Below are positions 1 through 64,000 of a stretch of 64,000 nucleotides of DNA, piece by piece. Below the pieces are notes generated by a model. That model searched no databases, was not told the DNA's origin, and saw only the letters and a program-made list of their open reading frames with translations. Positions within the stretch are counted from its first letter, which is position 1; the number at the start of each line of letters is the position of its first letter. This stretch comes from Allodiplogaster sudhausi (taxonomy: Eukaryota > Nematoda > Chromadorea > Rhabditida > Diplogasteridae): positions 4,810,001 to 4,874,000 of the forward strand of contig CALZFC010000021.1 in NCBI GenBank assembly GCA_945643635.1. The letters are read 5' to 3'. The position numbers and the translations under genes were made by a program.

Positions 1-364
1 TGTTTGAACGCATATTAGTAAATTTTCGGTGATCGCCCTTCTTTAACAGGAACGAATAATATAAATTATCATACAAACTTATATAGATACATACATACAT
101 ATATGTATTGTACAAATATATGGAAAAAGTAAATTTTCCCAGAAGAACTACTAGACTTGCGTGCTCTTTTATATGCCCACACGCGTTGTCCTTTCGAACA
201 ATCAGTGAGGGTGGAAAGGACGAATGACATTTGGACAAGTAGAGTTCGTTGACGCTGTAAAGGATGACGCGTCAGGATTCTTTCTAGTTACAACTTCTGT
301 ATCTCTCTCTCTTCCTTCCTCTCTTCAAATCCACTCTCTTTTTCTCTATTTCTGTAATTCCATT

Positions 365-394
<30 letters not shown>
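365..394. repeat. CT microsatellite
   Basis: Nearly pure CT dinucleotide run, with one CTTT interruption, inside a larger pyrimidine-rich stretch from about 300 to 400. Confidence 0.85.
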
Positions 395-395
<1 letters not shown>

Positions 396-511
396 TGCAT
401 TTCACTCGGTGCAACTACAATCTGTGGCATTTCGTTCACTTGGCTCGACCATCAGATTCTGGAGTAACCAAAGACGGAACAGGAATGCTCTCGGGCAGAT
501 TGCACCATGGA

Positions 512-523
512 GGGGGGGGGGGG
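512..523 (+). repeat. G12 homopolymer
   Basis: Twelve consecutive G residues. Its length in the assembly may be unreliable, as for any long homopolymer. Confidence 0.9.
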
Positions 524-898
524 TACATTTTTCTCGCTCTCTTCCCTTGGATCCCGACAATTAGTTTTTGTTTCCTGTCGCACAATTATGAATGCATAAA
601 TCGGCGAGGATCAAAAATCGAAGCAAGCGAAAAGCAGAGATTGGATTACTGGCGCCGAGGGAAAAGCTTTTCAAATACGTGTATAAGGCACGTTTGCTCC
701 CAGATATATCCAAGTTACAACTTACAAGAAGTGAACCAAGAATTCAGCTCCAAGGCAGAAACATAGATATGAATGACAAATAATAATAATGAGCTTTTAA
801 AATATGAATAAAAATCGGGTTTTCCACAATTGTGGCATGATTTCATCATTTACATCTCTACTTGGCCGTAGGAAACCGGACGTATTGCCTTCATTTAC

Positions 899-1018
899 GG
901 GGGGGGGGGGGGGGCACAGGAGACGTGTTGTTTTCGTGCTTTTCGAGCCTTGGGAGGCGTAGACGAAGACCGTGCAGTTGAGATGGGGGAGGGGGGGGGG
1001 TCAGGAGGAGGGGGGGGG
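899..1018 (+). repeat. Cluster of long G runs, G-quadruplex potential
   Basis: A G16 run at 899-914 is followed, after about 70 bp of mixed sequence, by G5 at 985-989, G10 at 991-1000, two short GG steps and G9 at 1010-1018. The second cluster puts several G tracts with 1-3 nt loops within 35 bp, which meets the usual sequence criterion for an intramolecular G-quadruplex. Folding is inferred. Confidence 0.7.
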
Positions 1019-1355
1019 TCGAGTGGAGAAGCTATTTCATTTCTCATTCACTCTGGCGGGCATACTCTTTGACTAGCCGTCTAGGGAAATATTGTGTTCA
1101 AGAAGGTGTACACAAAAAGGAATGCCTTTCATGAAGCAAATATAGAACAGAGTGCATAAATCATGGTTTCCTTTATATAAAAAAGAAAAATACTAATGGA
1201 CGTCTTTTTTAACCATAAGCCGGTAGAATGCATGAGAGTGATGCATTATTTGAAAGAGCTTGATCTGCGAAATAATGAACGACATAAAAACAGTAAAGCC
1301 GAAATCAAGTGAACTAAAGAAATTGTGAAATAAGATTCCTACTAAACCACAATAC

Positions 1356-1375
1356 ACACATGTATATACATGTGT
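1356..1375. repeat. 20-bp perfect palindrome
   Basis: ACACATGTAT followed by its exact reverse complement, with no spacer. The palindrome is made of alternating purines and pyrimidines. It could be a dimeric binding site or a chance product of CA/TA-rich sequence; nothing nearby assigns a role. Confidence 0.5.
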
Positions 1376-1770
1376 ATGTGAATCCTTACTCTCTAAAAGT
1401 TAACAAGACTTTCGCACAATCAACGTTAACAGAACAGACGAGCCTTCTCACGAGTTCCGCTATCCTTACAAAGACAACGTGACACACGCATAAATGAAGA
1501 CGAACATCTTAAGATCGAATTCGATGACTCCCTGGAAGGATCACACGCGTTTTGACGCATTTATGTCTGTTTCTATTCTTCTTTCAGCCTCTCGTTCACA
1601 AGTTCTTCCTGTCGCTCTCTATTTCCTTCTCCTGTTTTCTCTCCCTCTCTCTTCGCTTTACTTTGCCCCTTTCTCTCTTTCTCTCATTTCTTTATATCTC
1701 CTTCGCTCCATATATGTATTCTATCACTTCTTTCTTTCTTTCACCCTCTCCCTCTTCACTTTGTCCCTTT

Positions 1771-1811
1771 CTCTTCCTCTCTCTCTCTCCTCTCTCTCTC
1801 CTCTCTCTCTC
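1771..1811. repeat. CT microsatellite, interrupted
   Basis: CT dinucleotide run broken by occasional extra C or T, at the end of a pyrimidine-rich stretch that starts near 1610. Confidence 0.85.
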
Positions 1812-2269
1812 AGTCATGTTTTATGTGACGCTCGACGCATTCTTGCACGTGCACAAATCCATCATGTTTTAAACATAAATATTTTACGGTTTTTTTTGTT
1901 ATAAAAGAACTGTAGAATATTTAGCATTAGTTTGCCGCGAATGAACAAATTTTTTTTGCTTGAGTGCCGCTAATCGTAAGTAATTTTTAAAAGATAGCGA
2001 TGTTGAGAGAAAACTAACCGCGTAGCAGATTCGTTTAGCTGCTCTTCTCACAGATTTAACTCATTGTCAAGTTTTCTCCTCGTAGTTCTCTCTATTTCTT
2101 GATGGATCTTCACGTTACTCTCTCTTCCTTCTTTCACTCTTTCTCTTTGCTCTCTTATCTACGCTTTCTCTCTCTTTCTTCATCTCGTTCGTCTAAGCGA
2201 AGCTGACATCGAAGAAGGGAAGTCCTGCGGAAGCAAATTTGTCACAGTCGCGTATTTTGGTCGAGCAAT

Positions 2270-2352
2270 TCTCTCTCTCTCTCGCTCTCTCTCTCTGTCT
2301 CTCTCTGTCTCTCTCTGTGTCTCTCCTCTCTCTCTCTATCTCTCTCTCTCTC
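2270..2352. repeat. CT microsatellite, interrupted by GT steps
   Basis: About 80 bp of CT repeats with scattered G interruptions (CTGTCT, TGTGTC). It generates a spurious Ser/Leu open frame. Confidence 0.85.
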
Positions 2353-2934
2353 GTTTTCTCTTTATATCGCTCTTTTGGCGCTTCATTTCACATGCTCCTT
2401 CTCTCGCACAGTATTTCTGTTTCCGATTCTCTCCCTGAACCTTACTAAACTGAAATAGCGATATTGTTCGCGTTTTCCGTGCTGAAGCAACAGGATAACA
2501 CGGAACTATTAGAGAGTGAGGAAAGTGACGTGAAAATGTTTTTTTTTTTGTTTCTTTGTATTGAAGAAAATGATCCAGTGAATGAATGCTGTCTTGCACG
2601 GAGTGAGGGCTGAATAAAGAGAGTTTGAGGGAGCGAGAATTGCTAGAGGGAAAAGAGATGGAGGCAGAGAGCATAAAGATAATGGAGGAGATGAAACTGT
2701 GCAACTAATCCCAGAACCTGTGTCTACAAAACCTGATATAATAATCAAAATTATAGCAGTAGGTAACAATCAAAAACATAATTTTTCTCTATGAAAAGAT
2801 AAGATGTAAATTAGATATTACGATATTTGATTACGGTTCAAAATGATTAACATCTTTGTGTTTTATTTTAAGTAGAATATTTGGATAGAGAAGAGAGTAA
2901 AGAGTGAAGAGACATGTAAGCGAAGAGAGAAAGT

Positions 2935-5823
2935 GAGACCGACATGGAATGAGAAGAGGGAGAGAGAACAAGAGAGAGAGATAAAGGGAGACCGACATGG
3001 AATGAGAAGAGGGAGAGAGAACAAGAGAGAGAGAGAAAGTAGAATGAGAAGAGGGAGAGAGAACAAGAGAGAGAGAGAAAGTAGAATGAGAAGAGGGAGA
3101 GAGAACAAGAGAGAGAGAGAAAGTAGAATGAGAAGAGGGAGAGAGAACAAGAGAGAGAGAGAAAGTAGAATGAGAAGAGGGAGAGAGAACAAGAGAGAGA
3201 GAGAAAGTAGAATGAGAAGAGGGAGAGAGAACAAGAGAGAGAGAGAAAGTAGAATGAGAAGAGGGAGAGAGAACAAGAGAGAGAGAGAGAAAGTAGAATG
3301 AGAAGAGGGAGAGAGAACAAGAGAGAGAGAGAAAGTAGAATGAGAAGAGGGAGAGAGAACAAGAGAGAGAGAGAAAGTAGAATGAGAAGAGGGAGAGAGA
3401 ACAAGAGAGAGAGAGAAAGTAGAATCAGAAGAGGGAGAGAGAACAAGAGAGAGAGAGAGAGAAAGTAGAATGAGAAGAGGGAGAGAGAACAAGAGAGAGA
3501 GAGAAAGTAGAATGAGAAGAGGGAGAGAGAACAAGAGAGAGAGAGAGAAAGTAGAATGAGAAGAGGGAGAGAGAACAAGAGAGGGAGAGAGAAAGTAGAA
3601 TGAGAAGAGGGAGAGAGAACAAGAGAGAGAGAGAGAAAGTAGAATGAGAAGAGGGAGAGAAAACAAGAGAGAGAGAGAGAGAAAGTAGAATGAGAAGAGG
3701 GAGAGAGAACAAGAGAGAGAGAGAGAGAGAAAGTAGAATGAGAAGAGGGAGAGAGAACAAGTGAGAGAGAGAGAAAGTAGAATGAGAAGAGGGAGAGAGA
3801 ACAAGAGAGAGAGAGAGAAAGTAGAATGAGAAGAGGGAGAGAGAACAAGAGAGAGAGAGAGAAAGTAGAATGAGAAGAGGGAGAGAGAACAAGAGAGAGA
3901 GAGAGAAAGTAGAATGAGAAGAGGGAGAGAGAACAAGAGAGAGAGAGAGAAAGTAGAATGAGAAGAGGGAGAGAGAACAAGAGAGAGAGAGAGAAAGTAG
4001 AATGAGAAGAGGGAGAGAGAACAAGAGAGAGAGAGAAAGTAGAATGAGAAGAGGGAGAGAGAACAAGAGAGAGAGAGAGAAAGTAGAATGAGAAGAGGGA
4101 GAGAGAACAAGAGAGAGAGAGAGAAAGTAGAATGAGAAGAGGGAGAGAGAACAAGAGAGAGAGAGAAAGTAGAATCAGAAGAGGGAGAGAGAACAAGAGA
4201 GAGAGAGAGAAAGTAGAATGAGAAGAGGGAGAGAGAACAAGAGAGAGAGAGAAAGTAGAATGAGAAGAGGGAGAGAGAGAACAAGAGAGAGAGAGAAAGT
4301 AGAATGAGAAGAGGGAGAGAGAACAACAGAGAGAGAGAGAAAGTAGAATGAGAAGAGGGAGAGAGAACAAGAGAGAGAGAGAAAGTAGAATGAGAAGAGG
4401 GAGAGAGAACAAGAGAGAGAGAGAAAGTAGAATGAGAAGAGGGAGAGAGAACAAGAGAGAGAGAGAGAAAGTAGAATGAGAAGAGGGAGAGAGAACAAGA
4501 GAGAGAGAGAGAAAGTAGAATGAGAAGAGAGAGAGAGAACAAGAGAGAGAGAGAGAAAGTAGAATGAGAAGAGGGAGAGAGAACAAGAGAGAGAGAGAAA
4601 GTAGAATGAGAAGAGGGAGAGAGAACAAGAGAGAGAGAGAAAGTAGAATGAGAAGAGGGAGAGAGAACAAGAGAGAGAGAGAGAAAGTAGAATGAGAAGA
4701 GGGAGAGAGAAGAAGAGAGAGAGAGAAAGTAGAATGAGAAGAGGGAGAGAGAACAAGAGAGGGAGAGAGAAAGTAGAATGAGAAGAGGGAGAGAGAACAA
4801 GAGAGAGAGAGAGAAAGTAGAATGAGAAGAGGGAGAGAGAACAAGAGAGAGAGAGAAAGTAGAATGAGAAGAGGGAGAGAGAACAAGAGAGAGAGAGAGA
4901 AAGTAGAATGAGAAGAGGGAGAGAGAACAAGAGAGAGAGAGAGAGAGAGAAAGTAGAATGAGAAGAGGGAGAGAGAACAAGAGAGAGAGAGAAAGTAGAA
5001 TGAGAAGAGGGAGAGAGAACAAGAGAGAGAGAGAGAGAGAAAGTAGAATGAGAAGAGGGAGAGAGAACAAGAGAGAGAGAGAGAAAGTAGAATGAGAAGA
5101 GGGAGAGAGAACAAGAGAGAGAGAGAGAAAGTAGAATGAGAAGAGGGAGAGAGAACAAGAGAGAGAGAGAAAGTAGAATGAGAAGAGGGAGAGAGAACAA
5201 GAGAGAGAGAGAGAAAGTAGAATGAGAAGAGGGAGAGAGAACAAGAGAGAGAGAGAAAGTAGAATGAGAAGAGGGAGAGAGAACAAGAGAGAGAGAGAGA
5301 AAGTAGAATGAGAAGAGGGAGAGAGAACAAGAGAGAGAGAGAGAAAGTAGAATGAGAAGAGGGAGAGAGAACAAGAGAGAGAGAGAGAAAGTAGAATGAG
5401 AAGAGGGAGAGAGAACAAGAGAGAGAGAGAGAAAGTAGAATGAGAAGAGGGAGAGAGAACAAGAGAGAGAGAGAAAGTAGAATGAGAAGAGGGAGAGAGA
5501 ACAAGAGAGAGAGAGAAAGTAGAATCAGAAGAGGGAGAGAGAACAAGAGAGAGAGAGAAAGTAGAATGAGAAGAGGGAGAGAGAACAAGAGAGAGAGAGA
5601 GAGAAAGTAGAATGAGAAGAGGGAGAGAGAACAAGAGAGAGAGAGAAAGTAGAATGAGAAGAGGGAGAGAGAACAAGAGAGAGAGAGAAAGTAGAATGAG
5701 AAGAGGGAGAGAGAACAAGAGAGAGAGAGAGAAAGTAGAATGAGAAGAGGGAGAGAGAACAAGAGAGAGAGAGAGAAAGTAGAATGAGAAGAGGGAGAGA
5801 GAACAAGAGAGAGAGAGAAAGTA
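2935..5823 (+). repeat. GA-rich minisatellite, 42-50 bp units
   Basis: Roughly 65 head-to-tail units. Each unit has a fixed core (AGAATGAGAAGAGGGAGAG, then AGAACAAG), a variable GA run, and the end AAAGT. Units are 42, 44, 46 bp or slightly longer because the GA run changes in 2-bp steps. The first two units are longer and carry an extra segment containing GACCGACATGG. Rare base variants mark particular units: AGAATCAG at 3421, 4171 and 5521, and AACAAC in place of AACAAG near 4324. The strand is almost pure purine. Minus-strand open frames of over 1000 codons are low-complexity by-products whose frame shifts whenever a unit is 44 rather than 42 bp, so I do not treat them as coding. Confidence 0.95.
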
Positions 5824-6039
5824 TCTAACTGAAGAAACAGAGTGATGTAGTGAATAAGCCATATACAAAGAAAGAGCTGAGGTGCGAAAAATGAGAAAAA
5901 GAGACACCGCTTCTTCAGAAGTTGCTTGTTCGCCGCTTCACAAGCTGCGAAACTCGACGTTTGAAGACCTCTTCCAATCTCTTCTTCTCTGTTTCTCCCA
6001 TTCAAATCATTCTCTCTCTCTTTTCTTCCTCTTTCTCTC

Positions 6040-6075
<36 letters not shown>

Positions 6076-6250
6076 CATCTCACCTCATCTCATCATGTAA
6101 TCTGTGCTTCTTGATCCTCTCTGACACTCCCGCGTGCTCATTCCTTGAACTCGTCGTTCTAGAGAAGCTGGTCCCAGCTAGCTCACTTTATTACTTTCAT
6201 TTGCATATATAAGAAATGACGTGCTAAAGTTCTTCTCTTTTCCATTTTAG
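5824..6250. other. CT-rich flank between minisatellite and gene
   Basis: This holds a clean CT run at 6043-6072 and an AT-rich segment near 6190-6250. A good polypyrimidine-AG sequence ends at 6250. No gene is recognised. The segment may contain upstream regulatory sequence or an unseen 5' exon of the coiled-coil gene. Confidence 0.5.
6043..6072. repeat. CT microsatellite, 15 repeats
   Basis: Uninterrupted CT dinucleotides, about 210 bp upstream of the putative initiator motifs of the next gene. Confidence 0.9.
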
Positions 6251-6284
6251 CTATCGAGGAGTTGCCTTCTTCGGACTATTCCAT

Positions 6285-6301
6285 TCAGTTCGCATTCAGT
6301 G
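6285..6301 (+). promoter_or_regulatory. Putative Pol II initiator motifs (TCAGT type)
   Basis: TCAGTT at 6285-6290 and TCAGTG at 6296-6301 match the arthropod initiator consensus (TCAKTY, one mismatch in the second). They lie just upstream of a GTATGT splice donor at 6308. This would make a very short non-coding first exon. The motif is short, so chance is a real alternative. The polypyrimidine-AG ending at 6250 could instead make 6251-6307 an internal non-coding exon. Confidence 0.35.
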
Positions 6302-6307
6302 ACGCTT

Positions 6308-6411
6308 GTATGTAAATCATATGCTCAAACAATTTCTCTTACTAATTGAAAACTTGGTAGAAATTTGGCATGAATTTAAATATGATATTTTTTTATATTA
6401 TTTTTTCCCAG
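6308..6411 (+). other. Putative 5' UTR intron of the coiled-coil gene
   Basis: The donor is GTATGT at 6308. A branch-like TACTAAT lies at 6340-6346. The acceptor is a T-rich tract ending CCCAG at 6411. It is 104 nt long. The start codon follows three bases after the acceptor. An open frame runs in from 6370, but the residues it adds (N/F/I-rich) translate the AT-rich intron, so the start at 6415 is preferred. Confidence 0.45.
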
Positions 6412-6414
6412 AAG

Positions 6415-7479
6415 ATGTCGTCTTCATCCCGCCTCTCATCTACCTCCTCCTCTCTTCTCTCCGACTACATTCAAGAGATCGTCGAGGCCGAGGAGCTCAT
6501 CCATACGCTTGAGCGTGCATTGCGACGCGAGCGGCTTCGAAGCGCAGCCGCGACGCGTGCCGCCACGTCCGCGACGCGTGCTGCCGCTCTGCACGCGGAC
6601 GCTGCCGCGGCACTCGGGGCCCGTGCTGAGCGACTGGGACAGCGCGTCGAGAGGGTGCGAGAAGAGAGGAACACGGCAAGGACGCAACTCGCCACGGTAA
6701 GGGCACCTTTCCCGAAGGACGCTCAATTAGATTTTTAAATAGTGAGATTATTAGAAATTTCGCTTGAAATCCTACCTGTCTTTCAGGGAAACTTCTAGAA
6801 TAGACTTCATAGCATTTCTTTAAAAAAATTTATTTTCAAAGATTTCTCATACAAACGGTGAATAATTCTCATGGCTGATAAAATCGAACACGTAGCAGAA
6901 TTTAGAGGGTGCTTTGTTCAAGGGAGCGCTTTACTGAAGAAGGCTAAAATATTTCTTTGTCTCTGCAGGAATCCTATTTGGGAAGGGCGCTATATAGTAG
7001 AGGGAGGATACGGTAAGATGAGGGGAGCCATATTTCGAAATTGAAGGTTTCCGCGACGGCAACAGCACTTGCTGCCGAGAACGCCGTTCTTCGACGCGAG
7101 CTCTCTGCGACGGCAGCGCTCGCGACCGCTTCACACGCGGCAGCCATTGAAGAACCGGAGAAGAAGAAGACGAAGATGGAGAGGGAGGAAAAGAGCACAC
7201 GCTTGCGAAAGGTGAAGAATTACTGTTTTACTTACAACATGCCTCCCTATGTCTCACTTTTCTCACCCGCCCTCTCTCTCCCTCTGTCTCTCTCATATTC
7301 ATCTATTCCAGTTTTCCTCGCTTCCTCGTCTCTCTCTTTCGGAAGGCTTCCTTTCTCGACTCATTGGCCGTCATCAGTCGAAGGGGGCGGAGCTAATGAA
7401 GTCCTCTTCTTCGTCATCCACCGGAATAACAACTGCTTCACAAGACCTCTACGATGACGTTTACGATGGCAGTAATTAA
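6415..7479 (+). CDS. Small coiled-coil protein, function unknown (three coding exons)
   Basis: Proposed join: 6415-6696, 7047-7211 and 7312-7479, giving 204 codons plus TAA, with both introns in phase 0. Exon 1 (residues 1-94) starts with a Ser-rich tail, then an acidic helix (QEIVEAEELIHTLE) and a long Ala/Arg/Glu helix with coiled-coil character. Exon 2 (95-149) continues the Ala-rich helix and ends in a Lys/Glu-rich stretch. Exon 3 (150-204) is Ser-rich and ends in an acidic tail (DLYDDVYDG). The exons are GC-rich against AT-rich introns. Donors at 6697 (GTAAGG) and 7212 (GTGAAG) and the acceptor at 7311 are good. The exon 2 acceptor is weak: AG at 7046, or AG at 7022, which adds eight codons. 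The strongest acceptor, at 6968, leads to an in-frame TAA at 7014-7016. I recognise no family. A pseudogene remains possible. Confidence 0.5.
6969..7016 (+). other. Possible alternative exon with in-frame stop
   Basis: A textbook acceptor (pyrimidine tract then CTGCAG) ends at 6968. Reading on in the exon 1 frame gives 15 codons and then TAA at 7014. A donor-like GTAAGA sits at 7013, overlapping that stop. Use of the acceptor would truncate the protein after about 109 residues. The distance from the donor at 7013 to the next in-frame acceptors (7022 or 7046) is too short for a normal intron. It may be a poison exon, a decoy acceptor or decay of the gene. Confidence 0.3.
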
Positions 7480-7787
7480 GAAAATTTGCTGATAAATCAT
7501 GAGCCTACTTTTAAAAGGAGTAGGATTATGGTTTTATACCACCATATACGTACTGTACGTAACAGTGTCTCGTGTAATGAAAATAATGCTATAGATTTAT
7601 TCTAAGTTAATTTGCATAATAAATAAATGAAAAACCTCTGCAATAGGTTAATAATTTTTTTGTTTTGACATATTGTTAGAAAAATATTGTTTCTACTGTT
7701 GTTGTTCTTGTTATTATTAATCTTGTTTTTGGTGTTGTTGTGTTTTGACGAAAATAAAAGGTAGAGTGAACAAGTTTTTTCACTTAT
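7480..7787 (+). other. 3' UTR and AT-rich flank
   Basis: This covers the putative 3' UTR up to about 7640, then T-rich and GTT-rich low-complexity sequence with no gene recognised. Homology to the tRNA repeat unit begins abruptly at about 7788. Confidence 0.6.
7618..7627 (+). promoter_or_regulatory. Putative polyadenylation signals
   Basis: Two overlapping AATAAA hexamers (7618-7623 and 7622-7627), 139 bp after the stop of the coiled-coil gene, followed by T-rich sequence. The region is AT-rich, so chance occurrence is possible. Confidence 0.5.
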
Positions 7788-7826
7788 GATAAAATTATGT
7801 ACATTCTTCTGAAAAATGATCTTGTC

Positions 7827-7898
7827 AGCAGCGTGGCGCAGCGGAAGCGTGCTGGGCCCATGACCCAGAGGTCGGTGGATCGAAACCACTCGCTGCTA
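7827..7898 (+). tRNA. tRNA-iMet(CAU), first copy of the array
   Basis: Complete 72-nt cloverleaf. It differs from the array consensus in the D-loop (AGCGGAA for AGUGGAA) and by A37G next to the anticodon (CAUGA for CAUAA). Position 37 is normally t6A in initiator tRNA, so the G would prevent that modification. The leader reads GTACATT, as in the right half of the array. Terminator TTTTCTTTTT follows at 7899. Confidence 0.9.
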
Positions 7899-7973
7899 TT
7901 TTCTTTTTATTCTTTCGTTTTAATCACGACTAACGATAAAATTATGTATATTCCTCTGAAAGATGATCTTGTC

Positions 7974-8045
7974 AGCAGCGTGGCGCAGTGGAAGCGTGCT
8001 GGGCCCATAACCCAGAGGTCGGTGGATCGAAACCACTCGCTGCTA
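7974..8045 (+). tRNA. tRNA-iMet(CAU), array consensus
   Basis: It would carry the initiating methionine to the ribosome with eIF2. Stems: acceptor AGCAGCG with CGCUGCU (seven Watson-Crick pairs, A1:U72); D-stem GCGC with GCGU; anticodon stem CUGGG with CCCAG, giving three consecutive G:C pairs at its base; loop CCCAUAA, with C33 and anticodon CAU; variable loop AGGUC; T-stem GGUGG with CCACU; T-loop AUCGAAA (A54, A60). The discriminator is A73. The A1:U72 pair, A54/A60 and the GGG/CCC stem separate initiator from elongator tRNA-Met. The A box begins at UGGCGCAGUGG and the B box is GGAUCGAAACC. There is no intron. Confidence 0.97.
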
Positions 8046-8082
8046 TTTTCTCTTTATTCTTTCGTTTTAATCACGACTAACG

Positions 8083-8091
8083 ATAAAATTA
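8083..8091 (+). promoter_or_regulatory. AT-rich upstream element (-38 to -30), example copy
   Basis: ATAAAATTA lies 30-38 bp before the mature 5' end of the tRNA at 8121. The same element sits at the same distance in nearly every unit. The position is where TFIIIB contacts DNA upstream of tRNA genes, and insect tRNA genes often depend on AT-rich upstream sequence. Function is inferred. Confidence 0.5.
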
Positions 8092-8120
8092 TGTATATTC
8101 TTCTGAAAGATGATCTTGTC

Positions 8121-8192
8121 AGCAGCGTGGCGCAGTGGAAGCGTGCTGGGCCCATAACCCAGAGGTCGGTGGATCGAAACCACTCGCTGCTA
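8121..8192 (+). tRNA. tRNA-iMet(CAU), consensus copy
   Basis: Identical in the tRNA body to the copy at 7974. I use it as the reference for the flanking Pol III signals. Confidence 0.96.
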
Positions 8193-8202
8193 TTTTCTTT
8201 TT
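8193..8202 (+). terminator. Pol III terminator, example copy
   Basis: TTTT starts at the first base after discriminator A73, then C and TTTTT. This two-run arrangement occurs in most units, so the 3' trailer would be only the U tail. In units of the TTTCC type the first run is TTT and only the T5 remains. Confidence 0.85.
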
Positions 8203-8267
8203 ATTCTTTCGTTTTAATCACGACTAACGATAAAATTATGTATATTCTTCTGAAAGATGATCTTGTC

Positions 8268-8339
8268 ATGAGCGTGGCGCAGTGGAAGCGTGCTGGGCCC
8301 ATAACCCAGAGTTCGGTGGATCGAAACCACTCGCTTCTA
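8268..8339 (+). pseudogene. tRNA-iMet-like copy with four-base divergence
   Basis: The acceptor starts AUGAGCG in place of AGCAGCG (G2U, C3G). G70U on the other strand makes 3:70 a G:U wobble, but 2:71 is a U-C mismatch. The variable loop has AGUUC in place of AGGUC. The anticodon is still CAU and both promoter boxes look intact, so it may be transcribed even if it is a poor initiator. Confidence 0.7.
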
Positions 8340-8412
8340 TTTTCTTTTTATTCTTTTGTTATAATCGCGACTAACGATAAAATTATGTATATTCCTCTGA
8401 AAGATGATTATC

Positions 8413-8484
8413 ATGAGCGTGGCGCAGTGGAAGCGTGCTGGGCCCATGACCCAGAGGTCGGTGGATCGAAACCACTCGCTGCTA
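8413..8484 (+). pseudogene. tRNA-iMet-like copy, AUGAGCG acceptor and A37G
   Basis: The acceptor mismatches 2:71 and 3:70 are uncompensated, and G37 replaces A37. The leader is two bases shorter than normal. The copy at 11206 has the same combination. Confidence 0.7.
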
Positions 8485-8559
8485 TTTTCTTTTTATTCTT
8501 TCGTTTTAATCACGACTAACGATAAAATTATGTATATTCTTTTGAAAAATGATCTTGTC

Positions 8560-8631
8560 AGCAGCGTGGCGCAGTGGAAGCGTGCTGGGCCCATAACCCA
8601 GAGGTCGGTGGATCGAAACCACTCGCTGCTA
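8560..8631 (+). tRNA. tRNA-iMet(CAU)
   Basis: Consensus tRNA body. The leader reads TTTTGAAAAATG, shared with the copy at 8854. Confidence 0.95.
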
Positions 8632-8706
8632 TTTTCTTTTTATTCTTTCGTTTTAATCACGACTAACGATAAAATTATGTATATTCTTCTGAAAGATGAT
8701 CTTGTC

Positions 8707-8778
8707 ATGAGCGTGGCGCAGTGGAAGCGTGCTGGGCCCATAACCCAGAGGTCGGTGGATCGAAACCACTCGCTGCTA
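8707..8778 (+). pseudogene. tRNA-iMet-like copy, AUGAGCG acceptor
   Basis: Same two-base acceptor change as at 8413 but with the normal A37. Two adjacent mismatches near the end of the acceptor stem, in the pairs initiator-specific factors and methionyl-tRNA synthetase read, argue against normal function. Confidence 0.7.
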
Positions 8779-8853
8779 TTTTCTTTTTATTCTTTCGTTT
8801 TAATCACGACTAACGATAAAATTATGTATATTCTTTTGAAAAATGATCTTGTC

Positions 8854-8925
8854 AGCAGCGTGGCGCAGTGGAAGCGTGCTGGGCCCATAACCCAGAGGTC
8901 GGTGGATCGAAACCACTCGCTGCTA
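8854..8925 (+). tRNA. tRNA-iMet(CAU)
   Basis: Consensus tRNA body. The following spacer has AACCACAACTAACG and AAGTAC, a variant reused after 11206 and 16350. Confidence 0.95.
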
Positions 8926-9000
8926 TTTTCTTTTTATTCTTTCGTTTTAACCACAACTAACGATAAAATTAAGTACATTCTTCTGTAAGATGATCTTGTC

Positions 9001-9072
9001 AGCAGCGTGGCGCAGTGGAAGCGTGCTGGGCCCATAACCCAGAGGTCGGTGGATCGAAACCACTCGCTGCTA
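9001..9072 (+). tRNA. tRNA-iMet(CAU)
   Basis: Consensus body. It is followed by the GATCAAGATTAACG spacer that marks the intact sixth slot of the higher-order repeat, so this unit is the first trace of that repeat. Confidence 0.95.
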
Positions 9073-9147
9073 TTTTCTTTTTATTCTTTCGTTTTGATCA
9101 AGATTAACGATAAAATTATGTACATTCTTCTGAAAGATGTTTTTGTC

Positions 9148-9219
9148 AGCAGCGTGGCACAGTGGAAGCGTGCTGGGCCCATAACCCAGAGGTCGGTGGA
9201 TCGAAACTACTCGTTGCTA
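9148..9219 (+). pseudogene. Higher-order repeat slot 1: G12A, with wobble 3' strand
   Basis: D-stem GCAC puts A12 opposite C23. The 3' strand is CUACU CGUUGCU, which gives G52:U62 and G5:U68 wobbles and so keeps the fold. The same copy type is at 10030, 10912, 11353, 12235, 13704 and 14586. At 16056, 16644 and 17526 the slot has normal G12. Confidence 0.7.
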
Positions 9220-9294
9220 TTTTCTCTTTATTCTTTCGTTTTAATCACGACTAACGATAAAATTATGTATATTCTTCTGAAAAATGATCTTGTC

Positions 9295-9366
9295 AGCAGC
9301 GTGGCGCAGTTGAAGCGTGCTGGGCCCATAACCCAGAGGTCGGTGGATCGAAACCACTCGCTGCTA
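9295..9366 (+). pseudogene. Higher-order repeat slot 2: G18U in the D-loop
   Basis: The D-loop reads AGUUGAA. G18 is nearly invariant in tRNA: it pairs with position 55 to hold the elbow, and the base is also in the A box. I count 21 copies with this change between 9295 and 17820, all in block 2. Confidence 0.75.
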
Positions 9367-9441
9367 TTTTCTTTTTATTCTTTCGTTTTAATCACGACTA
9401 ACGATAAAATTATGTATATTCTTCTGAAAAATGATCTTGTC

Positions 9442-9513
9442 AGTAGCGTGGCGCAGTTGAAGCGTGCTGGGCCCATAACCCAGAGGTCGGTGGATCGAAA
9501 CCACTCGCTGCTA
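9442..9513 (+). pseudogene. Higher-order repeat slot 3: G18U plus C3U
   Basis: As slot 2, with the acceptor start AGUAGCG, making a U3:G70 wobble. The downstream spacer has TTTTTT where most units have TTCTTT. The copy at 15468 keeps C3, which shows mixing between slots 2 and 3. Confidence 0.75.
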
Positions 9514-9588
9514 TTTTCTTTTTATTTTTTCGTTTTAATCACGACTAACGATAAAATTATGTATATTCTTCTGAAAGATGATCTTGTC

Positions 9589-9660
9589 AGCAGCGTTTCG
9601 CAGTGGAAGCGTGCTGGGACCATAACCCAGAGGTCGGTGGATCGAAACCACTCGCTGCTA
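9589..9660 (+). pseudogene. Higher-order repeat slot 4: G9U, G10U and C32A
   Basis: The A-box start UGGCGC is UUUCGC, removing G10 of the D-stem and damaging the internal promoter. C32 of the anticodon loop is A. The anticodon is still CAU. Same type at 10471, 11794, 12676, 13264, 14145, 15027, 15615 and 17085. At 17967 the slot has returned to consensus. Confidence 0.8.
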
Positions 9661-9735
9661 TTTTCTTTTTATTCTTTCGTTTTAATCACGACTAACGATA
9701 AAATTATGTATATTCTTCTGAAAAATGATCTTGTC

Positions 9736-9806
9736 AGCAGCGTGCGCAGTGGAAGCGTGCTGGGCCCATAACCCAGAGGTCGGTGGATCGAAACCACTCG
9801 CTGCTA
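9736..9806 (+). pseudogene. Higher-order repeat slot 5: 1-nt deletion in the A box
   Basis: 71 nt: one G is lost from UGGCGC, shortening the 8-9 connector or D-stem. Same type at 10618, 11941, 13411, 14292, 15762, 17232, 18114 and 19580. Confidence 0.75.
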
Positions 9807-9881
9807 TTTTCTTTTTATTCTTTCGTTTTAATCACGACTAACGATAAAATTATGTATATTCTTCTGAAAGATGATCTTGTC

Positions 9882-9953
9882 AGCAGCGTGGCGCAGTGGA
9901 AGCGTGCTGGGCCCATAACCCAGAGGTCGGTGGATCGAAACCACTCGCTGCTA
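9882..9953 (+). tRNA. Higher-order repeat slot 6: intact tRNA-iMet(CAU)
   Basis: The only slot that keeps the consensus body in every repeat (also 10764, 12087, 13557, 14438, 15908, 17379). It is followed by the GATCAAGATTAACG spacer and a T-rich leader (GATG then five or six T). Confidence 0.93.
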
Positions 9954-12822
9954 TTTTCTTTTTATTCTTTCGTTTTGATCAAGATTAACGATAAAATTAT
10001 GTACATTCTTCTGAAAGATGTTTTTTGTCAGCAGCGTGGCACAGTGGAAGCGTGCTGGGCCCATAACCCAGAGGTCGGTGGATCGAAACTACTCGTTGCT
10101 ATTTTCTCTTTATTCTTTCGTTTTAATCACGACTAACGATAAAATTATGTATATTCTTCTGAAAAATGATCTTGTCAGCAGCGTGGCGCAGTTGAAGCGT
10201 GCTGGGCCCATAACCCAGAGGTCGGTGGATCGAAACCACTCGCTGCTATTTTCTTTTTATTCTTTCGTTTTAATCACGACTAACGATAAAATTATGTATA
10301 TTCTTCTGAAAAATGATCTTGTCAGTAGCGTGGCGCAGTTGAAGCGTGCTGGGCCCATAACCCAGAGGTCGGTGGATCGAAACCACTCGCTGCTATTTTC
10401 TTTTTATTTTTTCGTTTTAATCACGACTAACGATAAAATTATGTATATTCTTCTGAAAGATGATCTTGTCAGCAGCGTTTCGCAGTGGAAGCGTGCTGGG
10501 ACCATAACCCAGAGGTCGGTGGATCGAAACCACTCGCTGCTATTTTCTTTTTATTCTTTCGTTTTAATCACGACTAACGATAAAATTATGTATATTCTTC
10601 TGAAAAATGATCTTGTCAGCAGCGTGCGCAGTGGAAGCGTGCTGGGCCCATAACCCAGAGGTCGGTGGATCGAAACCACTCGCTGCTATTTTCTTTTTAT
10701 TCTTTCGTTTTAATCACGACTAACGATAAAATTATGTATATTCTTCTGAAAGATGATCTTGTCAGCAGCGTGGCGCAGTGGAAGCGTGCTGGGCCCATAA
10801 CCCAGAGGTCGGTGGATCGAAACCACTCGCTGCTATTTTCTTTTTATTCTTTCGTTTTGATCAAGATTAACGATAAAATTATGTACATTCTTCTGAAAGA
10901 TGTTTTTTGTCAGCAGCGTGGCACAGTGGAAGCGTGCTGGGCCCATAACCCAGAGGTCGGTGGATCGAAACTACTCGTTGCTATTTTCTCTTTATTCTTT
11001 CGTTTTAATCACGACTAACGATAAAATTATGTATATTCTTCTGAAAAATGATCTTGTCAGCAGCGTGGCGCAGTTGAAGCGTGCTGGGCCCATAACCCAG
11101 AGGTCGGTGGATCGAAACCACTCGCTGCTATTTTCTTTTTATTCTTTCGTTTTAATCACGACTAACGATAAAATTATGTATATTCTTCTGAAAGATGATC
11201 TTGTCATGAGCGTGGCGCAGTGGAAGCGTGCTGGGCCCATGACCCAGAGGTCGGTGGATCGAAACCACTCGCTGCTATTTTCTTTTTATTCTTTCGTTTT
11301 AACCACAACTAACGATAAAATTAAGTACATTCTTCTGTAAGATGATCTTGTCAGCAGCGTGGCACAGTGGAAGCGTGCTGGGCCCATAACCCAGAGGTCG
11401 GTGGATCGAAACTACTCGTTGCTATTTTCTCTTTATTCTTTCGTTTTAATCACGACTAACGATAAAATTATGTATATTCTTCTGAAAAATGATCTTGTCA
11501 GCAGCGTGGCGCAGTTGAAGCGTGCTGGGCCCATAACCCAGAGGTCGGTGGATCGAAACCACTCGCTGCTATTTTCTTTTTATTCTTTCGTTTTAATCAC
11601 GACTAACGATAAAATTATGTATATTCTTCTGAAAAATGATCTTGTCAGTAGCGTGGCGCAGTTGAAGCGTGCTGGGCCCATAACCCAGAGGTCGGTGGAT
11701 CGAAACCACTCGCTGCTATTTTCTTTTTATTTTTTCGTTTTAATCACGACTAACGATAAAATTATGTATATTCTTCTGAAAGATGATCTTGTCAGCAGCG
11801 TTTCGCAGTGGAAGCGTGCTGGGACCATAACCCAGAGGTCGGTGGATCGAAACCACTCGCTGCTATTTTCTTTTTATTCTTTCGTTTTAATCACGACTAA
11901 CGATAAAATTATGTATATTCTTCTGAAAAATGATCTTGTCAGCAGCGTGCGCAGTGGAAGCGTGCTGGGCCCATAACCCAGAGGTCGGTGGATCGAAACC
12001 ACTCGCTGCTATTTTCTTTTTATTCTTTCGTTTTAATCACGACTAACGATAAAATTATGTATATTCTTCTGAAAGATGATCTTGTCAGCAGCGTGGCGCA
12101 GTGGAAGCGTGCTGGGCCCATAACCCAGAGGTCGGTGGATCGAAACCACTCGCTGCTATTTTCTTTTTATTCTTTCGTTTTGATCAAGATTAACGATAAA
12201 ATTATGTACATTCTTCTGAAAGATGTTTTTTGTCAGCAGCGTGGCACAGTGGAAGCGTGCTGGGCCCATAACCCAGAGGTCGGTGGATCGAAACTACTCG
12301 TTGCTATTTTCTCTTTATTCTTTCGTTTTAATCACGACTAACGATAAAATTATGTATATTCTTCTGAAAAATGATCTTGTCAGCAGCGTGGCGCAGTTGA
12401 AGCGTGCTGGGCCCATAACCCAGAGGTCGGTGGATCGAAACCACTCGCTGCTATTTTCTTTTTATTCTTTCGTTTTAATCACGACTAACGATAAAATTAT
12501 GTATATTCTTCTGAAAAATGATCTTGTCAGTAGCGTGGCGCAGTTGAAGCGTGCTGGGCCCATAACCCAGAGGTCGGTGGATCGAAACCACTCGCTGCTA
12601 TTTTCTTTTTATTTTTTCGTTTTAATCACGACTAACGATAAAATTATGTATATTCTTCTGAAAGATGATCTTGTCAGCAGCGTTTCGCAGTGGAAGCGTG
12701 CTGGGACCATAACCCAGAGGTCGGTGGATCGAAACCACTCGCTGCTATGTTCTTTTTATTCTTTCGTTTTAATCACGACTAACGATAAAATTATGTATAT
12801 TCTTCTGAAAAATGATCTTGTC

Positions 12823-12894
12823 AGGAGCGTGGCGCAGTGGAAGCGTGCTGGGCCCATAACCCAGAGGTCGGTGGATCGAAACTACTCGTTGCTA
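12823..12894 (+). tRNA. tRNA-iMet-like copy with C3G
   Basis: The acceptor start AGGAGCG gives a G3-G70 mismatch, together with the CUACU CGUUGCU 3' strand. The same combination is at 15174, 43969, 56164, 60130 and 62336. At the last four it marks the first unit of a long higher-order repeat. The rest of the tRNA is intact. Confidence 0.7.
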
Positions 12895-15800
12895 TTTTCT
12901 CTTTATTCTTTCGTTTTAATCACGACTAACGATAAAATTATGTATATTCTTCTGAAAAATGATCTTGTCAGCAGCGTGGCGCAGTTGAAGCGTGCTGGGC
13001 CCATAACCCAGAGGTCGGTGGATCGAAACCACTCGCTGCTATTTTCTTTTTATTCTTTCGTTTTAATCACGACTAACGATAAAATTATGTATATTCTTCT
13101 GAAAAATGATCTTGTCAGTAGCGTGGCGCAGTTGAAGCGTGCTGGGCCCATAACCCAGAGGTCGGTGGATCGAAACCACTCGCTGCTATTTTCTTTTTAT
13201 TTTTTCGTTTTAATCACGACTAACGATAAAATTATGTATATTCTTCTGAAAGATGATCTTGTCAGCAGCGTTTCGCAGTGGAAGCGTGCTGGGACCATAA
13301 CCCAGAGGTCGGTGGATCGAAACCACTCGCTGCTATTTTCTTTTTATTCTTTCGTTTTAATCACGACTAACGATAAAATTATGTATATTCTTCTGAAAAA
13401 TGATCTTGTCAGCAGCGTGCGCAGTGGAAGCGTGCTGGGCCCATAACCCAGAGGTCGGTGGATCGAAACCACTCGCTGCTATTTTCTTTTTATTCTTTCG
13501 TTTTAATCACGACTAACGATAAAATTATGTATATTCTTCTGAAAGATGATCTTGTCAGCAGCGTGGCGCAGTGGAAGCGTGCTGGGCCCATAACCCAGAG
13601 GTCGGTGGATCGAAACCACTCGCTGCTATTTTCTTTTTATTCTTTCGTTTTGATCAAGATTAACGATAAAATTATGTACATTCTTCTGAAAGATGTTTTT
13701 GTCAGCAGCGTGGCACAGTGGAAGCGTGCTGGGCCCATAACCCAGAGGTCGGTGGATCGAAACTACTCGTTGCTATTTTCTCTTTATTCTTTCGTTTTAA
13801 TCACGACTAACGATAAAACTATGTATATTCTTCTGAAAAATGATCTTGTCAGCAGCGTGGCGCAGTTGAAGCGTGCTGGGCCCATAACCCAGAGGTCGGT
13901 GGATCGAAACCACTCGCTGCTATTTTCTTTTTATTCTTTCGTTTTAATCACGACTAACGATAAAATTATGTATATTCTTCTGAAAAATGATCTTGTCAGT
14001 AGCGTGGCGCAGTTGAAGCGTGCTGGGCCCATAACCCAGAGGTCGGTGGATCGAAACCACTCGCTGCTATTTTCTTTTTATTTTTTCGTTTTAATCACGA
14101 CTAACGATAAAATTATGTATATTCTTCTGAAAGATGATCTTGTCAGCAGCGTTTCGCAGTGGAAGCGTGCTGGGACCATAACCCAGAGGTCGGTGGATCG
14201 AAACCACTCGCTGCTATTTTCTTTTTATTCTTTCGTTTTAATCACGACTAACGATAAAATTATGTATATTCTTCTGAAAAATGATCTTGTCAGCAGCGTG
14301 CGCAGTGGAAGCGTGCTGGGCCCATAACCCAGAGGTCGGTGGATCGAAACCACTCGCTGCTATTTTCTTTTTATTCTTTCGTTTTAATCACGACTAACGA
14401 TAAAATTATGTATATTCTTCTGAAAGATGATCTTGTCAGCAGCGTGGCGCAGTGGAAGCGTGCTGGGCCCATAACCCAGAGGTCGGTGGATCGAAACCAC
14501 TCGCTGCTATTTTCTTTTTATTCTTTCGTTTTGATCAAGATTAACGATAAAATTATGTACATTCTTCTGAAAGATGTTTTTTGTCAGCAGCGTGGCACAG
14601 TGGAAGCGTGCTGGGCCCATAACCCAGAGGTCGGTGGATCGAAACTACTCGTTGCTATTTTCTCTTTATTCTTTCGTTTTAATCACGACTAACGATAAAA
14701 TTATGTATATTCTTCTGAAAAATGATCTTGTCAGCAGCGTGGCGCAGTTGAAGCGTGCTGGGCCCATAACCCAGAGGTCGGTGGATCGAAACCACTCGCT
14801 GCTATTTTCTTTTTATTCTTTCGTTTTAATCACGACTAACGATAAAATTATGTATATTCTTCTGAAAAATGATCTTGTCAGTAGCGTGGCGCAGTTGAAG
14901 CGTGCTGGGCCCATAACCCAGAGGTCGGTGGATCGAAACCACTCGCTGCTATTTTCTTTTTATTTTTTCGTTTTAATCACGACTAACGATAAAATTATGT
15001 ATATTCTTCTGAAAGATGATCTTGTCAGCAGCGTTTCGCAGTGGAAGCGTGCTGGGACCATAACCCAGAGGTCGGTGGATCGAAACCACTCGCTGCTATG
15101 TTCTTTTTATTCTTTCGTTTTAATCACGACTAACGATAAAATTATGTATATTCTTCTGAAAAATGATCTTGTCAGGAGCGTGGCGCAGTGGAAGCGTGCT
15201 GGGCCCATAACCCAGAGGTCGGTGGATCGAAACTACTCGTTGCTATTTTCTCTTTATTCTTTCGTTTTAATCACGACTAACGATAAAATTATGTATATTC
15301 TTCTGAAAAATGATCTTGTCAGCAGCGTGGCGCAGTTGAAGCGTGCTGGGCCCATAACCCAGAGGTCGGTGGATCGAAACCACTCGCTGCTATTTTCTTT
15401 TTATTCTTTCGTTTTAATCACGACTAACGATAAAATTATGTATATTCTTCTGAAAAATGATCTTGTCAGCAGCGTGGCGCAGTTGAAGCGTGCTGGGCCC
15501 ATAACCCAGAGGTCGGTGGATCGAAACCACTCGCTGCTATTTTCTTTTTATTTTTTCGTTTTAATCACGACTAACGATAAAATTATGTATATTCTTCTGA
15601 AAGATGATCTTGTCAGCAGCGTTTCGCAGTGGAAGCGTGCTGGGACCATAACCCAGAGGTCGGTGGATCGAAACCACTCGCTGCTATTTTCTTTTTATTC
15701 TTTCGTTTTAATCACGACTAACGATAAAATTATGTATATTCTTCTGAAAAATGATCTTGTCAGCAGCGTGCGCAGTGGAAGCGTGCTGGGCCCATAACCC

Positions 15801-16349
15801 AGAGGTCGGTGGATCGAAACCACTCGCTGCTATTTTCTTTTTATTCTTTCGTTTTAATCACGACTAACGATAAAATTATGTATATTCTTCTGAAAGATGA
15901 TCTTGTCAGCAGCGTGGCGCAGTGGAAGCGTGCTGGGCCCATAACCCAGAGGTCGGTGGATCGAAACCACTCGCTGCTATTTTCTTTTTATTCTTTCGTT
16001 TTGATCAAGATTAACGATAAAATTATGTACATTCTTCTGAAAGATGTTTTTTGTCAGCAGCGTGGCGCAGTGGAAGCGTGCTGGGCCCATAACCCAGAGG
16101 TCGGTGGATCGAAACTACTCGTTGCTATTTTCTCTTTATTCTTTCGTTTTAATCACGACTAACGATAAAATTATGTATATTCTTCTGAAAAATGATCTTG
16201 TCAGCAGCGTGGCGCAGTGGAAGCGTGCTGGGCCCATAACCCAGAGGTCGGTGGATCGAAACCACTCGCTGCTATTTTCTTTTTATTCTTTCGTTTTAAT
16301 CACGACTAACGATAAAATTATGTATATTCTTCTGAAAGATGATCTTGTC

Positions 16350-16420
16350 AGAGCGTGGCGCAGTGGAAGCGTGCTGGGCCCATAACCCAGAGGTCGGTGG
16401 ATCGAAACCACTCGCTGCTA
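16350..16420 (+). pseudogene. tRNA-iMet-like copy, acceptor deletion
   Basis: 71 nt; the acceptor starts AGAGCG after loss of C3. Same lesion at 18260 and 20900. The first two bases could still pair with C71 and U72, so only a bulge on the 3' strand may result. Confidence 0.7.
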
Positions 16421-18220
16421 TTTTCTTTTTATTCTTTCGTTTTAACCACAACTAACGATAAAATTAAGTACATTCTTCTGTAAGATGATCTTGTCAGCAG
16501 CGTGGCGCAGTGGAAGCGTGCTGGGCCCATAACCCAGAGGTCGGTGGATCGAAACCACTCGCTGCTATTTTCTTTTTATTCTTTCGTTTTGATCAAGATT
16601 AACGATAAAATTATGTACATTCTTCTGAAAGATGTTTTTTGTCAGCAGCGTGGCGCAGTGGAAGCGTGCTGGGCCCATAACCCAGAGGTCGGTGGATCGA
16701 AACTACTCGTTGCTATTTTCTCTTTATTCTTTCGTTTTAATCACGACTAACGATAAAATTATGTATATTCTTCTGAAAAATGATCTTGTCAGCAGCGTGG
16801 CGCAGTTGAAGCGTGCTGGGCCCATAACCCAGAGGTCGGTGGATCGAAACCACTCGCTGCTATTTTCTTTTTATTCTTTCGTTTTAATCACGACTAACGA
16901 TAAAATTATGTATATTCTTCTGAAAAATGATCTTGTCAGTAGCGTGGCGCAGTTGAAGCGTGCTGGGCCCATAACCCAGAGGTCGGTGGATCGAAACCAC
17001 TCGCTGCTATTTTCTTTTTATTTTTTCGTTTTAATCACGACTAACGATAAAATTATGTATATTCTTCTGAAAGATGATCTTGTCAGCAGCGTTTCGCAGT
17101 GGAAGCGTGCTGGGACCATAACCCAGAGGTCGGTGGATCGAAACCACTCGCTGCTATTTTCTTTTTATTCTTTCGTTTTAATCACGACTAACGATAAAAT
17201 TATGTATATTCTTCTGAAAAATGATCTTGTCAGCAGCGTGCGCAGTGGAAGCGTGCTGGGCCCATAACCCAGAGGTCGGTGGATCGAAACCACTCGCTGC
17301 TATTTTCTTTTTATTCTTTCGTTTTAATCACGACTAACGATAAAATTATGTATATTCTTCTATAAAGATGATCTTGTCAGCAGCGTGGCGCAGTGGAAGC
17401 GTGCTGGGCCCATAACCCAGAGGTCGGTGGATCGAAACCACTCGCTGCTATTTTCTTTTTATTCTTTCGTTTTGATCAAGATTAACGATAAAATTATGTA
17501 CATTCTTCTGAAAGATGTTTTTGTCAGCAGCGTGGCGCAGTGGAAGCGTGCTGGGCCCATAACCCAGAGGTCGGTGGATCGAAACTACTCGTTGCTATTT
17601 TCTCTTTATTCTTTCGTTTTAATCACGACTAACGATAAAATTATGTATATTCTTCTGAAAAATGATCTTGTCAGCAGCGTGGCGCAGTTGAAGCGTGCTG
17701 GGCCCATAACCCAGAGGTCGGTGGATCGAAACCACTCGCTGCTATTTTCTTTTTATTCTTTCGTTTTAATCACGACTAACGATAAAATTATGTATATTCT
17801 TCTGAAAAATGATCTTGTCAGTAGCGTGGCGCAGTTGAAGCGTGCTGGGCCCATAACCCAGAGGTCGGTGGATCGAAACCACTCGCTGCTATTTTCTTTT
17901 TATTTTTTCGTTTTAATCACGACTAACGATAAAATTATGTATATTCTTCTGAAAGATGATCTTGTCAGCAGCGTGGCGCAGTGGAAGCGTGCTGGGCCCA
18001 TAACCCAGAGGTCGGTGGATCGAAACCACTCGCTGCTATTTTCTTTTTATTCTTTCGTTTTAATCACGACTAACGATAAAATTATGTATATTCTTCTGAA
18101 AAATGATCTTGTCAGCAGCGTGCGCAGTGGAAGCGTGCTGGGCCCATAACCCAGAGGTCGGTGGATCGAAACCACTCGCTGCTATTTTCTTTTTATTCTT
18201 TCGTTTTAATCACGACTAAC

Positions 18221-21200
18221 GATAAAATTATGTATATTCTTCTGAAAGATGATCTTGTCAGAGCGTGGCGCAGTGGAAGCGTGCTGGGCCCATAACCCAG
18301 AGGTCGGTGGATCGAAACCACTCGCTGCTATTTTCTTTTTATTCTTTCGTTTTAACCACGACTAACGATAAAATTAAGTACATTCTTCTGAAAGACGAAC
18401 TTGTCAGCAGCGTGGCGCAGTGGAAGCGTGCTGGGCCCATAACCCAGAGGTCGGTGGATCGAAACCACTCGCTGCTATTTTCTTTTTATTCTTTCGTTTT
18501 AACCACGACTAACGATAAAATTAAGTACATTCTTCTGAAAGATGATCTTGTCAGCAGCGTGGCGCAGTGGAAGCGTGCTGGGCCCATAACCCAGAGGTCG
18601 GTGGATCGAAACCACTCGCTGCTATTTTCTTTTTATTCTTTCGTTTTAATCAAGATTAACGATAAAATTATGTACATTCTTCTGAAAGATGATTTTGTCA
18701 GCAGCGTGGCGCAGTGGAAGCGTGCTGGGCCCATAACCCAGAGGTCGGTGGATCGAAACTACTCGTTGCTATTTTCTCTTTATTTTTCGTTTTAATCACG
18801 ACTAACGATAAAATTATGTATATTCTTCTGAAAAATGATCTTGTCAGCAGCGTGGCGCAGTGGAAGCGTGCTGGGCCCATAACCCAGAGGTCGGTGGATC
18901 GAAACCACTCGCTGCTATTTTCTTTTTATTCTTTCGTTTTAATCACGACTAACGATAAAATTATGTATATTCTTCTGAAAAATGATCTTGTCAGCAGCGT
19001 GGCGCAGTGGAAGCGTGCTGGGCCCATAACCCAGAGGTCGGTGGATCGAAACCACTCGCTGCTATTTTCTTTTTATTTTTCGTTTTAATCACGACTAACG
19101 ATAAAATTATGTATATTCTTCTGAAAGATGATCTTGTCAGCAGCGTGGCGCAGTGGAAGCGTGCTGGGCCCATAACCCAGAGGTCGGTGGATCGAAACCA
19201 CTCGCTGCTATTTTCTTTTTATTCTTTCGTTTTAATCACGACTAACGATAAAATTATGTATATTCTTCTGAAAAATGATCTTGTCAGCAGCGTGGCGCAG
19301 TGGAAGCGTGCTGGGCCCATAACCCAGAGGTCGGTGGATCGAAACCACTCGCTGCTATTTTCTTTTTATTCTTTCGTTTTAATCACGACTAACGATAAAA
19401 TTATGTATATTCTTCTGAAAGATGATCTTGTCAGCAGCGTGGCGCAGTGGAAGCGTGCTGGGCCCATAACCCAGAGGTCGGTGGATCGAAACCACTCGCT
19501 GCTATTTTCTTTTTATTCTTTCGTTTTAATCACGACTAACGATAAAATTATATATATTCTTCTGAAAAATGATCTTGTCAGCAGCGTGCGCAGTGGAAGC
19601 GTGCTGGGCCCATAACCCAGAGGTCGGTGGATCGAAACCACTCGCTGCTATTTTCTTTTATTCTTTCGTTTTAATCACGACTAACGATAAAATTATGTAT
19701 ATTCTTCTGAAAATGATCTTGTCAGCAGCGTGGCGCAGTGGAAGCGTGCTGGGCCCATAACCCAGAGGTCGGTGGATCGAAACCACTCGCTGCTATTTTC
19801 TTTTTATTTTTTCGTTTTAATCACGACTAACGATAAAATTATGTATATTCTTCTGAAAGATGATCTTGTCAGCAGCGTGGCGCAGTGGAAGCGTGCTGGG
19901 CCCATAACCCAGAGGTCGGTGGATCGAAACCACTCGCTGCTATTTTCTTTTTATTCTTTCGTTTTAATCACGACTAACGATAAAATTATGTATATTCTTC
20001 TGAAAAATGATCTTGTCAGCAGCGTGGCGCAGTGGAAGCGTGCTGGGCCCATAACCCAGAGGTCGGTGGATCGAAACCACTCGCTGCTATTTTCTTTTTA
20101 TTCTTTCGTTTTAATCACGACTAACGATAAAATTATGTATATTCTTCTGAAAAATGATCTTGTCAGCAGCGTGGCGCAGTGGAAGCGTGCTGGGCCCATA
20201 ACCCAGAGGTCGGTGGATCGAAACCACTCGCTGCTATTTTCTTTTTATTCTTTCGTTTTAACCACGACTAACGATAAAATTAAGTACATTCTTCTGAAAG
20301 ATGAACTTGTCAGCAGCGTGGCGCAGTGGAAGCGTGCTGGGCCCATAACCCAGAGGTCGGTGGATCGAAACTACTCGTTGCTATTTTCTCTTTATTCTTT
20401 CGTTTTAATCACGACTAACGATAAAATTATGTATATTCTTCTGAAAAATGATCTTGTCAGCAGCGTGGCGCAGTGGAAGCGTGCTGGGCCCATAACCCAG
20501 AGGTCGGTGGATCGAAACCACTCGCTGCTATTTTCTTTTTATTCTTTCGTTTTAATCACGAATAACGATAAAATTATGTATATTCTTCTGAAAGATGATC
20601 TTGTCAGCAGCGTGGCGCAGTGGAAGCGTGCTGGGCCCATAACCCAGAGGTCGGTGGATCGAAACCACTCGCTGCTATTTTCTTTTTATTCTTTCGTTTT
20701 AATCACGACTAACGATAAAATTATGTATATTCTTCTGAAAGATGATCTTGTCAGCAGCGTGGCGCAGTGGAAGCGTGCTGGGCCCATAACCCAGAGGTCG
20801 GTGGATCGAAACCACTCGCTGCTATTTTCTTTTTATTCTTTCGTTTTAATCACGACTAACGATAAAATTATGTATATTCTTCTGAAAGATGATCTTGTCA
20901 GAGCGTGGCGCAGTGGAAGCGTGCTGGGCCCATAACCCAGAGGTCGGTGGATCGAAACCACTCGCTGCTATTTTCTTTTTATTCTTTCGTTTTAACCACG
21001 ACTAACGATAAAATTAAGTACATTCTTCTGAAAGATGAACTTGTCAGCAGCGTGGCGCAGTGGAAGCGTGCTGGGCCCATAACCCAGAGGTCGGTGGATC
21101 GAAACCACTCGCTGCTATTTTCTTTTTATTCTTTCGTTTTAACCACGACTAACGATAAAATTAAGTACATTCTTCTGAAAGATGAACTTGTCAGCAGCGT

Positions 21201-24200
21201 GGCGCAGTGGAAGCGTGCTGGGCCCATAACCCAGAGGTCGGTGGATCGAAACCACTCGCTGCTATTTTCTTTTTATTCTTTCGTTTTAACCACGACTAAC
21301 GATAAAATTATGTATATTCTTCTGAAAGATGATCTTGTCAGCAGCGTGGCGCAGTGGAAGCGTGCTGGGCCCATAACCCAGAGGTCGGTGGATCGAAACC
21401 ACTCGCTGCTATTTTCTTTTTATTCTTTCGTTTTAATCACGACTAACGATAAAATTATGTATATTCTTCTGAAAGATGATCTTGTCAGCAGCGTGGCGCA
21501 GTGGAAGCGTGCTGGGCCCATAACCCAGAGGTCGGTGGATCGAAACCACTCGCTGCTATTTTCTTTTTATTCTTTCGTTTTAACCACGACTAACGATAAA
21601 ATTAAGTACATTCTTCTGAAAGATGAACTTGTCAGCAGCGTGGCGCAGTGGAAGCGTGCTGGGCCCATAACCCAGAGGTCGGTGGATCGAAACTACTCGC
21701 TGCTATTTTCTTTTTATTCTTTCGTTTTAATCACGACTAACGATAAAATTATGTACATTCTTCTGAAAAATGATCTTGTCAGCAGCGTGGCGCAGTGGAA
21801 GCGTGCTGGGCCCATAACCCAGAGGTCGGTGGATCGAAACCACTCGCTGCTATTTTCTTTTTATTCTTTCGTTTTAATCACGACTAACGATAAAATTATG
21901 TATATTCTTCTGAAAGATGATCTTGTCAGCAGCGTGGCGCAGTGGAAGCGTGCTGGGCCCATAACCCAGAGGTCGGTGGATCGAAACCACTCGCTGCTAT
22001 TTTCTTTTTATTCTTTCGTTTTAATCACGATAACGATAAAATTATGTACATTCTTCTGAAAGATGATCTTGTCAGCAGCGTGGCGCAGTGGAAGCGTGCT
22101 GGGCCCATAACCCAGAGGTCGGTGGATCGAAACTACTCGTTGCTATTTTCTCTTTATTCTTTCGTTTTAATCACGACTAACGATAAAATTATGTATATTC
22201 TTCTGAAAAATGATCTTGTCAGCAGCGTGGCGCAGTGGAAGCGTGCTGGGCCCATAACCCAGAGGTCGGTGGATCGAAACCACTCGCTGCTATTTTCTTT
22301 TTATTCTTTCGTTTTAATCACGACTAACGATAAAATTATGTACATTCTTCTGAAGATGATCTTGTCAGCAGCGTGGCGCAGTGGAAGCGTGCTGGGCCCA
22401 TAACCCAGAGGTCGGTGGATCGAAACCACTCGCTGCTATTTTCTTTTTATTCTTTCGTTTTAACCACGACTAACGATAAAATTAAGTACATTCTTCTGAA
22501 AGATGAACTTGTCAGCAGCGTGGCGCAGTGGAAGCGTGCTGGGCCCATAACCCAGAGGTCGGTGGATCGAAACCACTCGCTGCTATTTTCTTTTTATTCT
22601 TTCGTTTTAATCACGACTAACGATAAAATTATGTATATTCTTCTGAAAAATGATCTTGTCAGCAGCGTGGCGCAGTGGAAGCGTGCTGGGCCCATAACCC
22701 AGAGGTCGGTGGATCGAAACCACTCGCTGCTATTTTCTTTTTATTCTTTCGTTTTAATCACGACTAACGATAAAATTATGTATATTCTTCTGAAAAATGA
22801 TCTTGTCAGCAGCGTGGCGCAGTGGAAGCGTGCTGGGCCCATAACCCAGAGGTCGGTGGATCGAAACCACTCGCTGCTATTTTCTTTTTATTCTTTCGTT
22901 TTAACCACGACTAACGATAAAATTAAGTACATTCTTCTGAAAGACGAACTTGTCAGCAGCGTGGCGCAGTGGAAGCGTGCTGGGCCCATAACCCAGAGGT
23001 CGGTGGATCGAAACCACTCGCTGCTATTTTCTTTTTATTCTTTCGTTTTAACCACGACTAACGATAAAATTATGTACATTCTTCTGAACGATGATCTTGT
23101 CAGCAGCGTGGCGCAGTGGAAGCGTGCTGGGCCCATAACCCAGAGGTCGGTGGATCGAAACCACTCGCTGCTATTTTCTTTTTATTCTTTCGTTTTAACC
23201 ACGACTAACGATAAAATTATGTACATTCTTCTGAAAGATGATCTTGTCAGCAGCGTGGCGCAGTGGAAGCGTGCTGGGCCCATAACCCAGAGGTCGGTGG
23301 ATCGAAACCACTCTCTGCTATTTTCTTTTTATTCTTTCGTTTTAATCAAGACTAACGATAAAATTATGTACATTCTTCTGAAAGATGATCTTGTCAGCAG
23401 CGTGGCGCAGTGGAAGCGTGCTGGGCCCATAACCCAGAGGTCGGTGGATCGAAACTACTCGTTGCTATTTTCTCTTTATTCTTTCGTTTTAACCACGACT
23501 AACGATAAAATTAAGTACATTCTTCTGAAAGATGAACTTGTCAGCAGCGTGGCGCAGTGGAAGCGTGCTGGGCCCATAACCCAGAGGTCGGTGGATCGAA
23601 ACCACTCGCTGCTATTTTCTTTTTATTCTTTCGTTTTAACCACGACGAACGATAAAATTATGTACATTCTTCTGAACGATGATCTTGTCAGCAGCGTGGC
23701 GCAGTGGAAGCGTGCTGGGCCCATAACCCAGAGGTCGGTGGATCGAAACCACTCGCTGCTATTTTCTTTTTATTCTTTCGTTTTAACCACGACGAACGAT
23801 AAAATTATGTACATTCTTCTGTACGATGATCTTGTCAGCAGCGTGGCGCAGTGGAAGCGTGCTGGGCCCATAACCCAGAGGTCGGTGGATCGAAACCACT
23901 CGCTGCTATTTCCTTTTTATTCTTTCGTTTTAATCAAGACTAACGATAAAATTATGTACATTCTTCTGAAAGATGATCTTGTCAGCAGCGTGGCGCAGTG
24001 GAAGCGTGCTGGGCCCATAACCCAGAGGTCGGTGGATCGAAATCACTCGCTGCTATTTCCTTTTTATTCTTTCGTTTTAATCAAGACTAACGATAAAATT
24101 ATGTACATTCTTCTGAAAGATGATCTTGTCAGCAGCGTGGCGCAGTGGAAGCGTGCTGGGCCCATAACCCAGAGGTCGGTGGATCGAAACCACTCGCTGC

Positions 24201-24531
24201 TATTTTCTTTTTTTTCTTTCGTTTTAATCACGACTAACGATAAAATTAAGAACATTCTTCTGAAACATGATCTTGTCAGCAGCGTGGCGCAGTGGAAGCG
24301 TGCTGGGCCCATAACCCAGAGGTCGGTGGATCGAAACCACTCGCTGCTATTTTCTTTTTATTCTTTCGTTTTAACCACGACTAACGATAAAATTAAGTAC
24401 ATTCTTCTGAAAGACGAACTTGTCAGCAGCGTGGCGCAGTGGAAGCGTGCTGGGCCCATAACCCAGAGGTCGGTGGATCGAAACCACTCGCTGCTATTTT
24501 CTTTTTATTCTTTCGTTTTAACCACGATAAC
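18221..24531 (+). repeat. Array block 3: homogeneous canonical copies, 43 copies
   Basis: Starts: 18260, 18406, 18553, 18700, 18846, 18993, 19139, 19286, 19433, 19580; then 147-bp steps from 19724 to 20900 (9 copies) and from 21046 to 21928 (7); then 22074, 22221; then 147-bp steps from 22367 to 24425 (15). The tRNA body is nearly always canonical; exceptions are 18260 and 20900 (1-nt acceptor deletion) and 19580 (1-nt A-box deletion). The spacer changes within this block: leaders read GTATATT on the left and GTACATT from about 22 kb onward. Confidence 0.93.
23984..24055 (+). tRNA. tRNA-iMet(CAU) with C61U
   Basis: The earliest copy I see with T-stem UCACU. It turns the near-invariant G53:C61 pair, which is also in the B box, into G:U. 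The downstream run changes to TTTCCTTTTT in the same units. Copies of this type become common to the right, for example 38086, 42497, 47054, 55134 and 62483. Confidence 0.75.
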
Positions 24532-24717
24532 GATAAAATTATGTACATTCTTCTGAACGATGATCTTGTCAGCAGCGTGGCGCAGTGGAAGCGTGCTGGG
24601 CCCATAACCCAGAGGTCGGTGGATCGAAACTACTCGTTGCTATTTTCTCTTTATTCTTTCGTTTTAATCAAGACTAACGATAAAATTATGTACATTCTTC
24701 TGAACGATGAACTTGTC

Positions 24718-24789
24718 AGCAGCGTGGCGCAGTGGAAGCGTGCTGGGCCCATAACCCAGAGGTCGGTGGATCGAAACAACTCTCTGCTA
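24718..24789 (+). pseudogene. tRNA-iMet-like copy with CAACU T-stem
   Basis: C62A places A opposite G52, and G67U places U opposite C6. The copy at 27509 has the same 3' end. Confidence 0.7.
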
Positions 24790-27700
24790 TTTTCTTTTTA
24801 TTCTTTCGTTTTAACCACGACTAACGATAAAATTATGTACATTCTTCTGAACGATGATCTTGTCAGCAGCGTGGCGCAGTGGAAGCGTGCTGGGCCCATA
24901 ACCCAGAGGTCGGTGGATCGAAACCACTCGCTGCTATTTTCTTTTTATTCTTTCGTTTTAACCACGATAACGATAAAATTATGTACATTCTTCTGAACGA
25001 TGATCTTGTCAGCAGCGTGGCGCAGTGGAAGCGTGCTGGGCCCATAACCCAGAGGTCGGTGGATCGAAACCACTCGCTGCTATTTTCTTTTTATTCTTTC
25101 GTTTTAACCACGACTAACGATAAAATTATGTACATTCTTCTGACGATGATCTTGTCAGCAGCGTGGCGCAGTGGAAGCGTGCTGGGCCCATAACCCAGAG
25201 GTCGGTGGATCGAAACCACTCGCTGCTATTTTCTTTTTATTCTTTCGTTTTAACCACGACTAACGATAAAATTATGTACATTCTTCTGAACGATGATCTT
25301 GTCAGCAGCGTGGCGCAGTGGAAGCGTGCTGGGCCCATAACCCAGAGGTCGGTGGATCGAAACCACTCGCTGCTATTTCCTTTTTATTCTTTCGTTTTAA
25401 TCAAGACTAACGATAAAATTATGTACATTCTTCTGAAAGATGATCTTGTCAGCAGCGTGGCGCAGTGGAAGCGTGCTGGGCCCATAACCCAGAGGTCGGT
25501 GGATCGAAACCACTCGCTGCTATTTCTTTTTATTCTTTCGTTTTAATCACGACTAACGATAAAATTATGTACATTCTTCTGAAAGATGATCTTGTCAGCA
25601 GCGTGGCGCAGTGGAAGCGTGCTGGGCCCATAACCCAGAGGTCGGTGGATCGAAACCACTCGCTGCTATTTTCTTTTTATTCTTTCGTTTTAATCACGAC
25701 TAACGATAAAATTATGTACATTCTTCTGAAAGATGATCTTGTCAGCAGCGTGGCGCAGTGGAAGCGTGCTGGGCCCATAACCCAGAGGTCGGTGGATCGA
25801 AACCACTCGCTGCTATTTTCTTTTTATTCTTTCGTTTTAACCACGACGAACGATAAAATTATGTACATTCTTCTGAACGATGATCTTGTCAGCAGCGTGG
25901 CGCAGTGGAAGCGTGCTGGGCCCATAACCCAGAGGTCGGTGGATCGAAACCACTCGCTGCTATTTTCTTTTTATTCTTTCGTTTTAACCACGACTAACGA
26001 TAAAATTATGTACATTCTTCTGAAAGATGATCTTGTCAGCAGCGTGGCGCAGTGGAAGCGTGCTGGGCCCATAACCCAGAGGTCGGTGGATCGAAACCAC
26101 TCTCTGCTATTTTCTTTTTATTCTTTCGTTTTAATCAAGATTAACGATAAAATTATGTACATTCTTCTGAAAGATGATCTTGTCAGCAGCGTGGCGCAGT
26201 GGAAGCGTGCTGGGCCCATAACCCAGAGGTCGGTGGATCGAAACTACTCGTTGCTATTTTCTCTTTATTCTTTCGTTTTAACCACGACTAACGATAAAAT
26301 TAAGTACATTCTTCTGAAAGACGAACTTGTCAGCAGCGTGGCGCAGTGGAAGCGTGCTGGGCCCATAACCCAGAGGTCGGTGGATCGAAACCACTCGCTG
26401 CTATTTTCTTTTTATTCTTTCGTTTTAACCACGACGAACGATAAAATTATGTACATTCTTCTGAACGATGATCTTGTCAGCAGCGTGGCGCAGTGGAAGC
26501 GTGCTGGGCCCATAACCCAGAGGTCGGTGGATCGAAACCACTCGCTGCTATTTTCTTTTTATTCTTTCGTTTTAACCACGACTAACGATAAAATTATGTA
26601 CATTCTTCTGTACGATGATCTTGTCAGCAGCGTGGCGCAGTGGAAGCGTGCTGGGCCCATAACCCAGAGGTCGGTGGATCGAAACCACTCGCTGCTATTT
26701 CCTTTTTATTCTTTCGTTTTAATCACGACTAACGATAAAATTATGTACATTCTTCTGAAAGATGATCTTGTCAGCAGCGTGGCGCAGTGGAAGCGTGCTG
26801 GGCCCATAACCCAGAGGTCGGTGGATCGAAATCACTCGCTGCTATTTCCTTTTTATTCTTTCGTTTTAATCAAGACTAACGATAAAATTTATGTACATTC
26901 TTCTGAAAGATGATCTTGTCAGCAGCGTGGCGCAGTGGAAGCGTGCTGGGCCCATAACCCAGAGGTCGGTGGATCGAAACCACTCGCTGCTATTTTCTTT
27001 TTTTTCTTTCGTTTTAATCACGACTAACGATAAAATTAAGAACATTCTTCTGAAACATGATCTTGTCAGCAGCGTGGCGCAGTGGAAGCGTGCTGGGCCC
27101 ATAACCCAGAGGTCGGTGGATCGAAACCACTCGCTGCTATTTTCTTTTTATTCTTTCGTTTTAACCACGACTAACGATAAAATTAAGTACATTCTTCTGA
27201 AAGATGAACTTGTCAGCAGCGTGGCGCAGTGGAAGCGTGCTGGGCCCATAACCCAGAGGTCGGTGGATCGAAACCACTCGCTGCTATTTTCTTTTTATTC
27301 TTTCGTTTTAACCACGATGAACGATAAAATTATGTACATTCTTCTGTACGATGATCTTGTCAGCAGCGTGGCGCAGTGGAAGCGTGCTGGGCCCATAACC
27401 CAGAGGTCGGTGGATCGAAACTACTCGTTGCTATTTTCTCTTTATTCTTTCGTTTTAATCACGACTAACGATAAAATTATGTACATTCTTCTGAAAGATG
27501 AACTTGTCAGCAGCGTGGCGCAGTGGAAGCGTGCTGGGCCCATAACCCAGAGGTCGGTGGATCGAAACAACTCTCTGCTATTTTCTTTTTATTCTTTCGT
27601 TTTAACCACGACGAACGATAAAATTATGTACATTCTTCTGAACGATGATCTTGTCAGCAGCGTGGCGCAGTGGAAGCGTGCTGGGCCCATAACCCAGAGG

Positions 27701-30700
27701 TCGGTGGATCGAAACCACTCGCTGCTATTTTCTTTTTATTCTTTCGTTTTAACCACGACTAACGATAAAATTATGTACATTCTTCTGAACGATGATCTTG
27801 TCAGCAGCGTGGCGCAGTGGAAGCGTGCTGGGCCCATAACCCAGAGGTCGGTGGATCGAAACCACTCGCTGCTATTTTCTTTTTATTCTTTCGTTTTAAC
27901 CACGACTAACGATAAAATTATGTACATTCTTCTGAACGATGATCTTGTCAGCAGCGTGGCGCAGTGGAAGCGTGCTGGGCCCATAACCCAGAGGTCGGTG
28001 GATCGAAACCACTCGCTGCTATTTTCTTTTTATTCTTTCGTTTTAACCACGACTAACGATAAAATTATGTACATTCTTCTGAACGATGATCTTGTCAGCA
28101 GCGTGGCGCAGTGGAAGCGTGCTGGGCCCATAACCCAGAGGTCGGTGGATCGAAACCACTCGCTGCTATTTCTTTTTATTCTTTCGTTTTAATCACGACT
28201 AACGATAAAATTATGTACATTCTTCTGAAAGATGATCTTGTCAGCAGCGTGGCGCAGTGGAAGCGTGCTGGGCCCATAACCCAGAGGTCGGTGGATCGAA
28301 ACCACTCGCTGCTATTTTCTTTTTATTCTTTCGTTTTAATCACGACTAACGATAAAATTTATGTACATTCTTCTGAAAGATGATCTTGTCAGCAGCGTGG
28401 CGCAGTGGAAGCGTGCTGGGCCCATAACCCAGAGGTCGGTGGATCGAAACCACTCGCTGCTATTTTCTTTTTTTCTTTCGTTTTAATCACGACTAACGAT
28501 AAAATTAAGAACATTCTTCTGAAAGATGATCTTGTCAGCAGCGTGGCGCAGTGGAAGCGTGCTGGGCCCATAACCCAGAGGTCGGTGGATCGAAACCACT
28601 CGCTGCTATTTTCTTTTTTTTCTTTCGTTTTAATCACGACTAACGATAAAATTAAGTACATTCTTCTGAAACATGATCTTGTCAGCAGCGTGGCGCAGTG
28701 GAAGCGTGCTGGGCCCATAACCCAGAGGTCGGTGGATCGAAACCACTCGCTGCTATTTTCTTTTTATTCTTTCGTTTTAACCACGACTAACGATAAAATT
28801 AAGTACATTCTTCTGAAAGATGAACTTGTCAGCAGCGTGGCGCAGTGGAAGCGTGCTGGGCCCATAACCCAGAGGTCGGTGGATCGAAACCACTCGCTGC
28901 TATTTTCTTTTTATTCTTTCGTTTTAACCACGATAACGATAAAATTATGTACATTCTTCTGAAAGATGATCTTGTCAGCAGCGTGGCGCAGTGGAAGCGT
29001 GCTGGGCCCATAACCCAGAGGTCGGTGGATCGAAACCACTCGCTGCTATTTTCTTTTTATTCTTTCGTTTTAATCACGACTAACGATAAAATTATGTACA
29101 TTCTTCTGAACGATGAACTTGTCAGCAGCGTGGCGCAGTGGAAGCGTGCTGGGCCCATAACCCAGAGGTCGGTGGATCGAAACCACTCGCTGCTATTTTC
29201 TTTTTATTCTTTCGTTTTAACCACGACTAACGATAAAATTATGTACATTCTTCTGAACGATGATCTTGTCAGCAGCGTGGCGCAGTGGAAGCGTGCTGGG
29301 CCCATAACCCAGAGGTCGGTGGATCGAAACCACTCGCTGCTATTTTCTTTTTATTCTTTCGTTTTAATCACGACTAACGATAAAATTATGTACATTCTTC
29401 TGAAAGATGATCTTGTCAGCAGCGTGGCGCAGTGGAAGCGTGCTGGGCCCATAACCCAGAGGTCGGTGGATCGAAACCACTCGCTGCTATTTTCTTTTTA
29501 TTCTTTCGTTTTAATCACGACTAACGATAAAATTATGTACATTCTTCTGAAAGATGATCTTGTCAGCAGCGTGGCGCAGTGGAAGCGTGCTGGGCCCATA
29601 ACCCAGAGGTCGGTGGATCGAAACCACTCGCTGCTATTTTCTTTTTATTCTTTCGTTTTAACCACGACTAACGATAAAATTAAGTACATTCTTCTGAAAG
29701 ATGAACTTGTCAGCAGCGTGGCGCAGTGGAAGCGTGCTGGGCCCATAACCCAGAGGTCGGTGGATCGAAACCACTCGCTGCTATTTTCTTTTTATTCTTT
29801 CGTTTTAACCACGACTAACGATAAAATTATGTACATTCTTCTGAACGATGATCTTGTCAGCAGCGTGGCGCAGTGGAAGCGTGCTGGGCCCATAACCCAG
29901 AGGTCGGTGGATCGAAACCACTCGCTGCTATTTTCTTTTTATTCTTTCGTTTTAACCACGACTAACGATAAAATTATGTACATTCTTCTGAAAGATGATC
30001 TTGTCAGCAGCGTGGCGCAGTGGAAGCGTGCTGGGCCCATAACCCAGAGGTCGGTGGATCGAAACCACTCGCTGCTATTTTCTTTTTATTCTTTCGTTTT
30101 AATCAAGACTAACGATAAAATTATGTACATTCTTCTGAAAGATGATCTTGTCAGCAGCGTGGCGCAGTGGAAGCGTGCTGGGCCCATAACCCAGAGGTCG
30201 GTGGATCGAAACTACTCGTTGCTATTTTCTCTTTATTCTTTCGTTTTAACCACGACTAACGATAAAATTAAGTACATTCTTCTGAAAGATGAACTTGTCA
30301 GCAGCGTGGCGCAGTGGAAGCGTGCTGGGCCCATAACCCAGAGGTCGGTGGATCGAAACCACTCGCTGCTATTTTCTTTTTATTCTTTCGTTTTAACCAC
30401 GACTAACGATAAAATTATGTACATTCTTCTGAACGATGATCTTGTCAGCAGCGTGGCGCAGTGGAAGCGTGCTGGGCCCATAACCCAGAGGTCGGTGGAT
30501 CGAAACCACTCGCTGCTATTTTCTTTTTATTCTTTCGTTTTAACCACGACTAACGATAAAATTATGTACATTCTTCTGAACGATGATCTTGTCAGCAGCG
30601 TGGCGCAGTGGAAGCGTGCTGGGCCCATAACCCAGAGGTCGGTGGATCGAAACCACTCGCTGCTATTTCCTTTTTATTCTTTCGTTTTAATCACGACTAA

Positions 30701-31768
30701 CGATAAAATTATGTACATTCTTCTGAAAGATGATCTTGTCAGCAGCGTGGCGCAGTGGAAGCGTGCTGGGCCCATAACCCAGAGGTCGGTGGATCGAAAT
30801 CACTCGCTGCTATTTCCTTTTTATTCTTTCGTTTTAATCACGACTAACGATAAAATTTATGTACATTCTTCTGAAAGATGATCTTGTCAGCAGCGTGGCG
30901 CAGTGGAAGCGTGCTGGGCCCATAACCCAGAGGTCGGTGGATCGAAACCACTCGCTGCTATTTTCTTTTTTTTCTTTCGTTTTAATCACGACTAACGATA
31001 AAATTAAGAACATTCTTCTGAAACATGATCTTGTCAGCAGCGTGGCGCAGTGGAAGCGTGCTGGGCCCATAACCCAGAGGTCGGTGGATCGAAACCACTC
31101 GCTGCTATTTTCTTTTTATTCTTTCGTTTTAACCACGACTAACGATAAAATTAAGTACATTCTTCTGAAAGATGAACTTGTCAGCAGCGTGGCGCAGTGG
31201 AAGCGTGCTGGGCCCATAACCCAGAGGTCGGTGGATCGAAACCACTCGCTGCTATTTTCTTTTTATTCTTTCGTTTTAACCACGATAACGATAAAATTAT
31301 GTACATTCTTCTGAACGATGATCTTGTCAGCAGCGTGGCGCAGTGGAAGCGTGCTGGGCCCATAACCCAGAGGTCGGTGGATCGAAACTACTCGTTGCTA
31401 TTTTCTCTTTATTCTTTCGTTTTAATCACGACTAACGATAAAATTATGTACATTCTTCTGAAAGATGAACTTGTCAGCAGCGTGGCGCAGTGGAAGCGTG
31501 CTGGGCCCATAACCCAGAGGTCGGTGGATCGAAACCACTCTCTGCTATTTTCTTTTTATTCTTTCGTTTTAACCACGACTAACGATAAAATTATGTACAT
31601 TCTTCTGAAAGATGATCTTGTCAGCAGCGTGGCGCAGTGGAAGCGTGCTGGGCCCATAACCCAGAGGTCGGTGGATCGAAACCACTCGCTGCTATTTTCT
31701 TTTTATTCTTTCGTTTTAACCACGATAACGATAAAATTATGTACATTCTTCTGAAAGATGATCTTGTC

Positions 31769-31840
31769 AGCAGCGTGGCGCAGTGGAAGCGTGCTGGGCC
31801 CATAACCCAGAGGTCGGTGGATCGAAACCACTCGCTGCTA
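31769..31840 (+). tRNA. tRNA-iMet(CAU), canonical copy of the right-hand zone
   Basis: Body identical to the copy at 7974, with the ACCACGACTAACG/GTACATT spacer typical of the right two-thirds of the array. Confidence 0.96.
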
Positions 31841-33091
31841 TTTTCTTTTTATTCTTTCGTTTTAACCACGACTAACGATAAAATTATGTACATTCTTCTG
31901 AACGATGATCTTGTCAGCAGCGTGGCGCAGTGGAAGCGTGCTGGGCCCATAACCCAGAGGTCGGTGGATCGAAACCACTCGCTGCTATTTTCTTTTTATT
32001 CTTTCGTTTTAACCACGACTAACGATAAAATTATGTACATTCTTCTGAACGATGATCTTGTCAGCAGCGTGGCGCAGTGGAAGCGTGCTGGGCCCATAAC
32101 CCAGAGGTCGGTGGATCGAAACCACTCGCTGCTATTTCCTTTTTATTCTTTCGTTTTAATCACGACTAACGATAAAATTATGTACATTCTTCTGAAAGAT
32201 GATCTTGTCAGCAGCGTGGCGCAGTGGAAGCGTGCTGGGCCCATAACCCAGAGGTCGGTGGATCGAAACCACTCGCTGCTATTTTCTTTTTATTCTTTCG
32301 TTTTAATCACGACTAACGATAAAATTATGTACATTCTTCTGAAAGATGATCTTGTCAGCAGCGTGGCGCAGTGGAAGCGTGCTGGGCCCATAACCCAGAG
32401 GTCGGTGGATCGAAACCACTCGCTGCTATTTTCTTTTTTTTCTTTCGTTTTAATCACGACTAACGATAAAATTAAGTACATTCTTCTGAAAGATGATCTT
32501 GTCAGCAGCGTGGCGCAGTGGAAGCGTGCTGGGCCCATAACCCAGAGGTCGGTGGATCGAAACCACTCGCTGCTATTTTCTTTTTATTCTTTCGTTTTAA
32601 CCACGACTAACGATAAAATTAAGTACATTCTTCTGAAAGATGAACTTGTCAGCAGCGTGGCGCAGTGGAAGCGTGCTGGGCCCATAACCCAGAGGTCGGT
32701 GGATCGAAACCACTCGCTGCTATTTTCTCTTTATTCTTTCGTTTTAATCACGACTAACGATAAAATTATGTACATTCTTCTGAACGATGAACTTGTCAGC
32801 AGCGTGGCGCAGTGGAAGCGTGCTGGGCCCATAACCCAGAGGTCGGTGGATCGAAACCACTCGCTGCTATTTTCTTTTTATTCTTTCGTTTTAACCACGA
32901 CTAACGATAAAATTATGTACATTCTTCTGAAAGATGATCTTGTCAGCAGCGTGGCGCAGTGGAAGCGTGCTGGGCCCATAACCCAGAGGTCGGTGGATCG
33001 AAACCACTCGCTGCTATTTTCTTTTTATTCTTTCGTTTTAATCAAGACTAACGATAAAATTATGTACATTCTTCTGAAAGATGATCTTGTC

Positions 33092-33162
33092 AGCAGCGTG
33101 GCGCAGTGGAAGCGTGCTGGGCCCATAACCCAGAGGTCGGTGGATCGAAACACTCGCTGCTA
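33092..33162 (+). pseudogene. tRNA-iMet-like copy, 1-nt deletion in the T-stem
   Basis: 71 nt; one C of the 3' T-stem strand is missing (GAAACACU for GAAACCACU), which also breaks the B box. I found no other copy with this deletion. Confidence 0.75.
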
Positions 33163-36100
33163 TTTTCTTTTTATTCTTTCGTTTTAATCACGACTAACGA
33201 TAAAATTAAGTACATTCTTCTGAAAGATGATCTTGTCAGCAGCGTGGCGCAGTGGAAGCGTGCTGGGCCCATAACCCAGAGGTCGGTGGATCGAAACCAC
33301 TCGCTGCTATTTTCTTTTTATTCTTTCGTTTTAATCACGACTAACGATAAAATTAAGTACATTCTTCTGAAACATGATCTTGTCAGCAGCGTGGCGCAGT
33401 GGAAGCGTGCTGGGCCCATAACCCAGAGGTCGGTGGATCGAAACCACTCGCTGCTATTTTCTTTTTATTCTTTCGTTTTAATCACGACTAACGATAAAAT
33501 TATGTACATTCTTCTGAAAGATGATCTTGTCAGCAGCGTGGCGCAGTGGAAGCGTGCTGGGCCCATAACCCAGAGGTCGGTGGATCGAAACCACTCGCTG
33601 CTATTTTCTTTTTTTTCTTTCGTTTTAATCACGACTAACGATAAAATTAAGTACATTCTTCTGAAAGATGATCTTGTCAGCAGCGTGGCGCAGTGGAAGC
33701 GTGCTGGGCCCATAACCCAGAGGTCGGTGGATCGAAACCACTCGCTGCTATTTTCTTTTTATTCTTTCGTTTTAACCACGACTAACGATAAAATTAAGTA
33801 CATTCTTCTGAAAGATGAACTTGTCAGCAGCGTGGCGCAGTGGAAGCGTGCTGGGCCCATAACCCAGAGGTCGGTGGATCGAAACCACTCGCTGCTATTT
33901 TCTTTTTATTCTTTCGTTTTAACCACGACTAACGATAAAATTATGTACATTCTTCTGAAAGATGATCTTGTCAGCAGCGTGGCGCAGTGGAAGCGTGCTG
34001 GGCCCATAACCCAGAGGTCGGTGGATCGAAACTACTCGCTGCTATTTTCTCTTTATTCTTTCGTTTTAATCACGACTAACGATAAAATTATGTACATTCT
34101 TCTGAAAGATGATCTTGTCAGCAGCGTGGCGCAGTGGAAGCGTGCTGGGCCCATAACCCAGAGGTCGGTGGATCGAAACCACTCGCTGCTATTTTCTTTT
34201 TATTCTTTCGTTTTAATCACGACTAACGATAAAATTATGTACATTCTTCTGAAACATGATCTTGTCAGCAGCGTGGCGCAGTGGAAGCGTGCTGGGCCCA
34301 TAACCCAGAGGTCGGTGGATCGAAACCACTCGCTGCTATTTTCTTTTTATTCTTTCGTTTTAATCACGACTAACGATAAAATTATGTACATTCTTCTGAA
34401 AGATGATCTTGTCAGCAGCGTGGCGCAGTGGAAGCGTGCTGGGCCCATAACCCAGAGGTCGGTGGATCGAAACCACTCGCTGCTATTTTCTTTTATTCTT
34501 TCGTTTTAACCACGACTAACGATAAAATTAAGTACATTCTTCTGAAAGATGAACTTGTCAGCAGCGTGGCGCAGTGGAAGCGTGCTGGGCCCATAACCCA
34601 GAGGTCGGTGGATCGAAACCACTCGCTGCTATTTTCTTTTTATTCTTTCGTTTTAACCACGACTAACGATAAAATTAAGTACATTCTTCTGAAAGATGAA
34701 CTTGTCAGCAGCGTGGCGCAGTGGAAGCGTGCTGGGCCCATAACCCAGAGGTCGGTGGATCGAAACCACTCGCTGCTATTTTCTTTTTATTCTTTCGTTT
34801 TAACCACGACTAACGATAAAATTAAGTACATTCTTCTGAACGATGATCTTGTCAGCAGCGTGGCGCAGTGGAAGCGTGCTGGGCCCATAACCCAGAGGTC
34901 GGTGGATCGAAACCACTCGCTGCTATTTTCTTTTTATTCTTTCGTTTTAATCACGACTAACGATAAAATTATGTACATTCTTCTGAAAGATGATCTTGTC
35001 AGCAGCGTGGCGCAGTGGAAGCGTGCTGGGCCCATAACCCAGAGGTCGGTGGATCGAAACCACTCGCTGCTATTTTCTTTTTATTCTTTCGTTTTAACCA
35101 CGATAACGATAAAATTATGTACATTCTTCTGAACGATGATCTTGTCAGCAGCGTGGCGCAGTGGAAGCGTGCTGGGCCCATAACCCAGAGGTCGGTGGAT
35201 CGAAACTACTCGCTGCTATTTTCTCTTTATTCTTTCGTTTTAATCACGACTAACGATAAAATTATGTACATTCTTCTGAAAGATGATCTTGTCAGCAGCG
35301 TGGCGCAGTGGAAGCGTGCTGGGCCCATAACCCAGAGGTCGGTGGATCGAAACCACTCTCTGCTATTTTCTTTTTATTCTTTCGTTTTAATCACGACTAA
35401 CGATAAAATTATGTACATTCTTCTGAAAGATGATCTTGTCAGCAGCGTGGCGCAGTGGAAGCGTGCTGGGCCCATAACCCAGAGGTCGGTGGATCGAAAC
35501 CACTCGCTGCTATTTTCTTTTTATTCTTTCGTTTTAACCACGACTAACGATAAAATTAAGTACATTCTTCTGAAAGATGAACTTGTCAGCAGCGTGGCGC
35601 AGTGGAAGCGTGCTGGGCCCATAACCCAGAGGTCGGTGGATCGAAATCACTCGCTGCTATTTCCTTTTTATTCTTTCGTTTTAATCAAGACTAACGATAA
35701 AATTTATGTACATTCTTCTGAAAGATGATCTTGTCAGCAGCGTGGCGCAGTGGAAGCGTGCTGGGCCCATAACCCAGAGGTCGGTGGATCGAAACTACTC
35801 GTTGCTATTTCTCTTTATTCTTTCGTTTTAACCACGACTAACGATAAAATTAAGAACATTCTTCTGAAACATGAACTTGTCAGCAGCGTGGCGCAGTGGA
35901 AGCGTGCTGGGCCCATAACCCAGAGGTCGGTGGATCGAAATCACTCGCTGCTATTTCCTTTTTATTCTTTCGTTTTAATCACGACTAACGATAAAATTAA
36001 GAACATTCTTCTGAAACATGATCTTGTCAGCAGCGTGGCGCAGTGGAAGCGTGCTGGGCCCATAACCCAGAGGTCGGTGGATCGAAACCACTCGCTGCTA

Positions 36101-38674
36101 TTTTCTTTTTATTCTTTCGTTTTAATCACGACTAACGATAAAATTATGTACATTCTTCTGAAAGATGATCTTGTCAGCAGCGTGGCGCAGTGGAAGCGTG
36201 CTGGGCCCATAACCCAGAGGTCGGTGGATCGAAACTACTCGTTGCTATTTTCTCTTTATTCTTTCGTTTTAACCACGACTAACGATAAAATTAAGTACAT
36301 TCTTCTGAAAGATGAACTTGTCAGCAGCGTGGCGCAGTGGAAGCGTGCTGGGCCCATAACCCAGAGGTCGGTGGATCGAAACCACTCGCTGCTATTTTCT
36401 TTTTATTCTTTCGTTTTAACCACGACTAACGATAAAATTATGTACATTCTTCTGAACGATGATCTTGTCAGCAGCGTGGCGCAGTGGAAGCGTGCTGGGC
36501 CCATAACCCAGAGGTCGGTGGATCGAAACCACTCGCTGCTATTTTCTTTTTATTCTTTCGTTTTAACCACGACTAACGATAAAATTATGTACATTCTTCT
36601 GAACGATGATCTTGTCAGCAGCGTGGCGCAGTGGAAGCGTGCTGGGCCCATAACCCAGAGGTCGGTGGATCGAAACCACTCGCTGCTATTTTCTTTTTTT
36701 TCTTTCGTTTTAATCACGACTAACGATAAAATTAAGAACATTCTTCTGAAACATGATCTTGTCAGCAGCGTGGCGCAGTGGAAGCGTGCTGGGCCCATAA
36801 CCCAGAGGTCGGTGGATCGAAATCACTCGCTGCTATTTCTTTTTATTCTTTCGTTTTAATCACGACTAACGATAAAATTATGTACATTCTTCTGAAAGAT
36901 GATCTTGTCAGCAGCGTGGCGCAGTGGAAGCGTGCTGGGCCCATAACCCAGAGGTCGGTGGATCGAAATCACTCGCTGCTATTTTCTTTTTTTTCTTTCG
37001 TTTTAATCACGACTAACGATAAAATTAAGAACATTCTTCTGAAACATGATCTTGTCAGCAGCGTGGCGCAGTGGAAGCGTGCTGGGCCCATAACCCAGAG
37101 GTCGGTGGATCGAAACCACTCGCTGCTATTTTCTTTTTATTCTTTCGTTTTAACCACGACTAACGATAAAATTAAGTACATTCTTCTGAAAGATGAACTT
37201 GTCAGCAGCGTGGCGCAGTGGAAGCGTGCTGGGCCCATAACCCAGAGGTCGGTGGATCGAAACCACTCGCTGCTATTTTCTTTTTATTCTTTCGTTTTAA
37301 CCACGATGAACGATAAAATTATGTACATTCTTCTGTACGATGATCTTGTCAGCAGCGTGGCGCAGTGGAAGCGTGCTGGGCCCATAACCCAGAGGTCGGT
37401 GGATCGAAACTACTCGTTGCTATTTTCTCTTTATTCTTTCGTTTTAATCACGACTAACGATAAAATTATGTACATTCTTCTGAAAGATGATCTTGTCAGC
37501 AGCGTGGCGCAGTGGAAGCGTGCTGGGCCCATAACCCAGAGGTCGGTGGATCGAAACCACTCTCTGCTATTTTCTTTTTATTCTTTCGTTTTAATCAAGA
37601 TTAACGATAAAATTATGTACATTCTTCTGAAACATGATCTTGTCAGCAGCGTGGCGCAGTGGAAGCGTGCTGGGCCCATAACCCAGAGGTCGGTGGATCG
37701 AAACCACTCGCTGCTATTTTCTTTTTATTCTTTCGTTTTAACCACGACTAACGATAAAATTAAGAACATTCTTCTGAAAGATGAACTTGTCAGCAGCGTG
37801 GCGCAGTGGAAGCGTGCTGGGCCCATAACCCAGAGGTCGGTGGATCGAAATCACTCGCTGCTATTTCCTTTTTATTCTTTCGTTTTAATCACGACTAACG
37901 ATAAAATTTATGTACATTCTTCTGAAAGATGATCTTGTCAGCAGCGTGGCGCAGTGGAAGCGTGCTGGGCCCATAACCCAGAGGTCGGTGGATCGAAACT
38001 ACTCGTTGCTATTTCTCTTTATTCTTTCGTTTTAACCACGACTAACGATAAAATTAAGAACATTCTTCTGAAACATGAACTTGTCAGCAGCGTGGCGCAG
38101 TGGAAGCGTGCTGGGCCCATAACCCAGAGGTCGGTGGATCGAAATCACTCGCTGCTATTTCCTTTTTATTCTTTCGTTTTAATCACGACTAACGATAAAA
38201 TTAAGAACATTCTTCTGAAACATGATCTTGTCAGCAGCGTGGCGCAGTGGAAGCGTGCTGGGCCCATAACCCAGAGGTCGGTGGATCGAAACCACTCGCT
38301 GCTATTTTCTTTTTATTCTTTCGTTTTAACCACGACTAACGATAAAATTAAGTACATTCTTCTGAAAGATGAACTTGTCAGCAGCGTGGCGCAGTGGAAG
38401 CGTGCTGGGCCCATAACCCAGAGGTCGGTGGATCGAAACCACTCGCTGCTATTTTCTTTTTATTCTTTCGTTTTAACCACGACTAACGATAAAATTAAGA
38501 ACATTCTTCTGAAAGATGAACTTGTCAGCAGCGTGGCGCAGTGGAAGCGTGCTGGGCCCATAACCCAGAGGTCGGTGGATCGAAATCACTCGCTGCTATT
38601 TCCTTTTTATTCTTTCGTTTTAATCAAGACTAACGATAAAATTTATGTACATTCTTCTGAAAGATGATCTTGTC

Positions 38675-38746
38675 AGCAGCGTGGCGCAGTGGAAGCGTGC
38701 TGGGCCCATAACCCAGAGGTCGGTGGATCGAAACTACTCGTTGCTA
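38675..38746 (+). tRNA. tRNA-iMet(CAU), wobble 3' strand type
   Basis: Example of the common CUACU CGUUGCU 3' strand. Relative to consensus it has C62U and C68U, each making a G:U pair (G52:U62, G5:U68), so the cloverleaf is kept. It is almost always followed by TTTTCTCTTTATT in place of TTTTCTTTTTATT. Confidence 0.85.
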
Positions 38747-41700
38747 TTTTCTCTTTATTCTTTCGTTTTAACCACGACTAACGATAAAATTAAGAACATT
38801 CTTCTGAAACATGAACTTGTCAGCAGCGTGGCGCAGTGGAAGCGTGCTGGGCCCATAACCCAGAGGTCGGTGGATCGAAATCACTCGCTGCTATTTCCTT
38901 TTTATTCTTTCGTTTTAATCACGACTAACGATAAAATTAAGAACATTCTTCTGAAACATGATCTTGTCAGCAGCGTGGCGCAGTGGAAGCGTGCTGGGCC
39001 CATAACCCAGAGGTCGGTGGATCGAAACCACTCGCTGCTATTTTCTTTTTATTCTTTCGTTTTAACCACGATGAACGATAAAATTATGTACATTCTTCTG
39101 TACGATGATCTTGTCAGCAGCGTGGCGCAGTGGAAGCGTGCTGGGCCCATAACCCAGAGGTCGGTGGATCGAAACTACTCGTTGCTATTTTCTCTTTATT
39201 CTTTCGTTTTAATCACGACTAACGATAAAATTATGTACATTCTTCTGAAAGATGATCTTGTCAGCAGCGTGGCGCAGTGGAAGCGTGCTGGGCCCATAAC
39301 CCAGAGGTCGGTGGATCGAAACCACTCTCTGCTATTTTCTTTTTATTCTTTCGTTTTAATCACGATTAACGATAAAATTATGTACATTCTTCTGAAACAT
39401 GATCTTGTCAGCAGCGTGGCGCAGTGGAAGCGTGCTGGGCCCATAACCCAGAGGTCGGTGGATCGAAACCACTCGCTGCTATTTTCTTTTTATTCTTTCG
39501 TTTTAACCACGACTAACGATAAAATTAAGTACATTCTTCTGAAAGACGAACTTGTCAGCAGCGTGGCGCAGTGGAAGCGTGCTGGGCCCATAACCCAGAG
39601 GTCGGTGGATCGAAACTACTCGTTGCTATTTTCTCTTTATTCTTTCGTTTTAACCACGACTAACGATAAAATTAAGTACATTCTTCTGAAAGACGAACTT
39701 GTCAGCAGCGTGGCGCAGTGGAAGCGTGCTGGGCCCATAACCCAGAGGTCGGTGGATCGAAACCACTCGCTGCTATTTTCTTTTTATTCTTTCGTTTTAA
39801 TCACGACTAACGATAAAATTATGTACATTCTTCTGAAACATGATCTTGTCAGCAGCGTGGCGCAGTGGAAGCGTGCTGGGCCCATAACCCAGAGGTCGGT
39901 GGATCGAAACCACTCGCTGCTATTTTCTTTTTATTCTTTCGTTTTAACCACGACTAACGATAAAATTAAGTACATTCTTCTGAAAGATGAACTTGTCAGC
40001 AGCGTGGCGCAGTGGAAGCGTGCTGGGCCCATAACCCAGAGGTCGGTGGATCGAAATCACTCGCTGCTATTTCCTTTTTATTCTTTCGTTTTAATCACGA
40101 CTAACGATAAAATTTATGTACATTCTTCTGAAAGATGATCTTGTCAGCAGCGTGGCGCAGTGGAAGCGTGCTGGGCCCATAACCCAGAGGTCGGTGGATC
40201 GAAACTACTCGTTGCTATTTTCTCTTTATTCTTTCGTTTTAACCACGACTAACGATAAAATTAAGAACATTCTTCTGAAACATGAACTTGTCAGCAGCGT
40301 GGCGCAGTGGAAGCGTGCTGGGCCCATAACCCAGAGGTCGGTGGATCGAAACCACTCGCTGCTATTTCCTTTTTATTCTTTCGTTTTAATCACGACTAAC
40401 GATAAAATTAAGTACATTCTTCTGAAACATGATCTTGTCAGCAGCGTGGCGCAGTGGAAGCGTGCTGGGCCCATAACCCAGAGGTCGGTGGATCGAAACC
40501 ACTCGCTGCTATTTTCTTTTTATTCTTTCGTTTTAACCACGATGAACGATAAAATTATGTACATTCTTCTGTACGATGATCTTGTCAGCAGCGTGGCGCA
40601 GTGGAAGCGTGCTGGGCCCATAACCCAGAGGTCGGTGGATCGAAACTACTCGTTGCTATTTTCTCTTTATTCTTTCGTTTTAATCACGACTAACGATAAA
40701 ATTATGTACATTCTTCTGAAAGATGATCTTGTCAGCAGCGTGGCGCAGTGGAAGCGTGCTGGGCCCATAACCCAGAGGTCGGTGGATCGAAACCACTCGC
40801 TGCTATTTTCTTTTTATTCTTTCGTTTTAACCACGACTAACGATAAAATTAAGTACATTCTTCTGAAAGATGAACTTGTCAGCAGCGTGGCGCAGTGGAA
40901 GCGTGCTGGGCCCATAACCCAGAGGTCGGTGGATCGAAACCACTCGCTGCTATTTTCTTTTTTTTCTTTCGTTTTAATCACGACTAACGATAAAATTAAG
41001 AACATTCTTCTGAAACATGATCTTGTCAGCAGCGTGGCGCAGTGGAAGCGTGCTGGGCCCATAACCCAGAGGTCGGTGGATCGAAACTACTCGCTGCTAT
41101 TTTCTCTTTATTCTTTCGTTTTAACCACGACTAACGATAAAATTAAGTACATTCTTCTGAAAGACGAACTTGTCAGCAGCGTGGCGCAGTGGAAGCGTGC
41201 TGGGCCCATAACCCAGAGGTCGGTGGATCGAAATCACTCGCTGCTATTTCCTTTTTATTCTTTCGTTTTAATCACGACTAACGATAAAATTATGTACATT
41301 CTTCTGTACGATGATCTTGTCAGCAGCGTGGCGCAGTGGAAGCGTGCTGGGCCCATAACCCAGAGGTCGGTGGATCGAAACTACTCGTTGCTATTTTCTC
41401 TTTATTCTTTCGTTTTAATCACGACTAACGATAAAATTATGTATATTCTTCTGAAAGATGATCTTGTCAGCAGCGTGGCGCAGTGGAAGCGTGCTGGGCC
41501 CATAACCCAGAGGTCGGTGGATCGAAACCACTCTCTGCTATTTTCTTTTTATTCTTTCGTTTTAATCAAGATTAACGATAAAATTATGTACATTCTTCTG
41601 AAACATGATCTTGTCAGCAGCGTGGCGCAGTGGAAGCGTGCTGGGCCCATAACCCAGAGGTCGGTGGATCGAAACCACTCGCTGCTATTTTCTTTTTATT

Positions 41701-43232
41701 CTTTCGTTTTAACCACGACTAACGATAAAATTAAGTACATTCTTCTGAAAGATGAACTTGTCAGCAGCGTGGCGCAGTGGAAGCGTGCTGGGCCCATAAC
41801 CCAGAGGTCGGTGGATCGAAATCACTCGCTGCTATTTCCTTTTTATTCTTTCGTTTTAATCACGACTAACGATAAAATTATGTACATTCTTCTGAAAGAT
41901 GATCTTGTCAGCAGCGTGGCGCAGTGGAAGCGTGCTGGGCCCATAACCCAGAGGTCGGTGGATCGAAACTACTCGCTGCTATTTCTCTTTATTCTTTCGT
42001 TTTAACCACGACTAACGATAAAATTAAGAACATTCTTCTGAAACATGAACTTGTCAGCAGCGTGGCGCAGTGGAAGCGTGCTGGGCCCATAACCCAGAGG
42101 TCGGTGGATCGAAACCACTCGCTGCTATTTCCTTTTTATTCTTTCGTTTTAATCACGACTAACGATAAAATTAAGTACATTCTTCTGAAACATGATCTTG
42201 TCAGCAGCGTGGCGCAGTGGAAGCGTGCTGGGCCCATAACCCAGAGGTCGGTGGATCGAAACCACTCGCTGCTATTTTCTTTTTATTCTTTCGTTTTAAC
42301 CACGACTAACGATAAAATTAAGTACATTCTTCTGAAAGATGAACTTGTCAGCAGCGTGGCGCAGTGGAAGCGTGCTGGGCCCATAACCCAGAGGTCGGTG
42401 GATCGAAACCACTCGCTGCTATTTTCTTTTTATTCTTTCGTTTTAACCACGACTAACGATAAAATTAAGAACATTCTTCTGAAAGATGAACTTGTCAGCA
42501 GCGTGGCGCAGTGGAAGCGTGCTGGGCCCATAACCCAGAGGTCGGTGGATCGAAATCACTCGCTGCTATTTCCTTTTTATTCTTTCGTTTTAATCAAGAC
42601 TAACGATAAAATTTATGTACATTCTTCTGAAAGATGATCTTGTCAGCAGCGTGGCGCAGTGGAAGCGTGCTGGGCCCATAACCCAGAGGTCGGTGGATCG
42701 AAACTACTCGTTGCTATTTTCTCTTTATTCTTTCGTTTTAACCACGACTAACGATAAAATTAAGAACATTCTTCTGAAACATGAACTTGTCAGCAGCGTG
42801 GCGCAGTGGAAGCGTGCTGGGCCCATAACCCAGAGGTCGGTGGATCGAAATCACTCGCTGCTATTTCCTTTTTATTCTTTCGTTTTAATCACGACTAACG
42901 ATAAAATTAAGAACATTCTTCTGAAACATGATCTTGTCAGCAGCGTGGCGCAGTGGAAGCGTGCTGGGCCCATAACCCAGAGGTCGGTGGATCGAAACCA
43001 CTCGCTGCTATTTTCTTTTTATTCTTTCGTTTTAACCACGATGAACGATAAAATTATGTACATTCTTCTGTACGATGATCTTGTCAGCAGCGTGGCGCAG
43101 TGGAAGCGTGCTGGGCCCATAACCCAGAGGTCGGTGGATCGAAACTACTCGTTGCTATTTTCTCTTTATTCTTTCGTTTTAATCACGACTAACGATAAAA
43201 TTATGTATATTCTTCTGAAAGATGATCTTGTC

Positions 43233-43304
43233 AGCAGCGTGGCGCAGTGGAAGCGTGCTGGGCCCATAACCCAGAGGTCGGTGGATCGAAACCACTCTCT
43301 ACTA
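43233..43304 (+). pseudogene. tRNA-iMet-like copy with CUCUACU acceptor strand
   Basis: G67U and G70A leave C6-U67 and C3-A70 mismatches. Same type at 60718 and 63805. A related type with G67U alone (CUCUGCU) is at 23249, 26038, 31476, 35294, 37498, 39263, 41469, 45731, 47495, 47936, 49700, 51464, 53665 and 61600. Confidence 0.7.
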
Positions 43305-43526
43305 TTTTCTTTTTATTCTTTCGTTTTAATCAAGATTAACGATAAAATTATGTACATTCTTCTGAAACATGATCTTGTCAGCAGCGTGGCGCAGTGGAAG
43401 CGTGCTGGGCCCATAACCCAGAGGTCGGTGGATCGAAACCACTCGCTGCTATTTTCTTTTTATTCTTTCGTTTTAACCACGACTAACGATAAAATTAAGT
43501 ACATTCTTCTGAAAGATGAACTTGTC

Positions 43527-43598
43527 AGCAGCGTGGCGCAGTGGAAGCGTGCTGGGCCCGTAACCCAGAGGTCGGTGGATCGAAACTACTCGTTGCTA
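43527..43598 (+). tRNA. Initiator-type tRNA with anticodon CGU
   Basis: A35G (position 43560) changes CAU to CGU, which would read ACG (Thr). The remaining body is consensus except the wobble-type 3' strand. Initiator features (A1:U72, A54, A60, GGG/CCC stem) are kept, so if expressed it would be an initiator body with a Thr-type anticodon. Charging is uncertain, since methionyl-tRNA synthetase relies on CAU. Confidence 0.85.
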
Positions 43599-46500
43599 TT
43601 TTCTCTTTATTCTTTCGTTTTAACCACGACTAACGATAAAATTAAGTACATTCTTCTGAAAGACGAACTTGTCAGCAGCGTGGCGCAGTGGAAGCGTGCT
43701 GGGCCCATAACCCAGAGGTCGGTGGATCGAAACCACTCGCTGCTATTTTCTTTTTATTCTTTCGTTTTAACCACGACTAACGATAAAATTAAGAACATTC
43801 TTCTGAAAGATGAACTTGTCAGCAGCGTGGCGCAGTGGAAGCGTGCTGGGCCCATAACCCAGAGGTCGGTGGATCGAAATCACTCGCTGCTATTTCCTTT
43901 TTATTCTTTCGTTTTAATCAAGACTAACGATAAAATTTATGTACATTCTTCTGAAAGATGATCTTGTCAGGAGCGTGGCGCAGTGGAAGCGTGCTGGGCC
44001 CATAACCCAGAGGTCGGTGGATCGAAACTACTCGTTGCTATTTCTCTTTATTCTTTCGTTTTAACCACGACTAACGATAAAATTAAGAACATTCTTCTGA
44101 AACATGAACTTGTCAGCAGCGTGGCGCAGTGGAAGCGTGCTGGGCCCATAACCCAGAGGTCGGTGGATCGAAATCACTCGCTGCTATTTCCTTTTTATTC
44201 TTTCGTTTTAATCACGACTAACGATAAAATTAAGAACATTCTTCTGAAACATGATCTTGTCAGCAGCGTGGCGCAGTGGAAGCGTGCTGGGCCCATAACC
44301 CAGAGGTCGGTGGATCGAAACCACTCGCTGCTATTTTCTTTTTATTCTTTCGTTTTAATCACGATTAACGATAAAATTATGTACATTCTTCTGAAAGATG
44401 ATCTTGTCAGCAGCGTGGCGCAGTGGAAGCGTGCTGGGCCCATAACCCAGAGGTCGGTGGATCGAAACTACTCGTTGCTATTTTCTCTTTATTCTTTCGT
44501 TTTAACCACGACTAACGATAAAATTATGTACATTCTTCTGAAAGACGAACTTGTCAGCAGCGTGGCGCAGTGGAAGCGTGCTGGGCCCATAACCCAGAGG
44601 TCGGTGGATCGAAACCACTCGCTGCTATTTTCTTTTTATTCTTTCGTTTTAACCACGACTAACGATAAAATTATGTACATTCTTCTGAAAGATGATCTTG
44701 TCAGCAGCGTGGCGCAGTGGAAGCGTGCTGGGCCCATAACCCAGAGGTCGGTGGATCGAAACCACTCGCTGCTATTTTCTTTTTATTCTTTCGTTTTAAC
44801 CACGACTAACGATAAAATTATGTACATTCTTCTGAAAGATGATCTTGTCAGCAGCGTGGCGCAGTGGAAGCGTGCTGGGCCCATAACCCAGAGGTCGGTG
44901 GATCGAAACCACTCGCTGCTATTTTCTTTTTTTTTCTTTCGTTTTAATCACGACTAACGATAAAATTAAGAACATTCTTCTGAAACATGATCTTGTCAGC
45001 AGCGTGGCGCAGTGGAAGCGTGCTGGGCCCATAACCCAGAGGTCGGTGGATCGAAATCACTCGCTGCTATTTCCTTTTTATTCTTTCGTTTTAATCACGA
45101 CTAACGATAAAATTATGTACATTCTTCTGAAAGATGATCTTGTCAGCAGCGTGGCGCAGTGGAAGCGTGCTGGGCCCATAACCCAGAGGTCGGTGGATCG
45201 AAACCACTCGCTGCTATTTTCTTTTTTTTTTTCGTTTTAATCACGACTAACGATAAAATTATGTACATTCTTCTGAAACATGATCTTGTCAGCAGCGTGG
45301 CGCAGTGGAAGCGTGCTGGGCCCATAACCCAGAGGTCGGTGGATCGAAACCACTCGCTGCTATTTTCTTTTTATTCTTTCGTTTTAACCACGACTAACGA
45401 TAAAATTAAGTACATTCTTCTGAAAGATGAACTTGTCAGCAGCGTGGCGCAGTGGAAGCGTGCTGGGCCCATAACCCAGAGGTCGGTGGATCGAAACCAC
45501 TCGCTGCTATTTTCTTTTTATTCTTTCGTTTTAACCACGATAACGATAAAATTATGTACATTCTTCTGAACGATGATCTTGTCAGCAGCGTGGCGCAGTG
45601 GAAGCGTGCTGGGCCCATAACCCAGAGGTCGGTGGATCGAAACCACTCGCTGCTATTTTCTCTTTATTCTTTCGTTTTAATCACGACTAACGATAAAATT
45701 ATGTACATTCTTCTGAAAGATGATCTTGTCAGCAGCGTGGCGCAGTGGAAGCGTGCTGGGCCCATAACCCAGAGGTCGGTGGATCGAAACCACTCTCTGC
45801 TATTTTCTTTTTATTCTTTCGTTTTAATCACGATTAACGATAAAATTATGTACATTCTTCTGAAACATGATCTTGTCAGCAGCGTGGCGCAGTGGAAGCG
45901 TGCTGGGCCCATAACCCAGAGGTCGGTGGATCGAAACCACTCGCTGCTATTTTCTTTTTATTCTTTCGTTTTAACCACGACTAACGATAAAATTAAGAAC
46001 ATTCTTCTGAAAGATGAACTTGTCAGCAGCGTGGCGCAGTGGAAGCGTGCTGGGCCCATAACCCAGAGGTCGGTGGATCGAAATCACTCGCTGCTATTTC
46101 CTTTTTATTCTTTCGTTTTAATCACGACTAACGATAAAATTATGTACATTCTTCTGAAAGATGATCTTGTCAGCAGCGTGGCGCAGTGGAAGCGTGCTGG
46201 GCCCATAACCCAGAGGTCGGTGGATCGAAACTACTCGTTGCTATTTCTCTTTATTCTTTCGTTTTAACCACGACTAACGATAAAATTAAGTACATTCTTC
46301 TGAAACATGAACTTGTCAGCAGCGTGGCGCAGTGGAAGCGTGCTGGGCCCATAACCCAGAGGTCGGTGGATCGAAATCACTCGCTGCTATTTCCTTTTTA
46401 TTCTTTCGTTTTAATCACGACTAACGATAAAATTAAGTACATTCTTCTGAAACATGATCTTGTCAGCAGCGTGGCGCAGTGGAAGCGTGCTGGGCCCATA

Positions 46501-46611
46501 ACCCAGAGGTCGGTGGATCGAAACCACTCGCTGCTATTTTCTTTTTATTCTTTCGTTTTAACCACGACTAACGATAAAATTAAGTACATTCTTCTGAAAG
46601 ATGAACTTGTC

Positions 46612-46683
46612 AGCAGCGTGGCGCAGTGGAAGCGTGCTGGGCCCATAACCCAGAGGTCGGTGGATCGAAACCACTCGCTTCTA
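46612..46683 (+). tRNA. tRNA-iMet-like copy with G70U
   Basis: The acceptor 3' strand CGCUUCU places U70 opposite C3. The rest is consensus. Confidence 0.7.
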
Positions 46684-49600
46684 TTTTCTTTTTATTCTTT
46701 CGTTTTAACCACGACTAACGATAAAATTAAGAACATTCTTCTGAAAGATGAACTTGTCAGCAGCGTGGCGCAGTGGAAGCGTGCTGGGCCCATAACCCAG
46801 AGGTCGGTGGATCGAAATCACTCGCTGCTATTTCCTTTTTATTCTTTCGTTTTAATCAAGACTAACGATAAAATTTATGTACATTCTTCTGAAAGATGAT
46901 CTTGTCAGCAGCGTGGCGCAGTGGAAGCGTGCTGGGCCCATAACCCAGAGGTCGGTGGATCGAAACTACTCGTTGCTATTTTCTCTTTATTCTTTCGTTT
47001 TAACCACGACTAACGATAAAATTAAGAACATTCTTCTGAAACATGAACTTGTCAGCAGCGTGGCGCAGTGGAAGCGTGCTGGGCCCATAACCCAGAGGTC
47101 GGTGGATCGAAATCACTCGCTGCTATTTCCTTTTTATTCTTTCGTTTTAATCACGACTAACGATAAAATTAAGAACATTCTTCTGAAACATGATCTTGTC
47201 AGCAGCGTGGCGCAGTGGAAGCGTGCTGGGCCCATAACCCAGAGGTCGGTGGATCGAAACCACTCGCTGCTATTTTCTTTTTATTCTTTCGTTTTAACCA
47301 CGATGAACGATAAAATTATGTACATTCTTCTGTACGATGATCTTGTCAGCAGCGTGGCGCAGTGGAAGCGTGCTGGGCCCATAACCCAGAGGTCGGTGGA
47401 TCGAAACTACTCGTTGCTATTTTCTCTTTATTCTTTCGTTTTAATCACGACTAACGATAAAATTATGTACATTCTTCTGAAAGATGATCTTGTCAGCAGC
47501 GTGGCGCAGTGGAAGCGTGCTGGGCCCATAACCCAGAGGTCGGTGGATCGAAACCACTCTCTGCTATTTTCTTTTTATTCTTTCGTTTTAATCAAGATTA
47601 ACGATAAAATTATGTACATTCTTCTGAAACATGATCTTGTCAGCAGCGTGGCGCAGTGGAAGCGTGCTGGGCCCATAACCCAGAGGTCGGTGGATCGAAA
47701 CCACTCGCTGCTATTTTCTTTTTATTCTTTCGTTTTAACCACGACTAACGATAAAATTAAGTACATTCTTCTGAAAGACGAACTTGTCAGCAGCGTGGCG
47801 CAGTGGAAGCGTGCTGGGCCCATAACCCAGAGGTCGGTGGATCGAAACTACTCGTTGCTATTTTCTCTTTATTCTTTCGTTTTAACCACGACTAACGATA
47901 AAATTAAGTACATTCTTCTGAAAGATGAACTTGTCAGCAGCGTGGCGCAGTGGAAGCGTGCTGGGCCCATAACCCAGAGGTCGGTGGATCGAAACCACTC
48001 TCTGCTATTTTCTTTTTATTCTTTCGTTTTAATCACGACTAACGATAAAATTATGTACATTCTTCTGAAACATGATCTTGTCAGCAGCGTGGCGCAGTGG
48101 AAGCGTGCTGGGCCCATAACCCAGAGGTCGGTGGATCGAAACCACTCGCTGCTATTTTCTTTTTATTCTTTCGTTTTAACCACGACTAACGATAAAATTA
48201 AGTACATTCTTCTGAAAGATGAACTTGTCAGCAGCGTGGCGCAGTGGAAGCGTGCTGGGCCCATAACCCAGAGGTCGGTGGATCGAAACCACTCGCTGCT
48301 ATTTCTTTTTATTCTTTCGTTTTAATCACGACTAACGATAAAATTATGTACATTCTTCTGAAAGATGATCTTGTCAGCAGCGTGGCGCAGTGGAAGCGTG
48401 CTGGGCCCATAACCCAGAGGTCGGTGGATCGAAACTACTCGTTGCTATTTTCTCTTTATTCTTTCGTTTTAACCACGACTAACGATAAAATTAAGAACAT
48501 TCTTCTGAAACATGAACTTGTCAGCAGCGTGGCGCAGTGGAAGCGTGCTGGGCCCATAACCCAGAGGTCGGTGGATCGAAACCACTCGCTGCTATTTCCT
48601 TTTTATTCTTTCGTTTTAATCACGACTAACGATAAAATTAAGTACATTCTTCTGAAACATGATCTTGTCAGCAGCGTGGCGCAGTGGAAGCGTGCTGGGC
48701 CCATAACCCAGAGGTCGGTGGATCGAAACCACTCGCTGCTATTTTCTTTTTATTCTTTCGTTTTAACCACGACTAACGATAAAATTATGTACATTCTTCT
48801 GAAAGATGATCTTGTCAGCAGCGTGGCGCAGTGGAAGCGTGCTGGGCCCATAACCCAGAGGTCGGTGGATCGAAACCACTCGCTGCTATTTTCTCTTTAT
48901 TCTTTCGTTTTAATCACGACTAACGATAAAATTATGTACATTCTTCTGAAAGATGATCTTGTCAGCAGCGTGGCGCAGTGGAAGCGTGCTGGGCCCATAA
49001 CCCAGAGGTCGGTGGATCGAAACCACTCGCTGCTATTTTCTTTTTATTCTTTCGTTTTAACCACGACTAACGATAAAATTAAGTACATTCTTCTGAAAGA
49101 CGAACTTGTCAGCAGCGTGGCGCAGTGGAAGCGTGCTGGGCCCATAACCCAGAGGTCGGTGGATCGAAACCACTCGCTGCTATTTTCTTTTTTTTTCTTT
49201 CGTTTTAATCACGACTAACGATAAAATTAAGTACATTCTTCTGAAACATGATCTTGTCAGCAGCGTGGCGCAGTGGAAGCGTGCTGGGCCCATAACCCAG
49301 AGGTCGGTGGATCGAAACTACTCGTTGCTATTTTCTCTTTATTCTTTCGTTTTAACCACGACTAACGATAAAATTAAGTACATTCTTCTGAAAGACGAAC
49401 TTGTCAGCAGCGTGGCGCAGTGGAAGCGTGCTGGGCCCATAACCCAGAGGTCGGTGGATCGAAACCACTCGCTGCTATTTCCTTTTTATTCTTTCGTTTT
49501 AATCACGACTAACGATAAAATTATGTACATTCTTCTGAACGATGATCTTGTCAGCAGCGTGGCGCAGTGGAAGCGTGCTGGGCCCATAACCCAGAGGTCG

Positions 49601-52600
49601 GTGGATCGAAACTACTCGTTGCTATTTTCTCTTTATTCTTTCGTTTTAATCACGACTAACGATAAAATTATGTACATTCTTCTGAAAGATGATCTTGTCA
49701 GCAGCGTGGCGCAGTGGAAGCGTGCTGGGCCCATAACCCAGAGGTCGGTGGATCGAAACCACTCTCTGCTATTTTCTTTTTATTCTTTCGTTTTAATCAA
49801 GATTAACGATAAAATTATGTACATTCTTCTGAAACATGATCTTGTCAGCAGCGTGGCGCAGTGGAAGCGTGCTGGGCCCATAACCCAGAGGTCGGTGGAT
49901 CGAAACCACTCGCTGCTATTTTCTTTTTATTCTTTCGTTTTAACCACGACTAACGATAAAATTAAGAACATTCTTCTGAAAGATGAACTTGTCAGCAGCG
50001 TGGCGCAGTGGAAGCGTGCTGGGCCCATAACCCAGAGGTCGGTGGATCGAAATCACTCGCTGCTATTTCCTTTTTATTCTTTCGTTTTAATCACGACTAA
50101 CGATAAAATTTATGTACATTCTTCTGAAAGATGATCTTGTCAGCAGCGTGGCGCAGTGGAAGCGTGCTGGGCCCATAACCCAGAGGTCGGTGGATCGAAA
50201 CTACTCGCTGCTATTTCTCTTTATTCTTTCGTTTTAACCACGACTAACGATAAAATTAAGAACATTCTTCTGAAACATGAACTTGTCAGCAGCGTGGCGC
50301 AGTGGAAGCGTGCTGGGCCCATAACCCAGAGGTCGGTGGATCGAAATCACTCGCTGCTATTTTCTTTTTATTCTTTCGTTTTAATCACGACTAACGATAA
50401 AATTAAGTACATTCTTCTGAAACATGATCTTGTCAGCAGCGTGGCGCAGTGGAAGCGTGCTGGGCCCATAACCCAGAGGTCGGTGGATCGAAACCACTCG
50501 CTGCTATTTTCTTTTTATTCTTTCGTTTTAACCACGACTAACGATAAAATTAAGTACATTCTTCTGAAAGATGAACTTGTCAGCAGCGTGGCGCAGTGGA
50601 AGCGTGCTGGGCCCATAACCCAGAGGTCGGTGGATCGAAACCACTCGCTGCTATTTTCTTTTTATTCTTTCGTTTTAACCACGACTAACGATAAAATTAA
50701 GAACATTCTTCTGAAAGATGAACTTGTCAGCAGCGTGGCGCAGTGGAAGCGTGCTGGGCCCATAACCCAGAGGTCGGTGGATCGAAACCACTCGCTGCTA
50801 TTTCCTTTTTATTCTTTCGTTTTAATCAAGACTAACGATAAAATTTATGTACATTCTTCTGAAAGATGATCTTGTCAGCAGCGTGGCGCAGTGGAAGCGT
50901 GCTGGGCCCATAACCCAGAGGTCGGTGGATCGAAACTACTCGTTGCTATTTTCTCTTTATTCTTTCGTTTTAACCACGACTAACGATAAAATTAAGACAT
51001 TCTTCTGAAACATGAACTTGTCAGCAGCGTGGCGCAGTGGAAGCGTGCTGGGCCCATAACCCAGAGGTCGGTGGATCGAAATCACTCGCTGCTATTTCCT
51101 TTTTATTCTTTCGTTTTAATCACGACTAACGATAAAATTAAGAACATTCTTCTGAAACATGATCTTGTCAGCAGCGTGGCGCAGTGGAAGCGTGCTGGGC
51201 CCATAACCCAGAGGTCGGTGGATCGAAACCACTCGCTGCTATTTTCTTTTTATTCTTTCGTTTTAACCACGATGAACGATAAAATTATGTACATTCTTCT
51301 GAACGATGATCTTGTCAGCAGCGTGGCGCAGTGGAAGCGTGCTGGGCCCATAACCCAGAGGTCGGTGGATCGAAACTACTCGTTGCTATTTTCTCTTTAT
51401 TCTTTCGTTTTAATCACGACTAACGATAAAATTATGTACATTCTTCTGAAAGATGATCTTGTCAGCAGCGTGGCGCAGTGGAAGCGTGCTGGGCCCATAA
51501 CCCAGAGGTCGGTGGATCGAAACCACTCTCTGCTATTTTCTTTTTATTCTTTCGTTTTAATCACGACTAACGATAAAATTATGTACATTCTTCTGAAACA
51601 TGATCTTGTCAGCAGCGTGGCGCAGTGGAAGCGTGCTGGGCCCATAACCCAGAGGTCGGTGGATCGAAACCACTCGCTGCTATTTTCTTTTATTCTTTCG
51701 TTTTAACCACGACTAACGATAAAATTAAGTACATTCTTCTGAAAGATGAACTTGTCAGCAGCGTGGCGCAGTGGAAGCGTGCTGGGCCCATAACCCAGAG
51801 GTCGGTGGATCGAAACTACTCGTTGCTATTTTCTCTTTATTCTTTCGTTTTAACCACGACTAACGATAAAATTAAGTACATTCTTCTGAAAGACGAACTT
51901 GTCAGCAGCGTGGCGCAGTGGAAGCGTGCTGGGCCCATAACCCAGAGGTCGGTGGATCGAAACCACTCGCTGCTATTTTCTTTTTATTCTTTCGTTTTAA
52001 CCACGACTAACGATAAAATTAAGAACATTCTTCTGAAAGATGAACTTGTCAGCAGCGTGGCGCAGTGGAAGCGTGCTGGGCCCATAACCCAGAGGTCGGT
52101 GGATCGAAATCACTCGCTGCTATTTCCTTTTTATTCTTTCGTTTTAATCAAGACTAACGATAAAATTATGTACATTCTTCTGAAAGATGATCTTGTCAGC
52201 AGCGTGGCGCAGTGGAAGCGTGCTGGGCCCATAACCCAGAGGTCGGTGGATCGAAACTACTCGTTGCTATTTTCTCTTTATTCTTTCGTTTTAACCACGA
52301 CTAACGATAAAATTAAGAACATTCTTCTGAAACATGAACTTGTCAGCAGCGTGGCGCAGTGGAAGCGTGCTGGGCCCATAACCCAGAGGTCGGTGGATCG
52401 AAATCACTCGCTGCTATTTCCTTTTTATTCTTTCGTTTTAATCACGACTAACGATAAAATTAAGAACATTCTTCTGAAACATGATCTTGTCAGCAGCGTG
52501 GCGCAGTGGAAGCGTGCTGGGCCCATAACCCAGAGGTCGGTGGATCGAAACCACTCGCTGCTATTTTCTTTTTATTCTTTCGTTTTAACCACGATAACGA

Positions 52601-55600
52601 TAAAATTATGTACATTCTTCTGTACGATGATCTTGTCAGCAGCGTGGCGCAGTGGAAGCGTGCTGGGCCCATAACCCAGAGGTCGGTGGATCGAAACTAC
52701 TCGTTGCTATTTTCTCTTTATTCTTTCGTTTTAACCACGACTAACGATAAAATTAAGTACATTCTTCTGAAAGATGAACTTGTCAGCAGCGTGGCGCAGT
52801 GGAAGCGTGCTGGGCCCATAACCCAGAGGTCGGTGGATCGAAACCACTCGCTGCTATTTTCTTTTTATTCTTTCGTTTTAACCACGACTAACGATAAAAT
52901 TAGAACATTCTTCTGAAAGATGAACTTGTCAGCAGCGTGGCGCAGTGGAAGCGTGCTGGGCCCATAACCCAGAGGTCGGTGGATCGAAATCACTCGCTGC
53001 TATTTCCTTTTTATTCTTTCGTTTTAATCACGACTAACGATAAAATTATGTACATTCTTCTGAAAGATGATCTTGTCAGCAGCGTGGCGCAGTGGAAGCG
53101 TGCTGGGCCCATAACCCAGAGGTCGGTGGATCGAAACTACTCGTTGCTATTTTCTCTTTATTCTTTCGTTTTAACCACGACTAACGATAAAATTAAGAAC
53201 ATTCTTCTGAAACATGAACTTGTCAGCAGCGTGGCGCAGTGGAAGCGTGCTGGGCCCATAACCCAGAGGTCGGTGGATCGAAACCACTCGCTGCTATTTC
53301 CTTTTTATTCTTTCGTTTTAATCACGACTAACGATAAAATTAAGAACATTCTTCTGAAAGATGATCTTGTCAGCAGCGTGGCGCAGTGGAAGCGTGCTGG
53401 GCCCATAACCCAGAGGTCGGTGGATCGAAACCACTCGCTGCTATTTTCTTTTTATTCTTTCGTTTTAACCACGATGAACGATAAAATTATGTACATTCTT
53501 CTGTACGATGATCTTGTCAGCAGCGTGGCGCAGTGGAAGCGTGCTGGGCCCATAACCCAGAGGTCGGTGGATCGAAACTACTCGTTGCTATTTTCTCTTA
53601 TTCTTTCGTTTTAATCACGACTAACGATAAAATTATGTACATTCTTCTGAAAGATGATCTTGTCAGCAGCGTGGCGCAGTGGAAGCGTGCTGGGCCCATA
53701 ACCCAGAGGTCGGTGGATCGAAACCACTCTCTGCTATTTTCTTTTTATTCTTTCGTTTTAATCAAGATTAACGATAAAATTATGTACATTCTTCTGAAAC
53801 ATGATCTTGTCAGCAGCGTGGCGCAGTGGAAGCGTGCTGGGCCCATAACCCAGAGGTCGGTGGATCGAAACCACTCGCTGCTATTTTCTTTTTATTCTTT
53901 CGTTTTAACCACGACTAACGATAAAATTAAGTACATTCTTCTGAAAGATGAACTTGTCAGCAGCGTGGCGCAGTGGAAGCGTGCTGGGCCCATAACCCAG
54001 AGGTCGGTGGATCGAAACCACTCGCTGCTATTTTCTTTTTTTTTCTTTGTTTTAATCACGACTAACGATAAAATTAAGTACATTCTTCTGAAAGATGAAC
54101 TTGTCAGCAGCGTGGCGCAGTGGAAGCGTGCTGGGCCCATAACCCAGAGGTCGGTGGATCGAAACCACTCGCTGCTATTTCCTTTTTATTCTTTCGTTTT
54201 AATCACGACTAACGATAAAATTAAGAACATTCTTCTGAAACATGATCTTGTCAGCAGCGTGGCGCAGTGGAAGCGTGCTGGGCCCATAACCCAGAGGTCG
54301 GTGGATCGAAACCACTCGCTGCTATTTTCTTTTTATTCTTTCGTTTTAACCACGATAACGATAAAATTATGTACATTCTTCTGAAAGATGATCTTGTCAG
54401 CAGCGTGGCGCAGTGGAAGCGTGCTGGGCCCATAACCCAGAGGTCGGTGGATCGAAACTACTCGTTGCTATTTTCTCTTTATTCTTTCGTTTTAATCACG
54501 ACTAACGATAAAATTATGTACATTCTTCTGAAAGATGATCTTGTCAGCAGCGTGGCGCAGTGGAAGCGTGCTGGGCCCATAACCCAGAGGTCGGTGGATC
54601 GAAACCACTCGCTGCTATTTTCTTTTTATTCTTTCGTTTTAATCACGACTAACGATAAAATTATGTACATTCTTCTGAAAGATGATCTTGTCAGCAGCGT
54701 GGCGCAGTGGAAGCGTGCTGGGCCCATAACCCAGAGGTCGGTGGATCGAAACCACTCGCTGCTATTTTCTTTTTATTCTTTCGTTTTAACCACGACTAAC
54801 GATAAAATTAAGTACATTCTTCTGAAAGATGAACTTGTCAGCAGCGTGGCGCAGTGGAAGCGTGCTGGGCCCATAACCCAGAGGTCGGTGGATCGAAACT
54901 ACTCGTTGCTATTTTCTCTTTATTCTTTCGTTTTAACCACGACTAACGATAAAATTAAGTACATTCTTCTGAAAGATGAACTTGTCAGCAGCGTGGCGCA
55001 GTGGAAGCGTGCTGGGCCCATAACCCAGAGGTCGGTGGATCGAAACCACTCGCTGCTATTTTCTTTTTATTCTTTCGTTTTAACCACGACTAACGATAAA
55101 ATTAAGAACATTCTTCTGAAAGATGAACTTGTCAGCAGCGTGGCGCAGTGGAAGCGTGCTGGGCCCATAACCCAGAGGTCGGTGGATCGAAATCACTCGC
55201 TGCTATTTCCTTTTTATTCTTTCGTTTTAATCACGACTAACGATAAAATTATGTACATTCTTCTGAAAGATGATCTTGTCAGCAGCGTGGCGCAGTGGAA
55301 GCGTGCTGGGCCCATAACCCAGAGGTCGGTGGATCGAAACTACTCGTTGCTATTTTCTCTTTATTCTTTCGTTTTAACCACGACTAACGATAAAATTAAG
55401 AACATTCTTCTGAAAGATGAACTTGTCAGCAGCGTGGCGCAGTGGAAGCGTGCTGGGCCCATAACCCAGAGGTCGGTGGATCGAAATCACTCGCTGCTAT
55501 TTTCTTTTTATTCTTTCGTTTTAATCACGACTAACGATAAAATTAAGAACATTCTTCTGAAACATGATCTTGTCAGCAGCGTGGCGCAGTGGAAGCGTGC

Positions 55601-57045
55601 TGGGCCCATAACCCAGAGGTCGGTGGATCGAAACCACTCGCTGCTATTTTCTTTTTATTCTTTCGTTTTAACCACGATGAACGATAAAATTATGTACATT
55701 CTTCTGTACGATGATCTTGTCAGCAGCGTGGCGCAGTGGAAGCGTGCTGGGCCCATAACCCAGAGGTCGGTGGATCGAAACTACTCGTTGCTATTTTCTC
55801 TTTATTCTTTCGTTTTAACCACGACTAACGATAAAATTAAGTACATTCTTCTGAAAGACGAACTTGTCAGCAGCGTGGCGCAGTGGAAGCGTGCTGGGCC
55901 CATAACCCAGAGGTCGGTGGATCGAAACCACTCGCTGCTATTTTCTTTTTATTCTTTCGTTTTAACCACGACTAACGATAAAATTAAGAACATTCTTCTG
56001 AAAGATGAACTTGTCAGCAGCGTGGCGCAGTGGAAGCGTGCTGGGCCCATAACCCAGAGGTCGGTGGATCGAAATCACTCGCTGCTATTTCCTTTTTATT
56101 CTTTCGTTTTAATCAAGACTAACGATAAAATTTATGTACATTCTTCTGAAAGATGATCTTGTCAGGAGCGTGGCGCAGTGGAAGCGTGCTGGGCCCATAA
56201 CCCAGAGGTCGGTGGATCGAAACTACTCGTTGCTATTTTCTCTTTATTCTTTCGTTTTAACCACGACTAACGATAAAATTAAGAACATTCTTCTGAAACA
56301 TGAACTTGTCAGCAGCGTGGCGCAGTGGAAGCGTGCTGGGCCCATAACCCAGAGGTCGGTGGATCGAAATCACTCGCTGCTATTTCCTTTTTATTCTTTC
56401 GTTTTAATCACGACTAACGATAAAATTAAGTACATTCTTCTGAAACATGATCTTGTCAGCAGCGTGGCGCAGTGGAAGCGTGCTGGGCCCATAACCCAGA
56501 GGTCGGTGGATCGAAACCACTCGCTGCTATTTTCTTTTTATTCTTTCGTTTTAACCACGATGAACGATAAAATTATGTACATTCTTCTGTACGATGATCT
56601 TGTCAGCAGCGTGGCGCAGTGGAAGCGTGCTGGGCCCATAACCCAGAGGTCGGTGGATCGAAACTACTCGTTGCTATTTTCTCTTTATTCTTTCGTTTTA
56701 ATCACGACTAACGATAAAATTATGTATATTCTTCTGAAAGATGATCTTGTCAGCAGCGTGGCGCAGTGGAAGCGTGCTGGGCCCATAACCCAGAGGTCGG
56801 TGGATCGAAACCACTCGCTGCTATTTTCTTTTTATTCTTTCGTTTTAATCAAGATTAACGATAAAATTATGTACATTCTTCTGAAACATGATCTTGTCAG
56901 CAGCGTGGCGCAGTGGAAGCGTGCTGGGCCCATAACCCAGAGGTCGGTGGATCGAAACCACTCGCTGCTATTTTCTTTTTATTCTTTCGTTTTAACCACG
57001 ACTAACGATAAAATTAAGTACATTCTTCTGAAAGATGAACTTGTC

Positions 57046-57117
57046 AGCAGCGTGGCGCAGTGGAAGCGTGCTGGGCCCATAACCCAGAGGTCGGTGGATC
57101 GAAACCACTTGCTGCTA
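57046..57117 (+). tRNA. tRNA-iMet(CAU) with C66U
   Basis: The acceptor 3' strand UGCUGCU makes G7:U66 a wobble. The structure is otherwise consensus. I saw this change once. Confidence 0.8.
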
Positions 57118-57633
57118 TTTTCTTTTTTTTCTTTCGTTTTAATCACGACTAACGATAAAATTAAGAACATTCTTCTGAAACATGATCTTGTCAGCAGCGT
57201 GGCGCAGTGGAAGCGTGCTGGGCCCATAACCCAGAGGTCGGTGGATCGAAACCACTCGCTGCTATTTTCTCTTTATTCTTTCGTTTTAACCACGACTAAC
57301 GATAAAATTAAGTACATTCTTCTGAAAGATGAACTTGTCAGCAGCGTGGCGCAGTGGAAGCGTGCTGGGCCCATAACCCAGAGGTCGGTGGATCGAAATC
57401 ACTCGCTGCTATTTCCTTTTATTCTTTCGTTTTAATCACGACTAACGATAAAATTTATGTACATTCTTCTGAAAGATGATCTTGTCAGCAGCGTGGCGCA
57501 GTGGAAGCGTGCTGGGCCCATAACCCAGAGGTCGGTGGATCGAAACTACTCGTTGCTATTTTCTCTTTATTCTTTCGTTTTAACCACGACTAACGATAAA
57601 ATTAAGTACATTCTTCTGAAAGATGAACTTGTC

Positions 57634-57705
57634 AGCAGCGTGGCGCAGTGGAAGCGTGCTGGGCCCATAACCCAGAGGTCGGTGGATCGAAACCAATCGC
57701 TGCTA
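57634..57705 (+). pseudogene. tRNA-iMet-like copy with C64A
   Basis: T-stem strand CCAAU puts A64 opposite G50. I saw this change once. Confidence 0.65.
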
Positions 57706-58219
57706 TTTTCTTTTTATTCTTTCGTTTTAACCACGATGAACGATAAAATTATGTACATTCTTCTGAAAGGCGAACTTGTCAGCAGCGTGGCGCAGTGGAA
57801 GCGTGCTGGGCCCATAACCCAGAGGTCGGTGGATCGAAACCACTCGCTGCTATTTTCTTTTTATTCTTTCGTTTTAACCACGATGAACGATAAAATTATG
57901 TACATTCTTCTGTACGATGACCTTGTCAGCAGCGTGGCGCAGTGGAAGCGTGCTGGGCCCATAACCCAGAGGTCGGTGGATCGAAACCACTCGCTGCTAT
58001 TTTCTTTTTATTCTTTCGTTTTAACCACGATAACGATAAAATTATGTACATTCTTCTGAACGATGACCTTGTCAGCAGCGTGGCGCAGTGGAAGCGTGCT
58101 GGGCCCATAACCCAGAGGTCGGTGGATCGAAACCACTCGCTGCTATTTTCTTTTTATTCTTTCGTTTTAACCACGATAACGATAAAATTATGTATATTCT
58201 TCTGAAAGATGATCTTGTC

Positions 58220-58291
58220 AGCAGCGTGGCGCAGTGGAAGCGTGCTGGGCCCATAACCCATAGGTCGGTGGATCGAAACCACTCGCTGCTA
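58220..58291 (+). pseudogene. tRNA-iMet-like copy with G43U
   Basis: Anticodon stem CCCAU gives a C27-U43 mismatch at the top of the stem. The anticodon and the three G:C pairs are intact. I saw this change once. Confidence 0.65.
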
Positions 58292-59394
58292 TTTTCTTTT
58301 TATTCTTTCGTTTTAACCACGATGAACGATAAAATTATGTACATTCTTCTGTACGATGATCTTGTCAGCAGCGTGGCGCAGTGGAAGCGTGCTGGGCCCA
58401 TAACCCAGAGGTCGGTGGATCGAAACCACTCGCTGCTATTTTCTTTTTATTCTTTCGTTTTAACCACGATGAACGATAAAATTATGTACATTCTTCTGAA
58501 CGATGATCTTGTCAGCAGCGTGGCGCAGTGGAAGCGTGCTGGGCCCATAACCCAGAGGTCGGTGGATCGAAACTACTCGTTGCTATTTTCTCTTTATTCT
58601 TTCGTTTTAATCACGACTAACGATAAAATTATGTATATTCTTCTGAAAGATGATCTTGTCAGCAGCGTGGCGCAGTGGAAGCGTGCTGGGCCCATAACCC
58701 AGAGGTCGGTGGATCGAAACCACTCGCTGCTATTTTCTTTTTATTCTTTCGTTTTAACCACGATAACGATAAAATTATGTACATTCTTCTGAACGATGAC
58801 CTTGTCAGCAGCGTGGCGCAGTGGAAGCGTGCTGGGCCCATAACCCAGAGGTCGGTGGATCGAAACCACTCGCTGCTATTTTCTTTTTATTCTTTCGTTT
58901 TAACCACGACTAACGATAAAATTAAGTACATTCTTCTGAAAGATGAACTTGTCAGCAGCGTGGCGCAGTGGAAGCGTGCTGGGCCCATAACCCAGAGGTC
59001 GGTGGATCGAAACCACTCGCTGCTATTTTCTTTTTATTCTTTCGTTTTAACCACGACTAACGATAAAATTAAGTACATTCTTCTGAAAGACGAACTTGTC
59101 AGCAGCGTGGCGCAGTGGAAGCGTGCTGGGCCCATAACCCAGAGGTCGGTGGATCGAAACTACTCGCTGCTATTTTCTCTTTATTCTTTCGTTTTAACCA
59201 CGACTAACGATAAAATTAAGTACATTCTTCTGAAAGACGAACTTGTCAGCAGCGTGGCGCAGTGGAAGCGTGCTGGGCCCATAACCCAGAGGTCGGTGGA
59301 TCGAAACCACTCGCTGCTATTTTCTTTTTATTCTTTCGTTTTAACCACGACTAACGATAAAATTAAGAACATTCTTCTGAAAGATGAACTTGTC

Positions 59395-59466
59395 AGCAGC
59401 GTGGCGCAGTGGAAGCGTGCTGGGCCGATAACCCAGAGGTCGGTGGATCGAAATCACTCGCTGCTA
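59395..59466 (+). tRNA. Initiator-type tRNA with anticodon GAU
   Basis: C34G (position 59427) changes CAU to GAU, which reads AUC/AUU (Ile). The copy also has the C61U T-stem. I saw this anticodon once. Confidence 0.85.
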
Positions 59467-60864
59467 TTTCCTTTTTATTCTTTCGTTTTAATCACGACTA
59501 ACGATAAAATTAAGAACATTCTTCTGAAACATGATCTTGTCAGCAGCGTGGCGCAGTGGAAGCGTGCTGGGCCCATAACCCAGAGGTCGGTGGATCGAAA
59601 CCACTCGCTGCTATTTTCTTTTTATTCTTTCGTTTTAACCACGATAACGATAAAATTATGTACATTCTTCTGTACGATGATCTTGTCAGCAGCGTGGCGC
59701 AGTGGAAGCGTGCTGGGCCCATAACCCAGAGGTCGGTGGATCGAAACTACTCGTTGCTATTTTCTCTTTATTCTTTCGTTTTAACCACGACTAACGATAA
59801 AATTAAGTACATTCTTCTGAAAGACGAACTTGTCAGCAGCGTGGCGCAGTGGAAGCGTGCTGGGCCCATAACCCAGAGGTCGGTGGATCGAAACCACTCG
59901 CTGCTATTTTCTTATTATTCTTTCGTTTTAACCACGACTAACGATAAAATTAAAAACATTCTTCTGAAAGATGAACTTGTCAGCAGCGTGGCGCAGTGGA
60001 AGCGTGCTGGGCCCATAACCCAGAGGTCGGTGGATCGAAATCACTCGCTGCTATTTCCTTTTTATTCTTTCGTTTTAATCAAGACTAACGATAAAATTTA
60101 TGTACATTCTTCTGAAAGATGATCTTGTCAGGAGCGTGGCGCAGTGGAAGCGTGCTGGGCCCATAACCCAGAGGTCGGTGGATCGAAACTACTCGTTGCT
60201 ATTTTCTCTTTATTCTTTCGTTTTAACCACGACTAACGATAAAATTAAGAACATTCTTCTGAAACATGAACTTGTCAGCAGCGTGGCGCAGTGGAAGCGT
60301 GCTGGGCCCATAACCCAGAGGTCGGTGGATCGAAATCACTCGCTGCTATTTCCTTTTTATTCTTTCGTTTTAATCACGACTAACGATAAAATTAAGAACA
60401 TTCTTCTGAAACATGATCTTGTCAGCAGCGTGGCGCAGTGGAAGCGTGCTGGGCCCATAACCCAGAGGTCGGTGGATCGAAACCACTCGCTGCTATTTTC
60501 TTTTTATTCTTTCGTTTTAACCACGATGAACGATAAAATTATGTACATTCTTCTGTACGATGATCTTGTCAGCAGCGTGGCGCAGTGGAAGCGTGCTGGG
60601 CCCATAACCCAGAGGTCGGTGGATCGAAACTACTCGTTGCTATTTTCTCTTTATTCTTTCGTTTTAATCACGACTAACGATAAAATTATGTATATTCTTC
60701 TGAAAGATGATCTTGTCAGCAGCGTGGCGCAGTGGAAGCGTGCTGGGCCCATAACCCAGAGGTCGGTGGATCGAAACCACTCTCTACTATTTTCTTTTTA
60801 TTCTTTCGTTTTAATCAAGATTAACGATAAAATTATGTACATTCTTCTGAAACATGATCTTGTC

Positions 60865-60935
60865 AGCAGCGTGGCGCAGTGGAAGCGTGCTGGGCCCATA
60901 ACCAGAGGTCGGTGGATCGAAACCACTCGCTGCTA
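60865..60935 (+). pseudogene. tRNA-iMet-like copy, 1-nt deletion in the anticodon stem
   Basis: 71 nt; one C is missing from the CCC of the 3' anticodon strand, which would break the initiator-specific G:C stack. Confidence 0.75.
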
Positions 60936-61893
60936 TTTTCTTTTTATTCTTTCGTTTTAACCACGACTAACGATAAAATTATGTACATTCTTCTGAAAGA
61001 CGAACTTGTCAGCAGCGTGGCGCAGTGGAAGCGTGCTGGGCCCATAACCCAGAGGTCGGTGGATCGAAACCACTCGCTGCTATTTTCTTTTTTTTTCTTT
61101 TGTTTTAATCACGACTAACGATAAAATTAAGAACATTCTTCTGAAAGATGAACTTGTCAGCAGCGTGGCGCAGTGGAAGCGTGCTGGGCCCATAACCCAG
61201 AGGTCGGTGGATCGAAATCACTCGCTGCTATTTCCTTTTTATTCTTTCGTTTTAATCACGACTAACGATAAAATTAAGAACATTCTTCTGAAACATGATC
61301 TTGTCAGCAGCGTGGCGCAGTGGAAGCGTGCTGGGCCCATAACCCAGAGGTCGGTGGATCGAAACCACTCGCTGCTATTTTCTTTTTATTCTTTCGTTTT
61401 AACCACGATGAACGATAAAATTATGTACATTCTTCTGAACGATGATCTTGTCAGCAGCGTGGCGCAGTGGAAGCGTGCTGGGCCCATAACCCAGAGGTCG
61501 GTGGATCGAAACTACTCGTTGCTATTTTCTCTTTATTCTTTCGTTTTAATCACGACTAACGATAAAATTATGTATATTCTTCTGAAAGATGATCTTGTCA
61601 GCAGCGTGGCGCAGTGGAAGCGTGCTGGGCCCATAACCCAGAGGTCGGTGGATCGAAACCACTCTCTGCTATTTTCTTTTTATTCTTTCGTTTTAATCAA
61701 GACTAACGATAAAATTATGTACATTCTTCTGAAACATGATCTTGTCAGCAGCGTGGCGCAGTGGAAGCGTGCTGGGCCCATAACCCAGAGGTCGGTGGAT
61801 CGAAACCACTCGCTGCTATTTTCTTTTTATTCTTTCGTTTTAACCACGACTAACGATAAAATTAAGTACATTCTTCTGAAAGACGAACTTGTC

Positions 61894-61965
61894 AGCAGCG
61901 TGGCGCAGTGGAAGCGTGCTGGGCCCGTAACCCAGAGGTCGGTGGATCGAAACTACTCGTTGCTA
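61894..61965 (+). tRNA. Initiator-type tRNA with anticodon CGU (second copy)
   Basis: A35G at 61927, with the same wobble-type 3' strand and the same neighbouring unit types as the copy at 43527. The two are 18,367 bp apart, so shared descent through a long-range duplication or conversion is more likely than two independent mutations. Confidence 0.85.
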
Positions 61966-62776
61966 TTTTCTCTTTATTCTTTCGTTTTAACCACGACTAA
62001 CGATAAAATTAAGTACATTCTTCTGAAAGATGAACTTGTCAGCAGCGTGGCGCAGTGGAAGCGTGCTGGGCCCATAACCCAGAGGTCGGTGGATCGAAAC
62101 CACTCGCTGCTATTTTCTTTTTATTCTTTCGTTTTAACCACGACTAACGATAAAATTAAGAACATTCTTCTGAAAGATGAACTTGTCAGCAGCGTGGCGC
62201 AGTGGAAGCGTGCTGGGCCCATAACCCAGAGGTCGGTGGATCGAAATCACTCGCTGCTATTTCCTTTTTATTCTTTCGTTTTAATCAAGACTAACGATAA
62301 AATTTATGTACATTCTTCTGAAAGATGATCTTGTCAGGAGCGTGGCGCAGTGGAAGCGTGCTGGGCCCATAACCCAGAGGTCGGTGGATCGAAACTACTC
62401 GTTGCTATTTTCTCTTTATTCTTTCGTTTTAACCACGACTAACGATAAAATTAAGAACATTCTTCTGAAACATGAACTTGTCAGCAGCGTGGCGCAGTGG
62501 AAGCGTGCTGGGCCCATAACCCAGAGGTCGGTGGATCGAAATCACTCGCTGCTATTTCCTTTTTATTCTTTCGTTTTAATCACGACTAACGATAAAATTA
62601 AGAACATTCTTCTGAAACATGATCTTGTCAGCAGCGTGGCGCAGTGGAAGCGTGCTGGGCCCATAACCCAGAGGTCGGTGGATCGAAACCACTCGCTGCT
62701 ATTTTCTTTTTATTCTTTCGTTTTAACCACGATGAACGATAAAATTATGTACATTCTTCTGTACGATGATCTTGTC

Positions 62777-62848
62777 AGCAGCGTGGCGCAGTGGAAGCGT
62801 GCTGGGCCCATAACCCTGAGGTCGGTGGATCGAAACTACTCGTTGCTA
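62777..62848 (+). pseudogene. tRNA-iMet-like copy with A42U
   Basis: Anticodon stem CCCUG leaves a U28-U42 mismatch. The 3' strand is the wobble type. I saw this change once. Confidence 0.65.
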
Positions 62849-63951
62849 TTTTCTCTTTATTCTTTCGTTTTAACCACGACTAACGATAAAATTAAGTACA
62901 TTCTTCTGAAAGATGAACTTGTCAGCAGCGTGGCGCAGTGGAAGCGTGCTGGGCCCATAACCCAGAGGTCGGTGGATCGAAACCACTCGCTGCTATTTTC
63001 TTTTTATTCTTTCGTTTTAACCACGACTAACGATAAAATTAAGAACATTCTTCTGAAAGATGAACTTGTCAGCAGCGTGGCGCAGTGGAAGCGTGCTGGG
63101 CCCATAACCCAGAGGTCGGTGGATCGAAATCACTCGCTGCTATTTCCTTTTTATTCTTTCGTTTTAATCAAGACTAACGATAAAATTATGTACATTCTTC
63201 TGAAAGATGATCTTGTCAGCAGCGTGGCGCAGTGGAAGCGTGCTGGGCCCATAACCCAGAGGTCGGTGGATCGAAACTACTCGTTGCTATTTTCTCTTTA
63301 TTCTTTCGTTTTAACCACGACTAACGATAAAATTAAGAACATTCTTCTGAAACATGAACTTGTCAGCAGCGTGGCGCAGTGGAAGCGTGCTGGGCCCATA
63401 ACCCAGAGGTCGGTGGATCGAAATCACTCGCTGCTATTTCCTTTTTATTCTTTCGTTTTAATCACGACTAACGATAAAATTAAGAACATTCTTCTGAAAC
63501 ATGATCTTGTCAGCAGCGTGGCGCAGTGGAAGCGTGCTGGGCCCATAACCCAGAGGTCGGTGGATCGAAACCACTCGCTGCTATTTTCTTTTTATTCTTT
63601 CGTTTTAACCACGATAACGATAAAATTATGTACATTCTTCTGTACGATGATCTTGTCAGCAGCGTGGCGCAGTGGAAGCGTGCTGGGCCCATAACCCAGA
63701 GGTCGGTGGATCGAAACTACTCGTTGCTATTTTCTCTTTATTCTTTCGTTTTAATCACGACTAACGATAAAATTATGTATATTCTTCTGAAAGATGATCT
63801 TGTCAGCAGCGTGGCGCAGTGGAAGCGTGCTGGGCCCATAACCCAGAGGTCGGTGGATCGAAACCACTCTCTACTATTTTCTTTTTATTCTTTCGTTTTA
63901 ATCACGACTAACGATAAAATTATGTACATTCTTCTGAAACATGATCTTGTC

Positions 63952-64000
63952 AGCAGCGTGGCGCAGTGGAAGCGTGCTGGGCCCATAACCCAGAGGTCGG
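63952..64000 (+). tRNA. tRNA-iMet(CAU), truncated by the window end
   Basis: The first 49 nt of a consensus copy, through the variable loop. It shows that the array continues past the right edge. Confidence 0.95.

Follow-up and report, generated by a model that had tools for sequence, protein, structure and literature searches.

The genome assembly of the nematode Allodiplogaster sudhausi contains about 1000 initiator tRNA genes in two long head-to-tail blocks, as counted in the assembly over both loci. Part of the first block (array 1, contig C21) lies in the window, which is the whole stretch of 64,000 nucleotides that was analysed, and the second block (array 2) is on contig C49. Judged from their sequences, the two homologous arrays probably represent a genuine initiator gene that has undergone satellite-like expansion, with a functional core and much redundancy.

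Tandem Repeats Finder reported a single tandem array in the window (Table 1), with a period of 147, 382.6 copies and 96% matches. Walking through the array unit by unit, we found 382 complete tRNA-iMet copies, the last at 63805, and a 383rd copy, which begins at 63952 and runs off the window edge. All copies are on the + strand and head-to-tail in 147-bp units. The count in the original prediction, 382 complete copies plus one partial, was thus reproduced, and the array does run beyond the window edge as claimed: its right end is at C21:~4889715, ~15.7 kb further. The whole of array 1 has 489 full units; one of 490 (the truncated end) was below 85% identity and was excluded from the unit statistics. 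There are 165 distinct unit types among the 489.

In the window, ARAGORN (bacterial setting) called 369 tRNAs. All of them are on the + strand; 365 were Met(CAT), two Thr(CGT), one Ile(GAT) and one undetermined, and thus 13 of the 382 copies were uncalled. With cmscan there were 373 matches at or above the gathering threshold. The best 150 of the 373 were all RF00005 at 57.4 bits, the score of the consensus tRNA copy (gathering 29), and the remaining 223 scored below 57.4 bits. The repeat analysis, ARAGORN, the unit walk and the counts of initiator features all agree with the predicted head-to-tail order, single isoacceptor and initiator identity. COX1 indicates a rhabditid nematode, in line with the animal origin in the original prediction; its best named match was Litoditis (94%), and a tree with 17 COX1 rows gave the query no firm position.

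Table 1. Features of array 1 in the window (positions of the window)
Feature	Position	Strand	Evidence or conservation
Array 1, part in the window: 382 complete tRNA-iMet, 147-bp unit, one cut copy	7788..64000	+	Tandem Repeats Finder, unit walk
First tRNA-iMet copy	7827..7898	+	ARAGORN; Rfam RF00005 53.9 bits
Representative unit: 72-bp tRNA-iMet (7974-8045) and 75-bp spacer	7974..8120	+	Rfam 57.4 bits
A box TGGCGCAGTGG, representative copy	7981..7991	+	Unchanged in 434/489 units
Anticodon CAT, representative copy	8006..8008	+	Array 1: CAT 480/489, CGT 7, GAT 2
B box GGATCGAAACC, representative copy	8024..8034	+	Unchanged in 327/489 units
TTTT run, Pol III terminator, directly 3' of the representative tRNA	8046..8049	+	
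AT-rich TATA-like GATAAAATTATG, from -39 to -28 relative to the next tRNA	7935..7946	+	Read directly

The tRNA of the representative copy is exactly the array 1 consensus, which is present in 240 of the 489 units. The spacer is one sequence, 75 bp long in array 1 and 67 bp in array 2. Within the tRNA, we take TGGCGCAGTGG and GGATCGAAACC to be the A box and the B box of the internal Pol III promoter. When the B box is altered in array 1, the change is nearly always at one of its last two bases (160 of 162). In array 2 the anticodon is CAT in 496 of 502 units. TTTT is directly 3' of the tRNA in 404/489 array 1 units, and is found within 20 nt of the tRNA in 483/489 units of array 1 and 502/502 of array 2. 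The TATA-like GATAAAATTATG might have a promoter role; CGATAAAATT occurs 488 times over the 489 array 1 units. Initiator tRNAs are distinguished by A1:U72, three G-C pairs beside the anticodon loop, A54 and A60. This full set, together with all 21 stem pairs intact, was found in 396/489 units of array 1 and 412/502 units of array 2.

Array 2 has 502 aligned units of 139 bp, with homologous flanks on either side. The two loci may be haplotypes, homeologs or the result of a segmental duplication. Nine of 511 units were excluded from the array 2 statistics because their identity was below 85%: the truncated end, a flank insert and the units bordering this insert, one of which is a real unit that is out of register. 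Close to the left end of array 2 there is a perfect 980-bp copy of that array's own left flank. The flanks of the two arrays remain collinear on the left and on the right as far as the compared sequence reaches, and differ at 573 of 7189 sites (8.0%). This value was taken from the long collinear matches (four on the left and three of 14 on the right), omitting ten that were repeat-like or non-collinear and a collinear one of 44 bases. The consensus tRNAs of the two arrays are identical at 72/72 sites, and the chance of finding 0/72 differences at the flank rate is 0.0025. The consensus spacers differ by three substitutions in 67 sites and by an 8-bp indel. When only the consensuses are compared, the difference between tRNA and spacer does not reach significance (p=0.11).

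Two of the spacer differences are fixed. The 8-bp stretch has been lost in 0/489 units of array 1 and regained in 0/502 of array 2, and column 99 is C in 489/489 and T in 502/502. Column 113 is A in 489/489 array 1 units and 201/502 array 2 units, and column 141 is A in 142/489 and 491/502. Since both arrays have states in common at columns 113 and 141, only the indel and column 99 are fixed. We dropped the idea that there is no exchange between the arrays, because such common states occur at two of the three consensus positions with substitutions. Some exchange, or old shared variation, is possible.

Both arrays have a homogenised core and decayed edges, which is a feature of satellite DNA. 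The inner units of array 1 (76-450) have 22 distinct variants over 72 tRNA sites and 45 over 75 spacer sites (p=0.0098); the copy-weighted divergence, in which the events counted are non-independent, is 0.0097 for the tRNA versus 0.0414 for the spacer. The core of array 2 (units 126-425) has one tRNA variant among 300 units, and the comparison with the spacer there (1 vs 3) has too few variants to be significant (p=0.36). Across the whole of array 2 the tRNA is no less variable than the spacer (61 variants over 72 sites vs 44 over 67; divergence 0.0082 vs 0.0094). Among stem variants, pair-keeping changes fill 272 cells and pair-breaking changes 101 in array 1, and in array 2 the pair-breaking ones fill 138 cells and the pair-keeping ones 46. 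Copies per stem variant were higher for pair-keeping changes (one-sided rank test, p=0.063 for array 1 and p=0.020 for array 2), and neither array showed an enrichment of pair-keeping changes among distinct stem variants (p=0.12 and p=0.61).

These patterns bear on whether the arrays are a silent tRNA-derived satellite, in which a once-functional initiator gene multiplied through runaway unequal crossing-over, the array became heterochromatic and dispersed initiator genes do the work. We regard this as a serious, if unlikely, alternative. It would account for pair-breaking variants that have spread to tens of copies of array 2 (C40A in 45/502 units, A62T in 38/502), for the conservation of the whole array 2 tRNA being no greater than that of the spacer, and for the copies in which the full initiator set is missing (93/489 and 90/502), and the Arabidopsis Ser/Tyr cluster, described as silent in most tissues, is a precedent (PMC12308677). 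It does not readily account for a tRNA consensus that is the same in both arrays despite 8% flank divergence, for an array 1 interior that varies less in the tRNA than in the spacer, or for the terminator and boxes retained in most copies. Where the original prediction had a skewed initiator supply or a silent satellite, the homogeneous core and the decayed edges suggest a mix of both.

Elsewhere in the genome assembly (351.8 Mb; 63 of 47,110 first-look tRNA candidates were scored), tandem tRNA-Arg(TCG) and tRNA-Lys(TTT) genes were found in four of five sampled stretches, which were chosen from the best matches. The periods of these arrays are about 137, 231 and 345 bp. Thus, in the sampled stretches, at least two further tRNA types are arrayed besides the initiator. 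The claim of an array of initiator tRNA and nothing else is right for array 1, and initiator-only arraying across the genome is ruled out by the Arg and Lys tandems. The 147-bp period could be read as nucleosomal; we rejected this because the homologous array has a 139-bp unit and the Lys and Arg arrays have the periods above. A tRNA-derived SINE is a dispersed insertion with a tRNA-unrelated body and a 3' tail. Both arrays consist of strictly tandem units of a tRNA and a short spacer with no extra body, and a SINE was rejected for these two arrays.

A bolder reading is that this is an animal genome in which, as in Entamoeba, a large part of the tRNA set is organised in mega-arrays of one isoacceptor each, and that the ~1000 initiator genes are a switchable reserve for the oocyte or embryo; we consider this speculative and rather unlikely. 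By analogy with the oocyte-type tandem tRNA genes of Xenopus, high copy number itself might instead have been favoured by selection because it lets initiator be made in a burst, for instance in the oocyte or the early embryo; we find this improbable. The near-equal sizes of the arrays (489 and 502 aligned units) despite 8% flank divergence would fit such selection, but they can be coincidence. The initiator has been called rate-limiting, and the Xenopus genes are reported to be switched on at zygotic genome activation (PMC11500080). However, arginine and lysine tRNAs are arrayed too, so there is nothing special to initiation, and many defective copies are tolerated. Assembly expansion of a short cluster is very improbable: near-identical repeat units are notoriously difficult to assemble, the array 2 core has only four variants in 300 units and the 980-bp flank copy is perfect, but array 1 has its many unit types, the longest exact repeats (at most 1,650 bp in array 1 and 2,779 bp in array 2) are below the usual long-read length, and both arrays pass into non-array flanks at both ends.

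Under the satellite-like expansion of a functional initiator gene that we favour, each 147-bp (C21) or 139-bp (C49) unit resembles a self-contained Pol III gene and would be transcribed as such; the A and B boxes, initiator fold, T-run terminator and short AT-rich spacer can all be seen in it. An ancestral array would predate the divergence of the two loci, because the left junction and the right flank are common to both. Homogenisation then ran mainly within each array, probably by unequal exchange and/or gene conversion. Selection would keep the tRNA consensus sound, and probably the inner units, while edge units decay. Supply of initiator tRNA is the most likely role of the array, and perhaps only a fraction of the copies is needed or active at once. 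The array may be one case of a more general tendency of this genome, seen for Arg and Lys at the sampled places, to hold single tRNA types in long arrays.

Each unit of the Xenopus tandem repeat is ~3.2 kb long and contains several tRNA types, whereas the nematode arrays have one gene per 139-147 bp. Both are tandem tRNA genes in an animal, and the oocyte-specific Xenopus array is described as Pol III-transcribed at a developmental stage (PMC11500080). The statement that known tandem tRNA repeats mix several types has to be revised, since in Entamoeba histolytica/dispar tRNA-Pro(TGG) forms a single-isoacceptor array of one gene (PMC2652664). Like the nematode arrays, which keep one orientation for tens of kb, those of Entamoeba consist of real tRNA genes placed head-to-tail. 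Copies of an Entamoeba unit are mostly uniform within an isolate, and the expression of most copies is given as unknown (PMC2652664). However, Entamoeba is a protist with almost all tRNA genes arrayed, in units of up to five genes, whereas the nematode arrays are in an animal and have one gene per ~140-bp unit; E. histolytica/dispar also has short tandem repeats between genes, and the consensus units here have no repeat array in the spacer (PMC2652664). In maize Mo17, a satellite-scale array on chr4L (91.95 kb) is also named after tRNA, tRNASAT_ZM (PMC10335936); maize, compared here by size and name, is a plant, and the nematode copies mostly have an intact fold, boxes and terminator. The Arabidopsis tRNA-Pro and Ser/Tyr clusters are likewise tandem and of a single or few isoacceptors, but are described with tens of copies, not hundreds (PMC11700998, PMC12308677). 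Across 50 surveyed plants, a species has 1-34 iMet copies, and clusters reach 110 genes (PMC12652284). No nematode tandem initiator tRNA array was evident among the matches listed from open-licence PubMed Central, which does not prove absence from print. Tandem tRNA arrays are thus known from plants and amoebae, and an animal array of the initiator is unusual.

Every protein needs initiator tRNA to be made, and growth is sensitive to the dose of this tRNA. With two arrays of ~500 copies whose units can be separated by their own variants, such as C61T+C67T in array 1 and C40A in array 2, the relation between tRNA gene number and tRNA output would become testable, as would the bulk silencing or the choice of Pol III genes. 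The arrays would also allow the shares of concerted evolution and selection to be tested in a gene that must function, and their decay at the edges and homogeneity in the core provide a natural series that runs from broken copies to perfect ones.

TRF reports positions 7788-64000 of the window as one tandem array (period 147, 382.6 copies). The original prediction of 382 complete initiator tRNA genes plus a partial one was correct: a unit-by-unit walk located 382 complete tRNA copies, whose starts run from 7827 to 63805; the next copy, the 383rd, starts at 63952 and is clipped at the window edge. The array (array 1) also continues off that edge, as predicted. It runs on to about C21:4889715 (C21 is contig CALZFC010000021.1 of the assembly, which has 351.8 Mb in 382 contigs; the window occupies C21:4810001-4874000), where the last unit stops within the tRNA and non-array DNA follows, and it contains 489 full units. 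The tRNA is 72 nt long, with A1:U72, anticodon CAT and the T loop ATCGAAA. The consensus copy scored 57.4 bits (Rfam gathering threshold, 29); 373 matches in the window were over the gathering threshold, the best 150 of them all to RF00005, and ARAGORN called 369 tRNAs. In most units TTTT directly adjoins the tRNA, and the rest of the 75-bp spacer is AT-rich and contains a stretch that may have a TATA-like role.

Most copies are well preserved (array 2 is a second initiator array on contig C49). All 21 stem pairs are present in 414 of the 489 copies of array 1 and 419 of the 502 of array 2, the A box is intact in 434 and 491, and TTTT lies within 20 nt of the tRNA in 483 and in all 502. Because these features are retained, the majority of copies look Pol III-competent. 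The full initiator set (A1:U72, three G-C pairs at the anticodon loop, A54 and A60, with all 21 stem pairs intact) was found in 396/489 and 412/502 copies, so about one fifth are without it, and the tRNA is identical to the consensus in 240/489 and 390/502. A few copies have an initiator body with another anticodon (array 1: 7 CGT and 2 GAT among 489 units; array 2: 4 CAC among 502). Transcription of such copies would yield initiator tRNAs that read non-AUG codons, but it is more likely that they are defective.

Array 2 was found by a DNA search with one array 1 unit. This search omits very common words and gave places on C49 only, and is uninformative on other initiator copies. Its unit is 139 bp, and 502 units were aligned at a cut-off of at least 85% identity. 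Both arrays have the same left junction. Array 2 also ends within a tRNA, about 13 bases beyond the array 1 breakpoint, and the same flank follows. The flanks on C21 and C49 are homologous and collinear on both sides as far as the examined sequence reaches, apart from two interruptions, a ~4.9-kb insert in C49 and an expanded minisatellite in C21, and they differ at 573 of 7189 aligned sites in seven blocks (8.0%). Since the left junction is shared and the flanks are collinear, the array is most likely older than the split of the two loci, which may be the two haplotypes of a highly diverse diploid, a pair of homeologs or the products of a large duplication. The C49 insert contains inverted stretches related to about C21:4918483-4940050 and looks like a transposable element. 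The minisatellite is nearly missing from C49, because the homologous blocks that border it abut there. An apparent small gene with short introns lies directly left of array 1; its predicted product is rich in Ala, Arg and Glu and coiled-coil-like, and the left flank on C49 has a conserved counterpart of this region.

Features on the contigs of Allodiplogaster sudhausi
Feature	Position	Strand	Remark
Array 1, part in window	window 7788-64000		147-bp unit
TATA-like GATAAAATTATG	-39 to -28 relative to tRNA		within AT-rich spacer; read from sequence
Other-anticodon copies	window 43527, 59395, 61894		more to the right in array 1; also in C49 array
Minisatellite	window 3000-5823		purine-rich; 44-bp unit, ~65 copies; beside tRNA array
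Apparent small gene	window 6417-7479		structure by eye
Array 2	~C49:550,781-621,765
Left-flank copy (L043)	C49:555870-556850		980 bp near array 2 left end
Right-flank insert (L050)	C49:624959-628753
Arg(TCG) tandem matches	between C21:1782219 and 1889203	minus	single isoacceptor where sampled
Lys(TTT) tandem matches	between C19:2480428 and 2500169	plus	single isoacceptor where sampled
Arg(TCG) tandem matches	between C9:5848763 and 5851682	minus	single isoacceptor where sampled
Two COX1 copies	C228:14856-36308		~20.1 kb apart; contig 48,965 bp

The consensus tRNAs of the two arrays are identical at 72/72 positions, which has a chance of 0.0025 given the flank divergence. The consensus spacers differ by 3 substitutions in 67 sites and one 8-bp indel, and the tRNA-spacer contrast from these two consensuses only was not significant (p=0.11). 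The array 1 interior (units 76-450) has fewer distinct variants in the tRNA than in the spacer, 22 versus 45 over 72 and 75 sites, respectively (p=0.0098), and the three commonest stem variants of array 1, C60T, C61T and C67T, change G-C to G-U and retain the fold. Counted per variant, pair-keeping changes are present in more copies (p=0.063 in array 1, p=0.020 in array 2). Against selection, pair-keeping variants are not significantly enriched among distinct stem variants (p=0.12 in array 1, p=0.61 in array 2), and the tRNA is as variable as the spacer over the whole of array 2 (distinct variants 61 vs 44, divergence 0.0082 vs 0.0094). There, pair-breaking variants have spread (C40A in 45 copies, A62T in 38) and account for 138 stem-variant cells, versus 46 for pair-keeping ones. 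At the left and right margins of array 2, distinct variants are more numerous in the tRNA than in the spacer, but not significantly so (42 vs 29 and 29 vs 18). The array 2 core of 300 units has 1 tRNA and 3 spacer variants (p=0.36), numbers too small for a test. Taken together, the variant patterns for and against indicate that the consensus tRNA is under selection, that the array interior probably is too, and that selection on single copies at the array edges is slight or absent.

Array 2 has a homogeneous interior and decays at both edges. Within array 1, consensus tRNAs make up their largest share at units 76-200, a low share at both ends and an intermediate one between. The arrays have two fixed differences in the spacer: one is the 8-bp indel, the other is column 99 of the aligned units (C in 489/489, T in 502/502). 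States at two other sites are shared: A at column 113 in 489/489 and 201/502 units, and A at column 141 in 142/489 and 491/502. The two fixed differences, together with the shared states, indicate that units are homogenized mainly inside each array; the states found in both may go back to old variation or to rare exchange between arrays. Exact multi-unit blocks recur in array 1 at short lags, up to 11 units at lag 16, as unequal exchange would give. Near the left end of array 2 lies a 100% identical copy of its left flank, due either to recent rearrangement or to misassembly. The longest exact repeats are 1,650 bp (array 1) and 2,779 bp (array 2), and thus long reads could thread the arrays.

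Arraying is not limited to the initiator, since Arg(TCG) and Lys(TTT) tandems occur in the same genome. In a genome search with the tRNA family, 63 of the 47,110 first-look candidates were scored, and 62 of these matched, at places on C9, C19, C21 and C266; the initiator arrays are absent from these 62. Five small stretches (4,150 bases in total) were chosen among the best-scoring matches. Four of the five are single-isoacceptor tandems, a best-match sample that is no measure of the whole tRNA set. Arg(TCG) tandems occur at two places on C21 (345-bp and 231-bp units) and, partly decayed, on C9. On C19, a 137-bp tRNA-Lys(TTT) unit alternates with one of about 258 bp. The C266 stretch has one Arg(TCG) in 200 bases, a length that does not distinguish a tandem from a single gene. 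A further, incomplete Arg-like stretch lies in the 345-bp Arg unit.

One contig of 49 kb carries a COX1 match that contains eight in-frame TGA codons and was translated with the invertebrate mitochondrial code. Among the best 120 of the 7998 proteins scored, the top named match is to Litoditis, a rhabditid nematode (94%), followed by other Rhabditida; a 17-row COX1 tree did not resolve the genus. The contig has two COX1 copies and may represent a mitochondrial genome of roughly 20 kb, large for a nematode, that was assembled more than once around.

Tandem tRNA genes are known elsewhere. Published accounts describe tandem arrays in Entamoeba, with Pro(TGG) as a single-gene array (PMC2652664), a 91.95-kb tRNA satellite in maize (PMC10335936), and tandem Pro and Ser/Tyr clusters in Arabidopsis (PMC11700998, PMC12308677), the latter on in root cap cells and silent in most tissues (PMC12308677). 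They also describe tandem tRNA genes of Xenopus that are switched on at zygotic genome activation (PMC11500080) and, in a 2010 survey, same-type and mixed clusters across eukaryotes and a Nematostella complement of over 17,000 tRNA genes and pseudogenes (PMC2888827). What appears to be new is that several features occur together: the host is an animal, the arrayed tRNA is the initiator, the unit is a minimal gene plus spacer of 139-147 bp, about 1000 copies lie at two homologous loci, and other isoacceptors form tandem arrays in the same genome. Judged from the sequence, the arrays are best read as a genuine initiator tRNA gene amplified in a satellite-like manner, with an interior that is kept functional and copies that are largely redundant.
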